Of a stretch of 64,000 nucleotides of DNA, positions 1-64,000 are shown piece after piece. The stretch is from NCBI RefSeq assembly GCF_001640025.1, contig NC_031673.1, positions 496,001-560,000 of the forward strand, written 5' to 3'. Source of the DNA: Sugiyamaella lignohabitans. Its lineage: Eukaryota; Ascomycota; Dipodascomycetes; Dipodascales; Trichomonascaceae. Position 1 is the stretch's first letter. Every line of letters starts with the position of its first letter. Under the pieces are notes generated by a model. That model ran no database searches. It saw only the letters and a program-made list of their open reading frames with translations, and had not been told where the DNA came from. Both the position numbers and the translations under genes were made by a program.

Positions 1-86
1 CGCCGTCGACCGGTAAATCACACAGTCCGGAGAAGGCATGGGTCTCTTGTCTCTTATAGCAGATGAGAAGCTGGCTGGTGAGATAG

Positions 87-1916
87 CTAGCCTCGGGGCA
101 TAACTTCGACCTCATCTCCACACCACAGACACGAGTAGTGCAGCTGACCTCCTACTCGTACTGCTACCGATTTCATGGCAGCCCATTCGCCCTTGGCAGG
201 AATACGGCCACATTTGGCAGAAAGACATCTGGCACCCGTCTTTTTATAGCGAAGACCACAGGAATTGCAGAGTTGTCCGGCACTGGCAGACCACGAGGGT
301 CGCCAGCATGGCGACTGATCTGAACCACAAGAAATGCAGCGTCTCTTTATCGAGTTGGTGTATTGCTCGAGTGTTAATTGAGAATTGCTGTTTGCAGATA
401 GCTGTGGTGATTCCGGCGGTGACGGTAGACGGGGATTGTGAATATGAGCATGATCATCTCGGTCATCGTCTTCTTGGCTTAACCCTGTGGGTCCGCCTAT
501 CGTCGAGTGATTTGGTCGTGAGTATGGCTTGGTGTGTGAGGTAGCTGAGTAGGAAGCTCTACGAGCAGCTTTTTGTGGTCGATGATAAGACGATGAAGAG
601 ACCGTTGGAACCGACATTGATAGCGAGCCAGATGATGTCGAGGATGCTGACGACGACGGGATTGATAAGGATGGAGATAAGTACTGGGTTGTCGGGCTCA
701 TTGAGGAGGCCGTTGAAGTTCGATCGTGTGACGCTGATGAAGCGTATAGTGGTAGAATTGAGTTTGAAGAAGACACTTTTGAGAGACCTGCTTTGCCATA
801 TATACTCGTTGTTGATAATGTGGCAGGTGGATAGGGTGGAGACGTCTCTTGAGAGCGACTTGATGGGGGTACTGAGTGTGAGGAAGAAGAGGATGTAGAT
901 GTAGACGTCGTGTCACGATGGGAAGAACTTGAAGAGCTCGTCGAGGTGTGTGAGTGTGGTCGTGACGGGAAGTTTATAGGTGCTGTTGAGGGAAGTTTAT
1001 CGTGAATCCATGGGTATGAGATCTGAGATAATTCCTTGAGCTTTAATGGGTGGTTTTTCTTCATCCAGGCATCTAGCTGGGGTCGCCACGTCTCTCTTGG
1101 GGCTGTATCTGGATAAAGAAGTGATACAGTTGGCGGTGATAGGTGTGCCAAGCTTGTTGGAGTCAGTGGTGACGCCACGTGTGAGTATGACTTTGAGTCT
1201 TTTTGAGCGACACCTAAGCTTGTGGAAGGTGTATCTGTGATACTTGAGACTGACAGTGTCTCTTCATCGATGCTGCCGTCACTAGAAGACGAGGTTTTTG
1301 GTAGTTCTATAGAGACCACTGGTGAAGAGCTCTCTTCAGGCTGTAGGTTTGTTGGGAGAGAGTCTGTGTGTAAGGTTGAGTTCGAACCCGGTAGTGGTGC
1401 ATCAGTCGCACTTGAAAAGTATTCGTTGTGAGTAGACTCGTGTCCAGTAGATTTCGATGACTGATCAGATTGGCCCGTTGACGGGAAAAATGGGATCGGA
1501 GTCGAGGCAGTCGTCGATGACGACGATTGCGAAGTGAACACCGAGGTGGAAGATGGTGTAGAAGCAGCTGAAACAGAATTGACATTAGTGTCGTAACCAA
1601 TAGTCGCGGCGCCAGCACCAGTACTACTATCAGCTCCATTCACTACTTCATTGTCATTTGGGATTGAATCGTAATCTCGTTGATTAAGATCAGAGTCCGG
1701 AACGGTCCGGGCCAAGCCGGAACTTGTTCCGGAGCCCGATACCGAGCCCGATCCATTATTACTGTTATTACCAACAGAAGATACTGGTACCAAACCCGAG
1801 CTTCTTGGACTGGTGGTGTTGATAGCACCCCCTCGAAGAGACATGATTTCCGGAGATCTGTCCCGCATCAGCAGATCGGACGACCTAGGTGCCGGTAGGA
1901 CGAGAGACGAAACCAT
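87..1916 (-). CDS. ASH1: ASH1-like GATA-type zinc-finger transcription factor
   Basis: Product of 609 residues. The first ~520 residues are low-complexity Ser/Thr/Pro-rich sequence with poly-Ser runs, probably disordered. The C-terminus carries a GATA-type finger starting near residue 527 with the pattern CX2C-X19-CX2C, including [16 protein letters not shown] and [16 protein letters not shown], followed by GRIPAKGE. This combination, with WRPSW in place of the usual GATA WRR, is typical of Ash1, a daughter-cell/filamentation repressor recruiting histone deacetylase in budding yeasts (family knowledge). Four more cysteines (about 564, 569, 596, 599) could bind a second zinc. I chose ATG at 1916; an in-frame GTG lies 9 nt upstream. 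The gene is divergent from the TRAPPC13-like gene across a 3.1-kb intergenic region, as expected for a heavily regulated regulator. Confidence 0.88.
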
Positions 1917-3334
1917 TGTGAACACAGTCTCTCAGTATATATATTCTTAAAACCAGGAAATGGCTAGAGCGTTCTTTTCGCACTGGCGATTTCAGAATCT
2001 GAATAATAAATAGTACAAAGCGTGGGATTGATGTCAATTGGACCAATTGATACCGATTTGCGCGCTCACGCTTGGTCACGATAGTATGATAGAATTGAAA
2101 AACCGATACGATCTGGTACGATCTGGAAGTATTATATCTACAATGTTGAGATGAAATTTGACACAAATCGATAGAAATCAATACAAGGTAGATGATACAA
2201 TGGCACTACAATGTCGATACGATGATGTTACGATGTCGAATCAGAACAGACTCAAATAAGTCGAACCCCCGAGAAATGTTGGTACAGAGTTAATAGTGTT
2301 GAGAACTGATGGAAAACCGAATAAATACCGATATAAAAACAATATCTAACTCAAAGTCCAACGTCTCCACTGAAATAACCGTATTTTGTATATATAATAA
2401 GACGTAGTAGCCAACGGAATGCGAAACGGCAATCGCAATTGATCAGACAATTTTACAAATAAGAATCGAAACAAACGAGACGAGACGAAAACAGAAAACA
2501 AATCAATTAGAACTTTTAACCAGTCGGTCACACAAACAAATCAGTTTTCTAAGACGGTTATTTAAAAAGTGAGGATGGAAAAAAAAAGTCGAGAGACAAT
2601 TGCTGTTGAACCGGAATACCAGACTGGTACGATACGGTACGGTACGGTAGTTAAGTCCGGGAACACGGCGACGAGATCACGACAGGACGAGTTCGGCAGT
2701 TGAAGGAACTGATAAAAGCAGGATAACCAGAGAAGCGATCCGACAAAACAATTCGCCAGCCACAATACGGCACAATTCGAGAATTTTCAAGACACTTTTT
2801 GGTGTGATTTTAGTGATTTGGTGAAATTTCAAAACTAAAAGTCCCAGATCAACAGTTCATTTCCCCTCAAAAATGGGAACTAAAACCAACTGGTAATCTG
2901 CTGCTGCGCTGCCGGTCTGTGTATTATTAGGTCTGACAGAAACGCACGGCAGGGAGACTCTAGCGGTACCCAGCAGCAGCGGCAGCAGGGCCATTGGGAG
3001 ACAGCGGTAGCATCAGCAGCAGCACCAGCAGCACAAGCGGTACAACCACGCAGGTGCCGGCAGCAACAGCGGCAGTAGAAGCCAGCGACAGGCAGGCTGC
3101 CAGCACGTAACAGGCAGTTCCGCAAGCAGGGCCCGCCGTCGCACGTCGCACCAACTCCGTTCCGTCCGCCGCGGTGCGCATAGAATCGCAACGTGGATGG
3201 GAAAGGGTACTCAACCTTACGTAACTTTCGATCCCGATCAGGCTATTTACATTATCTACCATTTCTTTTTCCTGAAAAGTTAATATTAACCTTACCCGTA
3301 GTGGGGGCTCTCCGACGAGGGGGAGGGGAGGGTG

Positions 3335-3476
3335 TGCCTCCGACGGCTGGGGCTCCACCCGAGACCCCGCTGCTCCTCTCGCTCCGCTCGAGTCGGCTCG
3401 TCGGGGGACCCAGCAAAAAACTCCTGCGAAGCAGGAGCAACCAGGGTCTGGGGCGGAGCCCCAGCCGCCGGAGGCA
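3335..3476 (+). repeat. Palindromic element, complete A-B form
   Basis: Left arm with tail A, right arm with tail B. The left core hairpin is decayed (ACCCGAG in place of GCCCCAG) while the right one is perfect with loop GGA. It lies in the ASH1 upstream region. Confidence 0.9.
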
Positions 3477-4067
3477 CACCCCCAACGCTGCCTGCCAAGG
3501 CATTCCCGAGCTGACTGTGATCCGAGATCGTCACGTCAGCTAATCTAATCGCCGCTGGAGGTGCCAGAGCTTATCGTCCCGTGCCAGTGGGGGAGTGGGT
3601 GCTCGATTTCGTTCATGAGAATGCGCTGGCCGGGGCTGAGAATGCATGTGCAACTGGTTAAGGTGCTGCTGGTGCTGCTGGTGCTGCGAGTTTACGTCGG
3701 GTGAGACATGATGTGATACGCCATGCACCGGTGCTTCGAAACCGAGCGTGCTGCTCGATACCACCGGACATGCAACTGGCCAGACCAATTGACTCGCACT
3801 ACGTGCATTGTTGTGTCCCGTCAGCAAAACAACTCCGTCTCACGATCCATAATCCATAGTCCAGTATCGACCTCGTGAACATGAGGGGCTCGGTCCCGAC
3901 ACCCCGCCACCCCACTCACCCGTCCCCCGACCCCACCCACCAGATGCCACTAACCAAACCGGCAATTTATTTATCAGATTTACCCGCTTAGTCAGATGCA
4001 GTGACCGCCCGTTTGGCTGCACGGCCGGCTCGTATCAGCCTGGCCGCCCCACGTCGGGGGGTGGGGC

Positions 4068-4206
4068 TGCCTCCGGCGGCTGGGGCTCCGCCCCAGACCC
4101 TGGTTGCTCCTGCTTCGCAGGAGTTTTTGCTGGGAACCCCAGAGGAGACGACTCGAGCGAAGCGAGAGGAGCAGCGGTCTGGGGCGGAGCCCCAGCCGCT
4201 GGAGGT
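4068..4206 (-). repeat. Palindromic element, complete, B-A order
   Basis: Left arm ends in the tail B hairpin, right arm in tail A; this is the reverse orientation of the A-B form. Both core stems are intact, and the right terminus is slightly degenerate (CCGCTGGAGGT). Confidence 0.9.
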
Positions 4207-4308
4207 TCACCCCACTAGCAATCAAAACTCTAATCCGCTCTCTGATCAACACGTTTGCTGTACCGTAGACTCGGGTGCGTCAGATGTGGGAGCAAGGGCC
4301 ATGGGGTG

Positions 4309-4360
4309 TGCCTCCGGCGGCTGGGGCGCTGCCCCAGACCCCGTTGCTCGCTTTGCTCGG
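4309..4360 (+). repeat. Palindromic element, solo arm (C-like tail)
   Basis: Single left arm with core loop GCT and a degenerate C-type tail GCTCGCTTTGCTCGG. No partner arm within 300 bp in inverted orientation. Confidence 0.8.
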
Positions 4361-4827
4361 TGCGTCGGGGGCTCCCCTGAGTTTGCTGTGGTGGTTATGC
4401 AGGGTCTGACTGGGGTGCAGATACGCAGGGCCCATTTCTGAGCAGTTTTTCTGCTGAGGCATCTCTGAAGTGTGTGAGACGGCACCTTTCATTCAGCTCC
4501 GGCAGCAATCCCAGCGTCTCGTACTATTCTGGTATATAAAAGCAATTAAATCTAATAGCAGTTTTCTAATGATAATCGGATTCTTTGCAAATTGATTATA
4601 AAATAAACCTAATATTTTAGAATTTTTATGTGAATTATTTAAATGTGGAAAAATTATGTAGTTCCAATGATATCAGTTTCTCTCTTATTAATAATGTAGC
4701 AGTCTGATTACTACTTCCATCATTATTAGTAGCTGTATCATCAATTATAGTAGGAAGTGGAACAGGAGCAGGTCCCCATTCCCCGCCCAAAACCACTACT
4801 CCAACCCCACCACTGTGGTCCCTACCC

Positions 4828-4889
4828 CGACTCGAGCGAAGCGAGAGGAGCAACCAGGGTCTGGGGCGGAGCCCCAGCCGCCGGAGGCA
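4828..4889 (-). repeat. Palindromic element, solo A arm
   Basis: Single right-oriented arm: tail A, then linker, core hairpin with loop GGA and the CCGCCGGAGGCA terminus, about 150 bp upstream of the TRAPPC13-like start. Confidence 0.9.
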
Positions 4890-5044
4890 CACCCCCTCCC
4901 TAGTACCCCTCTTCCCCTGAGAATTCCCCCCTGAGTAGGCTCCCTCCCCCGTGGGTTAGGGTGTAGATGGATAGTAGAGAGAGGGGGAGGGGGTTGACCC
5001 CTGGTTTTCCTGTTACGAGACATTTGTAGAGCAGGAGCAGCAGC

Positions 5045-5920
5045 ATGTCGAGCTCGTCTTCGAGGAAGCATTTGGTAGGGGTGAAAGTGCTCCAGCTGTC
5101 GCGGCCGGTGCTGAGTCGGGCCGAGATATTGAAGGAGACCCCGTCGACGCTGGTCGAGCTGCCCTCGTCGTTTAATGTTTATGTTGGCGAGAAGTTCTCT
5201 TGTCTGGTGTCGGTATACTCTGAATCCACCCAGCCGGTCCATGTCAATTTAAGTGTGTTTGTCGTCACTCCATCGCACAAAGAAACGGTATTAGTACATT
5301 CTGACCAACCGGAAGTGTCTGAGTTCACCCTTGAACCTGGCAAATCAACTCAATTGACAGTCCACTACGAACCGAAAAGCAGCGGGTCTCACAGTCTCAC
5401 CACAGCCATCAGCTACAGACCCAAAGTCTACGAATCAGCTGAAGATCTCTCTGACGAGGGATCCGGTTCTCCATCTACACAACAGACACCTGGAAAAACC
5501 AATTCTTCAACTCCAACTGGAACATCTGGAACTCAGGCGGATCAGAACCCGATCACGAACCCGATAGTCAAGTTCCACAAACGTAATGAATTCCTGGCCA
5601 CCCAGGCCCTTGAAGTACGCGGTAAAGTGACCTTTATTGACGGAAACCAGTCGGCGTATACTTTTGAAGCCGAGATAGAAAATGTGTCACACAACACCAT
5701 GATCCTCGAAACAGTCGACCTTCTCCCCGGGACGGGCTGGTTAGCAACCGCATCTCCCAACACTCCCGACACCCCTCTCCACCCCAAAGACGTCTGGCAA
5801 ATGGCCTACATCGTCACCACCGACCCCGACGCCACAACCGTCACATCAGCCCGTCCCGACAAATTCATGCTCGGCTGGCGTCGCGAACCTCTCGGCGAAC
5901 GGGGCTGGCTGGCTCTGTAA
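5045..5920 (+). CDS. TRAPP complex subunit TRAPPC13-like (DUF974)
   Basis: A 291-residue protein resembling TRAPPC13, a subunit of TRAPP complexes that act as Rab/Ypt exchange factors in Golgi and autophagy traffic. Family hallmarks are the N-terminal LSRPVLSRAEI segment, SFNVYVGEKFSCLVSVYSES (first beta-sandwich strands), a central Ser/Thr-rich linker near residues 140-175, and the C-terminal MLGWRREPLGERGWL that matches the conserved terminal strand with a Trp-Arg and Gly-Glu pair. It is shorter than the animal protein (about 400 residues), as usual in fungi. Single exon; ATG at 5045. It converges on the PAB2-like gene, with a palindromic element filling most of the gap. S. cerevisiae has no obvious orthologue under this name, which supports a basal lineage. 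Confidence 0.8.
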   Translation: MSSSSSRKHLVGVKVLQLSRPVLSRAEILKETPSTLVELPSSFNVYVGEKFSCLVSVYSESTQPVHVNLSVFVVTPSHKETVLVHSDQPEVSEFTLEPGKSTQLTVHYEPKSSGSHSLTTAISYRPKVYESAEDLSDEGSGSPSTQQTPGKTNSSTPTGTSGTQADQNPITNPIVKFHKRNEFLATQALEVRGKVTFIDGNQSAYTFEAEIENVSHNTMILETVDLLPGTGWLATASPNTPDTPLHPKDVWQMAYIVTTDPDATTVTSARPDKFMLGWRREPLGERGWLAL

Positions 5921-5949
5921 CCATTTCAAATCTAATTTATTGTTGACCA

Positions 5950-6089
5950 TGCCTCCGGCGGCTGGGGCTCCGCCCCAGACCCCGCTGCTCCTCTCGCTCC
6001 GCTCGAGTCGTTCCCCTCGACGGTGCCCTCCATCTCCTGCGAAGCAGGAGCAACCAGGGTCTGGGGCGGAGCCCCAGCCGCCGGAGGCA
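5950..6089 (+). repeat. Palindromic element, complete A-B form, convergent gap
   Basis: Complete element beginning 30 bp after the TRAPPC13-like stop and ending about 50 bp before the PAB2-like stop. Both core hairpins are perfect (loops TCC and GGA), and the centre contains CTCGACGGTGCCC. Confidence 0.93.
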
Positions 6090-6141
6090 GCACCTCTCCC
6101 CAGAGAATAGGTCGTTCGGTAGTATTGTACATATCTAGTAA

Positions 6142-6729
6142 TTAGTATGGTCGGTAGCCTCCTCTGCCCCTGCCACGGAATCCTCCTCTGTAGCCTCTGC
6201 CTCCCCTGCCGCCACGGCCTCGGCCTCGTGCGGACATTCCAGGGATGTTGGTTCGTTTGGGTGTCACTTTTAAGGGTCGGCCTCGGAAAATGGACTCATT
6301 GAGGAGAAGGGCTTGTGACACTAGTGAGGGCTCGGCAAACTCGACGTATGCGTATCCTTTGGGTTGTCCTGTGAATTTGTCGATGAGAATGGTCACGCGG
6401 TTGATGGTGCCACAGGATTGGAAGTGTTGTTGGAGCTCTTCGGGCGTGCTGCCAAAGTCGACGTTTCCAACGTACACGCTTCGAGAATCGACATCGGCCT
6501 TGTCTTCTGTCAGGTCAGCTCCTTCTTTTTGTAATTCTGATTGCATGGCTTGCAAACGTTCTGCTTCGGCTTCCAGCTCCTTCAATCGCGTTTTCATAGC
6601 ATCCACAGTCTGTTCTCCGTCGCCTGATGGCGCCTGTTCGCTGTGTTCTTGGGCTTCATCGTGGTTAATCTCCACATCCTGTGGTTCTTGACTCGTAACA
6701 GCTTCTGTCGCTTGATTATTCTCAGACAT
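6142..6729 (-). CDS. PAB2: Nuclear poly(A)-binding protein 2-like (RRM, RGG tail)
   Basis: A 195-residue protein of the PABPN1/Pab2/Sgn1 family, which binds poly(A) tails and links 3' processing to nuclear RNA decay. An acidic N-terminus is followed by a short coiled coil (about 43-70). A single RRM spans about 83-158, with RNP2 VYVGNV at 85-90 and RNP1 KGYAYVEF at 124-131. The C-terminal Arg/Gly tail (168-195, ending RGGYRPY) is typical of the family and a likely arginine-methylation target. Length, order and motifs agree with fission-yeast Pab2 and S. cerevisiae Sgn1. ATG at 6729, no intron seen. The gene shares a 1.8-kb divergent region with the NIPSNAP gene. Confidence 0.9.
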
Positions 6730-8549
6730 TTTAGATTATGTCTGTTGTTGTGTACTGTGGGAGTTTTTTATCTGGTTGGCTTCTATCCTTTTATTTAGCC
6801 AGTCTTTAAATCAATTGCTATTCAGATGAATCGCACTTCTCCTGTATTCAACAGTTCTATTAATTCGTGAAATTGAACTTCTAGCGAAACTGTAGACTAT
6901 CTCGTAGTATACCACTTCCAGGACAAAATCAAATGACAACTTTCTTCTTCCCAATATGAAATACAGTGGAACCTGCTCTTGAGAGTATTTTATGCTTTCA
7001 AGTCACTTCGATTCTGTCGTAACTGCATACAAATTTCATGATCGACATAAATTTCCCGCCACATACCATGCGGCCCACGCGGCGGTCATGTTAGAAGGAA
7101 GTGAGTAGCACCAGCTAGGAGGATATTAAGTGGCCATTCCAGTTCGAACAGAGATGAAATTCCAAATACAAATTCTTTTTGATATTACAATGTTCTGTCT
7201 TCTCTTGACAGTTGGTTCAATTCCGATCATATCCCGCTCCTACTCACCAATGACCGGATCATGTCCGACCAAAACCTAACTCACGCCTGCATCATGTAAA
7301 TGAGCGTTTAAAGATCACGGTCTAAAGGATCAATCGATTTCTCCAATTAGAATTTAGGTATTGAGGACAAAAGGAGGGTTGACGGAGTATGAAATCGGAC
7401 TTTAAGTTCAGCTGGAGGCTCGTTCATAGACTTAGTAGTCTGTCAGTAGGGCAAGTGATATGCCAATTGCGAAGCAGGTGTCACTCAATTCAAACAACCT
7501 GCAATAACTTCACTAAACTTTGACACTTTTCACAAATTCATTCTTCAAAGGATCTAATCTGGGACTAGTGAGCATAAATGACAGCCACTAAACTGAGCAG
7601 TCTCAACAATTGCCCAAAGAATAACAATTCCTGATGCTGACTACCGGCTTGTTTTGACCCCGCTTTTTTGGTGCATATGCATGATTTTGATAAGGCATGA
7701 TGATGGCGATGACCGACTGACTAGTCACCATTCACCGGCATGCTGCCCCTTGCCAATCGGATCCTGATGAATCCAGCCGGACTCGGAGCCGGCTTTATTA
7801 GGTCTGCTGATCAATATATATTGCCAGTGACTTCGAAGAGAAGCTTTGAATTAATTAGAAGATGCAGGAATTGACTGTGCCTCGAAACCGATCTACGCCC
7901 CTGTCGCATGGTCGCCATGGTTCTAAGCTTACTCAAGAAAAAATCTAATCCAGAGTTTACGAGCATTTTATGAACATTTTATGGGTCGATTCAATGTTGA
8001 GCTAAATTATCATTTTTTTGAATTTCCAATTGAATTTTTTATTCTGTTTTTATTTGAAGGTCAATGAGCCCCTGATGTTGACAAGTCCCCATTTATGTTT
8101 TGAGGTTAAAGTCAGAAGCACACCCCGCCTCGTGGTCTCCTGGTGCTTATCTGCAGCAGATTGCCCACATGCAGCTGCCCCGCTGTCCCCGCTGCCCCTC
8201 CTCGCAGAGTCCTTCCAAACCCTGCGTGTCCACCCCGCTTGCTAATTCGCTAGCCCCACCTCTAATTAGCGATCGGTATAAATACCGCCAGAGTCCCATG
8301 ACTGGAGAAAGATTCAGCTATTGACATTTGTTTATTCATTCAATTGCGAATCAAGTCGAAGTAAATATCACACTTAAAAGAAGCAGCATTTGGTATCTGA
8401 GACCTGTTATTCAGTCAATTGCTGCATTATCACTAAATTGTAAAATCGGACTGACCTGAACTGTTCACCTCGTACAGACACAAGACCCTAGAGAGTATCA
8501 CTGGATCAATTCTCGACAGTATCCAATTGCTAAGCCATTGTCATTTGCA
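6730..8549. other. Divergent intergenic region PAB2-like / NIPSNAP
   Basis: A 1.8-kb region with no palindromic element and no convincing gene. The distal 400 bp contain a C-rich tract (8170-8235) and a TATA-like site. Confidence 0.6.
8277..8284 (+). promoter_or_regulatory. TATA-like site upstream of NIPSNAP
   Basis: TATAAATA lies about 270 bp upstream of the NIPSNAP ATG and just after a C-rich tract. This is a sequence match only; no transcription start can be seen. Confidence 0.35.
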
Positions 8550-9907
8550 ATGATCTTTCAATTAGCAAAGCGACCAATTCAGTCAGCCGGCGGTCTCCTA
8601 ACCGCAGGCCGCAGAACAGCTACCAATTTCAAGAGACTGCCCTCATTTGCCGAGATTCGGCCTATCAACATTGAGAAATACGCTCGTGAGAACAGTAAGT
8701 AAATGAAATGATTTCATCGATATTATCTTCAATCTCGGTTTCAATTATTCAAACTCACCAAGCAATTGGCACTTCCTTCAACCCCCTCAGTCTGGACACC
8801 CCTTAGCCCGACTCGAGCGAAGCGAGAGGAGCCACGGGGTCTGGGGCGGAGCCCCAGCCGCCGGAGGCAAGTAATCCCCGACCAAGAAACTAACAATTGC
8901 AGAAGCACAAGTTGACGAAGCAGTGGCCGAGTTCAGAGGCCCCACCGAGCCACCAGCAGAGGAGTCAAATGCGTCGCCCAGTCTGATTAAATCGTTTCTG
9001 TACGGATCTGAGAAGTTGAAGAAGGAGCACCAGGAAATAGAGAAGTCGTTTTCGACTGTGCTGATGAGAGGTAAATATGTGCATGAAATCGTCAGTCACA
9101 AGGTGATTCCCGCCAGGGCATACGACTACGTCCAACTGGTGTCCAAAATCTACCCTGCCATTGCCCAGGATCCCAAGAACGGAGTGCACTTGGTGGGTAG
9201 TTGGAGAACGGTCATTGGTGACCAGGACACTTATACGCATATTTGGGAATACAATGGGTTTGAGGGTTTCCACCGCACTCAGAATGTGATTCACGAGGAC
9301 CCTAAGTATCTACAATACCTCGGCGAGTTGAGAGAATGTCTTCGTTCGAGAGAATCGTCGATTATGCAAGAGTTCAGTTTTTGGGGAGGCACTGCCGCTC
9401 CTCGTGAACTCGGGGGTATTTTCGAGCTTCGTTCATATGATTTAAAGGCTGGATGTTTGCTTGAATGGGAGACCCACTGGAAAAAGGGCATTGAATGCCG
9501 TCGTCAGGTCATGGAACCTGTTGGCGCCTGGTTCAGCCAGATCGGGTCTCTAAACCGAGTCCACCACTTGTGGCAGTTTGCAGATCTCGAGCATCGTAAA
9601 TTGAGTCGTGCCAGGAGCTGGGAAATCCCCGGCTGGGCTGAAACTGTAAGTGCTATGATTTTTATTTGTGTGTCGTTTTGCAATACTAACTACTCTTTTA
9701 GACTCACGAGACCGTTAAACTCGTGAACCACATGGAATCGAATATCCTCGTTCCTCTTCCTTTCAGTCCTCTTAGGGTAAGTGAATTCTTGGCTGGGCGG
9801 GTCTGCCTCCGGCGGCTGGGGCTCTGCCCCAGACCCCGTGGCTCCTCTCGCTTCGCTCGAGTCGTCGCGTGGGGTTGGTTGGGACGTCTACTAACGTGTG
9901 CTAGTAA
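8550..9907 (+). CDS. NIPSNAP family mitochondrial protein, four exons
   Basis: Exons 8550-8694, 8903-9645, 9702-9776 and 9905-9907 give 321 residues. The Arg/Ala-rich N-terminus is a likely mitochondrial presequence. The body matches the NIPSNAP family (two dimeric alpha-beta-barrel-like repeats): SFLYGSEKLKKEHQEIEKSF, GSWRTVIGDQDTYTHIWEY, ELRSYDLKAGCLLEWETHW and the terminus ILVPLPFSPLR, which matches where animal NIPSNAPs end. All introns have GTAAGT donors and ACTAAC branch sites. The last intron (9777-9904) lies exactly between the final sense codon and TAA, so exon 4 adds only the stop. Introns 1 and 3 each carry a palindromic half-element; intron 2 (56 nt) does not. Retaining intron 3 would extend the C-terminus by roughly 95 residues. 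Molecular function is poorly known; animal members mark mitochondria for mitophagy. Confidence 0.9.
8809..8869 (-). repeat. Palindromic element, solo A arm in NIPSNAP intron 1
   Basis: Right-oriented A arm inside the 208-nt intron 8695-8902, ending about 20 bp before the ACTAAC branch site. The core stem is perfect, loop GGA. Confidence 0.93.
9804..9864 (+). repeat. Palindromic element, solo A arm in NIPSNAP intron 3
   Basis: Left-oriented A arm with loop TCT inside the 128-nt terminal intron (9777-9904). It begins 27 nt after the donor and accounts for about half of the intron. Confidence 0.93.
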
Positions 9908-10178
9908 TCGCTGGATCATGGTCGGTTTGTATTTATCGTGTTCTGTCCACTCCACTCTAGTAAATATATTTCTCCGTATTTATATATTTATTAATACAAC
10001 CATATGTTCTATACGATTGGCTGAAACCTCTGTGAAAGTAAATAAACTAATAGCATATGAAGTATGAATATAATTAAGATTAGGTAATATCTATAGTAAT
10101 AGGATTATGACTACAAATATCAATGTGAGTATTAATATGATTTTGGCTATGTACAATTAATTGGCCGGTCGTGACTTT

Positions 10179-12368
10179 TTACCACTTCATCACCCGCTTC
10201 TTCTCGACGTGGCTAGACTTCTCCAGCTTTTTGGCATAGTCTTTGGCCTTTTTGTTCTCAAAAACTTGTGCAAGATCATCAAAATATTCGCTGCTGAACC
10301 CTCCGTCTATGTCTTCATAAGCACCTGGTTCGGACCCACGTGTATACGCCTGCTTGCGCTTCATTTTTTGGCTGTTGAACGAGTCGTTGCGAAGCCAGGC
10401 AATGTCTATCGCATCAGGCGCTTTGGATTCGGACTCGCTATCGACATTTTCTTCTTGAATTTCTGCAGCTACCTTCTCGTCAATCTTGATCTCGGCTTGA
10501 AGGTTTTCTTTAGTTGCTCTTCGAGACTCAGATTGAATCTTGGCTGAAGCTTTTCTAAGCTTTGAGAGGTTTCCTCCTCTTACTTGTTTAACTTTAGCAC
10601 CAAGAGCCCAAAGGTCACCACCAGTGGCTTTGCGTGCGTCGTGGTATGCTTGTTTGCCGAATTTCTGTGTCACTGTCCACTGTTCAACTTGACCAGATGG
10701 CGCACATACCTCCATAACAACATGTTTGTCTCGCTTCAAAGGATTCTGCAAGATACGCGGCCAGCTAGCAGGATCAGATATACTATCATCCTTCAGTTCT
10801 AACTCCTGACTCTGTTCATTGGTTCCTTTCTGCTCCTTGGCTTTTCTCTCAACAATGAGATAACTGTGTGTGGCAGTTTCAAAACTTCTTCCAAATGCTC
10901 GTCCGCTTCCTGCTAATGATTTACCACCTTCACCGCTGACTTTTCCTGATGCGGTGTTAACCAAAGACCATTTTTGTGATAATAATTGTCCTTTCTTCAG
11001 CTCCAATGCAAATTTTGGTCTTTGTACCATCTGTGCAAATTTACACCATCCGAAATAAGCGGGATTTTTACCTTTATTTCTAATTCCCAGTTCAACTTGT
11101 AAGGGACATTTGCCGTGATGGCTACATGGTGCAACAATGCTGAGTGGAAACTGTTCGTCATTCTTCCATAAACGAGGTGGATACTTTTCAGGGCTCTGGT
11201 GATCTTCGGGTCTGAACATGATTTGTCTAGCACGAGCAATAGACTCGAATCCAGTAGGGTCTCCTCTTTCAACAAGAACGAGAATACCTCCCGGTGACAA
11301 AAGGGAAAGGAGGTGCGATGTATGGTCATCTACAGAGGCTGGGTAGTGATAACCGCTACGATAAAGCTGGTGTGTAGCGATAATCAGATCATATTTCGAA
11401 GACGATTTAGCTGCTGGTAGTTGTTGACGAACTACCGTCTTGATGTGTGCTTTTTGTTTAGTTTTCGGGATTTCTTCGAATTCTATTTCGTTGACAGAGT
11501 CTGTTTCTTCGGTATTGACATCTAGTTCTTCCTGTTGCGTCTCTTCCAGTCCTTTGGTCTCCACAGCTAAAATTTCTTCGAGCTCTTGCTGCTCTTCTTC
11601 AGTAAGCGCTTCTTCGTTTTCTTCAAAAAGTTGTCCCTGCTCTTCGCTTTCCTCATGCTTCTGGGTCGCTAATACAGACACAGCTCTTTTTTTCATATCT
11701 CTATGGCCAATAACAATAGCCAGTTTCCGTTCAGGCTGCCAATCTTCAGCATCGACATCACTGAACACTTCATTTAATGCTATCATCCCCGTGGCGGGTC
11801 CAAATCCAACATCTAAAATTCGGTTCGGTCGCCACTTTTCACCGAGTCTCTGCCTTGCTTCTTTTAAAACATTGTAGAGACTGGCATAATTTTGAAGAAA
11901 AACACCTGTCAGATGTGTATCTACATCAATAGTCTCTGTGGCAGGGCGATGAGCACCACTTTCAGCCAAAGAAAGATAATATTTTGATGCATTTGACCTC
12001 AGTCTATTAGGTGTATAGCCACGGGTGGCGTTGCTTATTACTGAAGTGATTTCTTCAGGAAGAACAAGTAACTTGTTTCCAGCTGTCTTTCCCTGACGAG
12101 TGTCGATATCCAGTCTCTCTGTTCGAGCTGATCTATTCTCTTCAGCAAAATTTGGTTCATTCGAAGCATTAATCAATTCTTCCAAATTCAAAACTTCTAC
12201 ATTATCTTGCAAATCAGAGTGTTCGTTGACTATCTCAGCATACGGAATGGCCTTTACGCCACTCAAACGACCAGTTCCTCGAGCCGAAGGTGCTGATGAT
12301 CTGTATCGAACCAGCTGAGGTGACGACAGTCGAGCTCGTTGAACGAGCCTCCTCTGTATGCTAAACAT
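10179..12368 (-). CDS. RSM22: Rsm22-family mitochondrial small-ribosomal-subunit assembly protein
   Basis: A 729-residue protein of the Rsm22/METTL17 family, methyltransferase-like factors needed for mitochondrial small-subunit assembly. The Arg-rich N-terminus (about 1-32) looks like a matrix-targeting signal. The SAM-fold motif ILDVGFGPATG lies at 184-194, followed by KYDLIIATHQLY and LSPGGILVLVERGDPTGF. The family's metal-binding region is present: CSHHGKCPLQ and downstream WCKFAQ, which supply cysteines for an Fe-S cluster in this family. Odd features are a highly acidic Glu-rich insert at about 238-305 inside the methyltransferase domain and a charged C-terminal extension. Intronless. 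It is divergent from the FSH hydrolase across 480 bp and converges on the NIPSNAP gene, whose product is also probably mitochondrial. Confidence 0.88.
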   Translation of the reverse strand: MFSIQRRLVQRARLSSPQLVRYRSSAPSARGTGRLSGVKAIPYAEIVNEHSDLQDNVEVLNLEELINASNEPNFAEENRSARTERLDIDTRQGKTAGNKLLVLPEEITSVISNATRGYTPNRLRSNASKYYLSLAESGAHRPATETIDVDTHLTGVFLQNYASLYNVLKEARQRLGEKWRPNRILDVGFGPATGMIALNEVFSDVDAEDWQPERKLAIVIGHRDMKKRAVSVLATQKHEESEEQGQLFEENEEALTEEEQQELEEILAVETKGLEETQQEELDVNTEETDSVNEIEFEEIPKTKQKAHIKTVVRQQLPAAKSSSKYDLIIATHQLYRSGYHYPASVDDHTSHLLSLLSPGGILVLVERGDPTGFESIARARQIMFRPEDHQSPEKYPPRLWKNDEQFPLSIVAPCSHHGKCPLQVELGIRNKGKNPAYFGWCKFAQMVQRPKFALELKKGQLLSQKWSLVNTASGKVSGEGGKSLAGSGRAFGRSFETATHSYLIVERKAKEQKGTNEQSQELELKDDSISDPASWPRILQNPLKRDKHVVMEVCAPSGQVEQWTVTQKFGKQAYHDARKATGGDLWALGAKVKQVRGGNLSKLRKASAKIQSESRRATKENLQAEIKIDEKVAAEIQEENVDSESESKAPDAIDIAWLRNDSFNSQKMKRKQAYTRGSEPGAYEDIDGGFSSEYFDDLAQVFENKKAKDYAKKLEKSSHVEKKRVMKW

Positions 12369-12851
12369 GTTGAGATTCCTTGATAAAAAGTTAATCTCAA
12401 AATAAATAAATAAACAGGATAAGTTTTCCCGTAGTTTGGCTTAGATGTGCTATGCCTATTTGCTTCCTATCAGAAGCTGTTAATTATACATTACGCTGAG
12501 ATGCAGCTCGATCTGCAGGACTAAAATTTATTTCAACGCCTCACAGTCCCTGCATTTGATTGTCGATCTCTAACGGTACTTATATGCTGGAAGTATTTCC
12601 GAGGAATAGGTATTCCTAAATGTCCATACAATTATTCTTCACTTTTACACTCTTCTTATAACAAACATAACGACTACCTTTGAACAGGGTATTGAAATTA
12701 TTATATTTCTAGAAAAGTCATATCAACTATCTCGAGTCAAGTGAAAAATACGGCTTTTGATTTATGCACGAAGATTGATTACTGATACCATACAGATCGT
12801 CACTTCTTGAACTATTTCATTATCGTTAGAATTATTTTGAACCTTAAAAAA
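12369..12851. other. Divergent intergenic region RSM22 / FSH hydrolase
   Basis: A 483-bp AT-rich shared promoter region. No palindromic element, RNA gene or clear regulatory site was recognised. Confidence 0.6.
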
Positions 12852-13604
12852 ATGTCACAAAAAATCCTATGTTTACATGGCTTCACTCAGAACGGCCCAC
12901 TCTTTGCTAGAAAAGTGTCAGCTGTGCGAAAAACTCTTCAAAAAGCCGGTTTCGAAACCGTTTTTCTAACTGCTCCGGTGAAACTGGAAATCGCAGACCT
13001 TCCTTTTGAACCAACAAATGTCGCTTCTCTTGGTGGTTCAGACGATAGTATGAGATCATGGTGGCCCAACAGTGACTCGAATCCTAATCACTATAAACTG
13101 GATCAAGCTTTCGAGGCCATAAAACAGTCCATTATCGAAGACGGACCATATGTTGGCGTCCTCGGGTTCTCTCAGGGAGCTGCTCTAGCTGGTGTCCTGT
13201 GTCAACATATTCATAAACTACACGAAACCCAGCCAGTTTTGAAGTTTGGTATATTCTATTCCGGCTTCCGAATCATGAGACCCGAACATCAGCATTTCTA
13301 CAATGAACTGATATCCGTCCCCACTCTGCATATTCTTGGATCTCTAGACACTGTTGTATCAGAAGAGCGCTCTATGGCTCTGTATAATTCCTGCAGCGAC
13401 AACACCAGAACTCTGCTTCACCACCCTGGTGGCCATTTTGTTCCTAACTCGAAAGACTTCGTGACCCGTGTTGTAGAAATGGTAGTCTCCTCCACCAGCT
13501 CCAGTCCGCCAGCTACCGAACCTGACGTTGTCAATGAAAAGATCTCAGAAACATCACAGCCATCAGACGACTGGAGCGCTTTTGATACCATCGGACGAGC
13601 ATAG
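12852..13604 (+). CDS. FSH-family serine hydrolase
   Basis: A 250-residue alpha/beta hydrolase of the Fsh1/Fsh2/Fsh3 (ovarian-cancer-gene-2 homologue) family. It starts with the family signature KILCLHGFTQNG (oxyanion-hole region) and has the nucleophile elbow GVLGFSQGAALAG with Ser107. Asp166 in ILGSLDTVV and His195 in HPGGHFVP complete the triad. Length and order match the S. cerevisiae FSH proteins, whose natural substrates are largely unknown. I chose ATG at 12852 because MSQKIL is where homologues begin; the frame extends 15 codons upstream only from a non-ATG codon. The last ~30 residues are Ser/Thr-rich. It converges with the unrecognised gene at 13804-14872, with an element between them. 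Confidence 0.88.
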   Translation: MSQKILCLHGFTQNGPLFARKVSAVRKTLQKAGFETVFLTAPVKLEIADLPFEPTNVASLGGSDDSMRSWWPNSDSNPNHYKLDQAFEAIKQSIIEDGPYVGVLGFSQGAALAGVLCQHIHKLHETQPVLKFGIFYSGFRIMRPEHQHFYNELISVPTLHILGSLDTVVSEERSMALYNSCSDNTRTLLHHPGGHFVPNSKDFVTRVVEMVVSSTSSSPPATEPDVVNEKISETSQPSDDWSAFDTIGRA

Positions 13605-13657
13605 AACTTGGGAAGTAAATTTATAGAACCTGTGATAGAGCTACTCACGAGCAGACA

Positions 13658-13773
13658 GCCTCCGGCGGCTGGGGCTCGGCCCCAGACCCCGCTGCTCCTC
13701 TCGCTTCGCTCGAGTCGTTACGTCGACGGTCCCAGCAGTCTCCTGCGAAGCAGGAGCCACGGGGTCTGAGGCA
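13658..13773 (+). repeat. Palindromic element, A-B form with truncated right arm
   Basis: Lies between two convergent stop codons (13604 and 13804). The left arm is complete (loop TCG), the centre is close to consensus (CGTCGACGGTCCCAG) and tail B is intact, but the right core hairpin is deleted after GGGTCTG. Confidence 0.9.
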
Positions 13774-13803
13774 GCAGGCCACAACTGTAAAAAGCATTTA
13801 AAT

Positions 13804-14872
13804 TCATTTATACATATAAGAACTCCTTTCAACGCGTTTGGAGGCAAGGGGAGGGCTTGACAGCGCTTCGGTGAACGAGTTGACATATTCGGTAAATTCC
13901 ATTGCCCGTTGCGCCCGCTCGTGTTCTATGTCTCTGTTGGCGTTGTTGCGGGACTTGAGAATGGGCTTTGCTGGTTGTGTTAACATGTTTCGTTTGGACA
14001 TGTGTGCTATTTCGGTGCCGGCCGAAGAACTCGGAGTTCGGGCCCATCCGACCCGTTTTCCTAGATCAATAAGTCTTGGGGATATATCGCATAATGAGAT
14101 AACTGGGCTTTGTTCGTGAGCTTCAAGAAACGAGCTATGGTTATCGTCCATGAACAGGGATTCTTGTCTTTCTGACCCAACTGGATAACTTCGCGTATCG
14201 TTATCGATCATTAGTGAGTTGTCTCCGTAAGCTTCGGGGCTTAGTTGTATTGTTTGAAGAGTTGGGTCATAGGCAAACGGTGAGTCGTTGAACATAGGTT
14301 TTTTTGAGAAGCCAATGGGAATACTCGTGGCCTCAACGGCTTCAGAAATTTCGTCTAAAGGTTCTCGGTGTCCGCGATTAGTTCCCGGTGATTCTAAAAC
14401 TGATTTTAATTTTGACATCCCTGATAAAATTGTTAGTATACCACGATGGGCTGTTGTGTCTTGACTCACATTTCTGTCTATGACGATTGAAATATCCTCG
14501 AAATGCTTTTCCAAATGCTCTAGATTTCGCTGAAGATCTCTCTGATACTATTGAGCTCTCCTGCTCGCTAGTAGTATAACTCTGTTCGCTTTCACTATCC
14601 AAATCAGAATATTCACTGTCGTCCTTCGACATGAGCCCACTCTCTTCTGTTATGTCATTGTCTTCGTCGATAGAACGGTACTTCTGGTATACGGGAAACT
14701 GCGGTGCCGGCAAAGTTCGCAGGGTCGAAGTTTGGAAAGCAAATAGTGGTGGTTTCAAATACAACGGATTCTGTGATAGAGGAACGATATTGAAATCGTT
14801 AGGATCATTTTCATCGAATCCTACTCCAAACATTGCTGGTAATATTTTTTGGAGTAATAGGAAACGTATCAT
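13804..14872 (-). CDS. Unrecognised two-exon gene, 5' end uncertain (probable frameshift)
   Basis: I do not recognise the family. Two exons, 14470-14872 and 13804-14420, are joined by a 49-nt intron with donor GTGAGT and branch TACTAAC; the splice keeps frame and gives 339 residues from the first downstream ATG. The first exon encodes a compact segment (GVGFDENDPNDFNIVPLSQN, then PLYLKPPLFAFQTS) followed by an acidic Asp/Ser/Glu-rich tract; the second is Ser-rich with a basic, helical C-terminus. Upstream, another frame contains protein-like sequence (TVAEPVFIGYGLMLLDDTF) that would join this one if the six-T run at 14845-14850 had one base fewer, and an ATG at 14995 opens the original frame before a TGA. 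So the gene may start near 14995 with indels (assembly error or decay). The nearest upstream gene is the kelch gene, in tandem. Confidence 0.6.
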
Positions 14873-15058
14873 CGAGGAGCATCAATCCATAACCAATAAA
14901 CACTGGTTCAGCCACAGTGTAGCATAATTTTCTGGCTTGGCCACATAAAATAGACCTGGACGTATATCAACATTATTAACTAAATTTTTAGTCATATAAA
15001 TTGTAAATGGTTTTATATAAGGCTAATGCTAATGCTAAGATTCTTCCCTATAAATAGT

Positions 15059-18000
15059 CTACTCGTCAGCCCCAGGACTTTCTCTCAGAAGTCCACTCAG
15101 ACGTTCACGCTCGGTTCGGATTTTTTCCAGATTATCAGAGAATGAATCTAAAGTTTGACCCGACTCGGGATCAATGATGGGGTCGCGACTACTCCGCTTA
15201 TCATGCAACAAAACTGATAACTTTTCTTCGGCTTCTCTAGCTCTTTGTTGTAGCTTGGCGTTTTCTTGAGCTAAGCGGGATTTTTCAGTTTTGGCCTCTT
15301 CAATATCATGAGCATTGTTGATTGCCTTCTTTTTTAATTCGAGAGAACTAGCTCTTAATTCGTCTCGTTCCTCTTGCAAAATAATGATCTGTGCTTTTAG
15401 ATCACGCAACTGCAAATCAAAATGCTTGTTATTATAATTCGATCCAATGCTATTAATGCTTCTTTCTCCAGTGGTAGTATCAGCTTCGTCGTCGTCTTGT
15501 TGAGACCGAAGTTTGAGTTCATTAATTTCCTCTTGAAGCTTGCTGTTGAGGTCTTTGTGTTTGTTGAGTTCGTCGCGAGTTTTATTCAATGCTTTATCGC
15601 TGTTGCGAACATATTGTAGGGTTTCCTTGTACTGTTGTTCAAGTTCTTGGTAACGCTGTTCAGCAGTTTCTTGATGTTCTTTAAGAGCCTTTTCAAGTTT
15701 GGCATCAAGTTCCTTGGCTTGCGTGGTGTGTGCTTCTGATTGAGAGGAAAGTTGGGTAGTCAATGCATCGTGCTTTTCAGTCAACTCACTCAATGATTTC
15801 TTGTGGTTGTCCAACAATTCTCTGTGGCTTTGTAAGTCGCCAGAAGTAGATTTGAGTTCTTCCTCTAATAAAGCTAACTTGTCTTCGGCTTGCTTCCTGG
15901 CAGCTTCCGATTCAGCAAGTTCCTTCTTGAGACCGCTGACTTGAGTTAATGCAACAGTCAAATCATCAGTAGCTTTTTCAGCTGCTTCTTTATGAGACAC
16001 GTGAAGCTTGTTGGCCATTTCAAGTTGACTCTGGAGATGAGAAATTCTGGGATCTTCTTCGTCATCCTCGTCGAGTCCTCGGCTAGCAGTGCCGTTAGCA
16101 GCGGCAGCACCAGCTGCAGCACCGAGACCAGCACCTACACCAGCAACAGCAAAATATTTAGATCCAGACCACATTGACACAATCTTGTCAATACCATCAC
16201 CAAGTGCCTTGGAAGAATGCTCGTTTTGTTCCTCAGCGGCCTGGAGCAGGTTTCGATGGTCATTTAATTCCCGTTGAGAAGCTTCAAGTTGGAGTTTATG
16301 ATCAGATAGCTGTCTTTCCAAGTCAAGGTTCTTAGCCTCCAGATCACTTCTTGCGCTCTTGTGCTCGTCAAGCTGCTTGGAAAGCTCTTTGAACTTGCTT
16401 TGAGAAGCAGTGATAGCAGCACCAGCAGCAGCCAGTGCAGCAACCTTTTCTGCAGCACTGGAAGTCAATTCCTTGTGCTGAGCTTGTAAGTCTTCATGTT
16501 TTGATTTAAATTGAGCAGCTTCATGTTCAGCAATAACCAGTCGGTCAGCCTGGTTACGAAGTTGTTGTTCAAGTTGAGCATTACTCATTTTCAAGTCATC
16601 AAGAGCTGATAACGAATCTGCATTTCCTAGCAAAAGACCACGACTAGCCCTGGTGGTTTCTAGTTCATTCTGCAACGAGGCGATAGTCGCTTTATGATCA
16701 TCGATTTCTCTTTGATGTTGTTCAGGCACACCAACAGGTTGGGACGACTCTTTCAATGATTTGAGTTCAGCTAAAGCAGCATCGCGTTCCTTTTCAACAG
16801 CTGAGATACGATCGGACGCAGCAGCAGCCTGTCTTTGAATATCTCCTTGAACAGTACGAAGCTCACCTTTCAAGTCGCTAAGTGCAGTAATGAGAATCTC
16901 TCGTTCAGAAAGTGATTCTTGGTTATCTTGAGTGAGTCTTTGAGACACACGACGAAGTTTGAGAACATCGACAGGAGGATTAGATTTCGAAACATATCCA
17001 GCTTCTTTGGCAGCAGCAAGTTCTGTTTCATACCATGAATTAGATGCTTTGAGCTGCTCAATCACTTGATTAACATTATTTGCGTTGGCAGGCTCAGCAA
17101 GATTAACTTGACTGCCTCTAGGAGTCGATTGATCTACTGGATGTTGGTCAGTAAACGAGTCAACAGACCGATCTTGCGACATATTAGACACAGTAGGCGT
17201 GGTAGCATTTTCTTCGGTGTAATCTCTCGTACTTTGTGAAAAATCGGCATCAGCTCCAGACCCAGATCCGAGACCAGCAGTAGCACCAGCTCCAGCTGTA
17301 CCAGCCGCAATACCTGCCAAACCAGCAATTCCAGCCAGTCCTTTAGCACTTGTATCTACTCTTGGCGAAGTACGTAATTTAGGTAACTTGATTGGTTCAC
17401 GGTAGCTCTCACTATCACGACTCGATGTCGAAGAAGGAGAAGAAGCCTGTTGCCAAGCACCGGGAATGTTGGCTACTTGGTCGTGCGAAGGACTAGTCTT
17501 GAACTTTTCCTCGTCCGCAGATTCAAATGTCGTATTAGAAACGCCATCACTGCCATCATCATACGGGCTCCTTTGAACGTCCTGGCTGGCGACTCCATTA
17601 TTACCAGCATTATAGCTGCCATATCCACCATTGCCATTTCCATTGGCATTTCTATTACCACTGCCACTACCATTCGACTTGGCTCCACTAGGATACTCCT
17701 GGTACGGAGAAACAGCTTCTCTAGTGTACTCATCACGGGCCACTCCACGTGGAGAAGACTCTGTATTGGCCTCATGTTGCGACGACTCTGGATGGGGGAA
17801 TCCAGTCACACCAGCACCCATAGCAGCAGCTGCTGCCACAGCACCAGCACCTGCTCCAGCAATACCAGTTCCAGAATTAACTGGTACTCCGTGAGGAGGA
17901 GGAACACTACTAGTACTGGCAGTAGAAAAAGTTGATGGAGGAGTAGAACTGTCGCCAGTCGCTGTACGGTAATTACCAGAAGCAGCACTAGGAGTTCTAC

Positions 18001-19938
18001 TATCATTAACACTCCTTTTACCAGACAGATCTGAAACAGCTGAGTTCTGGGGCACATCAGAATCAACAGGATAATTGATTCGCAATGTATCAAGTACAAA
18101 AACCATACTCAACTTCGAATTAACCTCGTAATTGTCGTAATTAACATCATTATCATTTTCGTGAAGTTCAGGACATTCACCTCCCATAACAAGAATTTTA
18201 TTTCCAGCAAAAGCCGTCATCGAATGACCAGATCTCGGCGAAGGGCCAGGACCAAGGTTCTGGAATGTAAACCATTTCTTAGTAGTAAGTTTAAGAGCAG
18301 ATAAAGTGCCTAAATCTTTACCCTGAGACGACCGGCCACCGAAAACATACATAATATCGCCGACAATCGTGGCAGCATGGCCTTCACAAGGAGCAGGAAT
18401 GAATCCCGAGCAATCCAGCGATGTCCAAGTATTGATACTTGGATCATAGCACCAAGTATCGCTATACCAAAGCTTTCCGTCCGTACCACCGAACAAATAC
18501 AGTTTATCCTGATAACTAACGACGGTGTGATTTGTACGAGGAGGAGGCGAGATCCCGCCTTCTGGCTGCACCAGTGTCCACTGAGCATTTTCCGACCTCA
18601 AAGTCGTTAAATCATACGACATAAGATCCGAGAAAAAGTAGTCGTCCAACTGACCTCCGAACACATAAACCTCCGACCCAATCGTCGAAATTGTATGTCC
18701 ATATCTTCCAGACGGTCTCAAACCAGTCGAATTAGCAATTGTCCACTTAAGAGTGGTAGTATTAAGCAAATAAAGCTCATCATCCAGCACGTCCGTCTCT
18801 TCAATCTTGGTATCACCTCCAAATAAAACAAACGCATTTCCCAGCGTCAAACTCGCGTGTCCGACCCTTGGGCTCGGACATCCCTCCGTCTCGAGCCTGT
18901 ATCCCGCTAAAGTGTCTATTTCTCCGAGTTAGTTTCTCAAATTTCTGGTGCCTTTGCTGCCTCCGGCGGCCGGGCGCTGCCCGGACCCGTTTGTGCTCGC
19001 TTCGCGAGCCCCAGGGACCCCTTGACCGCTCCGCGAAGCGGGGCACAACGAGTCCTGGCAGCTCCCGGCCGCCGGAGGCATCCTGTCCCCTTGGGGCTCG
19101 CGAAGCGAGCACAAACGGGTCCGGGCAGCGCCCGGCCGCCGGAGGCATCCTGTCCCCCAACAGACTTACCACTTTCAATGACCCAGAGGTCGCCGAACAC
19201 GTTCGAACCCTTCAGGCCGCCCATAACGAAGACCTCGCCGTCACGAGCAGCCACGGCATTGGCAGCGTGGCCGTGTCGCGGGAAGGGCGACGAGTTGGAG
19301 ATAGTGTGTCTCGACCACGGGTACTGTGGTTGTGACGAAGGGTGAGGTGACGATTGTGATCGCAAATTACTCGGCACGCTCTGTTGATGATGAAGTTGTT
19401 GTTGTTGAGGAGACTGCTGCCATTGCTGCTGACCTCCCCATTGCTGTTGGCCTCCAGGATACTGCTGGCCCATAGGACTAGTAGCGTTTCTGGAGCCAGG
19501 AGGCGATCTGACCCCTCCCGAGCTGCCATTCGGACCGTGGCCCGACATAGCGCTATTACTTCGAGATCCGGATTGTGGATAGTTTCTGTTCTGAGGAGAT
19601 GCTCCATTTGGACCTCCAGAACCCGACCCAGGACTTCGTCCTGGATATGGCCCGCTTGAACCTGGTCCCGAGTACAGATTGGATATAGTGTTAGCGATGT
19701 TGGGGACGTTACCAGCGCCATGACCATTATGAGGACTCTGGCTGCCATTGCCGCTAATCATACTGTTGGTGCTGCTGACAGTCGACGCTCCACTGACCTG
19801 TCTCTGAGTGGGCGACGAGCCTTCTTCACCACCAGCACCACCTACCAGCGCATCTTTCGCACCTTCAAACGCTTTTGGGACCACCGAGTTCCGGGCCCCG
19901 TCTTTCTTATTCTTCTTATTTTTCGAGAAAATAGCCAT
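15059..19938 (-). CDS. KEL1: Kel1/Tea1-type kelch-repeat cell-polarity protein
   Basis: Exons 19170-19938 and 15059-18915 give 1541 residues. The Gly/Ser/Asn/Gln-rich N-terminus is followed by six kelch repeats, including PRHGHAANAVAARDGEVFVM, PRVGHASLTLGNAFVLFGGD, GRYGHTISTIGSEVYVFGG and PRSGHSMTAFAGNKILVMGG, which form one beta-propeller. A Ser/Ala/Gly-rich linker precedes a long C-terminal coiled coil (about the last 700 residues). This architecture is that of Kel1/Kel2 and fission-yeast Tea1, which mark growth sites and act in cell fusion and mitotic exit. The 254-nt intron (18916-19169) separates kelch 1 from kelch 2 and contains three GC-rich arms. I placed the acceptor at AATAG because it restores WVIESDTLAGYRLETEG; a second AG 9 nt downstream would also keep frame and remove three residues. 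Confidence 0.9.
18958..19147. repeat. Divergent palindromic element with duplicated right arm, kelch-gene intron
   Basis: A subfamily variant in which the core stem is CCGGGC-GCT-GCCCGG instead of CTGGGGC-NNN-GCCCCAG. The complete element (18958-19080) has a C-type left tail and a right tail CCGC-loop-GCGG. It is followed by an extra right arm with C tail ending at 19147. Both right ends are followed by the same TCCTGTCCCC string, so the terminus was duplicated together with its flank. Confidence 0.85.
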
Positions 19939-19997
19939 TTTCTCCTACTCCTGTCTTCTCCTGTTAGTGCCAGTCCCCTCGCCGGGTGGGTTAATGT

Positions 19998-20295
19998 TGT
20001 CTCCGGCGGCTGGGGCTCTGCCCCAGACCCCCTGGCTCCTCTCGCTTCGCTCGAGTCGGGGCGGGGAGGTGTCCTCATGCCTCCGGCGGCTGGGGCTGTG
20101 CCCCAGACCCCCTGGCTCCTCTCGCTTCGCTCGAGTCGAGCGGCCACGATCCCAGCAAACTATTGCGAAGTAGGAGCCACGGGATCTGGGACGCAGTCCC
20201 AGCCGCCGGAGGCACACCCCGACCCCCAATTGACCAGAGTCTCCTGCGAAGCAGGAGCAAAGGGGTCTGGGGCGCAGCCCCAGCCGCCGGAGGCA
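19998..20295. repeat. Cluster of four palindromic-element arms
   Basis: A solo left A arm (19998-20058), a complete A-B element (20079-20215) and a solo right B arm ending at 20295 lie about 60 bp upstream of the kelch ATG. In the complete element the right core hairpin (20186-20202) reads CTGGGAC-GCA-GTCCCAG, a compensatory G-C to A-T change that keeps pairing. Confidence 0.9.
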
Positions 20296-21301
20296 CAATT
20301 CCGACCTCCTGATTTCACGTACCTCCGTGGGTGTTAGATGAGTGGTGACACTCGTGAGTTGCGGTCTGAACGTGTTCTGAACCGATGATGGTAGTACAAG
20401 TACGGATCTCGGTGTGAGCAGTCCGTGGGTGATTTCAGTGAGTGAGCTGTCGGTTCGTGACCAGAGCTCAACACCAGAAAAGTTCAAGTTCCAAAAACCC
20501 GTCAACTGGCCAGCGACAGAGTCCAATTGCTGGTCAACGGTCGTATTTTCGTGTGGTGGTGATGCGGTTGGAGAACTGAGTTTCTCTCAACCAACACCGT
20601 ACTCTCGACTCGGTTTTCTGTAGAGTGTACTCTCTACTGTATTTTCTTGACTCTGCTCTCTCGACTCTGTTCTCTTGAGTCTGTTCTCTCGAGTCTGTTT
20701 TTGAGTCTCTACTCCTTAGTTCGTGGTCTCTAAACTGGTCTGGAGACTGTTCTCTGTGTTCTGTAGAGTGGTAATGTAGGTCTGTAGGTCGGTTTTTAGG
20801 CCTGAATTTGGTCTGTAGGTCGTGGTCTGTTAAGTGGACTGTACGGTGGTGGTCAGGTTGCATGTGTGAGCTGTCTGGAGCAGGCCGGTCTGAAGCGTCT
20901 GTAGCGCCAGGGCTGATCCCAGGGGGGACGAGGGAGAAGGTTAAGCGTGGATATGCGGGTGGGAGCGTGAAAAAAAACCTCCCCGCAACCCGCAATGGGC
21001 TTAATTTTCAAGCCGCTGGGTTGCTTGGCAGGAGAAAGGCAAGCCGAGCACCTGATGGCCTGCAGCTGCCGCCTTCGCTGATGCTGCTGCTGCTGCTAGC
21101 GGAAACTGGAGAGGCGGGGCTGGTTCAGTTTATGGAAAGCACAGGCAGATCCTACTGCTCGCTCTTTCTCCGTAATTAAATAATACTTTAAATACTTTAA
21201 TAATTATTATTTTCTTTTTTAGTAACCTCACTTTCGTCTCTAAATAATATTTCCCTCTTTTCTTTGTTCCCCTGCCGATACTCGTGAGGGGGGTGGGGTC
21301 C

Positions 21302-21362
21302 TGCCTCCGGCGGCTGGGGCTCCGCCCCAGACCCCGTGGCTCCTCTCGCTTCGCTCGAGTCG
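21302..21362 (+). repeat. Palindromic element, solo A arm
   Basis: Left-oriented arm with loop TCC and tail A, followed by the start of a centre (GGGCGTCGGGGG) but no B arm. Confidence 0.9.
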
Positions 21363-22231
21363 GGCGTCGGGGGTGTCAGAAGCGTTGGGTTTGGTGAACT
21401 AAGTTCTGGATTTTGGGTTCTGTGAGTGTGAGTGTGAGTGGGTGGAATCTGTTACTAGCTCGTTTGTCTGATGATCCTGCTACTGCTCCTGTTTCAGGGT
21501 TTAATTTTGTGTGATTCTCCCTCAATTGGTTTCAATCCAGCTCAATTCAGTTAAATTCAAGTCAATTCGGATCAATTGCCTGATTTTGTGCCGATACTGT
21601 CAACTGTCGATTCAATTGACTCTGCTCATCAGCTCAGTTGACTTTTTTCACTGCTGGAGTGTAACATTCCATTGCATGATCTTGAATTTTTCACTGCATG
21701 ATGAGCGAGCACCTGAACTATGTATTTCCATTTGCATGATCTGAACAATGTTCACTGCATGACCTGATTTTTGTTTCATGGCCATGGATCGCAATTGGCT
21801 TGAATTTCTAATTTCTGAACCAGTGGCAGTCAACTGGAAAACTCATTACGTACCAAAATCACGGGTTTCTGGATCACATTCACCCTCTCTCTACTTTTCA
21901 CCACCGTCGTCAACCTGCAGCCAGGGGGTTGATCCCGTTATAACAATGCAGATCATTTCATTTACCCCAGTGATTTTGGTGTTCCTGAGGCTCTATGGTC
22001 CTCAAAATAAACCTAATCGAACCGCAATTGTTCCTTACATATCCAAATACTCTCACAAGTGCAATTGCATTACTTCATCTGCTCTAATATCGACTCAAAA
22101 ATGTCCCTACCCCGTTAGAAGCATGTTCCTTCCAGCTGACCCTCCTCACTCTGAACTACCTCTATCTCCAGTAAAAGCACTTCTTTCGTCGATTCCACCC
22201 CCTCCCCAAACTGCTCCATCGCCCGACGCAC

Positions 22232-22362
22232 CGATTCGAGCGCAGCGAGAGGAGCAGCGGGGTCTGGGCGGAGCCCCAGCCGCCGGAGGCTGCACCCTCC
22301 GGCCCCCTGACTGCCTCCGGCGGCTGGGGCTCTGCCCCAGACCCCGTGGCTTGCTTCGCTCG
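22232..22362. repeat. Two palindromic arms in outward order
   Basis: A right-oriented arm (tail A-like, core with one G missing) ends at 22290, and a left-oriented arm begins at 22312. The arms therefore sit back to back, termini facing each other, unlike complete elements. The second tail is shortened to TTGCTTCGCTCGA. Confidence 0.85.
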
Positions 22363-23043
22363 AAAAAATACGTTTGGAAAGAGGCTCGTGGAGCAGAGAG
22401 GGATGTATGGCGGTGTGGAAACGGGTGGTGTACGAGTGCGGTGCCGATCATGGCGAGGCTTTTCAGGGGGTTTCTGGGGTGCATGAGGGTTCGTGGTGCC
22501 GTGCCGTGGTTTTCGACTGACGAAATTATTTTTTAAAAAATTCAGGGTCCTGAAAAATCGTCAGTGAGGTGGCTATTTTACCCGGAGGCGGTCTGACGAG
22601 TCGTCTTTGCTGTTTATTTTCGCAATCAATCTACAAAATAGCCAAGTTTGAACGATCATGCTTGATCATGTATCTGCAACCCGTATATAACAGCTATATT
22701 GCTTATATTTTTGTTTGCTTGCTGATAGCGACAATCACTTTTTTTTTATATCCCGGATTAACGGGCCCTTATCTATTCGGCAGTTTCTCACTAAAACTGG
22801 TATCACAAGTGTCACTCAGGATCTAACAGCCTGACCATACCCAGTTGAGTCAAAGTGCTGTTCTCTTGGAGCTGGTCTTTACTGGATCCCACGGGTTAAT
22901 CAGTCTCACCCAAAACCACTACTTCTGGGACTATCAGGCTAACTCAACGGCTACTGAATGACATCACTGATATTAATAATGATCAGTTTCTGTCAAAGAC
23001 GATAAACGCACACAGGGGCCCCATGCAGGGTCCTAAAGGGGCG

Positions 23044-23186
23044 TGCCTCCGGCGACTGGGGCTGCGCTCCAGAGCCGACTTCTCCTCTCACTGCGCTCGA
23101 GTCGTTACGTGTAGACCACCCCCCCTCCAACTCCTGCGAAGCAGGAGCAACCAGGGTCTGGGGCGGAGCCCCAGCCGCCGGAGGCA
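23044..23186 (+). repeat. Palindromic element, complete A-B form
   Basis: The left arm is degenerate, with core 23056-23072 keeping pairing through a G-T wobble (CTGGGGC-TGC-GCTCCAG). The right arm is perfect with loop GGA. Confidence 0.9.
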
Positions 23187-23871
23187 CACCCCACCCCCAC
23201 CGAGACCCTGGCACGGCGCTAGCACCGGAGTTTAATTACGAGTTTAAGTCGAACCTTAACAGGAGAAGGTGGTGCCACCGGAGAGTGGGTGGGGCAGGGT
23301 CAGTGTCGCGTGAGGAGGGGGAGGGGCATTTGAGATAGACGTGGCATGTCTCAGATGGAGGCCAAGGGTGACTCAGCCACCGGCCAAGCCCTGCCACGAA
23401 CAGAAACCGGGACCATGCCAGACCTCTCGGGGAGGGGAGCTTGAACAGACAGTTTCCAGTGGACGGGTAAAACCCGCTGGCGGAAGAAAAAAGAGGCTGT
23501 TTGAACACCCGGCGGCTGTTTCTGCGGGACACAGAATCCGACTCGTCAGGTTCTGGAAGCGCCGCTAGCCAGCCAGCGAGTGAGAAGTAGATTGACAGAA
23601 CTGACGCTGGACCGCAGGACGCACCGGGTCTATTCTGTCACCATGCATATCCACGATTCAGGCAGCGATCGCCGCCATTACTGGCACCAGGCAGAGATCT
23701 GCCGATCGCGCAATGCGATCAACCAAGAAACGCACGGTTCTTTTTTTTGAAAAATTTGGAAACCAACCAACCAACCCAAACCGCCAAAAAAATATATTCT
23801 GGATCAGAAGATAACAACGGCCACCATCGCCGCCTTCACCACCGGGTGAATTGAGTCGGGAGACGGGGGTG

Positions 23872-24012
23872 TGCCTCCGGCGGCTGGGGCTCCGCCCCAG
23901 ACCCTGGTTGCTCCTGCTTCGCAGGAGTTGGAGGGGGAGGTCCACACGTAACGACTCGAGCGGAGCGAGAGGAGCAGCGGGGTCTGGGGCTCCGCCCCAG
24001 TCGCCGGAGGCA
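23872..24012 (-). repeat. Palindromic element, B-A order, right core loop flipped
   Basis: Left arm with tail B, right arm with tail A. The right core (23984-24000) has loop TCC where right arms normally have its complement GGA, as if the hairpin had been inverted in place or copied from a left arm. Confidence 0.9.
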
Positions 24013-24739
24013 CTGGCGGCCACCCGAAGAGCACGGAATATGAATTGCCCGGCCAGGGTTGCAGCAGCTGTCGGGGGAGTGTTTTTGAGACACTGGCCGT
24101 GGCTGGGAATGGGTGCCGGGAGGACCGGGGCCGAGGGCGGATTGGGAAAATGCCCAGATTTGGGAGAGTGCGAGGCCGGCGAGCCGGTTTGGGAGGAGCC
24201 CTTGGTTGCGGCGGAGAGTGGAAAATACCCGGCGCCTTTGGCCGCCTGTGGATTGTTTTTTTTGTGTTTTTATTGTTTCTTATTTTGGGGCTTTTGCGTT
24301 TGCGTGAGAGAGAGAGAGCGAGGGCCTAGAAGACGTTGACGCCGTTGGATCGACTGCAGCAGAAACGGGCCCGGTGAGATGCCCACGGCGCCGGTGTCCA
24401 AATGCGAGGGCCAGATCCTGTCTTGGCAAGTGGGTCGCGAGATGGCGAGGGGCAGACGAGGGGAAGACGAGGGACAGGCGAGCGACCGTCGAAGGGTAAA
24501 AGTGGGTCACTCGAGGGGCAGATGAGGGACACATGAGACAGAGACAGAGACTGACAGTGGAGGGTCTGATCTAGGATGAAAAGAACCAAGCAATTGACAG
24601 TGAGACTGACAATGTCTCACCAGTTATAGGATGCTCGTGTGACGGTCAGACACTCTTCCAACTTCGTCAACCACCATCTGCCCTGAAAGAGGTTAGCAGA
24701 AACCCCTGGTCAACCCGCAGTAGCCTGTTCCCCCTCGCC

Positions 24740-24801
24740 CGACTCGAGCGAAGCGAGAGGAGCAACCAGGGTCTGGGGCGGAGCCCCAGCCGCCGGAGGC
24801 A
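24740..24801 (-). repeat. Palindromic element, solo A arm
   Basis: Right-oriented A arm with perfect core (loop GGA), about 800 bp downstream of the SFP1 stop. Confidence 0.9.
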
Positions 24802-25590
24802 GACCCCCTCCCAGGAAGAACCCCCCAGTGGGATAGAAGTTTCACAATCAAGTAATATTACTAGTATAGACACTGAACACATAAACAAACCAATAACCCA
24901 TTACAGCTAGCAAACACAAATAAACAATAAAAAAAACAAACAACGAAAAATCACTTTTAGTGAAAGCCCGCGACAGACGAGTGCGCGACCAACCCCAACA
25001 GCAGCAGCAACGTCGTAGTTGGTACGGTACGTGAGGTGGAGCCAGGTGCATAGACATATGTCATGCCATGCAGTGGCCAGGCCAGGCTGTCAGGGAAGAG
25101 GCGCCAGAGGTGTGTTGGCGGGCTTTCGTGTCCCTGTCGGAGAGACAGGGATGAGGAGGGGGAGACGAGAATGAGGAGTAGAATCATAAGGGTGAGGATG
25201 TGACAGAGAAGAGCTAACAGGCAGACTGAAGAAGCAGACTGAAGTGACGAGGGAGAAACTCTGATGGCCCAACTGACCAGTAAGTGACTCAGGCTGACCT
25301 GTTTCAAATCACACTGTGCTGATATGTGCTGATATCCACAGCTCACTCTTCTAATCCTCGACCCAGAAATAACCAAATAAAACGAGTCTAAACCCTAGAA
25401 CTGAAACACCGGAAATTGGAACTGTACTAGAACCCTTTTAGAGACAGACCATCGGCGAATCACAAATAAACGACTGCAGCTATTTCTAGCCGTCTCCACA
25501 GCCGAATAAACAACAACATCACTCATAAATGCAATACAAGACCGGAACTAAGGAACAACAACAACAACAGCACAGCCATTAGCCAACACA

Positions 25591-26574
25591 TTAATGTGTA
25601 GAGTGGCCACGGTGATATTTCAGTCCGTTCAAGTTCTTATATCGCTTGCCACACACCTCGCATCGATAAGGCTTGTCCTTCTCCATACCCATTCCCTCTG
25701 GATATGGAGTATTCGAGGTGGGATCGATAATGCTGTAAGTTCCGTCTTCATTGAGATGCAACGTCTGGTTCTGATGACCGTGCATTCGATGGTATTTCAA
25801 CCCGTTCTGGTTCTTATAAGTCTTTTCACAGCCAATAACTGGACATTTAAACGGTTTGTGCTCGCCCCTCTCCATGACATACAAATGGCGAGCGGGGTCG
25901 TCAATACACATTTCGTCGTCCTCATCCATCATCATTGGCGTAGCAGTCGCACTCGAAACAGGCGACAAAAACACCTCGTTCGTCGACACAGCCTCTAGAC
26001 TCTGCATGCGACGCATCACTGGCGGTTCCACAGGCGGCGACGGCGAGATATGGGCCTCTTCATAATGGCGCAGCAAATCGTGCAAAGTAGGCAGAATCTG
26101 GCCACAGCACGAGTAATCCTTACAAAAATCGGCCTCCAAATTCGGCAAATAGCTCGTCGAGTTAATCGGCGACATCGACACCGGCACCGGTGGCATGTTA
26201 TTAAAAATGACCCTGCTACTGTTAGACCCGTGTTTGGAGGGTGGGATGCTGCCTCCGGCGGCTGGGGCTCCGCCCCAGACCCTGGTTGCTCCTGCTTCGC
26301 AGGAGTTGGAGGGGGGTTCCACACGCAACGACTCGAGCGCAGCGAGAGGAGCAGTGGGGTCTGGGGCGCAGCCCCAGCCGCCGGAGGCATGTGCCCCCCG
26401 GAAGGTGTGTACTTACTCGTCGCGGAGCCAGGAGCCCACCGACATGCCGCCCCAGGAGATACCGCCCATGCCCTGTGAGTGGGCCATGCTTTCGCGGCGG
26501 AAGCGCTGCTGGGGCTGTGACGAGAATTGGTTGTTGCGTTGGTACGAGATGTCTATTGGCACGGCCGAGCTCAT
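25591..26574 (-). CDS. SFP1: Sfp1-like zinc-finger transcription factor, two exons
   Basis: Exons 26417-26574 and 25591-26212 give 259 residues. Sfp1 is the TOR/PKA-responsive activator of ribosome-biogenesis and ribosomal-protein genes. Exon 1 encodes the conserved N-terminal GGISWGGMSVGSWLRDE, split after residue 52. Exon 2 has an atypical first finger (CKDYSCC with HDLLRHYEEAH), then FKCPVIGCEKTYKNQNGLKY and the final YRCEVCGKRYKNLNGLKYHR ending in HSTH at the C-terminus, the arrangement typical of Sfp1. It is much shorter than the S. cerevisiae protein, lacking most of its low-complexity sequence. The 204-nt intron has donor GTAAGT, branch TCTAAC (the only non-ACTAAC branch here) and a complete palindromic element. 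The gene is isolated, with 5.6 kb downstream and 7.1 kb upstream free of other genes. Confidence 0.92.
26250..26389 (-). repeat. Palindromic element, B-A order, in SFP1 intron
   Basis: Complete element inside intron 26213-26416, starting about 27 nt from the donor and ending just before the TCTAAC branch region. In the direction of SFP1 transcription it reads A-B. Loops TCC and GCA differ between arms, so only the stems match. Confidence 0.93.
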
Positions 26575-26724
26575 CTTGTGTGTTGGTGGTGGTGGTGAAT
26601 AAATAAGTCAATAAATAATAAGCGACGGAGGTCGGATGAGAGTCGTGTCGCTGGTGGTGTTCACTCGGTTACTCAGTCGGAGGGTGCAGGCTCAGAATCT
26701 TCTGTTCTGTTCTGTTCTGTGAAA

Positions 26725-26879
26725 TTCTACCAGTGGATGGTTTCCAGTGGTTGTTATACCGTGCGAATGATTTTCTACGGTCGTTTTACGGTGACGTTGT
26801 TCTACCGTGTGTGTGTATGTTCGACCTTGTTCTACCAGTGGAAATTCTACTGTGTCAATGTTGGATGTTCTACCAGTGG
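26725..26879. repeat. Three exact copies of a 12-mer upstream of SFP1
   Basis: TTCTACCAGTGG occurs at 26725-26736, 26830-26841 and 26868-26879, with several near matches (TTCTACTGTG, TTCTACCGTG, TTTCCAGTGG) between. It starts about 150 bp upstream of the SFP1 ATG, so it may lie in its leader or proximal promoter. Confidence 0.7.
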
Positions 26880-27602
26880 TTGTTTTCGGGATGTAGCCGT
26901 CTTCTGCTGTGTTCTATAGCTACTTCTACCCTCGAAATGGCGAGCAGCAACAAGTCCAACTTCGGTTTTCAGACTACCAAGTGTGGTGAAACTGGTGGTA
27001 GAGGTGATGGTGGTATTACTAACGTATCAACGACTGTGAAGCAGCAGAGGCAACAACAGCAGCAGTCGTGGCGTTTAGCGACAAAAAAATGTGATGTGGA
27101 CTTTCACAAAGGGAATTCTCCAGTGAAAGCCGTTTATGGTGTATACTCGTGAGGTGCGGTGTTCTGTAGTGAAATATGTACGATCAGTGAAATTTCACTT
27201 ACTAATTCACTACTCGCTAATTTACTAACTCACAAACCAAACCGATTAACCGATTGAAAATAAATGTTCGACCGACTGACTAAACTAGGCGGCCAGTAAC
27301 AGCGGCAGGGGTAAATAGATTGTGTGGTTGTGGTATGGTGTGGCGGTATATCAGGGATTATGGAAAAACCCAAAAAAAAGCCAAATTGCGGTTGATGATT
27401 GATTGATTGATGGATGTCTTGAACTGGCTGACTGATTAACTGACGGAAATACAGTCTATCTCTAATAATTGCAGCCAAACGTCAAAGGCTAACCAAGTCT
27501 AAAATATTATTATTAATTAATTCGTTCCCGCACTTTAGCGAAACAGCAGCAACAAGGTTTACTGGATGATATCGTCGTATGTAGGTGTGGGATATTCCTG
27601 AT

Positions 27603-27624
27603 TATATATATATATATATATATA
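27603..27624. repeat. (TA)n microsatellite
   Basis: About eleven TA dinucleotides in AT-rich DNA, about 1 kb upstream of SFP1. Confidence 0.85.
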
Positions 27625-27846
27625 TTTCTATATGTAATGTACATGTATGTGTGGGAGGGACACTGGGAGTTTAGAAGAAGCAAGTCCACTTTGTGTGAAT
27701 GATGTATGTATGTAAGGATGCACAATGCGGTATCTGCATGTGCACTCACCGTTTAGACAAACACGGACAGCTGCGGATAGCGAGCGACTCCAACAATCAC
27801 CCCTCCGAGGGGGGCTACTAGGGCAACCTGGCGGGGGAGGGGGGTC

Positions 27847-28022
27847 TGCCTCCGGCGGCTGGGGCTCCGCCCCAGACCCTGGTTGCTCCTCTCGCTGCGC
27901 TCGAGTCGTTGCTGGGGGGTGGGTGCTCGTTCAGTCGGTCGGGAAAATCTCCTACCCCCGGGAAATCTCCTGCGAAGCAGGAGCAACCAGGGTCTGGGGC
28001 GGAGCCCCAGCCGCCGGAGGCA
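27847..28022 (+). repeat. Palindromic element, complete A-B form, long centre
   Basis: Both arms are perfect (loops TCC and GGA), with an extended centre of about 60 bp containing an extra partial CTCCTA before tail B. The outer flanks also mirror each other (GGGGGTC and ATACCCCCC). Confidence 0.93.
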
Positions 28023-28703
28023 TACCCCCCTCCCCCCCGGAGGGGCAACCACGCTAGTGCGGAAGAGGGGTTCGATCAGGGGTGAGCCCCACCACTGCCC
28101 CACTAGCGAGGGCGACGAGTGAAGAGAAAACCAGAAACAAAGCCTGGAAACCATGTCAGTTGAACGAGTGGCATGTCCCGGTTGGCAAGCCCGAGCGCCC
28201 GCCCCGGTTCGGCCCCCGGAAGCAAGCTTCGCCAACGGCAATTGCCTGTTGGAGGAAGGGAAGTCAGGGTCTGGTAGCAGCGGCAGGCAGGAACAGCAGC
28301 GACGGCAACGCCAGCAGCAGCAGCGCCTGAACAGCCCGCAGGCCGCCGGTCGACCCTGGGTTGGGAGGGTGGACGGGCCCGCATGAACCAGATCGCATTC
28401 GGACCATGCACCGTCGATAATCTGCAGGAAAAGGGGCTCCTGCTGGACCTGCTGCTGCTTGCTAGTCACCCAGGGCACGGGTTCCCTCTGGAAACAGAAA
28501 CCAACGCATGCGCACCTTTTCAGATGTAGGCGAAAAGCGACATCCGGCAGCCTGCACCCTGCCATGCACGTCTGCACACTAGCGACGATGGAGATGTACC
28601 GCGGCGTTTCTTTTTCCTCCCTACTTGCCACGCTAACCTGTGCCCGGTTAGCCTATCCTGCCAGACAACGGACCGGGTTACCCTGCTGGGAGGGAGGGGG
28701 GTC

Positions 28704-28853
28704 TGCCTCCGGCGGCTGGGGCTCCGCCCCAGACCCTGGTTGCTCCTCTCGCTTCGCTCGAGTCGTGGCGTGGCGAGTTGCCCGCTCACCCGGAAATCTC
28801 CTGCGAAGCAGGAGCAACCAGGGTCTGGGGCGGAGCCCCAGCCGCCGGAGGCA
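28704..28853 (+). repeat. Palindromic element, complete A-B form
   Basis: Perfect arms (loops TCC and GGA), in a G-rich/C-rich flank similar to that of the element about 860 bp upstream. Confidence 0.93.
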
Positions 28854-29411
28854 CTTCCCACCACCCACTACCCCCCCGAACCCCCCTGGAGTGCATGTCA
28901 CTAATCTTATCTCAGAAACTTTATGCCGCAGTGAAAGTATAATTTTATTATTTTATCCTGCTAACTTAAACAGTTCGCGTCCAGCGTAATAAGGCAATAG
29001 TTAGGCCGAAGCTATAGCTATAAATAAGCTGGCGCCAGGCCGATTACGGCTGATATCGTGGTCGCCCTGTAAGGTGGGTATACGGGGTACCTGGTGCTGG
29101 TGCGGGGCTGGCGACTACGGGGGGTATCACCCCCTGGTTCTGGTAGATTGGCTTGCAATCAGTTGCAATCGGGGTCCATCATCTGTTTCTGTCTGGCTGC
29201 ACGTACCAACGCACTCGCTCGCTGGATAGGGCTCCATCGGCCGGTGGCTGGGCTCCGCTCGTGTCTCGTCGTTCTTTCTGTATCGGTATATCTCCGGGCA
29301 CATCAACTCAAACCGGTCCCTCGATTCCCACGCCCTATCGACGGGAATTTCCTTTGTACCGGATCTCGGGTCGTCACACGACGACGGACTTCGTGAGGGG
29401 GAGGAGGGTCC

Positions 29412-29473
29412 TGCCTCCGGCGGCTGGGGCTCCGCCCCAGACCCTGGTTGCTCCTCTCGCTTCGCTCGAGTCG
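29412..29473 (+). repeat. Palindromic element, solo A arm
   Basis: Left A arm followed by the start of the centre (GGGCGTCGACG) and no B arm. Confidence 0.92.
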
Positions 29474-30281
29474 GGCGTCGACGTGACCGGAGAACGCGGT
29501 CGTGGACGGTTCTTTGTTGCCGGGATTGGATTTATTTGTTTTGTTATCTATCGCTGAAATGGTCGCATGGCCGATGCTGCTTCGGTGGTCGTCGGTGTCT
29601 CACCAGCATCGCTTCCTCGCATCGAATACTCCACTTCAACGTCGTCAGTCGTCTTCTGGCGCTAACCTTTTCGTATCTCGCTCAAAACTCCGTTACCCTG
29701 TCTTACTGCACCTCTATCGTACGATGCAGCCCAAACTAATCCCGTAACTGTCTATCGCCAAACTAAGCTTGCCAATCCCTGGCCCATCCCTGCCTTATCA
29801 AGTGCGTGCAGTCGCACATCCATACTCTAGCCTGATTGGGTTGTCCGCATTCTACAATTTCAGGAGACCGCCATTCATCTCTCTCTTTTTATTCCTCCTC
29901 CTCTTCTTATTTCCTTTCTTCCATTTGTAATTGTTTTTTCGACCTGCTGCAACCGCATTCCGACTTTTGTTCTGCCCTCCTCGCCACCTGTACCATATCC
30001 AAATCAGAACTCCACCTCTCGAACTCGCCTCACACAACGAACCCCTCCTTCTTCTGCACCTCATCTGGAACACACACTCCGTCTAACCAGTCTCGCTCGT
30101 TCCAACTCCCTCAGACACCTTTGTAAAATAGACTCCTGCAATTCATGACAAAGGTTAAATCAACTAACCCTCCTGGCTCTGACCCTGGCTGCTACCCTTG
30201 CCAAGGCCCCTCACCAGTACAGACGTCAAACTTTAACTCTATCTCCCAGATGTGACCTGCCGGTTCCGGCCACGGGGGGCA

Positions 30282-30424
30282 TGCCTCCGGCGGCTGGGGC
30301 TCCGCCCCAGACCCTGGTTGCTCCTCTCGCTGCGCTCGAGTCGTTGCGTGGAGACCCCCCGAAAAAAACTCCTGCGAAGCAGGAGCAACCAGGGTCTGGG
30401 GCGGAGCCCCAGCCGCCGGAGGCA
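30282..30424 (+). repeat. Palindromic element, complete A-B form
   Basis: Both core hairpins are perfect; the centre is GTTGCGTGGAGACCCC-like and tail B is intact. Confidence 0.93.
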
Positions 30425-30646
30425 CACCCCGTCCCCCCAAGGGTGACGGGGGTTTATCGGGTGAACGGTACCTGCGCCGGCTTAGCGCTGGTGGTGCGTG
30501 TTCGATGCCTCGGACCCTGGTGTGGAATGTGTGGACGAACGGGTCGATCGTGGGCTTCGAGGCGATAGGGGAGGTTGGTGTTGATGAGATACGAGTAAAC
30601 AATGGAGGTTTTGCCGTTATTTGGTTAGTAGAATCAGGGGGCGGCA

Positions 30647-30650
<4 letters not shown>

Positions 30651-30698
<48 letters not shown>
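30651..30698. repeat. (CAG)16 trinucleotide repeat
   Basis: Sixteen uninterrupted CAG units, preceded by the interrupted GGCGGCAGCAA. They lie outside any supported gene, about 4 kb upstream of SFP1. Confidence 0.95.
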
Positions 30699-30699
<1 letters not shown>

Positions 30700-31822
30700 T
30701 TATTCCCAATTGATCTGTTCTGATTGCAACATGCTCGGATGCCTCGTCGATGGTTGTTTGTTGATGATAAGAATTAGCATGCTGCAGCAGTAGCTAGCTG
30801 CTGCTGCTGGTGACGGCGGTGCTGCTGGCTGTGGTTTATTGTGGATCTCCGGTCGTTGTCTTGTTCCTGCACTAACCTCGTCTCACGGAGGCCGATTACC
30901 ACGCTAGCCATGCTGCTTGCCGCCTTAGCTCTTGAGATCTTATAGACCCTCGCAGCCACGCTAGTCCTTTTCCAGGCATGTGCATTGGATCGATGCGCCT
31001 CAAGAAGCATCTGCCAACGGCTCCATTATCTCCCGCCTCGCTGCTGGCTATTTCAACTTCCCCGTTTGTATCATTCCTATTATTAACTTATCTTCATGGG
31101 TAAATTGGTCAAATCGGTTTTTTTTTTTTGACTTCCGTTGGTGTTTAATTGTGGCTCTAGAGTTACCATGGAAATAAATCGTATTTTCGTCGAAATAGGC
31201 AAATCCGAAAGGTTGACTTATTTTCGATTGTGTTTTTGGGTCTGCATTGTCTCATGTCTCACTTTACTTTTTCGATTTTGATTTTGATTTTGTTGGCGGC
31301 ACTTTTATCATCATCGTCACCGGAAGCCTGGGTCCGATTGTGAAAAATACACCAGGAACTGCCACCCAGCACCACCAAAAACATCTGGTAGATCTGGTGA
31401 CGGTGCCTGTACACCATCGAATTTAGAGGCGGAGAAACGGAATAATGTCTGTCTTGTCTGGGATCTTAGGTGGACCTGCAGATTTGGGACAATGACAATC
31501 TGATTCACGATATCGGCACTGCCACAAACTCGGTAGCGGATATCCTAATTTGATACAAGGAGAATCATAATCAGAGCCTTGAATTGAACCGAGTCCTGTC
31601 GTCTCGTTTGCGTCTTGCTCCTCTCGGGCGTGCTTCTCTCGGGGCGTTACGAGCTCTTTGTTAGTTAATTAGTTAGTTAGTCAGTCGTCTATCGGTAGTC
31701 GTCTACTGGGCAGTCGTCTATAAGGCAGTCAGTTGATCAGGCAATGAGGTAATCCGGTAGTCAGTTGATCAGACTATTTTCTGTCAGTCTGGTTAGGTAA
31801 TGTGAATCTAGACATCAGAGCT

Positions 31823-31938
31823 TAGTGAGACATCTGGACTTAGCAGCCACCTGAGCTTAGTATCTGACCCTAGTGAGACATCTGAACTTAAGAACCACCT
31901 GAGTCTAGTGAAACATCTGAAACATAGTGAGACATCTG
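31823..31938. repeat. Degenerate ~50-bp tandem repeat
   Basis: TAGTGAGACATCTG occurs exactly at 31823, 31871 and 31925 with a one-base variant near 31906. Linking sequence such as CCACCTGAG is also repeated. Just upstream (31660-31790) GTCGTCTA and CAGTTGATCAG are iterated. Confidence 0.75.
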
Positions 31939-32285
31939 GACTCGAACACTGAACTCGACTCAGGTATCTAACCCCAGTTGGCCTCTGAACCATAGATGAG
32001 TCCAGGCTAAATCCAGGCTGCATCCAGACTGAACGTTATTCTTCGAAAGCATCACTATTCTCCACACTACAGACTACATTGACGTGACAGCAAACTTAAT
32101 TCTTTTAAATTTGTCTCGAATCAGACTGACCCTGTTCTGTCTGTTCTGTTCTGTTGACGTTAATTCTGCTTATTACCTCTTGGGTTCAATCACGCCGATC
32201 TTGCGATCCAGCTATCATTACCTCAGTCGTGCCTGAGTATCTGTCCATCTGTTTATATGTACGATCGGTACCTCATCTCCCAGAC

Positions 32286-32444
32286 TGCCTCCGGCGGCTG
32301 GGGCTCCGCCCCAGACCCTGGTTGCTCCTCTCGCTTCGCTCGAGTCGGGCTTGGGGGTCGCCAGCCCGTTCCACAGAGTTCTAGCAGTCTCCTGCGAAGC
32401 AGGAGCAACCAGGGTCTGGGGCGGAGCCCCAGCCGCCGGAGGCA
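32286..32444 (+). repeat. Palindromic element, complete A-B form
   Basis: Perfect arms (loops TCC and GGA) around a centre of about 40 bp. Confidence 0.93.
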
Positions 32445-33490
32445 CGATCCCCGTCACGAACCTGCCCCTCTCAGATCCTACAGCTAGCTTGTTTCATCCA
32501 TATACTCTGGTCGTATTTTATCCATGCTACCAAAGTTCTAGACAAACATCAGACTGACCTGTTATAATAGAGTTATCTGAACAATGTTTTACAACTCAGT
32601 TTAGCTGGCTACTTGTATTGATTTGCACTCATGTGCCCTGTAAAGTGAGCTAGGTAAACAGGACATCACTGACCATCAGATCAGTGAACAATTGTTGGAT
32701 CTGCCATGCATGGCCCTCACAAATAAGTCCCATCTGGTTTATGTATGAGATTAGTTTTAATTTAACTTGCATATGCAACTTAGTTTCCAGCGATCCTTGC
32801 CGGTCTGTACTAGCCAATCGTCTTCAAACAAGGGCCAGCTCTACGTCACGTTCCTCGGCTATTTTGCAAGGGCTGGCCTGTGTTGATCTGGAGTCGTCCA
32901 CCGAATCCTGTTATGACAAGACAATAGCATTCTTCTTTTTGCCAGTCACCAATCAAAAAACTGTCACCAGACTGTCTCCACTGTAACCTGAACTGACCAC
33001 TGAAACTAACTGGTTACGTAATAAGAGTTTCTCGACTTCTGGCTGAAAGTTCTAGAATCCTTTTGGAAGTTTGCTACCTTCTGCTGCCGCTGTTTACCTG
33101 CTGATAAATATGTCCCCCATGTAGGGATTCGGCGGTCGGAAGCGGCCTCCCCATCTAGCAAACGAAGCAGCCGTCTAAAGCGTTATCGGTCTAGTGGACG
33201 GCACCCTGCGTTCAGACATGTGCGCCCGTGCGCTTGTCCTGTTCGGGCAAGTGCTAGTCAGGGTCTAGTTTGTTGAGCGCTAACCGCATCCCGACCTTGT
33301 TCTCCGCGCAAACAATGGGCCCTCTCTCGACTCTTTCCCCGCTAGTCTGGGTTGCTATTCACTATATCGATTAGGAAGTAATAGGGATGGCTTATCTCTT
33401 TGTGCTCGCTGCTGCCTGATAACGTAACACTACCTCCATCCGTACTAGCTTCTTTTTACGCCGATAAGATAAGAATCGTCAGGGGGGCAC

Positions 33491-33630
33491 TGCCTCCGGC
33501 GGCTGGGGCTCCGCCCCAGACCCTGGTTGCTCCTGCTTCGCAGGAGTTAACCGGGACCGTAGACGCAACGACTCGAGCGAAGCGAGAGGAGCAACCAGGG
33601 TCTGGGGCGGAGCCCCAGCCGCCGGAGGCA
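33491..33630 (-). repeat. Palindromic element, B-A order, next to ADP1 3' end
   Basis: Complete element ending about 60 bp from the ADP1 stop codon. Read on the minus strand it is A-B, with a centre GCGTCTACGGTCCCGG close to consensus. Confidence 0.93.
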
Positions 33631-33691
33631 GCGTGGGCCCCCGCGACATAGTATTAGAATTAGATTAGAGTTAAATGTAAAGGGGGAGGGA

Positions 33692-36600
33692 TTATCTTCT
33701 CTCGACGAGGAAGAAATGCATGGCGACGTAGCCGGCGATCAGGAACAGGCCGAAGACGATGGCCAGGCCGGCCACGTCGTCCCAGAGGGCGCCGCTGTCG
33801 AAACCGAAGGTACTGAGGATGGTGGCCCCCGGGACCTCGATGCTGAGCCCGAACTTCTTTTCTGTCAGCGTCAGGTAGCGTACTTCATTGACGGTTAATG
33901 CTTCGTATGCGTAGTGGAAGATGGAGATGTACTTGAACCATACGGCCCCTGCTGGCATCGAGTCTTGGTTGAGGAACAGACCAGCAAATAACAGACTGAA
34001 CAGCATCACGAGACATCCTACAAGACTGGCTACTCCGGTGTTCTGGATCATGATTCCAATGAGAAGACAGGTCGAGGCTGCGGTGAGGTTGAACAATACG
34101 AGAATCAGCAGGAATCGCAGGAACGCATATCCGTCAGTGGACAATCCTACTAGTGGGTACACGATCAGTCCAAGCAGAATAGGAGGAAAAACTCGAAGGG
34201 GAATGATATCGAACATCACTTTGGCAAGATAGTATGCAATTGGATGGTAGTATCCGTTTGCCCGCTCGCGAATGAAGATAATACGTTCTTCGGCAAATAG
34301 CTGGAGAGTGGTCAGGGTGGAGAATCCAAAGAGTGCAAGCAAAAAGAAGAAAAGACCCAGTCTGTTCTGGAACCCGCTGATATCGTTGGTCACATTAAAA
34401 TACAGAACTCCACAGAAAACTGCTAGCAGAACCGCCATCACATAGTGAGTCAGCAGTAGCATGGGATTTCGGTATAAATTTTTAAAGGTTCGGCCAGAAA
34501 GAATGCGGAATTGCCCAAATACACCCACTTTATCATGACCCTTGAGTTCTTTTGGAATACTGGACGCACCGCCGCGTGTCGCTGGCGAAGTAGCATCATC
34601 TCCAGTCTCCGGACCGTCACCATTTTGGTTGGGGGTCTCGTAACCGCTAGTCAGATTCGACTCGTCAGCATCAATAACAGCCTGCTTTTGAGCCTGAATC
34701 TTTTGGCGAATGGACTCGGCCAATGGACTGTTTTTATACAGTTCCACAAGAGTGCTGAGAGATGGAGGTGCACGAATGGCTGGTGTGGTAGAGATTCTTC
34801 GACGAAGATGGTTTTCATGTGCTTCTTCTCCAGACAATTCATTTCGATGTACAGCATAATGTCTCCACTCACGTGTAGAATCTTCGATAGTATTGGCACG
34901 GGGAATAGGATTATGAATATCATCCGACTCGGTGCTGTTAGACTGGCCTCCTTCGCTCAAATGCTCATTCGCCTGATCATCGCCAGCTGAATCGCCATTA
35001 CTACTGCTACCACCACTATTATCCGCTTCCATAGCCAGGTCAATCAAGAAATCACCCATATTATATCCACTAGGACAGGGGTATCCGATTTCAGCGAAAT
35101 AATTACTGGCTTCCGACTGGGGTCCGGAATACACCACCGAACCCTTTGCTAGCAACATCAACTCATCAAACTGAGCAACAATGTTGGATCGCGGTTGGTG
35201 GATGGTAAACACAACAGTACGGTTATAATTTCTTGCCAAGTGAACGAGACTACTAATGACATTAAAAGCATTGTAAGCATCCAGACCCGATGTGGGTTCG
35301 TCCAAAAACAAAATCGATGGCGAGGTCACTAACTCACAAGCAATTGCAACTCTTCTCTTCTCACCACCAGATATACCTCTATTAGTCTCATTACCAACCA
35401 ACTGATCTTTCAAGCCAAGAATTCCCAACTCGTTCATGGTCTCTAAGGCACGCAACTTCTTGGCATCGTCAGACATGGATTTCGGCAGTCTCAACAGAGC
35501 ACTGGTGACAATAGTTTCATATACAGTCAAGGTAGGAATCAAACAGTCTTCCTGGTCGACAAATCCAATCACCTTTTTATACCTGTTTTTACTAATGACC
35601 TCACGTCCATTCACGTAAATATGGCCTTCAGTGACACCTCGTTTCGTTTTCGACGCCAGAATATCCAGCAAAGTCGTCTTACCAGCACCAGACCCGCCCA
35701 TAATAGCCAGCACACTGCCTTCTTTGACCTGGCCAAACACTCCATCAAGAATCTTCACCGGCCGTTTCTTGTCACTGTACGAGATATCTTCAAACTGCAA
35801 ACTCGTAGCCTGGTGATTAGCCATCAATTTAGCAGCATCGCTATCAGACGGAATCTGCAGGTATCCGAGTTTGTTATTCTGACTGCGGTTCATAAAGTAC
35901 TGGAAAATAACTGCTCCACCAAGAATAAACACTAAAGCCGAAATAAACGCTGCCAGTACAAACCCTCGACGAACACTCTTCTCAGGAGGCAGGTACCCTG
36001 GCAATTCTGTATAATGTAGACACTCGCTTGAATCACATTCTAAAGTGATATATGGGTCACCAAACACCGATTTGATCAAATCATTCATCGATGGTTCTGA
36101 AAACTTGCACGATTTAGTGCTACGATCACATTCAAAGAAACCAGGGCCGCTAATTGTTTCAGTCAGGAAATCTGAAATATCAATTGATCCTGCCTCTCCA
36201 CACAACATTCTCTCTGGCACACATTTACAACTGATCTCGGGACACTGGTATTTCGTGATATTCGTATTACTCAAGACCTCGGTCTCAAAAGTACAATTAC
36301 TCAGACCACAATAAAAACTCTCGACCTGGTCGACCCAGAACTGGAAATCGCATTCTGCACTAGTACTGTTACAAGAAAAAGTCACTTGAGGAATTTTTCC
36401 TGCCAGAATATCGAGAATCTTACGGTTTGTCACATTACACATCTGATTATTCTTCTTCACTAGCAGTCCTCCCGTATAACAAACGCCCTCCTCACCCTCT
36501 GGCATAAACGCATTACACGAATTGTCGCTGCTGCACATATTACAATTAATACCACTCCACCCGTCCGAGCACTCACACGGATTCGTGCCATTCCTGGCCG

Positions 36601-37129
36601 GCCTATTCGACCCGTCCGCCAAACTTCCACAAACGGGCTGCGAACAATCGTCCCCACCGAACCCACTCGGACAATCACACCGGCCTGTAAACTCGTTACA
36701 ACTGGCGAACTGCTGACATCCAAATGCCGGCAACATGCAATTGAAACTATATCCCCTGTTAGTACCGTACTTTCCAATCCTCGTGCCTCCGGCGGCTGGG
36801 GTTCCGCCCCAGACCCTGGTTGCTCCTCTCGCTTCGCTCGAGTCGTTGTGACGGGACCCCCAGTCAACTCCTGCGAAGCAGGAGCCACGGGGTCTGGGGC
36901 GCAGCCCCAGCCGCCGGAGGCAGTCCCCCCCTCCCGAGTGCACATACCATGGCGGACACTGGTCGTCGTCGTGTTTGGGTTTCTTGGGCCCGAATCCAGG
37001 GCCTATGTTGTTGGGGGTGAGAACGAGATCATGAGTCGCTGGGTCCAGAAACGACTTTGTTTCGACGAGCGACGCTGTCAGCGTGAGCCATGTTATTAGA
37101 GCCCACGCCACAGATGTTATTCGGGCCAT
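33692..37129 (-). CDS. ADP1: Adp1-like ABCG-type transporter with EGF-like ectodomain, two exons
   Basis: Exons 36948-37129 and 33692-36746 give 1078 residues, close to S. cerevisiae Adp1 (1049). An N-terminal signal peptide (MARITSVAWALITWLTLTAS) precedes a Cys-rich ectodomain with EGF-like motifs such as CDCPSGFGGDDCSQPVC and CECSDGWSGINCNMC, then a membrane helix near residue 340. The nucleotide-binding domain has Walker A GGSGAGKTTLLDIL, signature SGGEKRR and Walker B ILFLDEPTSGLD; an acidic linker and a six-helix ABCG membrane domain follow. Splicing restores CPPCFNCMLPAFGC, a family hallmark, which fixes the intron. The 201-nt intron (donor GTATGT, branch TACTAAC) carries a complete element, is a multiple of three and has no stop in frame, so a retained transcript would encode an extra 67 residues. 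Substrate unknown. Confidence 0.93.
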   Translation of the reverse strand: MARITSVAWALITWLTLTASLVETKSFLDPATHDLVLTPNNIGPGFGPKKPKHDDDQCPPWYVHSGGGDCLRRLGLRPRPRGSCFAGVDWGSRHNDSSEARGATRVWGGTPAAGGTRIGKYGTNRGYSFNCMLPAFGCQQFASCNEFTGRCDCPSGFGGDDCSQPVCGSLADGSNRPARNGTNPCECSDGWSGINCNMCSSDNSCNAFMPEGEEGVCYTGGLLVKKNNQMCNVTNRKILDILAGKIPQVTFSCNSTSAECDFQFWVDQVESFYCGLSNCTFETEVLSNTNITKYQCPEISCKCVPERMLCGEAGSIDISDFLTETISGPGFFECDRSTKSCKFSEPSMNDLIKSVFGDPYITLECDSSECLHYTELPGYLPPEKSVRRGFVLAAFISALVFILGGAVIFQYFMNRSQNNKLGYLQIPSDSDAAKLMANHQATSLQFEDISYSDKKRPVKILDGVFGQVKEGSVLAIMGGSGAGKTTLLDILASKTKRGVTEGHIYVNGREVISKNRYKKVIGFVDQEDCLIPTLTVYETIVTSALLRLPKSMSDDAKKLRALETMNELGILGLKDQLVGNETNRGISGGEKRRVAIACELVTSPSILFLDEPTSGLDAYNAFNVISSLVHLARNYNRTVVFTIHQPRSNIVAQFDELMLLAKGSVVYSGPQSEASNYFAEIGYPCPSGYNMGDFLIDLAMEADNSGGSSSNGDSAGDDQANEHLSEGGQSNSTESDDIHNPIPRANTIEDSTREWRHYAVHRNELSGEEAHENHLRRRISTTPAIRAPPSLSTLVELYKNSPLAESIRQKIQAQKQAVIDADESNLTSGYETPNQNGDGPETGDDATSPATRGGASSIPKELKGHDKVGVFGQFRILSGRTFKNLYRNPMLLLTHYVMAVLLAVFCGVLYFNVTNDISGFQNRLGLFFFLLALFGFSTLTTLQLFAEERIIFIRERANGYYHPIAYYLAKVMFDIIPLRVFPPILLGLIVYPLVGLSTDGYAFLRFLLILVLFNLTAASTCLLIGIMIQNTGVASLVGCLVMLFSLLFAGLFLNQDSMPAGAVWFKYISIFHYAYEALTVNEVRYLTLTEKKFGLSIEVPGATILSTFGFDSGALWDDVAGLAIVFGLFLIAGYVAMHFFLVERR
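36784..36922 (+). repeat. Palindromic element, A-B form, in ADP1 intron
   Basis: Complete element inside intron 36747-36947; about 70% of the intron is element. Loops are TCC and GCA; one left-core base is changed (GGGGTTCCGCC). Confidence 0.93.
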
Positions 37130-37701
37130 GATTGCGGTCTGTCAGTTGGTTGATGCCGAGTCCACGTGAAATGGCTGGCTGGCAAGTGATCCAGGTAACT
37201 GGGGTTCCACGACTCGCAATTGGTCTGTTGTTTCTGTATTCGGCGAGTCTGTGTCAAACTCGGCTTTTTAAGTTCAAACCAAGTGCGAATTGGCAGAAAA
37301 TGGTCGGTTTTATCTGGTACCACGGTCGTCGAAGTAAGAGTAGCAGAACTAGCAGGTCTGGAGCTTCGCCCCTCGAACATAGGATATGTGACCCCCAATT
37401 GGCATGGCACGGCGCAGTTGTCGATAAGCTGATAAGATAGCAACCGGTCCTAATGCAATGTGGGGGTGGCTGGGTCGACTGAGCCCATTCTCCCACTGAC
37501 TGAGCCCACTCTCCCACTCTTACCCCCAAACTCACCACCGGCTCGTTTACTACAAATCCGCTATTGCGGGATATAACGTGTCAGTTAGTAGTCTAACGGA
37601 CTTTTCGAATAGGGTTCCTTAGAAACGAAATCTGGGGTATTCAGCCTGGTTCATGTACGTATGTTAATTGACAGTCGGAGATGTTCTCCGAGGGGGGGTT
37701 C

Positions 37702-37762
37702 TGCCTCCGGCGGCTGGGGCTGCGCCCCAGACCCCATGGCTCCTCTCGCTGCGCTCGAGTCG
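37702..37762 (+). repeat. Palindromic element, solo A arm
   Basis: Left A arm with loop TGC, followed by a partial centre (TTACGTCAGGGTCCC) and no B arm. Confidence 0.92.
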
Positions 37763-37959
37763 TTACGTCAGGGTCCCACGAGCATCGAAGAATCTGTTAA
37801 GGGTCACCGAGTATTCCTGTTACCAAAAGCATCTGTTTAAAGTGAAACCCGGTATCTGCAGCTCACAGACGATCACAATTGGATTCAACTGTAGACTTCT
37901 GGAATCTCAAAACATTACCAGATGCAAAAAATGAGAATTATAGTGATTTCTCCTTCCCT

Positions 37960-38578
37960 TTCAATGAAACCAAATAAAATCACTGATGAAAATGATATCA
38001 ATCTCCATACATATAATAACATTCACTGTATGTATACTCACCTAGCGATAACTCATTAAACCCAACTGAACACAAACGAGACTGCGCATGATACTAAATT
38101 CTAATAACAGTTCCACTGGACATACACTGTACGTAGTGATTGCTCATTTGTTTTAACTGCAAACTGTTGATAAAAATGATAATATTTCCCATAACGTCGA
38201 TGGTGTATAACCATGATCACTGCACGTATTCTTGACCTACGATTGCTCTTGCAAATTACCTGCAAACAAAATGGACCGTCTCTGTCAAGATTGATGTTAC
38301 TTTAAAACAATATCGATAGTGTATTAAAATAATCAATCTCAAGGTGTGTATGCTGTACCTAGTGACCTCGTTCAATCCCACTGAAAACAAATGGAATCAC
38401 TTATGAAAATGATCGTTTTATTTCTGAAGTCGATGCATGTTACAATAACAACTGTATATACTTTACGTAGTTCGTCTAATTCAACTGGAAACAAATGAAA
38501 TTCGTGGTGAAAATAATATTAAATTCTAATAATGTCGATGGTATGCTACAATAAATCGCTGTATGTATTTATGTACGC
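37960..38578. repeat. Six-copy degenerate tandem array, ~105-bp period
   Basis: Successive AT-rich units share an ordered set of blocks: AACAAATG, ATCACTNATGAAAATGAT, TCTAATAAYGTCGATGGT, TACAATAA, CACTGTATGTATACTTTACG and TTCAATCCAACTG. Units begin near 37963, 38068, 38157, 38260, 38379 and 38476. Identity between units is modest, so this looks like an old minisatellite. Confidence 0.7.
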
Positions 38579-38718
38579 GTTACCCCTGAGATGCCTAAAA
38601 AGATCAGCAATTTACCCCTGAGTTTTCACTGCAGCTGATATGCATTTCAACCCCCCAATTAACTCCAGCTGTCAAATCCACCCCAAAAATAATCCCCGAA
38701 CTCCTGAACCCCCGTACC

Positions 38719-38774
38719 TCTCCTGCGAAGCAGGAGCCACGGGGTCTGGTGCGCAGACCCAGCCGCCGGAGGCA
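38719..38774 (-). repeat. Palindromic element, solo B arm at PNG1 3' end
   Basis: Right B arm ending 10 bp from the PNG1 stop codon. The core is altered (CTGGTGCGCAGACCCAG), yet GGGTCT and AGACCC can still pair. Confidence 0.85.
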
Positions 38775-38783
38775 CACCTCCCC

Positions 38784-40093
38784 TCACTGACCCGACCCGT
38801 CCTCCCCTCGAGCCCGTGTCCATTCGCCCTTCCCGCTCTCACGCGGACCCAATTCAGCAGTCACTGATGGGATAGGAGGCGGCTCGTCAAAATAAGACGC
38901 CAGCTCCGCCTGTTCAATCGCATCCTGCTCCTCCAGCACCATAATCTCGGCAGCATTCATATTCGCGCGACGGGCACTCGAGATCCTGAACAGAACATCA
39001 TTCAACTGCGACTCGCTAACCCGGTTTCTCGCTAACGCTTTCCCCGAATCGCGAACGTACCGTCTTGTCACATCCACCGCTCCTTCAACTGATCGGTGTT
39101 AGTTTCTGGGAGGGGGTGCTGCCTCCGGCGGCTGGGGCTGCGCCCCAGACCCCGTGGCTCCTCTCGCTTCGCTCGAGTCGGGCGTCGACGGGCCCAGTTG
39201 TGGATGTACTTACCGGAGAAACCAATCACGTATGCCATTTTCTTACCCCAGCCTTCTCCGTACAGCAGGGGCTTATCCCACGCTTTCTCACACGAATCCG
39301 CCTGTTCCGTTAGTTATCCACACCAGTTGACCCCCCACGCCCGACTCGAGCGAAGCGAGAGGAGCAGCGGGGTCTGGGGCGCAGCCCCAGCCGCCGGAGG
39401 CAGCACCTCCACCGTCACTTACGTGAACCCATCGCTCCTGGTGCTCCGAGTACACCTCGGTCCACACGTGGTCCTCGCTGTTCCAGATGTAGCGCACTTT
39501 TGAGCCCAGTGCGCGACACAGGAGTGTGAAACACTGGAAGGTTAGTTTCTATTGCCAAAAGAAAGATCGAAAAAATCGACTTACGTCAGCCCACTCTCCG
39601 CACCGACCCTTGCGGAACCGGAGCAGCACCCGGGGTGATCCGTAACGAGGAAATCGGGTGAGTGCTTTACAACTGCGACAGCGGTACACCTCGACCACTC
39701 CTGCACCGTCTTTCGCCTCTTTTTCAGTCGGTTTCTCCCGTCCAATGCCGTCTGTCTCTCCCTGGACTCTCGTTAGTACTCCACCTTCCATGCCGCTATC
39801 AACCCTGGTTCCCAGTCAATGAATCCAAAATACTGTAAATTAATACATACACCACACGAATCACATGCTGGAGAGTTCACCCACGTGAAAAATTCGTCTT
39901 TAAACCACTCGAGAAGCTCCATTATCAGATAATCCTGCAACCCCCACGACCGGTCCTCATTCTCCCGCTGCTCAGCCCGGCCATACAGCCTTTCTAACGG
40001 CAGCACCGCCAGCGCCTCATCCAGAAGCCTGCTATCCTCATACACCATCGGCGTATTAGCCACTCGATACAGGGTACTCGCAAAATCCGCCAT
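38784..40093 (-). CDS. PNG1: Peptide:N-glycanase, five exons
   Basis: Exons 39851-40093, 39585-39761, 39423-39533, 39214-39301 and 38784-39088 give 307 residues. Png1 removes N-glycans from misfolded glycoproteins exported from the ER, in the cytosol with Rad23 and the proteasome. The transglutaminase-like core is clear. Zinc-binding CDSCG (exon 1) and CRSC (exon 2) are present, then the catalytic Cys in [10 protein letters not shown], His in [14 protein letters not shown] (exon 3) and Asp in ADSCEKAW (exon 4). The C-terminus ends [14 protein letters not shown], as in fungal homologues. All four introns have ACTAAC branches. Introns 1 and 2 (87 and 51 nt) are plain; introns 3 and 4 (121 and 125 nt) each hold a solo A arm in opposite orientation. 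CTG encodes conserved leucines here, which argues against CUG-Ser decoding. Confidence 0.93.
39120..39180 (+). repeat. Palindromic element, solo A arm in PNG1 intron 4
   Basis: Left A arm (loop TGC) in intron 39089-39213, followed on the + strand by centre sequence GGGCGTCGACGGGCCCAG, so it looks like a complete element lacking its B arm. Confidence 0.93.
39342..39402 (-). repeat. Palindromic element, solo A arm in PNG1 intron 3
   Basis: Right A arm (loop GCA) in intron 39302-39422, placed between the donor and the ATAACTAAC branch. It is inverted relative to the arm in intron 4, and exon 4 (88 nt) lies between the two. Confidence 0.93.
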
Positions 40094-40206
40094 CTCACCC
40101 TCTCCTTACTTACAAGTGGCTCTCTCTCCAGCTTCACGAACATGACTTCCTTATCCAGCCATGGCGCGGCTATTCAGGGGGGACCCGCCGATCAGGGGAC
40201 GGGACC

Positions 40207-40341
40207 TGCCTCCGGCGGCTGGGGCTCCGCCCCAGACCCTGGTTGCTCCTCTCGCTTCGCTCGAGTCGGGCGTATACGGTCCCAGCCGCTCGCAGAGCGA
40301 GCACAACGGGGTCTGGGGCAGCGCCCCAGCCGCCGGAGGCA
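40207..40341. repeat. Palindromic element, complete A-C form
   Basis: Lies between the PNG1 start and the stop of the upstream NCBP3-like gene. Left arm with tail A, right arm with a C-type tail (GCTCGC-AGA-GCGAGC) and core loop AGC. The centre is GGGCGTATACGGTCCCAG. Confidence 0.92.
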
Positions 40342-40379
40342 GAACTGACCCTGCGAAGGGTGGATAAATACGGTATATT

Positions 40380-41707
40380 TCAGAAGAGGTCAGCGGCTTT
40401 TCGCCGGTTTCGGCGGTCCTTTGTTCTGGGGAGGTCGAGCCGGTCCGCCAGTTCGTCGCGGCCGTTGTCAATTTTCTCAAGGAGGTCGCCTTTGACCCAC
40501 GGTGTATCCAGTCGGTCGCTCAGGTTGCGGCTTCGTGAGTCGTTTGATGGGGTGGGTTCGTCAGCGCTGTCGCGGCCAGGTGATCGGGATCGGTTGCGAT
40601 CGAGATATCGATACGATTTTCCTCGTTTGGCGGGTCGACGGTCGTAGTTTCTGTCGCGATCACTACCAGAATCTCGACCTCGGAGATCGCTTCCTCGGAT
40701 ACTTTCTCGGAACTCGCCGGCTTTCAATGGGAACAGGTCGCCATCGTCATCTTGATCTCTGTCTCGGCCCCGTCGTCCGTCTCGGTCTCGGTATCGAGAC
40801 CTTCTGTCATCTCTATAGCCTCGGTTACTGCTACTGTTTGGTCCTTTACCAGCTTGCTCGAAATAATCGTCCAGACCAAACCGCAGTTCGTCCTCTGCTC
40901 TTGTAGGTTCTCCATTGAACAGATAATATCGACTGCGGGCTCTGGCTCCTTTTATTTTTCGGTCACTTTCAAAAGCTTGACGCACTGTTAATGTCACACC
41001 TTCTTTAAAAGGATATGGTTTAGCAGGTCTGATTTCGGTCGGCTTGATACTGGTTCCTTCATAGTACACAGCTTCCGATGTCAGTGCGTCCAGACACCCG
41101 TCTGCCAGAGTTTCGGCATCAAAAACCATATTTACTGACATTTGTTAGTTTCAACTTCCTATTTTTCACTTCAAAGACAAACTAATCAGTCAATCACCAT
41201 TTGTCTCTAATAAGATTAACACTACAGTCGTAGTACATCCATGTCATTTATCTCCACTTTTGGTCACTTACAACTCGAATCGTCGACCCACTGCACTCTG
41301 TACTTGATTCGCGGGTAATAATACCCAACATATTTCTCTACTTCGTCGGTAGAAAGGTCGTTGACTCCGATCAGATGCACCGCTACCGGTCGAGGCACAA
41401 GCGCGTTCTCTTCCGCTCCAGGCTGAGATCCCTCTGATCCTGGTGCCTCAATTTTCCTACTATCAGTAACTTCCACATCCATGGAATCATCAGCCACAGG
41501 CCCAGCACCAGTAACTGCCGGAACAGCCTCAGCACCAGCCTCCACACTAACAGCTACATCTGATCCCGTGGCCGTTCCAGCGCTAGCAGCGACACTAGCA
41601 CCTTCACTGGCCACGCTTCCAGCACCTTCTACCGCTCCTGTCTTAACACTCCTCACAGAGAAGTCATCGTCAATATCGATTTCTAAACCCTCGTCCTGAC
41701 CCGACAT
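40380..41707 (-). CDS. NCBP3-like RNA-binding protein, two exons
   Basis: Exons 41272-41707 and 40380-41134 give 396 residues. The N-terminus is acidic and Ala/Val/Ser-rich. A domain from about residue 108 reads PVAVHLIGVNDLSTDEVEKY, then KYRVQWVDDSS and NMVFDAETLADGCLDAL after the splice. This matches the NCBP3 (nuclear cap-binding subunit 3) RNA-recognition-like fold, where a WIDD-type motif contacts the cap. The C-terminal half is Arg/Asp/Ser-rich (RS/RD-like: RDRDGRRGRDRDQDDDGD), typical of mRNA-processing factors. The 137-nt intron (GTAAGT, AACTAAC) interrupts the domain and has no palindromic element. Likely role by family: nuclear mRNA biogenesis or export. Assignment rests on motif similarity alone. 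Confidence 0.72.
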
Positions 41708-41799
41708 CGTTCCTAGTCCCGAGTATGTCTACTAGATCCAGCAAATTGCGAGCCTCGACCTTTATCATTCGCGAAGCGGCTCGTGCGGCGTAGCGAACC

Positions 41800-41952
41800 T
41801 GCCTCCGGCGGCTGGGGCGCTGCCCCAGACCCCGTTGTGCTCGCTTCGCGAGCGACCAGGACCGTTGACGTTTCACCGAAAACCCCTCACCCGACTCGAG
41901 CGAAGCGAGAGGTGCAACCAGGGTCTGGGCGGAGCCCCAGCCGCCGGAGGCA
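41800..41952. repeat. Palindromic element, complete C-A form
   Basis: About 50 bp from the GH76 stop. Left arm has core loop GCT and a C tail (GCTCGC-TTC-GCGAGC); right arm has tail A and a core lacking one G (CTGGGC-GGA-GCCCCAG). Confidence 0.92.
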
Positions 41953-42005
41953 GACCCCCGACCGCAGCAACAGACTGATCTAACATTTAATAAATACAGA
42001 GAACC

Positions 42006-43226
42006 CTATTTAGGGTCGATAGTGGGGTGAACACGGGCCGTTTGGAAGAGGACACGGGCTGCTGCTCCACAGCCCATGAGGCCTTTGACGAGCTTTCGCT
42101 GGTCGACAGGAGCGTCGGTCTTTTCACGCTCGCCCTCGTGCGGTTTGTAGGGCTTTCCGGTCTCGCCAGTGAGCTCGCGAAACAGGTCGGCGCGTTTCTG
42201 GTCGATTTCGTAGATGGAGAACAGTTGGAAGTAAAGTCCGTCCTGGTCGTCTCGAATGTACTTGTAGACATAATCGATGGTGTGGAGAAGCTCACCGCGG
42301 ATCTGGTCTAGCACGTTTTGTGGTGCCTTGTCGGAGAAAAAGAGTAAGAAATCTGCTAGTCCCTCAGCCAGTAATTGGTAGAAATACGTGGTATCTCGGT
42401 AGTATCGAGCATCCATGTTCTGGGTGTCTCTATCAAAAATAGCCGTATTGTGGTCGGTAGCAGCGAGAGCAAGGCCCTCGGCGTACTTATAGTACTTCTC
42501 ATCTCTGATGGCATTGTACAACAGAGAACATAAGGTGATAGGAGTACCCTGGTTATATGTCCACTTGGCATCGTTGAGTCGGAAATGGTCTCCATCTGGT
42601 TCTAAACCATCAGCAATCAGCTTGTCGTCAGCTTGAACCCTCTCAAAGATCCAGTCAGCACACATTTTGGCAAAATCAATGTATACTTGATTATTTTGCA
42701 CCACTCTGGCAAGTCTCATACATGCAATGCCTACTTCAGCAGTAGTACATGTGTTTGAGCCCTGTTTGCCCATGTGCCATCTGACACCGCCATAAATGCC
42801 TTTTTCAGCACCGGTCATCAAGAAATGGACGTTCTCGACTGCCTTGTCAAGATAGTACTTGTCGTGAGTGACTTCATAAGCCGACAAGAAACATGATGCA
42901 ACTTGTGCATTATCGTCATAGTATACATCGTTGTTTCCATCATAGTTGAAAGAAGCACAGTAAGCATGGTGCTTTGGCGAGTAGTAGGCATCAAAAGCCT
43001 CAAAAGCCGGTCTCATCATTGGACCGATTTCTTTAGGGAAGATTCTCATGGCATCGACAATAGCCTGTACTGTGACAGCCACTGGCCACAGGGTGTATCT
43101 GCCCTCTTTACAGTAAGGGCCGCCAGAGTTGTTGTGACAGATGAAGTTGTGTTGATCTTTATCGTAGAACATGAGCCACAACTGGCGCACCACGTTGTAT
43201 CCTTCGAGGTTCAAATCGACAGTCAT
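42006..43226 (-). CDS. Glycoside hydrolase family 76-like protein, apparently cytosolic
   Basis: A 406-residue single-exon protein with the all-alpha (alpha/alpha)6 organisation of GH76 alpha-1,6-mannanases. The double-aspartate motif typical of the active site is present (NDVYYDDNAQVAS), as are GGVRWHMGKQGSNTCTTAEV and KWTYNQGTPITLCSLLYNAI, which match GH76 blocks. Unlike the cell-wall Dfg5/Dcw1 members it has no signal peptide or GPI-anchor signal; it begins MTVDLNLEGYNVVRQLWLMF. So it may act on cytosolic or imported mannosides, or be a distinct subfamily. An AGE-type epimerase with the same fold is the alternative. It is divergent from the large membrane protein at 45052 across 1.8 kb. 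Confidence 0.75.
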   Translation of the reverse strand: MTVDLNLEGYNVVRQLWLMFYDKDQHNFICHNNSGGPYCKEGRYTLWPVAVTVQAIVDAMRIFPKEIGPMMRPAFEAFDAYYSPKHHAYCASFNYDGNNDVYYDDNAQVASCFLSAYEVTHDKYYLDKAVENVHFLMTGAEKGIYGGVRWHMGKQGSNTCTTAEVGIACMRLARVVQNNQVYIDFAKMCADWIFERVQADDKLIADGLEPDGDHFRLNDAKWTYNQGTPITLCSLLYNAIRDEKYYKYAEGLALAATDHNTAIFDRDTQNMDARYYRDTTYFYQLLAEGLADFLLFFSDKAPQNVLDQIRGELLHTIDYVYKYIRDDQDGLYFQLFSIYEIDQKRADLFRELTGETGKPYKPHEGEREKTDAPVDQRKLVKGLMGCGAAARVLFQTARVHPTIDPK

Positions 43227-43269
43227 TGTAGTTGGTCAAAGAAATCAATTTTTCAATCAGCGAGACTGG

Positions 43270-43390
43270 ATCAGTCAATTGCTCAATCCGATAATAGTTA
43301 ATCAGACAGTCAGAAGCTTGTCAATTGTTTAATCAACGAGTGGTTAATCCGTCAATTGTTCAATCAGCTAATAGTATATCAGTCAATCAA
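43270..43390. repeat. Three degenerate ~40-bp units with TCAATTG
   Basis: Units start near 43275, 43320 and 43355, each with TCAATTG followed by YTYAATC and then a TAATAGT- or GTGGTTAATC-like segment. They begin about 45 bp upstream of the GH76 ATG. Confidence 0.55.
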
Positions 43391-44189
43391 AAACTAGTCT
43401 GATTGCAAAAGTCACTTGCTAATAGTAATCACTAGAATTAACTGTCAATTACCAATTGCCAAATGCCCAGTCAAGTCAGTCTTGTCTATTGAGAAATGCG
43501 TATTTCTATCACACGGTGCAAACCAGCCAATATTCAGTTGTAAATGAAGATAAAGAGTGTCTGTATACAATTGAGTCTAAAATCTTTCAAATTCGATCGC
43601 GATAACAATTAAATACCAATGTCTCGTATAAAATCCCGACACAAGGTTCACAGCAATAATATATATATTACGACGTTCAAGTCTCATTGTATCCTTGTAA
43701 GGGCGTTGACATGACGTCATAGCAACGATTGCGGCGCAAGCTTGGGTCAACGTGTGGAATTAGCGTTCACTCATTGAGCAAGCTAGCGACATCGGATTGT
43801 GGGGGACTTGCGATGAGCTCTGTCTGTTCACAGCAGTCTTCTCAACAGAAGCTGAGCTCGCGACAAAACGGCATGCTCCTACCCTGAACTGCAATCTCTC
43901 TCCAGCTGCTGCGCCATTCGCCGTTCAATCGACTCCTATCGCTCGATGATTAACATCTCAATCAAAGCACACACACGCAGACCAAACTCGATCTCAACAC
44001 TCACAACTCACGAACATGTCAAACATCAAACACCACTTCTCACAGCGACATTCTCACCATCACAGGCCCACTAACCTCTACAGGGATAGTATGATACAAC
44101 TTCTCCGGCTGCTACATGCCACTGATCGTCACCCCTCCTTCCCCCGGAGATAAGATAGCGGTTAGGGCCCAATTTGGGGACGGGGAGTC

Positions 44190-44329
44190 TGCCTCCGGCG
44201 GCTGGGGCTCCGCCCCAGACCCTGGTTGCTCCTGCTTCGCAGGAGTTAGCCAAGACCGTAGACGCAACGACTCGAGCGAAGCGAGAGGAGCAACCAGGGT
44301 CTGGGGCGGAGCCCCAGCCGCCGGAGGCA
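44190..44329 (-). repeat. Palindromic element, complete, B-A order
   Basis: Perfect cores (loops TCC and GGA). The centre on the minus strand is GCGTCTACGGTC. Confidence 0.93.
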
Positions 44330-44641
44330 GCCCCCCCAGAAGCGTGTTTCAGATCGTTGGAGGTGTGAAGCGGACATGCAAAATCGAGCCAATTAAACTA
44401 TTTCCTAGTTCGACTCAGGCACCGATCGGCGCCGCTGTATCCAATATCTGACCTGATCTCGGCTATCGTTGATCGGCACAGCATGTATATGCAGCTGGTC
44501 ACCCCTTAAAATGAGGATACACGCGATAGGGGTTGACGCTGTTGTTTAATTGTGGTCGCGATAGTGACGCTAAGCCACTGATCTCTGCTTGTGGTGTGCT
44601 ATTCATTTTTTTGTGGATAGTCTCTGTTAAGTTTTATGAGT

Positions 44642-44860
44642 TTAAAGAGATGAGTAGGTTTCTATAACTGGCAGTTGTTGGCAGAAAATTGTTTGTACTT
44701 CGTCAAGTTTGAATCGGATCGGATGCTTTTTTATTTCTTTCTGAATGAGTAGCCCGGTGGGTCGAGATGTTTTTTCGCCGTCTGTTTGGACTACATAGGA
44801 TGCAGCACCTGACATGATATTTGCATAATTTAATAATGTCCGATAACTTATTACATTCAT
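44642..44860 (-). CDS. Doubtful short ORF, 72 residues
   Basis: An ATG-initiated frame whose composition is more protein-like than neighbouring frames (SGAASYVVQTDGEKTSRPTG, then LLIQKEIKKHPIRFKLDEVQ). A second ATG would give 57 residues. I recognise no family, and its location between divergent genes allows either a small gene or chance. Confidence 0.25.
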   Translation of the reverse strand: MNVISYRTLLNYANIMSGAASYVVQTDGEKTSRPTGLLIQKEIKKHPIRFKLDEVQTIFCQQLPVIETYSSL

Positions 44861-45051
44861 GGCACTGGAGGCGGGAGTTTACACGCGTGTGCAGACAGTG
44901 CTAGCCGACTGTACGACACTGCACTTATAAATAATTATCTGGAAAATATTTTGGAGGCAATTTTGTCCATTTTGGATATTCATTCACTTGGCAAAACTGA
45001 TACTGATACTGGTGCCCCAGATTTAAGTGGCCTGGATTTGCGCGTGTGAGA

Positions 45052-48000
45052 ATGTCGTTTCTTCCTGAGGCTGCTACTACTGTCGGCTGGTGGGCTCAAG
45101 TAGCCTCGTTCTCAGGACAGCTGTATCTGTCTGCTTCGAGAGAACTTCGTCTACCCCGTGTTCATGAACATACGTTTGTTGATAACCTTCTTTGGTGGCT
45201 TTCACGGCCTACCATGCCCATTCTGGGTTTTGGCTGGTTATTGGCTATGGGTCTTGTTTGGACTTTGGAAATTAGTGCGTGGTATAAAATAGCACTGGAC
45301 CTTCTTTCAGGGGTATTTATTATTGCATGCTGGAAAGGTATTCATTTGAAACCAAAGTATATTACTGAGGATCATGAACATCGTCGAAATATTTATCAGC
45401 CCATGAGACGATTTTTCTCAAAACTGGCTGCTCTCGGTTTGATTCCTGTGTTTTTGGTTACTTTTAATGAAAAACTGCCTACGGAAGTGCAGTTTGCACT
45501 TCCATATGTTATTCATGGTATATTGTGGAATGTCCATATCTACGCTGAATATTTGGAAAAAACTACCAAGAACAAGCAGGAGGCTGCTTTTTTGGAATTT
45601 ATCGATAGTGCTACTGGCATTCCTGATGAAGAGGCTGCTGCTGCTAAGAAGAAGGCTGAAGAAGCTGCTAAGAAGAAAAAAGCTGCTGAAGAGGCTGCTA
45701 AGAAGAAAGCTGAAGAAGAGGCTGCTGTAGCTGCTGCTACTGCCCCTGCCAGTGCTGCTGCTCCAATCGATTCTCTTCCAGCTGATCCACCTATTAACAC
45801 CCCTGCTCTAGTACCTACACCTGTTCAGGCACCTGCTGCTGCTACAAGCGGTGCCCCTCAGCCAGCTGCTGCTGTTTCAGCTGTTACTTCTCCTCCAGCT
45901 GAAGTAGTTGCTAGGTCTGTTGCTACCCCAGTTTCTGCTCAGACTCCTGCATCGACCTCTGTCCCTGCCCCAGTTCCAACTCCAGTACCAGCTCCTGTTC
46001 CAGCTCCTGTTCCAGTTGTTAATGTAGCTCCTGCTCAGACTCCTAATGTAGCGGCTGCGCAAACTTCTACACCAGTTTCTACTCCTGTCGCTCTACAAAC
46101 TCCAGCTTCGGTTCCTGTGTCGGTATCTTCCTCAGCTTCCACCCCAGCTGTAGCTGCAGCTCCAGTGTCAACAGCTCCAGCTTCTGCTCCATCCCCAGTT
46201 CCTACTTCAGCTCCAGTTCACGTATCAGCTCCAAGTCCTGTCTCTGCTCCAGCTCCCGTTTCAGCTGCTTCTCCATCTGCTGCTCTAGCCCCCGTTTCAG
46301 CTCCCAGTTCCACTCCAGCTGCCGTTTCGGCTCCAACCCCAGCTCCAGTTTCTGTCCAAGCTCCTTCCCCGGTCGCTACTCCAGCTCCAGCTCCGACTCA
46401 AGCTCCCGCTTCTGCCCCAACTCCGGCTCCAGCTTCAGGTTCGGCTCCAGTTCCTGCTCCAGTTCCAGTTCCAGATTCAGCTCCAACTCCGGTTCCAGCT
46501 CCCGCTGTGGCTCCTTCTCCAGCTCCTGCTCCAGCTCCTGCCCCTGCACCGGCTGTTTCACCACAGGAATATCCATTCCCGAAATCTAACGAAGCATCTA
46601 TCTCTGCTCCTCTTGAGCTATCTGAGAAAGCTGTTTCGGTTTCGTCTACAGTGACTGCTTCTGTTCCTGAGGTTGCTCCTCAGCAATCACTAGTAAGTGC
46701 TGCTGCTGTTGATGCTGTAATTACACTTCCAGTATCTACAGCATCATCAAATACAAAAGAAGCTACTCCAGTTGCTGCCTCAATTGTTACTGCGGCTGCT
46801 ACATCTCAACAGGAGACTGCTTCAGTAGCTTCTACTCCAGTTTCTGTTCCTGCTCCTGCCGTTGCAGAGCTTCCTCTTACTACTGTTCCCGCTGTAACTC
46901 CACCAGTAGAGACGATTCCTGCTGCTGCTCCTGTTTCGGAACCAGAGTCATTCCCTGCTCCGGCTGTCATACCACATGTGGAGACTGCTCCTGTTGCTGC
47001 TCCTGTCTCAGAACCAGAGTCATATCCTGCTCCAACTGTAACACCACCAGTGGAGACCGCTCCTGTTGAAAAGCGTGCATTGGAGCCTGAGTCAGCTTCT
47101 GCTCCTTATGTAACACCACTAGTTGAGAGCACTCCTGTTAAGAAGCCTGTATTGGAGCCAGAGTCAGATCCTACTGTGACGCAACTAGTCGAGACTGCTC
47201 ATGCTGATAAGCCTGTATGGGAATCCGAGTCATCTTCTATTCCAGTGGAAACTCCTGCTATGGTCACATTGCCAGTGGAGGCTGCTCCAGTTTCAGAGCC
47301 TGCACCGGAGTCAGAGTCACATCCTGCTCCTACTGATACATTGCCAGTAGAAGCTGCTCCAGTTGCGCATCCTGTATCGGAGCCCGAACCATCTTCAGCT
47401 CCTGTGGACGCGACTCATGCTGCTGCTCCGGTTGTTGCATCAGCAGTGGAAACTACTCTAACCCCTGCTTCTATAGAGGCACCTGTTGATACTTCTCCAG
47501 TTGTCAGTTTGCCAGCCGAGACGGCTGCTACTACAAAGCCCGCATCGGAACCAATTTTGGTTCCGATAGTGGACTCTCCTCATGCTGCTTCCCCAGTTGA
47601 CACATCCCTCGTCGAAACTGTCCCCGTTGCAGAACCCATATCGGAGTCGGAGTCTTCCTCAGCTTCAGTGGACATTCATCATGCTGCTGCCCCAGTTGAC
47701 ACATCCCCCCTCGAAACTGTTCCTGTTGCAGAGCCTGTATCGGAGCCAGAGTCTTCTTCAGCTCCAGTGATCAAAGACTCATCTTCTGCTCCAGTGGACA
47801 CTGCTCATAATACTGCTCCTGAGGTTACGCCATCTGTAGAAACTGCGCCAGCTGAAACTCTTGAGTCGGAGCCGGAGTCATCCCCTGCTTCAGTGGACTC
47901 TCCTGCTACTAGCACAGCGGAAACCTCTCCTGAGCCTTCATCGGAATCCGAGTTATCTCCTGAAACAATGCCAGCCGCCGTCGTTGCAGTTATAGCAAAA

Positions 48001-49062
48001 ACTCCTGAGCTCCCTACTACCTCTCCTGTTGCAGTTGGTGTTGCTCCAGTAGTTAATAGTCCTGTTACTGTTCACGCAGACAATATTCCAGTGACATCCA
48101 CAGAAGGGTCTCCAGTTGTAGACGCTCCTGCGACAGTTCATGTTACATCTACTTCTCAAGCACTAGTTGAGACTTCTGTCTCAGGAACTCCAACTTCTGT
48201 CGTATCTCAGTCAACTCCTACCCCCGCAGCTGACTCTATCACTGTTTTTTCACCTGAAACCGCTCCAGTTAATTCCTCAGTGGCTGCGACGGTACCCGTA
48301 GCTGCGTCCGCTCCCGTTGCCTCTCTATCTAATGGCACTGTGATAACTGCTACCACTGCCGCCCCAGCTGTACCAACTCAGTCTAGTGTTCCGGCTGTCA
48401 CCGAAGCTGTCATTCTTCCACCTGGAAGCACATCACATACCGAGTATCCATTCCCTGTAGTCAACAACGCACCATCTGTTGAATATACTCAACTTGCTGC
48501 TCCTGCTGTCGCTAACGGTTCTCTGGTCTCATCAGCGGTCCCTCCCGCTACTTCATCACCAGGAACGACTTCTGTTCCTACTGCTTCTTCAGGAACAGTG
48601 CCAGTAACAACATCTTCAGTTGCACCTGTTTTGGTACCCACAGCTGTCGCTACTCCAATTGCCTCTCCTGGCCCTACAACAACTGCTGTTTCTGTTCCTG
48701 TTTCTGTTCCTGCTCCTGTAGATACTTCTGCTAGCATGTCCATCCCAGTAGCCTCCTCCACCGTCGGTGTCACTGCACCAAATGGTTCTGTTGCTGTTGG
48801 TTCAACTTCAACTACCGTCGCTACACTTGCTGCACCAAATGGTTCTGTTGCTATTGTCTCAGCTACAACCACTGTAGCTACACCTGCTCCGGATGCTCCA
48901 GATGCCGATGCTGATGCAACTGCTGAAAAAGATGATGACGCTGAAGAGCCAGAAAAAACTGGTGATCTCGCTGCCGTCGAAGCGATCTTCGAGGTGGTAA
49001 CAGGCAAATCGCTACCTTCTCCTGAAGAAATTGCCGAGGTTATTGGAACAGAAGACAAATAG
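45052..49062 (+). CDS. Multi-pass membrane protein with ~1000-residue Pro/Ala/Val/Ser-rich region
   Basis: A 1336-residue protein of unknown family. The first ~170 residues contain about four hydrophobic segments (near 46-72, 76-93, 125-140 and 147-165; for example [18 protein letters not shown] and [18 protein letters not shown]). A short Lys/Ala/Glu helix follows ([20 protein letters not shown]). Residues from about 230 to 1270 are Pro/Ala/Val/Ser/Thr-rich with PAPVPAPVP runs and degenerate units of about 25-40 residues built on [24 protein letters not shown] occurs twice, and the acidic C-terminus ends [12 protein letters not shown]. The low-complexity part is presumably extended and phosphorylated or glycosylated; orientation is unknown. 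I chose ATG at 45052; the frame extends two codons to a GTG only. It converges on the next gene with a 111-bp gap. Confidence 0.75.
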
Positions 49063-49173
49063 CCCTGTAACTCATGAAATGTTTATAATATTACTACTAT
49101 ATAATATATGATTCGCATATTCATTCCATCTTTGCATTTCGGAAATACAACTCAATTTTGACCCTGGACAGCA

Positions 49174-51129
49174 TTAAAAAATCGCCATATCGTGCGACCT
49201 TGGGTGAACTGTTAACCTATTTCTTCCATTGTTAATTTGCTGAGCCATGCCAATACTTGCCCTATCATCAGATACCAAATTATAACCAGGCGCCGAGCTA
49301 AGTGGTATTTTATGCCCCAGATAAAACCTCTCTGTATGCATGGCACGATATTTCTTAATTGCTGCAACGATGCTGGATGTTTTAAGCATTTCCAGGACCA
49401 CCAAGTCACTCTCTCCTTGATATGTCATTTCAAGCTCATCTTTACATAGCTCAAGAATCCCCTCAGGGCCAATTTGACTTTCAATAGAATTGCTCGGGGG
49501 TACTACCTGTGGTTGGAATCGCAACTGTTGTAGGACCTGTAGTAATCTGTAGGATATAATTTCCAACAAATTTATTCTCATGCACCTGAACCCAATATGA
49601 GATTTCTCGTGGTATTCACTTCCTGCTTTTGTACGAGTCTCTTCTAATTTTTTTAAAACCCCTAAAGTAAGTGGACAGGTAGTTGCCATTGCTTGGAGCG
49701 TTTCAAAGGCAACACGCGAGTCTCGTCCATGTGGCTTCCGAGCTACTTCTAACAACATATACCAGGCATGACCCCATAGTTTTCTCAGTAGATAATCGTC
49801 TGAAAGCTGATAAGCACAGATATTTGATATAATCAAGCATGCTTCACAAAATGCTAGTCTGCTTGATTTGGATGGAGAATTACCTTTAATAAGAAAAGGT
49901 TCCAGAAATCCAATTACCCAGCCATACCTATTAATGTTATCGATAATTACCGTCATATGGCCAATGAAATCTCGGAATGCAAAGCTGAACTCCACTGATC
50001 CATCTGAATCTTCAGAGTCAATAAATTGTAGAACATAAATCAGTTTAATATGAAGTAGCTGAAAGTACTTTTTCAATTCTCTACCACTGATATTGATGAC
50101 CTGGCCTGCTGTTGCATTGGATACGAGCTCGTAAAACTTTTTCATTTCATCACCTAGTTTAAGTGACGAGTATGGGTCGAGACGTGGAGAGTTGATTATA
50201 GGTTTTATGCCTGAGTCAATATTAAAACTGGCTACTTGGTGAGAGGAAGTTAGAGTGACTAGCCGATTAGGGCCAGCTTTAGAGAACGAGTTGTGAGCTG
50301 TAGCAGTAAAGGAACCTCCTTTTGCTCGAGCATTATTCGCAATTTTCGACATGTATGGTTCTAGTTCTGCGATATCTTGGCGTTTATTGGTGTTTTCAGA
50401 AAGTTCACTAGCTTGAAACCAATTACGAAACTTTTGAGGATCTTGAATTGCAAGACCCCTAAGAACAGATTCGATGTCATCGTGTGATTTAGCACGTTTT
50501 GGTTTATAGTGTTGGGCATGCTTTGATTCTGGTTGTAGTCTACTTTTGTAATGAGTCCACACCTTGGTGGATCTTTTCGGTCCCAACGAGGTCTTTCTTT
50601 CTAATAAAGATTGATCCGTTTCGGATACTGCTCTATGTGTATGTACCGACTCAGCAGACCGAGTCAATTGTGCGTAGTGAGAAATGACGGAGGCGTTGTC
50701 TCCTTCATCAGTACTCTCGCCAAGACTTTCATAAACGTCAGAAAGGGTACTATCCATATCCGACCCTGATTCAGCATTGCTCAAATTTCTAGTGTCAGGC
50801 AGGCTATTGGATCTTTCTAAACTGATTCCAGGTTTTGAATCGGGAGAACCAGTACCTTCATCTAGATGACTTTTTTCAGAGCTGACCTGCTCAAAATGTC
50901 TATTCCGCGATAATCTTCTTCTCCAGATGTTTCGCCTCAGTCTGCGATATGGGTTAAGAAATCCGTATGCTCTGACGAGAGAAGTGGGACTCACAGGTTG
51001 TATTTCAGCTGGTTGAGGTGGTCGCAGAGTACTGCCTACTTTGTTATGCCTCTTCCACAAGATAGGAGAAAATTGAGAGAGCCTCGGCCAATGAGATTGT
51101 CTCCTATGCAAAACAGGTGATTGATTCAT
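49174..51129 (-). CDS. Unrecognised 651-residue protein
   Basis: An intronless ORF from ATG at 51129. The N-terminal ~240 residues are basic, then Ser/Asp-rich with stretches such as SGSDMDSTLSDVYESLGEST. From about residue 310 the protein looks folded and mainly helical (DEMKKFYELVSNATAGQVIN, YFQLLHIKLIYVLQFIDSED, GFLEPFLIKGN, EACLIISNICAYQLSDDYLL, RVAFETLQAMATTCPLTLGV), which suggests an armadillo/HEAT-like helical repeat. I see no catalytic motif, signal peptide or convincing membrane segment, and I do not recognise the family. Confidence 0.72.
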   Translation of the reverse strand: MNQSPVLHRRQSHWPRLSQFSPILWKRHNKVGSTLRPPQPAEIQPVSPTSLVRAYGFLNPYRRLRRNIWRRRLSRNRHFEQVSSEKSHLDEGTGSPDSKPGISLERSNSLPDTRNLSNAESGSDMDSTLSDVYESLGESTDEGDNASVISHYAQLTRSAESVHTHRAVSETDQSLLERKTSLGPKRSTKVWTHYKSRLQPESKHAQHYKPKRAKSHDDIESVLRGLAIQDPQKFRNWFQASELSENTNKRQDIAELEPYMSKIANNARAKGGSFTATAHNSFSKAGPNRLVTLTSSHQVASFNIDSGIKPIINSPRLDPYSSLKLGDEMKKFYELVSNATAGQVINISGRELKKYFQLLHIKLIYVLQFIDSEDSDGSVEFSFAFRDFIGHMTVIIDNINRYGWVIGFLEPFLIKGNSPSKSSRLAFCEACLIISNICAYQLSDDYLLRKLWGHAWYMLLEVARKPHGRDSRVAFETLQAMATTCPLTLGVLKKLEETRTKAGSEYHEKSHIGFRCMRINLLEIISYRLLQVLQQLRFQPQVVPPSNSIESQIGPEGILELCKDELEMTYQGESDLVVLEMLKTSSIVAAIKKYRAMHTERFYLGHKIPLSSAPGYNLVSDDRASIGMAQQINNGRNRLTVHPRSHDMAIF

Positions 51130-51456
51130 AATATATTCCGAACAGTAGAGTCAAAAAGATAATTCCTAACTGACGGAAGAATCTAGGGTGGGCGATAATT
51201 TTTACAATTTATTAAGTACAGAGTAACAGAGGCAAGCATCAGACTAGCAGCAGCAGCAACTCGCCAGGTTGTTCCCAATGGACACCACATAATATCCAAA
51301 ACTTACTTTATCTATACTAGTAAATTTCAATTCATCTGTGAATGTTTATGGGGTACCGCATGACATAGCGAATAAATAAGCAGGGCGATTTAGTTAGCAC
51401 ATGAGTGGCGCTATCGACAGATTACAATACAGAGAGGCTCAGAAAAGGAGCAATGA
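51130..51456. other. Intergenic region 49174-gene / SmF
   Basis: A 327-bp AT-rich tandem intergenic region, with a CAGCAGCAG stretch near 51247. No other feature is seen. Confidence 0.55.
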
Positions 51457-51823
51457 TTATGATTTCATTTCGGCATCTTCATCACTAGAGTTGTCGGCAG
51501 TTACCCACAGAACATTGTTGCATCTAATAAGAATTTCTCCTAATAGCCCCTTATTTTCACCAGAAATGTATTCAACAGCATTGTCCAGTTGTAGATTCAT
51601 ATAAGAATCGACAGATAGTAATTTTCCACGATACTCAGTCTCTGCCCATTTCAGTCTTACAATGACGGAAGAGCCAGTCAGATCCTGAAGAAAAGGCTTA
51701 GGATTTATAGGAGCGAGCTAAAAAGTTAGTACGAGTTTTCACCAGAAACAAACAAATATGAACACCACAATTACAAACTTGAAATCATAAAACTTCGAAT
51801 AATCGCATACTTACAACAGACAT
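51457..51823 (-). CDS. SMX3: Small nuclear ribonucleoprotein F (SmF), two exons
   Basis: Exons 51815-51823 (9 nt: Met-Ser-Val) and 51457-51717 give 89 residues, matching SmF (86 in most species). SmF is part of the heptameric Sm ring on U1, U2, U4 and U5 snRNAs. Sm motif 1 is seen in [20 protein letters not shown] plus YMNLQLDNA, and Sm motif 2 in [13 protein letters not shown]; the [13 protein letters not shown] start is diagnostic of the F subunit. The 97-nt intron has donor GTAAGT, branch TACTAAC and acceptor TTTTTAG, with no palindromic element. The acidic C-terminal tail ([11 protein letters not shown]) is usual. It is divergent from SWA2. Confidence 0.93.
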
Positions 51824-52267
51824 CTCAAATATTGTATAATGGCTGGAGAATGCTAGAGTGATAATTCAGATCGCTTCACGACTTTTATGCACCTGGGCCC
51901 TTACAGGTACTAAAGCAGGGTAACCGGCGTATCCACAATAAACCCAGTGAAAAATTCACCCAAACGGCCATTTTCCAGCCAAAAAAGTCTCAAATAAAAC
52001 CCAACTCTGGTTCAAACACAATTGCTCGCGAAGCGAGCAAGACGGGGTCTGGGGCAGCGCACCAGCCGCCGGAGGCCGACCCCCGTTCACGAGTATTTTC
52101 CAGAGGCACGGCTGCCCGATGCGGGATTGACAACGTCAACAAACAGGGTGCATATGTAGATACCTACGAGTAAGCACTTGTTATCAACAGGATCCTACCC
52201 CTGGAAAGTGACAGTTTTAGATACAAAATCTGGTGATACGGATTGTGGTAGTGAATCATAGTTCCTG
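51824..52267. other. Divergent intergenic region SmF / SWA2
   Basis: A 444-bp shared promoter region with one solo palindromic arm (52022-52077). No other motif was recognised. Confidence 0.6.
52022..52077 (-). repeat. Palindromic element, solo C arm
   Basis: Right arm with perfect C tail (TTGCTCGC-GAA-GCGAGCAA) and core CTGGGGC-AGC-GCACCAG, which has one mismatch. Confidence 0.85.
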
Positions 52268-55057
52268 ATGGATAGTTTTGCAGAGTTGAAATGGTCGTCA
52301 TCAGGTACCGCACCAGGTACAGGAACCTCGTCCAAGGCGAGCAGTAAGCCCGGGACTCCAGCTCCTGGCCAGGCTAAGGGGCTTGATTCGTTCGCTAGTT
52401 TGGCTCCAATGGGTACTGGGTCGAATAAACCGAAGAAATTAGAGTCTCTTTCGTTACAAGAAAGACAGAACATGCTTCAAAAGGGCAATGGAAATGCATT
52501 TGGAACGTCAGGAGGATCTTCAAGTACGGGAGGTAGTACATGGTCCGGTTTGGATCTGCTTTCTGGAGGCATTGCTAGTTCCGAGAGACTTGGAAAATCG
52601 ACTGTTCCGGCTTCTGGACTGTCTAATGGTGCTAGTGGATCAGGATCAAACTCGCTTTTAGACGGTTTTGACGATATTCCAGGGGCGAATGAGATATCGA
52701 CTGGGTCGAATACTGAAGGTAATGTAGATCCTGAAACAAAAGAAGATAACATCGACGATTTATTTTCGGTTTTTAATAAACCAAAAGTGGATACTGCAAA
52801 AATAGAGAAAGAGAAAGACTATGAGACTATAGATCGAGCTCAGGATCGATTAAGTTCTGGATCTGGATCGAGGAGTAGAGCTACTCCAGACAGACAGATT
52901 CAGCTCGGGGATGATCAGGACGATTATGGCGATACTGAATACAATGGCGATTATGATGAAGACGACTATTCTGCTGAAGAAGGTGTTTTTGGAAACCGTG
53001 GCCATCGGTCAGCACTGAATTCTTCCAGTAACCGTCATAACAGCTCTAATGGTGGAAGTAGACATAGTAGCATGGCTGGGAGCAGAGCTGAGAGCAGAGC
53101 TGAGAGTAGAACAGGTAGTAGAGCTGGTAGTGGTCGAGGCGGTAGTTCGACACCTTCGTCAATATCTTCTCGAGGACCTCCAGCAGCAGATCCAAGAGAT
53201 CATGCTATTGCTGAGCTTATGGATATGGGATTTTCCGACGAGCAAGCTATTTACGCACTGGCCCAGACCGACACTGGACTTGATGTTCGACAGGCAGTGG
53301 ATGTTCTTATGATGCAAGCTCATCAAAAAGCCACTGGACAACCGGTGACAGCTGGATCGCGGTCAAATTCCAGACGAAAGCAGAAAGATGTGCCAGTAGA
53401 TGATATATCTAAACTAGCTTCGGATCTGTCTACCCAGTTTATTTCTAAAGCAGGAAGTTTATGGAGTATGGGAAAGAAAAATCTGGCAAAAGCCATTGAT
53501 CAGTACAACTCACAACCCAGTAGTGACGGAACACCTGCCTGGATGAGGGATGCTCAGAGATACGTCAGTGAAGATGAAAGTGGAACGCCACCGATCCATC
53601 TCGACAGTGACAGTGATATCAGTATTAAACGTGGACGAACCGGTACTAACCGACCCTCGAGACGATTCAATGATAGTGATTTTACCGACGACGATACACC
53701 CCCTCCATCTTCGAGTCAACTGGCTACCGATGAGGCTATGATGTTGGAATCCGAGGGTCCTCGTAGCAGACGAAACAAGAATCCAGCAACTGGTCACCGC
53801 CAACAACCACCAGTACCGCCTCCATCTCGAAGATATGTGGATGACGCTCAATCTAACAGTATTCCCGTACCTCGAGCAGTTCCAGACTCGGCAAGAACTC
53901 CTCCACCACCTAGCAACACACCTCCTATTGCACAACGCCAACAACCAGCATTAAGCAGAGCTCAATTGTTAAGAGAACGACAAAAAGAACGAAAAGATGA
54001 TGATGTTATGTACGTTTCTTCTTCACGAAGACGAGGGCCCACCTCTTCAAACCAGTCGTCTCGAGCACCGACTCCCAGTCTTCCCGCACAATCACCTGCT
54101 GCTCCTAGTTCAAGAATTGCCAGTCCAAAACCATCAATCCCCCCTAGAGAAGCTGTTTCGATTTCTCCTACTGCATTAACCATGGCCAACACATCCCGAG
54201 AACAGGGTACCGAAGCGTTTAAGCGAGGAGACTTCACTCAAGCCACCGAACACTATTCCCAAGCATTGCAGTCCATTCCCCCTAAACATCTTCTTCTAAC
54301 ACTTATTCTCACCAACAGATCCACCTGTTACCTGAAATGCGGCGATGCCAAATCGGCCCTTGCTGATGCCGAGCAGTCGCTAGCGATTATTGGTCCTGGA
54401 TTGGGTGCTAACGAAGAAGTCGAGCCTGGCAAGTCCTTGAAAGACATCTGGTCAAAGGCAGTTGCTCGTAAAGCCGAAGCGTACGAACATCTCGAGAAGT
54501 TCCAAGACGCCCTTGACTCATGGACTGTTCTCATCAGTAATGGATACTCATCGAAGCAGTCTATGGACGGCAAACGTCGATGTCAAGACGCCCTTTCTCC
54601 AAAGCCCAAACCACGACCAGTAACATCATCCACACCATCACGAGTCTCTACACCTGCCAATGACGGACCACAATCTGCGGCCGGAAAAGCTGCTCTTGCA
54701 CGAGTCAAGAACGCACATGCCACTGCCGAAAAGAACGACTCCGAGCGGTTTATTCTCCACGACAGCGTCAGCAGCCGGATAGAGAGCTGGCGCCACGGCA
54801 AAGAAGACAACCTCCGGGCCCTCCTTGGCTCACTCGACAACATTCTATGGCCCGAAAGCGGTTGGAAAAAGGTTTCACTAGCCGAGCTCGTGATCCCCAA
54901 AAAGGTCAAGCTCGTGTACATGAAAGCAGTGGCCCGAACACACCCCGACAAAGTGTCGTCCACCGCAACCACCGAGCAGAAAATGATTGCCGAAGGCGTC
55001 TTCATCACCCTCAACAAAGCATGGGACCAGTTCAAGGTCGCCAACAACCTCTCATAA
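52268..55057 (+). CDS. SWA2: Swa2/auxilin-like clathrin-uncoating J protein
   Basis: A 929-residue single-exon protein with the modular order of yeast Swa2/Aux1, the Hsp70 co-chaperone that strips clathrin coats from vesicles. The N-terminus carries disordered clathrin-binding-type sequence (MDSFAELKW, DSFASL). A UBA domain lies in the middle (DHAIAELMDMGFSDEQAIYA followed by DTGLDVRQAVDVLMMQ), then a long Pro/Ser-rich segment. A TPR array includes TEAFKRGDFTQATEHYSQAL and TNRSTCYLKCGDAKSALADA. The C-terminal J domain has the HPD motif in ARTHPDKVSS and ends FITLNKAWDQFKVANNLS. ATG at 52268 is the first in frame that leads into the conserved MDSF start. It converges on TFB1 with an element between the two stops. 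Confidence 0.92.
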   Translation: MDSFAELKWSSSGTAPGTGTSSKASSKPGTPAPGQAKGLDSFASLAPMGTGSNKPKKLESLSLQERQNMLQKGNGNAFGTSGGSSSTGGSTWSGLDLLSGGIASSERLGKSTVPASGLSNGASGSGSNSLLDGFDDIPGANEISTGSNTEGNVDPETKEDNIDDLFSVFNKPKVDTAKIEKEKDYETIDRAQDRLSSGSGSRSRATPDRQIQLGDDQDDYGDTEYNGDYDEDDYSAEEGVFGNRGHRSALNSSSNRHNSSNGGSRHSSMAGSRAESRAESRTGSRAGSGRGGSSTPSSISSRGPPAADPRDHAIAELMDMGFSDEQAIYALAQTDTGLDVRQAVDVLMMQAHQKATGQPVTAGSRSNSRRKQKDVPVDDISKLASDLSTQFISKAGSLWSMGKKNLAKAIDQYNSQPSSDGTPAWMRDAQRYVSEDESGTPPIHLDSDSDISIKRGRTGTNRPSRRFNDSDFTDDDTPPPSSSQLATDEAMMLESEGPRSRRNKNPATGHRQQPPVPPPSRRYVDDAQSNSIPVPRAVPDSARTPPPPSNTPPIAQRQQPALSRAQLLRERQKERKDDDVMYVSSSRRRGPTSSNQSSRAPTPSLPAQSPAAPSSRIASPKPSIPPREAVSISPTALTMANTSREQGTEAFKRGDFTQATEHYSQALQSIPPKHLLLTLILTNRSTCYLKCGDAKSALADAEQSLAIIGPGLGANEEVEPGKSLKDIWSKAVARKAEAYEHLEKFQDALDSWTVLISNGYSSKQSMDGKRRCQDALSPKPKPRPVTSSTPSRVSTPANDGPQSAAGKAALARVKNAHATAEKNDSERFILHDSVSSRIESWRHGKEDNLRALLGSLDNILWPESGWKKVSLAELVIPKKVKLVYMKAVARTHPDKVSSTATTEQKMIAEGVFITLNKAWDQFKVANNLS

Positions 55058-55089
55058 TACATACACTTTTATTGCTCCACGAGTCCTGC

Positions 55090-55235
55090 TGCTTCCGGCG
55101 GCTGGGGCGCTGCCCCAGACCCCGTTGCGCTCGCTTCGCGAGCATTTGCGGGACCCCCAGCGCAGTTTTCACCCCAAGCTCGCTCGCGAAGCGAGCACAA
55201 CGGGGTCTGGGGCAGCGCCCCAGCCGCCGGAGGCA
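55090..55235. repeat. Palindromic element, complete C-C form, convergent gap
   Basis: Begins 33 bp after the SWA2 stop and ends 53 bp before the TFB1 stop. Both tails are C-type (GCTCGC and GCGAGC stems) and core loops are GCT and AGC. The centre includes GGGACCCCCAGCGCAG. Confidence 0.93.
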
Positions 55236-55287
55236 GCAGGGAACCTGCATGGATCAGTCGTAATATTAAATAAGGGCTTGAGCAGAA

Positions 55288-57303
55288 CTATTTCTCGGCG
55301 GAAGACGCTTCGAGAGCCTTTTCGTAGCGGTCTAGGGCGGTCAGTATGGACGTTTTTAGGGGACCGAGCGAGGCTCGAGCGTGGTTTTGAGCGTCGGGGG
55401 TTGGTGCTGCCTTGGAAACAGCGTCGATTCGTTCAAGACTTTTGGCGAGATTGGTGACAAGTTTGGATATGGAAGAGGCCTGGTTGGGGTCGCCGGAGAG
55501 GAAGTGCAGCCAGAAGTGGCGAAGGAACTCGACAGAGGTGGCATGGCAGAGCTGAACTTGATCGAGAAGTCGTTTGTCTTGCTCGTTGCTCGTCCAGATA
55601 TTCGACGCTTGATCTGACTCTTGCGACCGTAGTTCTATAATCGATGTCACTTGACCGACTGCAGCTTTCAAATCCTCGGTGTTGTTGCCGACGTCGTTCA
55701 GATTAATAGAGCTGCCGGTTTGAAGACTCTTTGAGTATCGATCTCGGATCTGTTCAATAACGGTGGTGTCATCTGCTTCATGTGAATTGGATTTTCCGTT
55801 GATGCTGATGCCAGGTTCATTAACGAGATGGAGTTCGATATTCGAGTCTGCAACTGAATCGCTTTCCAGATCATCGAATTTCAATTGGTCGCCAAGTGAC
55901 GATACTTCAGTGCTGGCTGGCTCTTGTCGACCACTTATTATACGTGAAGTGGCATTGCCATAGAGCATGCGTTGGGATAGGCTGTTCATGGATCGGATTA
56001 GTGAGATGGAACTGGCGTCGGATTTGCCTGGTTGCATGGTAATATCAGGCAGATTTCCCAGCTTTTGTGGGTCGTTTTCTTCGTTGCCGCCAATATCGAG
56101 ATACTGGGGAACTATTTTATGGTACATGTCATCAGTGACTTCCCCAGCAGGTCGGTTGTCGTCGTTATTATCGGCGCTGATAGGGTCGTCTTCTCGAGTT
56201 CTCTTGTTATTGGCATTAATGTTATTGTTGCTGTTGTTGTTGGTGATACTGCTACCGCTACTCGTACTGGTAGTACTTACTATACCGAGAATTCTATTAT
56301 TGTATCCCTCTTGCTCTTCTTCGTAGAGAGTCAGGTATTTTGTATCGAGAATGGCGTCTACAAGATGAGTTTGAGGAACTTTTTCGCCTCGTAAACGGCG
56401 AAACAGTCGAGACAGAAAAAACCGTTCCCAGAATGAACCCTCGGTCATTTTACCTGGTACGCTGTCGCTATATGCTTGTCGAACTATGGGATATTGGTCA
56501 AAAATGTCGTGGATTTTCTCTCTTGTTAATGAAACATTGATCTGATTATCACTGCCAGTAGTTGGTCGAATGGTTCCTAAAACATTATAAGCACCTCTTT
56601 TTTGTGACGACGTCAATGCATATGCTCGTAGTAAATGAATTCGGGTATTCCAGAACTTGTCATTTGCAAGTCCTCCATTAATCACTGTTTCTTGAAACGT
56701 TCTCATTAGCTCTTTATTTTCTCGTAATAATCCTTGTTGAAGATTTAAGTTGAGTAGCAGCTTTTTCGAGTCCAATTCCACTACTGCTTGTTTATTCTCA
56801 GGACGATTCATGTTATTATTATTATTATTAGCTGTACCGTTGGCGCCACCATTAGAAGTGCCATTTTGACCAGTACCATTAGCAGATTTCTCGGTGACGG
56901 CTGCTCGAATAGCTTGAACCAACTTTTGAATGGTCGTTTTGGTATTTTCCATTACCGATCGTTCTTTGAATGCAAAAACATAGCTCTGAGTCTCACTTCC
57001 TGGGGCAGCTGGCGTCGCTGGTGCCTGTGAAGTCTGCCCTGATGCTGGAGTTGTAGCAGATGAAACATCTCCTACTGTACAAATGATTTTTAAATGCAAT
57101 TTCTCACTCGTTGCTGGAGTGGCTTGTAATTGAGTTACGGTTTCTAATTTGATGTTGATTGGTGGTTTAGCACTCCCCGTATTATTTGGTTTCCACACAA
57201 ACAGACGGTTTCCATCTCGGTCTCCATCACTGATCTCTATTGTGCCTGGCTCCTTTTTAAAATTAGCTGGGTACGTCGTCGAAACAGTCGTTCCTGCCGA
57301 CAT
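55288..57303 (-). CDS. TFB1: TFIIH core subunit Tfb1 (p62)
   Basis: A 671-residue single-exon protein matching Tfb1/p62 of general transcription and repair factor TFIIH. The N-terminal PH-like domain (about 10-135) includes GTIEISDGDRDGNRLFVWKP and QSYVFAFKERSVMENTKTTI, with a Thr/Ala/Pro-rich loop inside. The first BSD region carries KFWNTRIHLLRAYALTSSQK, and the second the diagnostic GSFWERFFLSRLFRRLRGEK. Poly-Asn and Ser-rich spacers lie between, and the C-terminal helical region (QVQLCHATSVEFLRHFWLHF) matches the Tfb1 end. Length is close to the S. cerevisiae protein (642). It shares a 330-bp divergent promoter with SSZ1. Confidence 0.92.
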   Translation of the reverse strand: MSAGTTVSTTYPANFKKEPGTIEISDGDRDGNRLFVWKPNNTGSAKPPINIKLETVTQLQATPATSEKLHLKIICTVGDVSSATTPASGQTSQAPATPAAPGSETQSYVFAFKERSVMENTKTTIQKLVQAIRAAVTEKSANGTGQNGTSNGGANGTANNNNNNMNRPENKQAVVELDSKKLLLNLNLQQGLLRENKELMRTFQETVINGGLANDKFWNTRIHLLRAYALTSSQKRGAYNVLGTIRPTTGSDNQINVSLTREKIHDIFDQYPIVRQAYSDSVPGKMTEGSFWERFFLSRLFRRLRGEKVPQTHLVDAILDTKYLTLYEEEQEGYNNRILGIVSTTSTSSGSSITNNNSNNNINANNKRTREDDPISADNNDDNRPAGEVTDDMYHKIVPQYLDIGGNEENDPQKLGNLPDITMQPGKSDASSISLIRSMNSLSQRMLYGNATSRIISGRQEPASTEVSSLGDQLKFDDLESDSVADSNIELHLVNEPGISINGKSNSHEADDTTVIEQIRDRYSKSLQTGSSINLNDVGNNTEDLKAAVGQVTSIIELRSQESDQASNIWTSNEQDKRLLDQVQLCHATSVEFLRHFWLHFLSGDPNQASSISKLVTNLAKSLERIDAVSKAAPTPDAQNHARASLGPLKTSILTALDRYEKALEASSAEK

Positions 57304-57632
57304 TATTTATTCTGTTGACCCCAATCTGATATCAATTGATTTACCCACCACTCAGGTCAAATCCTTTCGAGACACTGTCGATAACCTATCTGATGCTCTC
57401 AATTACAATTGTAATAGATCTAGCCGTATAGGTTGCTTCAGTATGTATTATCACCCTCCCTATAATGCACTGATCTCTGTTAGCTATTGCAGTTTATTTA
57501 CAATCACTAACATCACGTGATGTTGAACTTTTTTTTCAAAGTTCATGCAGGAAAGTGAAAAATTAAAGACATCAGCATCAGAAGGATAATAGAAAGCCAT
57601 CCATTCTGTACCATACAAAGTAAAAAATAAAA
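57304..57632. other. Divergent promoter TFB1 / SSZ1
   Basis: A 329-bp AT-rich region without a palindromic element. It contains one RRPE-like motif near SSZ1. Confidence 0.55.
57556..57565 (+). promoter_or_regulatory. RRPE-like motif upstream of SSZ1
   Basis: TGAAAAATTA lies 68 bp before the SSZ1 ATG and resembles the ribosome-biogenesis RRPE element (TGAAAAATTTT), which would suit a ribosome-associated chaperone. It is one imperfect match only. Confidence 0.3.
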
Positions 57633-59303
57633 ATGTCTGGACCTACTGTTATTGGACTTGCTTTCGGTAACACCACCTCGTCTATTGCTATTGAGAAAGA
57701 TGGTAAGGTTGAGCTGATTGCCAACCAAGATGGTGACCGTGCTATTGCTTCGGTTATTTCATATGTCGGATCTGACGAATACCACGGAGCTCAGGCCAAG
57801 GCACAACTGATTAGAAATGCCAAGAACACAGTTGCTTACTTTAGAGACTTTCTGGGAGTTTCTTTTGACAATGTCGACCCTACCAACTCACATGCTTCTG
57901 CTCACCCAGTGGAATTAAACGGCCAAGCTAGCTTCTCGCTGAAGACCGAGGACGATGATGAAGAGACTGGTGAAGTCAAGCCTGCTAAATTATTGTCTGT
58001 TCACGAAATTGCTGTTAGACATTTGGACCGTCTTAGAGAATCTGCTGCTGATTATATTGGAAAAGCCATTGATGGTGCTGTTATTGCTGTCCCTACTGAC
58101 TACAGTGAGGAGCGTCGTCAAGCCATTGTTGCTGCTGCCAAGGACGCCAACTTGAAGATTCTTCAAGTCATTAATGAGCCCACTGCTGCTTTATTAGCCC
58201 ATGTTTCTGCCAACGGAGACTCTACCGACAAGAAATACGCTGTTATTGATATTGGTGGAACCCGTTCCGACGGTGCTATTATCGCCTCGAGAGGTGGTAT
58301 CTTCACCATTCTCACTACTCTTCACAACTACGAGTTAGGTGGTAAGAACCTTGACGAGGCTCTTGTCGACTTTTTCGCCAAAGATTTCGAGAAGCAACAC
58401 AAGGTCGATCCCAAGACTGAAGCCCGTGCTGTTGCCAAGCTGCTTGCTGAGAGTGAAAGTACTAAGAAGACCCTCAGTAATACTTCATCAGCCAATTTCG
58501 CTGTTGAGTCTGTTGCTCAAGGTTATGATTACAGTCTTTCTATCAACCGTCTTAGATTCGAGGTCGCTGCTCGATCTGTTTTCACCAAGATCACTCAATT
58601 TGTTGAGGAGCTCATCAAGAAGGCCAATTTGGACGTTCTTGACATCGACGAGGTCCTTCTTGTTGGTGGTACTTCTGCCGTTCCCAAGGTCGCTACTTCG
58701 ATTGCTTCTCTTTTCGATGAGTCTGTTACCAAGATCTCTGCTCCTGCTTTCGACACTAAAGCCATTCAGCCTGACGAGCTTATTTCGCGAGGTGCTGCCA
58801 TCCAAGCTTCTCTTGTTGCCGGTTACGACGATGAGGAAATCAACGAGTCTTTACAAGCTGTTGTCACTGTCGCCCCACACACCACCAAATCCATTGGTGT
58901 CAAGGTCGGTGATAACGAGTATGTCGAGGTTATTGCCTCTGAAACCGCTCTCCCCATCAGAAAGACCGTTACTCTGTCGACCCCTGCTGACGCCACTGCT
59001 GTCCTTGTCGGTGTTTATGAGGGAGCTTCCGAGATTGTCGTGACCAAGGTCGAGAAAGAAGAGAAGAAAGACGACGCCGAAGATGACGAGTCCGACTGGA
59101 GTGAAGACGAGGAGGACGAGGAGATCCGCACAAAGGTACTAAAACCCGCCGCCAAAATCGCCGAGCTCGGACTCCAAAACATCCCTGCCGGCAGCAAGGT
59201 CGAGGTCGTCCTCAACATCACCCGTGAGCTCAAGCTCCAAATCGCTGCCCGTGCCGGCTCTGTTGCTGTCCGTGGCGAGACTGCTGTCGCTCACGTGGCT
59301 TAA
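57633..59303 (+). CDS. SSZ1: Ssz1, atypical Hsp70 of the ribosome-associated complex
   Basis: A 556-residue protein, close to S. cerevisiae Ssz1 (538). Ssz1 pairs with zuotin to form RAC, which stimulates the ribosome-bound Hsp70 Ssb on nascent chains. The nucleotide-binding domain is complete in outline: VIGLAFGNTTSSIAIEKDGK, VIAVPTDYSEERRQAIVAAA, VINEPTAALLAH, YAVIDIGGTRSDGAIIAS and VLLVGGTSAVPKVATSIASL. The canonical Hsp70 phosphate-loop residues are altered (GFGNTTS and GGTRSDG types), as expected for a non-hydrolysing Ssz1. The substrate-binding part is short and ends with an acidic loop (DDAEDDESDWSEDEEDEE) and a beta segment; there is no helical lid. Codon use looks highly biased, suggesting strong expression. 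ATG at 57633 follows an A-rich leader. Confidence 0.94.
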   Translation: MSGPTVIGLAFGNTTSSIAIEKDGKVELIANQDGDRAIASVISYVGSDEYHGAQAKAQLIRNAKNTVAYFRDFLGVSFDNVDPTNSHASAHPVELNGQASFSLKTEDDDEETGEVKPAKLLSVHEIAVRHLDRLRESAADYIGKAIDGAVIAVPTDYSEERRQAIVAAAKDANLKILQVINEPTAALLAHVSANGDSTDKKYAVIDIGGTRSDGAIIASRGGIFTILTTLHNYELGGKNLDEALVDFFAKDFEKQHKVDPKTEARAVAKLLAESESTKKTLSNTSSANFAVESVAQGYDYSLSINRLRFEVAARSVFTKITQFVEELIKKANLDVLDIDEVLLVGGTSAVPKVATSIASLFDESVTKISAPAFDTKAIQPDELISRGAAIQASLVAGYDDEEINESLQAVVTVAPHTTKSIGVKVGDNEYVEVIASETALPIRKTVTLSTPADATAVLVGVYEGASEIVVTKVEKEEKKDDAEDDESDWSEDEEDEEIRTKVLKPAAKIAELGLQNIPAGSKVEVVLNITRELKLQIAARAGSVAVRGETAVAHVA

Positions 59304-59353
59304 TTTTATATATGAAACTGATAGATTTGTGTTTTGCTAGGGGGGTCCCATGC

Positions 59354-59516
59354 TGCCTCCGGCGGCTGGGGCTATGCCCCAGACCCCGGTGCTCCTCTCG
59401 CTTCGCTCGAGTCGGGCGTGTGGACCGTGGCTGCTGTTGGCTCCTCCCCTCGAACCGACTCGAGCGGAGCGAGAGGAGCAGTGGGGTCTGGGGCGTAGCC
59501 CCAGCCGCCGGAGGCA
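59354..59516. repeat. Palindromic element, complete A-A form, convergent gap
   Basis: Lies between the SSZ1 stop (59303) and the ABCD transporter stop (59554), leaving 50 and 37 bp. Both arms end in tail A. Core loops are TAT and GTA, variants that are complementary to each other. Confidence 0.93.
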
Positions 59517-59553
59517 GGCGTGGCACGGAAGTATCTACGGTAGTGGGTCATAT

Positions 59554-62037
59554 TCAGGCAGCGGTTTTGCCGCTGAGTTCGTCTACGATTTGCTGGCGAC
59601 GCGCTTTCCAGGCGTCGACCTGCGAGAGTTTGGCTTTCAGGTCCTCGATTTCTTTGTCGACCGTGAGTCGTGCTTCAGCGGTTCCCGATCGTTCTAGAGA
59701 CCATTCATCTCCGTTGGCACCGAGTCCGACTCGGAGCTGGGCCGTGTGGTACTTAAGTAGCGAGGGTCGGTGGCTGATGGTCACGAGAGTGATGCTCTGC
59801 TTTTTGCAAATCTCGTAGAGGAGACCTTCGACATCAGCACTTACTGCACTGGTGCCTTCGTCGATGACGGCGAATTTGGGGTTTTTGTACAGGATTCGGG
59901 CAAACATCACTCGCTGCTTCTCACCACCAGAGAAGACGTCTTTCCATTGCTTGCGGGTCTCCCATCCGCCCTCTCGACCGGGAATGTATTCCAGACGAAC
60001 AAGTTTCAGGATCTCCATCAATTTGGCATCGGTTCCACCTGCTTCAAGCATGTCAGCATGTGAATCGGGATAGATGATTTGGTCACGAAGTGTACCATGA
60101 CTCAGATATGGTCTCTGAGGCAGGAACGTGATGTCCTTTGGCAGTGGTTTCGAAACGAGACCCCGATATACAGGCCATAATCCAGCTAGAACTCGCGCTA
60201 TAGACGACTTTCCGACGCCGTTGGCACCAGAGATGAGAATATGGTCGCCAGGATTGATACGGATGTTGAGATCTTTGATAAGCACTTCTCCTGGTTGACC
60301 GGTACGAGCCAGTCCTGGAATAACGATAGGAGTGTGTTCAAATCGAACCCCCTCGAACCCCTGTTGCACTGTTCCATGTACATCGGCCAAGGTAAAAGGT
60401 TCAGCCACCTCGTTCGGAGCTAGTTCGTGGCCATATGAGTTGGCATGAACTCTATGTAATGTCGACAGCAGTTGGAATACTCGCGATGTGTATCCAGCTA
60501 ATTCAGCCAGATCCTTGATAGAATACATCATACGACCACCTGCATCAGCAAGTGACAACATCAAACGCTTATTGGTTATGAATTGCTTCATACGATCACG
60601 TTCACGGAAATCCCGTTTGGCTAGTGAGATCGATGGAGTGGTCGTGGCAAGCTCGCTGATGCCGTCATTACCACTCCAAGTAGGTAGGAAAACTGGCAGT
60701 GATGCAAACATATATCCTAAAGCTGACCAGGAATACTTGAGAATAAAGTCCTCAAACATATTGTAAGACACTTTAATCTTCAGGATCTTGGAAATGTGAA
60801 CGATGACTCGTTTGTATGTCTTGTCGAGAATGGCTCTTTCAAAGCCAGTACCATCGTAAAAGGCGATTTCTTCGGCATTAGTAATGAGTTTGGTGTGTGC
60901 ATTTCGATAGTCACCTTCAAGTCTTGCTTCTGCTGCTGCTAGTCTTCCAAATGGAGGAGCAACGCTTTTAAGAAGCCAGGCTGTAAGTGCATAATTGGAA
61001 AATATACCAATGAGTGCTAGAGGGCCCAGATTTCTTTGTAGTTGGTAGCTGAATATAATGAAATCTGCAAATGGTTTACCCAAGTTCGAGTAAAGCGATG
61101 CTGCCGAGTCACAGAACCGTGTCACGTCAGCTGTAATATACTGGTCGGCACCTTCAATTCCACCGTCTATATTGGTCACCTTATAGTATCCCAGTTCCTT
61201 GGAAAGATAAATATCGTGAATGTAACGAATCAGCTTAGTTCTAAAAGCAATAGAGATTTTTGCCTGTAAAAACCTGATCATAGCATTGGTGTACGAGGCA
61301 GGGATAGCTAGCAGAAACCAGTATCCCAGTCCACGAAGGAAATCCTTACCATTAGCAGCAATCAAATCACGAACAATTTGACCATCCAGCTTAGCTACCA
61401 GAAGTGACAGATATGTTCTGGAAGCAAGAAATAGGGCATGAATAAATAATAAAGCCGATGTCTTAGACTGTAGTCTAGGAACAATGATAGACCAAATAGC
61501 CGAGAACTCCTTCAGAAATTGTCGGTTGACCCCGGCTTTCTTCTCAGCCACCGACCCATTACCGGATTTTCCTCCTGAACCAGACTGTAAAAACAGTCTT
61601 CTATGAGCCTCGAAGGTGACTTTCTTGGTCGGTTTAATCACCACTCTAGCAGTAGCATCTCCACTGACCTCTCCGCTCTCCACAGTTGAAGACTTTGATT
61701 TCGAAGTTAATGGTTTGTTTGCTGTAGGTACAAAGATTTCTCGTGACCATCCGTCACTTAATAAAACCGATGATGACTGACGATGTAATTCTCTTCGTTC
61801 TTTAGCGTCTCGTTTACGTCTCTTCTGGAGTTCGGTGATTCCGAACGTGACAGACCCAGCTGTCAGCAAAGCCAGCAGCAAGATCACAGCCTTGATTCGA
61901 CCTGACGAGTATCGGTATTGAGATCGAATCAGCTGTAGAGCAAGTCTTGGATTCTGAGCCAAACTCAAAGCCAACTGAGCATACATCATCAGCATGCGCT
62001 TTGTACGGTCTGACCGGAGAGTCGAGCTGGCTGCCAT
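59554..62037 (-). CDS. Peroxisomal ABCD half-transporter (Pxa1/Pxa2 family)
   Basis: An 827-residue half-size ABC transporter of the ABCD (ALD) family, which carries very-long/long-chain acyl-CoA into peroxisomes as a heterodimer. The membrane domain contains ASRTYLSLLVAKLDGQIVRD and FLRGLGYWFLLAIPASYTNA, and the family's EAA-like loop NAEEIAFYDGTGFERAIL. The nucleotide-binding domain has Walker A ISGANGVGKSSIARVL, signature FSGGEKQRVMFARIL and Walker B FAVIDEGTSAVSADVEGL, followed by the switch histidine in TISHRPSL. The N-terminus is basic and has a membrane segment near residue 55-70. I cannot decide between PXA1 and PXA2, so no symbol is given. The heterodimer partner is not in the window. 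Confidence 0.88.
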   Translation of the reverse strand: MAASSTLRSDRTKRMLMMYAQLALSLAQNPRLALQLIRSQYRYSSGRIKAVILLLALLTAGSVTFGITELQKRRKRDAKERRELHRQSSSVLLSDGWSREIFVPTANKPLTSKSKSSTVESGEVSGDATARVVIKPTKKVTFEAHRRLFLQSGSGGKSGNGSVAEKKAGVNRQFLKEFSAIWSIIVPRLQSKTSALLFIHALFLASRTYLSLLVAKLDGQIVRDLIAANGKDFLRGLGYWFLLAIPASYTNAMIRFLQAKISIAFRTKLIRYIHDIYLSKELGYYKVTNIDGGIEGADQYITADVTRFCDSAASLYSNLGKPFADFIIFSYQLQRNLGPLALIGIFSNYALTAWLLKSVAPPFGRLAAAEARLEGDYRNAHTKLITNAEEIAFYDGTGFERAILDKTYKRVIVHISKILKIKVSYNMFEDFILKYSWSALGYMFASLPVFLPTWSGNDGISELATTTPSISLAKRDFRERDRMKQFITNKRLMLSLADAGGRMMYSIKDLAELAGYTSRVFQLLSTLHRVHANSYGHELAPNEVAEPFTLADVHGTVQQGFEGVRFEHTPIVIPGLARTGQPGEVLIKDLNIRINPGDHILISGANGVGKSSIARVLAGLWPVYRGLVSKPLPKDITFLPQRPYLSHGTLRDQIIYPDSHADMLEAGGTDAKLMEILKLVRLEYIPGREGGWETRKQWKDVFSGGEKQRVMFARILYKNPKFAVIDEGTSAVSADVEGLLYEICKKQSITLVTISHRPSLLKYHTAQLRVGLGANGDEWSLERSGTAEARLTVDKEIEDLKAKLSQVDAWKARRQQIVDELSGKTAA

Positions 62038-62872
62038 GGTGAACTGCCGTTATCTCACTCGAACACACACAAAAAAGCAATAAATAAATAAATAACAGAA
62101 ATCCACGTCCAGTCTCTACTAAACCCTGAGATCAACTTCTGAACCCGTGAACTAAGCACCTGCCTGAATCTAGATTTAACTTTCTGTCCTCGAGCCACCG
62201 CCAGCAAGCCCTGTGATGAAGTAGTAATATGGAGGTTGCTGAGTGGGGTACTGCATATCCGGGGAAATTTATGCGGGATCAAACCCATGCCGAGGACACA
62301 GCCCTGCCGACCGCCGTGTCCCCGACCGTTGCCGAAGAAATACGTTTACCTGACACTTTTCAGGGGGTGTGCCTCCGGCGGCTGGGGCTCTGCCCCAGAC
62401 CCCATGGCTCCTCTCGCTACGCTCGAGTCGTTTCGTCGACGGTCCCGGTAACCTCCTGCGAAGCAGGAGCTACGGGGTCTGGGGCAGAGCCCCAGCCGCC
62501 GGAGGCAGTGCCCACCCGGTGAAGTTGCCCACCGCCAAAAAAAGTGTGTGGAATAAGCTACAACACCTTCTGTTCACGCCTGGTCTCCCACGGCATTACT
62601 GAATAAGGCCCTCCGAGGCTTAAATATGATTGATCGGACGGGAAATCTTGCTGTACTCGAGATATGGTCGTAGCTGGCATCCGGTTTTTTATGTGGAAGT
62701 AAAGTTGCAATGTGCTTCGCGGTGAATGGAAAAATTTAGTTGCAATCGAGTCGAATCCACATGGCTGTGCTCGTTCAAGTCTTATATAATCTCATGACGG
62801 TATGGGCTTACACCGGAGGTGTAGGAGAAAGTGTGAGATAATGGGTCAATGCAAACAAATGTAATAAATAAG
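62038..62872. other. Intergenic region ABCD transporter / REPKLPF gene
   Basis: An 835-bp tandem intergenic region with one complete palindromic element (62370-62507). No other feature was recognised. Confidence 0.6.
62370..62507 (+). repeat. Palindromic element, complete A-B form
   Basis: Arms have loops TCT and AGA, complementary to each other. Tail A has TAC in place of TTC. The centre is near consensus (CGTCGACGGTCCCGG) and tail B is perfect. Confidence 0.93.
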
Positions 62873-64000
62873 CTAGTAGAACGGGCTGGGCCTGCCAGAC
62901 TGTTGCGATGCGGGTGACGAGGTGTCCTCGAAGGTGATTTTGGGAATGGTAGGCTGTCTCAGACGGGCTGCTGCTTTAGGAGGGGCATTGGGCTGAAAGA
63001 CAAAGGATACTGGTGACGGACCTCGAGGGTGGTTGTCATGGCCGAAGGGTGGTGGTTGTTCAGGCGAGGATATCTCGTCGTTTGAATAGACGATGAGATC
63101 CTCTTCAGCGTCTGAGAGCGATGACGTGGACTGTCTAAAAGGATTGCGGTCTTGTAAGTTAGGGAGTTTCGGTTCTCGAAACTGGAGTTCGGTTGGTGAG
63201 AGCTTGCTTTTTCGTAAATCGGCTGCCGTTTTGTGATCAGTGGTGGAGTGGTTTTCTTCAGAGGTACTCTCAAAGGGTAGTTTAGGCTCTCTGGACTTGA
63301 GCTCCTCGGGTGAGGGTTTGGTCTCTGCTGATAGCTGTCTTCTTAGATGTGCAGATAGCTCTGGTTTGCCAAAGTCAAAGGTATCAGCATCAGACTCATC
63401 AGAAGAAGGGTCGTTTTCAACTGTGGAAGTGAATGGCAGTTTTGGCTCCCGGAATTCAAGATCGCTGGGTTCCAGTTTACTCCCTCTGGATGAAGGAAGG
63501 TTTGTATCAGGGACACTGCTAAATGGTAGTTTGGGCTCTCTGTGTTCAATTTCGTCAGGCAAAAGTGTGCTTTTCCTGGACATGGGCATCTCTTTATTTA
63601 CTGGAATGGCAGCAGGCATGGTTTTCTGGCGACTGACGGACTTCGGTGGAATCTGTGTCTGTATTGGCAGAGATTTTTGTTTCACGAGTGGTCTTGGTTG
63701 GTCAACTACAACTACAGGCTGCTGGGGAACTGATCGTAGCTCCATTCCTTGGGGTACAACTGGCCCTTGACTGATATTTGCGGGATAAGAACTTAATGGG
63801 TTGGTGGTGTTGAAAGGTGTACTTGTCAAGCTTCGGCCATCAACTGGATAAGGCGTCGGTCGCTGTCGTTCAGCATTAGGATCCGGGAATGGCACCAACC
63901 GGTATGGATCTGGTCGCGGTGGTCTACCATCGTAGTCTTGCAATCCGGTCTGTGACTGGTCACTTGTTTGTACAGTGTTTGGAAAGTTGGGTTGTGTACC
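62873..64000 (-). CDS. Partial gene with REPKLPF repeats (5' end beyond window)
   Basis: The frame is open to the window end, so the start is missing; 375 residues are visible. The protein is hydrophilic and probably disordered, rich in Pro, Ser, Glu and Lys. A repeated motif of the form (E/S/F)REPKLPF(S/T/E)S occurs four times (HREPKLPFSS, FREPKLPFTS, SREPKLPFES, FREPKLPN), with a weaker fifth copy (FGKPELSAHL). Repeats are spaced about 25-45 residues with SSEEN/SDES-type acidic spacers. The C-terminus (IPKITFEDTSSPASQQSGRP) is Ser/Pro-rich. The regular motif looks like an array of docking or phosphorylation sites. I do not recognise the family. Confidence 0.65.
   Translation of the reverse strand, partial: GTQPNFPNTVQTSDQSQTGLQDYDGRPPRPDPYRLVPFPDPNAERQRPTPYPVDGRSLTSTPFNTTNPLSSYPANISQGPVVPQGMELRSVPQQPVVVVDQPRPLVKQKSLPIQTQIPPKSVSRQKTMPAAIPVNKEMPMSRKSTLLPDEIEHREPKLPFSSVPDTNLPSSRGSKLEPSDLEFREPKLPFTSTVENDPSSDESDADTFDFGKPELSAHLRRQLSAETKPSPEELKSREPKLPFESTSEENHSTTDHKTAADLRKSKLSPTELQFREPKLPNLQDRNPFRQSTSSLSDAEEDLIVYSNDEISSPEQPPPFGHDNHPRGPSPVSFVFQPNAPPKAAARLRQPTIPKITFEDTSSPASQQSGRPSPFY

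Follow-up and report, generated by a model that had tools for sequence, protein, structure and literature searches.

What is a short GC-rich palindrome doing at some thirty places along a yeast chromosome, and what could have put it there? The question arises from a stretch of 64,000 nucleotides of Sugiyamaella lignohabitans DNA (the window), in which an earlier note had described such a palindrome, in both orientations, in what it took to be nuclear yeast DNA with spliced genes. The contig is indeed a nuclear one, and an intron of an ABC-G transporter gene (GTATGT ... TACTAAC ... ATATAG) itself holds a copy (36784-36922, an inverted pair with tails B/A). Each half-unit consists of a fixed terminus, TGCCTCCGGCGG, a core hairpin, CTGGGGC-NNN-GCCCCAG, whose 7-bp stem encloses three variable loop bases, then a linker and finally a tail hairpin. 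Halves are usually joined in an inverted pair of approximately 140 bp with terminal inverted repeats, which is asymmetric in that tail hairpin A lies on one side and B on the other. The window contains 60 matches to the terminus at up to two mismatches (4.1 ± 2.2 in shuffles) and 57 to the core hairpin at up to three (2.4 ± 1.4 in shuffles). These give 58 half-units, 29 per strand, spanning positions 3335-62507 at 33 loci; the 34 loci counted previously reflect a real recurrence, the exact number being decided by how neighbours are merged.

Most of these loci are inverted pairs. Pairs with tails B/A are found at 3335-3476, 5950-6089 (between convergent coding segments whose stops lie 29 and 52 bp away), 23044-23186, 27847-28022 (with a long centre), 28704-28853, 30282-30424 and 32286-32444. 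Those with tails A/B are located at 23872-24012, 26250-26389, 33491-33630 (61 bp after the stop of the same ABC-G transporter gene), 44190-44329 and 4068-4207, the last followed by a single C half-unit at 4309 (locus 4068-4384). Tail D occurs in a B/D pair (40207-40341) and a D/B pair (41800-41952), preceded by stops at 38 and 53 bp, and in a D/D pair (55090-55235) between convergent genes for a TPR/UBA protein (stop 32 bp away) and TFIIH p62 (52 bp). A B/B pair (59354-59516) similarly separates the stops of an Hsp70-family gene (50 bp) and an ABC transporter gene (37 bp). Single half-units with tail B lie on the plus strand at 9804-9879, 21302-21377, 29412-29487 and 37702-37777, and on the minus strand at 4814-4889, 8794-8869 and 24726-24801; one with tail A (38699-38774) and one with tail D (52002-52077) are also on the minus strand. 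Two B halves, at 39120-39195 (plus) and 39327-39402 (minus), face each other across unique DNA, and two back-to-back halves with tails B and C occupy 22216-22387. At 13657-13732 (plus), 52 bp past a stop, a B half is followed by a partner with an A tail, the terminus of which was not recognised. Three half-units with a CCGGGC-type core are grouped at 18958-19147 in a probable intron, with GTAAGT directly upstream and no 3′ splice site found. At 19998-20295 one pair (20078-20214) is nested within the centre of another (19998/20295).

The element is not confined to the window. The S. lignohabitans genome contains 5,858 exact termini (2,942 + 2,916), compared to two (0 + 2) for the reversed control pattern, and 1,092 compact pairs. 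If the ratio in a 264-kb sample, in which 186 exact termini correspond to 226 half-units, applies throughout, approximately 7,100 half-units are present. The spacing of about 1.9 kb given earlier is correct as an average, but not as an even distribution, since the sample designated C1 includes two stretches of approximately 13 and 14 kb that are free of half-units. Besides pairs there are single halves (86 of the 226 half-units), nested copies, a fused dimer and tandem arrays. Tail B is the commonest (92/226) yet forms an imperfect hairpin, so that the tail need not fold perfectly. The core stem exists in two classes, CTGGGGC and CCGGGC, each perfectly paired, with 13 halves in the latter. Among the 70 pairs shorter than 220 bp, 52 are A/B composites and 46 measure 135-147 bp, and this constancy of composition and length indicates that both halves are copied together. 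The single-strand fold of one pair is stable (z -12.5). The element codes for nothing of its own, as had been said; when a single frame of one pair was translated, no protein had three words in common with it.

Variation among the copies is concentrated in the loop. In 201 gap-free core hairpins (six with indels were dropped), the stem changes at 0.9% per site and the loop at 16.1%. Private changes affect 23 stem pairs, of which 18 became mismatches, four G.T and one was compensated; such rare compensation is expected if selection on the fold no longer keeps the copies. The two loops of a pair are identical in 43 of 56 pairs, where 29.4 are expected (0 of 5000 shuffles), although palindrome correction during replication could also make arms and loops match. 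In sample C4 neighbouring copies are alike (0/5000 shuffles), but in C1 they are not (1721/5000).

Placement relative to genes is far from random. Using coding segments defined by our own codon model, trained on ORFs rather than taken from the annotation, we find the edge of an element 20-60 bp downstream of the stop codon at 36 gene 3′ ends out of 64 (expected 11.7; none of 2000 runs), compared to nine of 66 gene 5′ ends (5.5 expected), and an AT-rich 3′ flank is retained before the element. A half-unit is found within 400 bp of 58 of 91 stops, and in 54 of these 58 the terminus of the nearest one faces the stop, which for pairs is a consequence of their geometry. Since the model penalised elements as coding, we looked for exon overlap in ORFs of at least 300 aa. 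Four of 68 contain an element, which is read in frame in one coding sequence, lies in an intron in one case and a probable intron in another, and in the fourth occupies the first bases of the ORF. The copies are thus intronic and intergenic as claimed before, but "never in an exon" does not hold, because a B half-unit is read in frame in CDS AWJ20_65, outside the window. The preference for positions 20-60 bp past stops and the A/B asymmetry are new beyond the earlier note, as are the rarity of compensated core stem changes, the absence of target-site duplication and the bacterial half-unit described below.

No target-site duplication was detected in 70 pairs; none of the lengths from 2 to 9 is in excess, and junction matches at each length do not exceed the level of unrelated pairs. 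The Y1 (RAYT) transposase domain, PF01797, has no hits at E ≤ 1 in the S. lignohabitans genome, while six of 14 control genomes were positive, five of them over the cut-off. The Helitron Rep/helicase domain, PF14214, likewise has none, nor was any control genome positive. There are two DDE_1 hits; at the one locus inspected the elements adjoin as they do at other genes, with one pair 55 bp past its stop, and no autonomous copy carrying the element's ends was seen. RVT_1 gives 13 hits, including two groups of three identical scores. At the one LINE locus inspected, the ORFs are 1137 and 639 aa long, the ends lack long repeats, and 8 kb contain a single degenerate terminus. We also considered, and rejected, the possibility that distant half-units bound a complete transposon: self-comparison of the masked sample returned local repeats and one dispersed match of 54 bp, which is element sequence.

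The half-unit has counterparts in bacteria. Contigs of bacterial origin, some of them prophage-like, carry the terminus, a GC hairpin and ACCCC, and several of these copies sit directly past stops. This broad scan of contigs used one exact pattern; the range was measured within the Desulfobacterota. The exact 29-position half-unit has a single match in 257 Gb, in Solidesulfovibrio aerotolerans, the genome of which contains 187 termini and no reversed ones. At least ten termini are present in 39 of 99 Desulfovibrionaceae genomes. In this family the palindromes with TGCCTCCGGCGGC have an adjoining GC hairpin followed by ACCCCC or AATCCC, the inverted pairs have TGCC outermost, and in three of four chosen pairs a recognisable gene stops 23-44 bp before one end. 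We met no published name for them. They share with the yeast element the terminus, the adjoining GC hairpin, ACCCC and the inverted pairing; they differ in that the core stem varies from unit to unit, in their copy number (tens to hundreds versus thousands), and, in S. aerotolerans, in a purine-rich AGAAGA flank where that of yeast is G-rich. The common half-unit suggests either horizontal arrival or a shared recogniser; one selfish element, or one recognition machinery, may be at work in yeast and bacteria alike. Strings resembling the element may occur in other bacteria and yeasts as well, and serve here only as a lead.

Among characterized systems the closest in form are the REP, REPIN and BIME sequences, short palindromic units whose inverted doublets are the replicative unit and which form single-strand hairpins and mosaic arrays, are extragenic, and lie mostly 3′ of coding regions (PMC3116915, PMC3733652). 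The likeness, which the earlier note had remarked on, is borne out: the yeast palindromes are inverted doublets apparently copied as a unit, and apart from the one CDS copy they are mainly extragenic and past coding regions. By the definition in PMC3733652, REP sequences carry GTAG or CGTC as a tag at one of their ends; the yeast terminus TGCCTCCGGCGG and its complement CCGCCGGAGGCA have neither. The yeast genome furthermore has no match to PF01797, the domain of the cognate Y1 transposase of REPINs, its units are approximately 140 bp with two hairpins per half, and the host is a eukaryotic nucleus rather than a prokaryote. Mitochondrial GC clusters, also named earlier and compared here by form, are likewise GC-rich palindromes with variable loops and merged units. 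For GC42 of Saccharomyces cerevisiae mtDNA, PMC4478555 describes loops that vary more than stems, units that merge, and an AG target duplication; in contrast, the yeast element is nuclear and shows none in 70 pairs.

We consider the element to be probably, though by no means securely, a non-autonomous mobile palindrome of the REPIN/BIME kind residing in yeast nuclear chromosomes, its movement being deduced from the copies. Its spread would proceed by way of single-stranded DNA bearing hairpins; the folded ends of this intermediate might be recognised in trans, and new copies would settle directly past gene ends, where access would be easiest or harm least. A copy number far above the controls, nested and fused copies, 3′-end placement, agreement of paired loops, the retained AT-rich 3′ flank and the stable single-strand fold all count for this reading; the single halves count against a unit that is always a pair. 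We side with the earlier note on the need for something acting in trans, and the putative factor appears to be something other than a Y1 transposase.

The placement could instead mean that the host uses the element, each half acting within the preceding gene's 3′ UTR or terminator and pairs serving convergent genes, with selection keeping the copies and conversion spreading them. The excess past stops speaks for this, as does the terminus facing the stop, though in pairs the latter simply follows from geometry; moreover, convergent spacers with one element have a median of 110 bp once its 140 bp are subtracted, against 208 bp for element-free ones. We nevertheless regard it as unlikely: 33 of 91 stops have no half-unit within 400 bp, long stretches are free of elements, copies lie in introns and one CDS, and 22 of 23 core stem changes are uncompensated. 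Furthermore, where a single half-unit has coding DNA no more than 150 bp away on its terminus side, the gene runs in the matching direction in 17 cases and in the opposite one in 10. An ordinary MITE of a DDE transposon would likewise be non-coding, approximately 140 bp long, present in many copies and bounded by terminal inverted repeats, and the genome has its two DDE_1 hits, but 70 pairs without target-site duplication, the common single halves, the two hairpins in each half and the placement of elements as beside other genes at the one DDE_1 locus inspected make this quite improbable. Least probable of all is a mitochondrial GC-cluster-type element moved to the nucleus, or copying by a LINE reverse transcriptase. 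The variable loops and merging units of GC42 (PMC4478555) and the 13 RVT_1 hits with their repeated scores lend it something; the absence in 70 pairs of the target duplication typical of LINE-driven (SINE) copying does not, and the bacterial half-unit is left unexplained.

How far the bacterial likeness extends the preferred reading, that of a mobile palindrome, is a separate matter. It may well be convergence or coincidence among unrelated GC-rich palindromes, the yeast element standing alone, a view that we hold to be a serious possibility short of an even chance. The units are too short to show descent, the bacterial core stems are mostly unlike that of yeast, and matches of the 34-base yeast half-unit to plasmids, phages and E. 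coli are at chance level (best E 0.02, 0.03 and 10); for the 138-base pair against plasmids the best E among the 20 of 32 records listed is 0.03. Against this, the genome that contains the sole exact match in 257 Gb has 187 termini and none reversed, and the two contigs found by a 19-mer also have the other stem arm, ACCCC and an inverted partner, all of which lie outside the search pattern. We advance only tentatively, as somewhat unlikely, the idea of one lineage or recognition system spanning bacteria and the eukaryotic nucleus, in which a putative non-Y1 trans-acting factor would recognise TGCCTCCGGCGG beside a hairpin of almost any stem and copy units past gene ends in Desulfovibrionaceae, prophages and Sugiyamaella.

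Should the copies prove mobile, eukaryotic chromosomes would harbour a REPIN-type element by the thousand, in the absence of the transposase that accompanies REPINs in bacteria. The half-unit common to yeast and bacteria makes the question of what moves GC-rich palindromes testable, one way being to seek a gene common to the yeast and palindrome-rich Desulfovibrionaceae and absent from palindrome-free relatives. The large natural set of hairpins directly past stops also lends itself to studies of 3′-end formation in yeast.

One pair in the window follows an RNA gene. A 5S rRNA gene on the minus strand (62555-62675) has its 3′ end 47 bp before the B/A pair at 62370-62507; it is the only feature identified in the window by Rfam at gathering thresholds. 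The window contains no tRNA genes; the tRNA search of the sample gave two doubtful calls, both with introns.

The palindrome is a real, genome-wide, REPIN-like element of yeast chromosomes, REPINs being the inverted REP doublets that Y1 (RAYT) transposases accompany in bacteria. Its terminus, TGCCTCCGGCGG, has 60 matches in the window at up to two mismatches versus 4.1 in shuffles, and its core hairpin 57 at up to three versus 2.4. The window holds 58 half-units, 29 per strand, at 33 loci; the earlier note was right that the element recurs in both orientations, and its figure of 34 loci reflects a different merging of copies. The whole genome contains the exact terminus 2,942 + 2,916 times (reversed pattern, 0 + 2), and 1,092 exact-terminus pairs are 127 to 157 bp long, versus 0 in the control. 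In the C4 sample, adjacent copies are more alike than chance allows, none of 5000 shuffles reaching the observed value; in the C1 sample, where 1721 of 5000 reach it, they are not. Element-rich stretches alternate with element-free ones, as in the C1 sample, where two of 13-14 kb each (62018-75491 and 75491-90011) lack the element, and window bins with many elements tend, as a descriptive trend, to higher GC.

The genome paper for S. lignohabitans is reportedly that of Bellasio et al. 2016. Our assembly comprises four contigs (15.93 Mb), with the window on C4 at 496001-560000, and a protein read from C1 has 100% identity to AWJ20_65 of S. lignohabitans; a review (PMC5499181) gives the species four chromosomes, 16.0 Mb and 6,820 genes, with introns in only 5% of the genes. 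The window is ordinary nuclear DNA, and six of its eight long ORFs have Pfam matches, TFIIH p62, Hsp70, ABC transporters and Kelch repeats among them.

Anatomy was studied in 264 kb (the window, the preceding 100 kb and 100 kb of C1) containing 226 half-units. The order is terminus, core hairpin, linker (ACCCyG..) and tail hairpin, and a stretch of about 11 bp preceding the terminus is G-rich. The core is CTGGGGC-NNN-GCCCCAG, replaced in 13 half-units by CCGGGC-NNN-GCCCGG. Among the 226, exact tails are of type B (CTCTCGCT-N-CGCTCGAG) in 92, A (CTCCTGC-NNN-GCAGGAG) in 65, D (GCTCGC-NNN-GCGAGC) in 19, C in 11 and E in one. Since tail A is combined with tail B in 52 of the 70 inverted pairs shorter than 220 bp, and 46 are 135-147 bp long, the pair is an asymmetric unit and not a matter of chance neighbours; the remaining 86 half-units are single or more widely spaced. 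There are also a nested copy (window 19998-20295), a fused dimer with one core hairpin in common (C1 sample 21314-21570) and a tandem array (C1 sample 15132-15382). As a single strand, the pair at 62370-62507 is predicted to form one long hairpin (z -12.5), while the predicted folds of two single half-units surpass those of shuffles only modestly (z -2.7 and -2.1).

In 201 gap-free copies with the CTGGGGC core, substitutions per site reach 16.1% in the loop versus 0.9% in the stems; the terminus, in a slightly wider set, shows 1.7%. The 23 stem pairs that have changed comprise 18 mismatches, four G.T pairs and only one compensated pair, yet the recurrent core classes and tails A, D and E are perfectly paired, and the stems CTCTTGC/GCAAGAG and GCTCCGC/GCGGAGC each occur in four among the 100 pairs listed. 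For this reason the core fold may be read as mattering when a copy begets further copies, and less for its life after insertion. The imperfect hairpin of B, the commonest tail, counts against a strict form of this reading, and palindrome correction during replication could account for part of the mutation pattern. Loops agree between the halves in 43 of 56 pairs, where 29.4 are expected and 0 of 5000 shuffles reach 43. On the complementary strand the tail apex reads GCGNAGC in 202 of 226 half-units and GCGAAGC in 152; the GCGAAGC heptamer is known to form a DNA mini-hairpin of unusual stability, which would make folding as DNA likelier than folding as RNA.

With gene ends predicted by our own codon model, a half-unit lies within 400 bp of 58 of 91 stops, and the other 33 lack one. 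The nearest half-unit points its terminus at the stop in 54 of the 58, at 23-64 bp in 37 of these 54; for pairs, this orientation follows from their geometry. Among single half-units whose terminus faces coding DNA less than or equal to 150 bp away, 17 run in the direction of the gene and 10 against it, so any preference for the sense orientation is weak. Distance past 3′ ends shows a strong preference: an element edge lies 20-60 bp from 36 of 64 ends, versus 11.7 ± 3.2 when elements are randomly re-placed within their own spacers (36 reached in 0 of 2000 runs), and from 21 of 48 versus 4.9 when short convergent spacers are excluded. Gene starts show little preference (9 of 66 versus 5.5 expected; reached in 164 of 2000 runs). 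DNA between stop and element is AT-rich, as in 3′ flanks lacking the element. One pair lies 47 bp beyond a 5S gene; the 46 5S rRNA matches in the genome are dispersed, with no single tandem array. Another pair lies inside an intron bearing GTATGT, TACTAAC and ATATAG, and a second element-bearing intron is probable. The earlier claim that the element is never in an exon fails once outside the window, where the reading frame of the C2H2 zinc-finger protein AWJ20_65 runs through a B half-unit in its low-complexity part (L020 5475-6728, minus strand). Insertion into this CDS is not proved, because the 16 other homologues among the matches listed align over 19-35% of the protein.

The moving factor cannot be named from the candidate searches. 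REPINs have their own transposase, whereas a Y1 search with 6 positives among 14 control genomes has no match in the yeast genome at E <= 1, and the element is classed apart from REPINs for this reason. Junctions of 70 pairs match no oftener than those of unrelated pairs; this absence of target duplication speaks against both a standard DDE MITE and LINE-driven copying. The genome has two DDE_1 matches and 13 RVT_1 matches, the latter including two groups of three with identical scores. Helitron and hAT profiles have no matches here, nor in the control genomes, so that these families are not shown to be missing. One extracted RVT_1 locus (L054) is LINE-like in appearance, and a LINE-like retroelement in several identical-score copies (e.g. 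C3:656590-657351) is possibly recently active. At L054 284 a terminus variant, TGCCTCCGGC, precedes a different hairpin (CTCGGGCAGAGCCCGA), a hint that more subfamilies exist.

Searches of titles and abstract openings found no account of the element in Sugiyamaella, and no account of or name for the related bacterial palindrome, the most striking and least explained part of the finding; the text of an intrastrand-triplex paper has no word starting Desulfo or Sphingomonas. Scanned for exact matches to TGCCTCCGGCGGCTGGGGCNNNGCCCCAG, a collection of prokaryote genomes yields a single stretch, which lies in Solidesulfovibrio aerotolerans. S. aerotolerans carries 97 + 90 copies of TGCCTCCGGCGGC (reversed, 0 + 0). 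At least 35 copies occur in 3 of 118 genomes of a phylum sample, the rest having at most 4 and reversed controls up to 4; within the Desulfovibrionaceae, 39 of 99 genomes have at least 10 exact copies (maximum 285), and reversed controls never exceed 5. This palindrome shares with the yeast element the terminus, the adjoining hairpin and ACCCC, but its stem varies, being AT-rich in the bacterial genome G037, and ACCCCC or AATCCC follows in most. Copies form inverted pairs in S. aerotolerans and close direct repeats in G037 and a further genome, G041. In three of four S. aerotolerans pairs picked for compactness, one terminus follows a recognisable gene at 23, 28 or 44 bp from its stop, and in the fourth at 273 bp; the facing genes have no family, or no stop nearby. 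Y1 transposases do not regularly accompany the palindrome: there are 21 in G037, two in S. aerotolerans (one with an internal stop) and none at E <= 0.001 in G041.

Two contigs of one metagenome carry paired CTGGGGCC-NNN-GGCCCCAG-ACCCC units beside terminase and portal genes in prophage-like clusters (L030 407-534; L031 11787-11916, 9 bp beyond the terminase stop); the best phage relatives of the terminase are mixed. Both contigs came from a 19-mer search whose pattern included neither the second stem arm nor ACCCC nor the inverted partner, and the presence of these features is thus independent support. A looser pattern matched 9 stretches, spread over 8 contigs, and a third pattern 14 (raw match counts). 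Chance is hardly credible as the sole source of the likeness between yeast and bacterial units; they may have converged on a shared recogniser, and they are so short that common descent cannot be shown. The 19-mer on a third contig (L029), which has no hairpin there, looks like chance, as probably is a match of 21/21 bases to the core hairpin in the bee-associated microvirus MH992176 (3630-3650; E 0.03).
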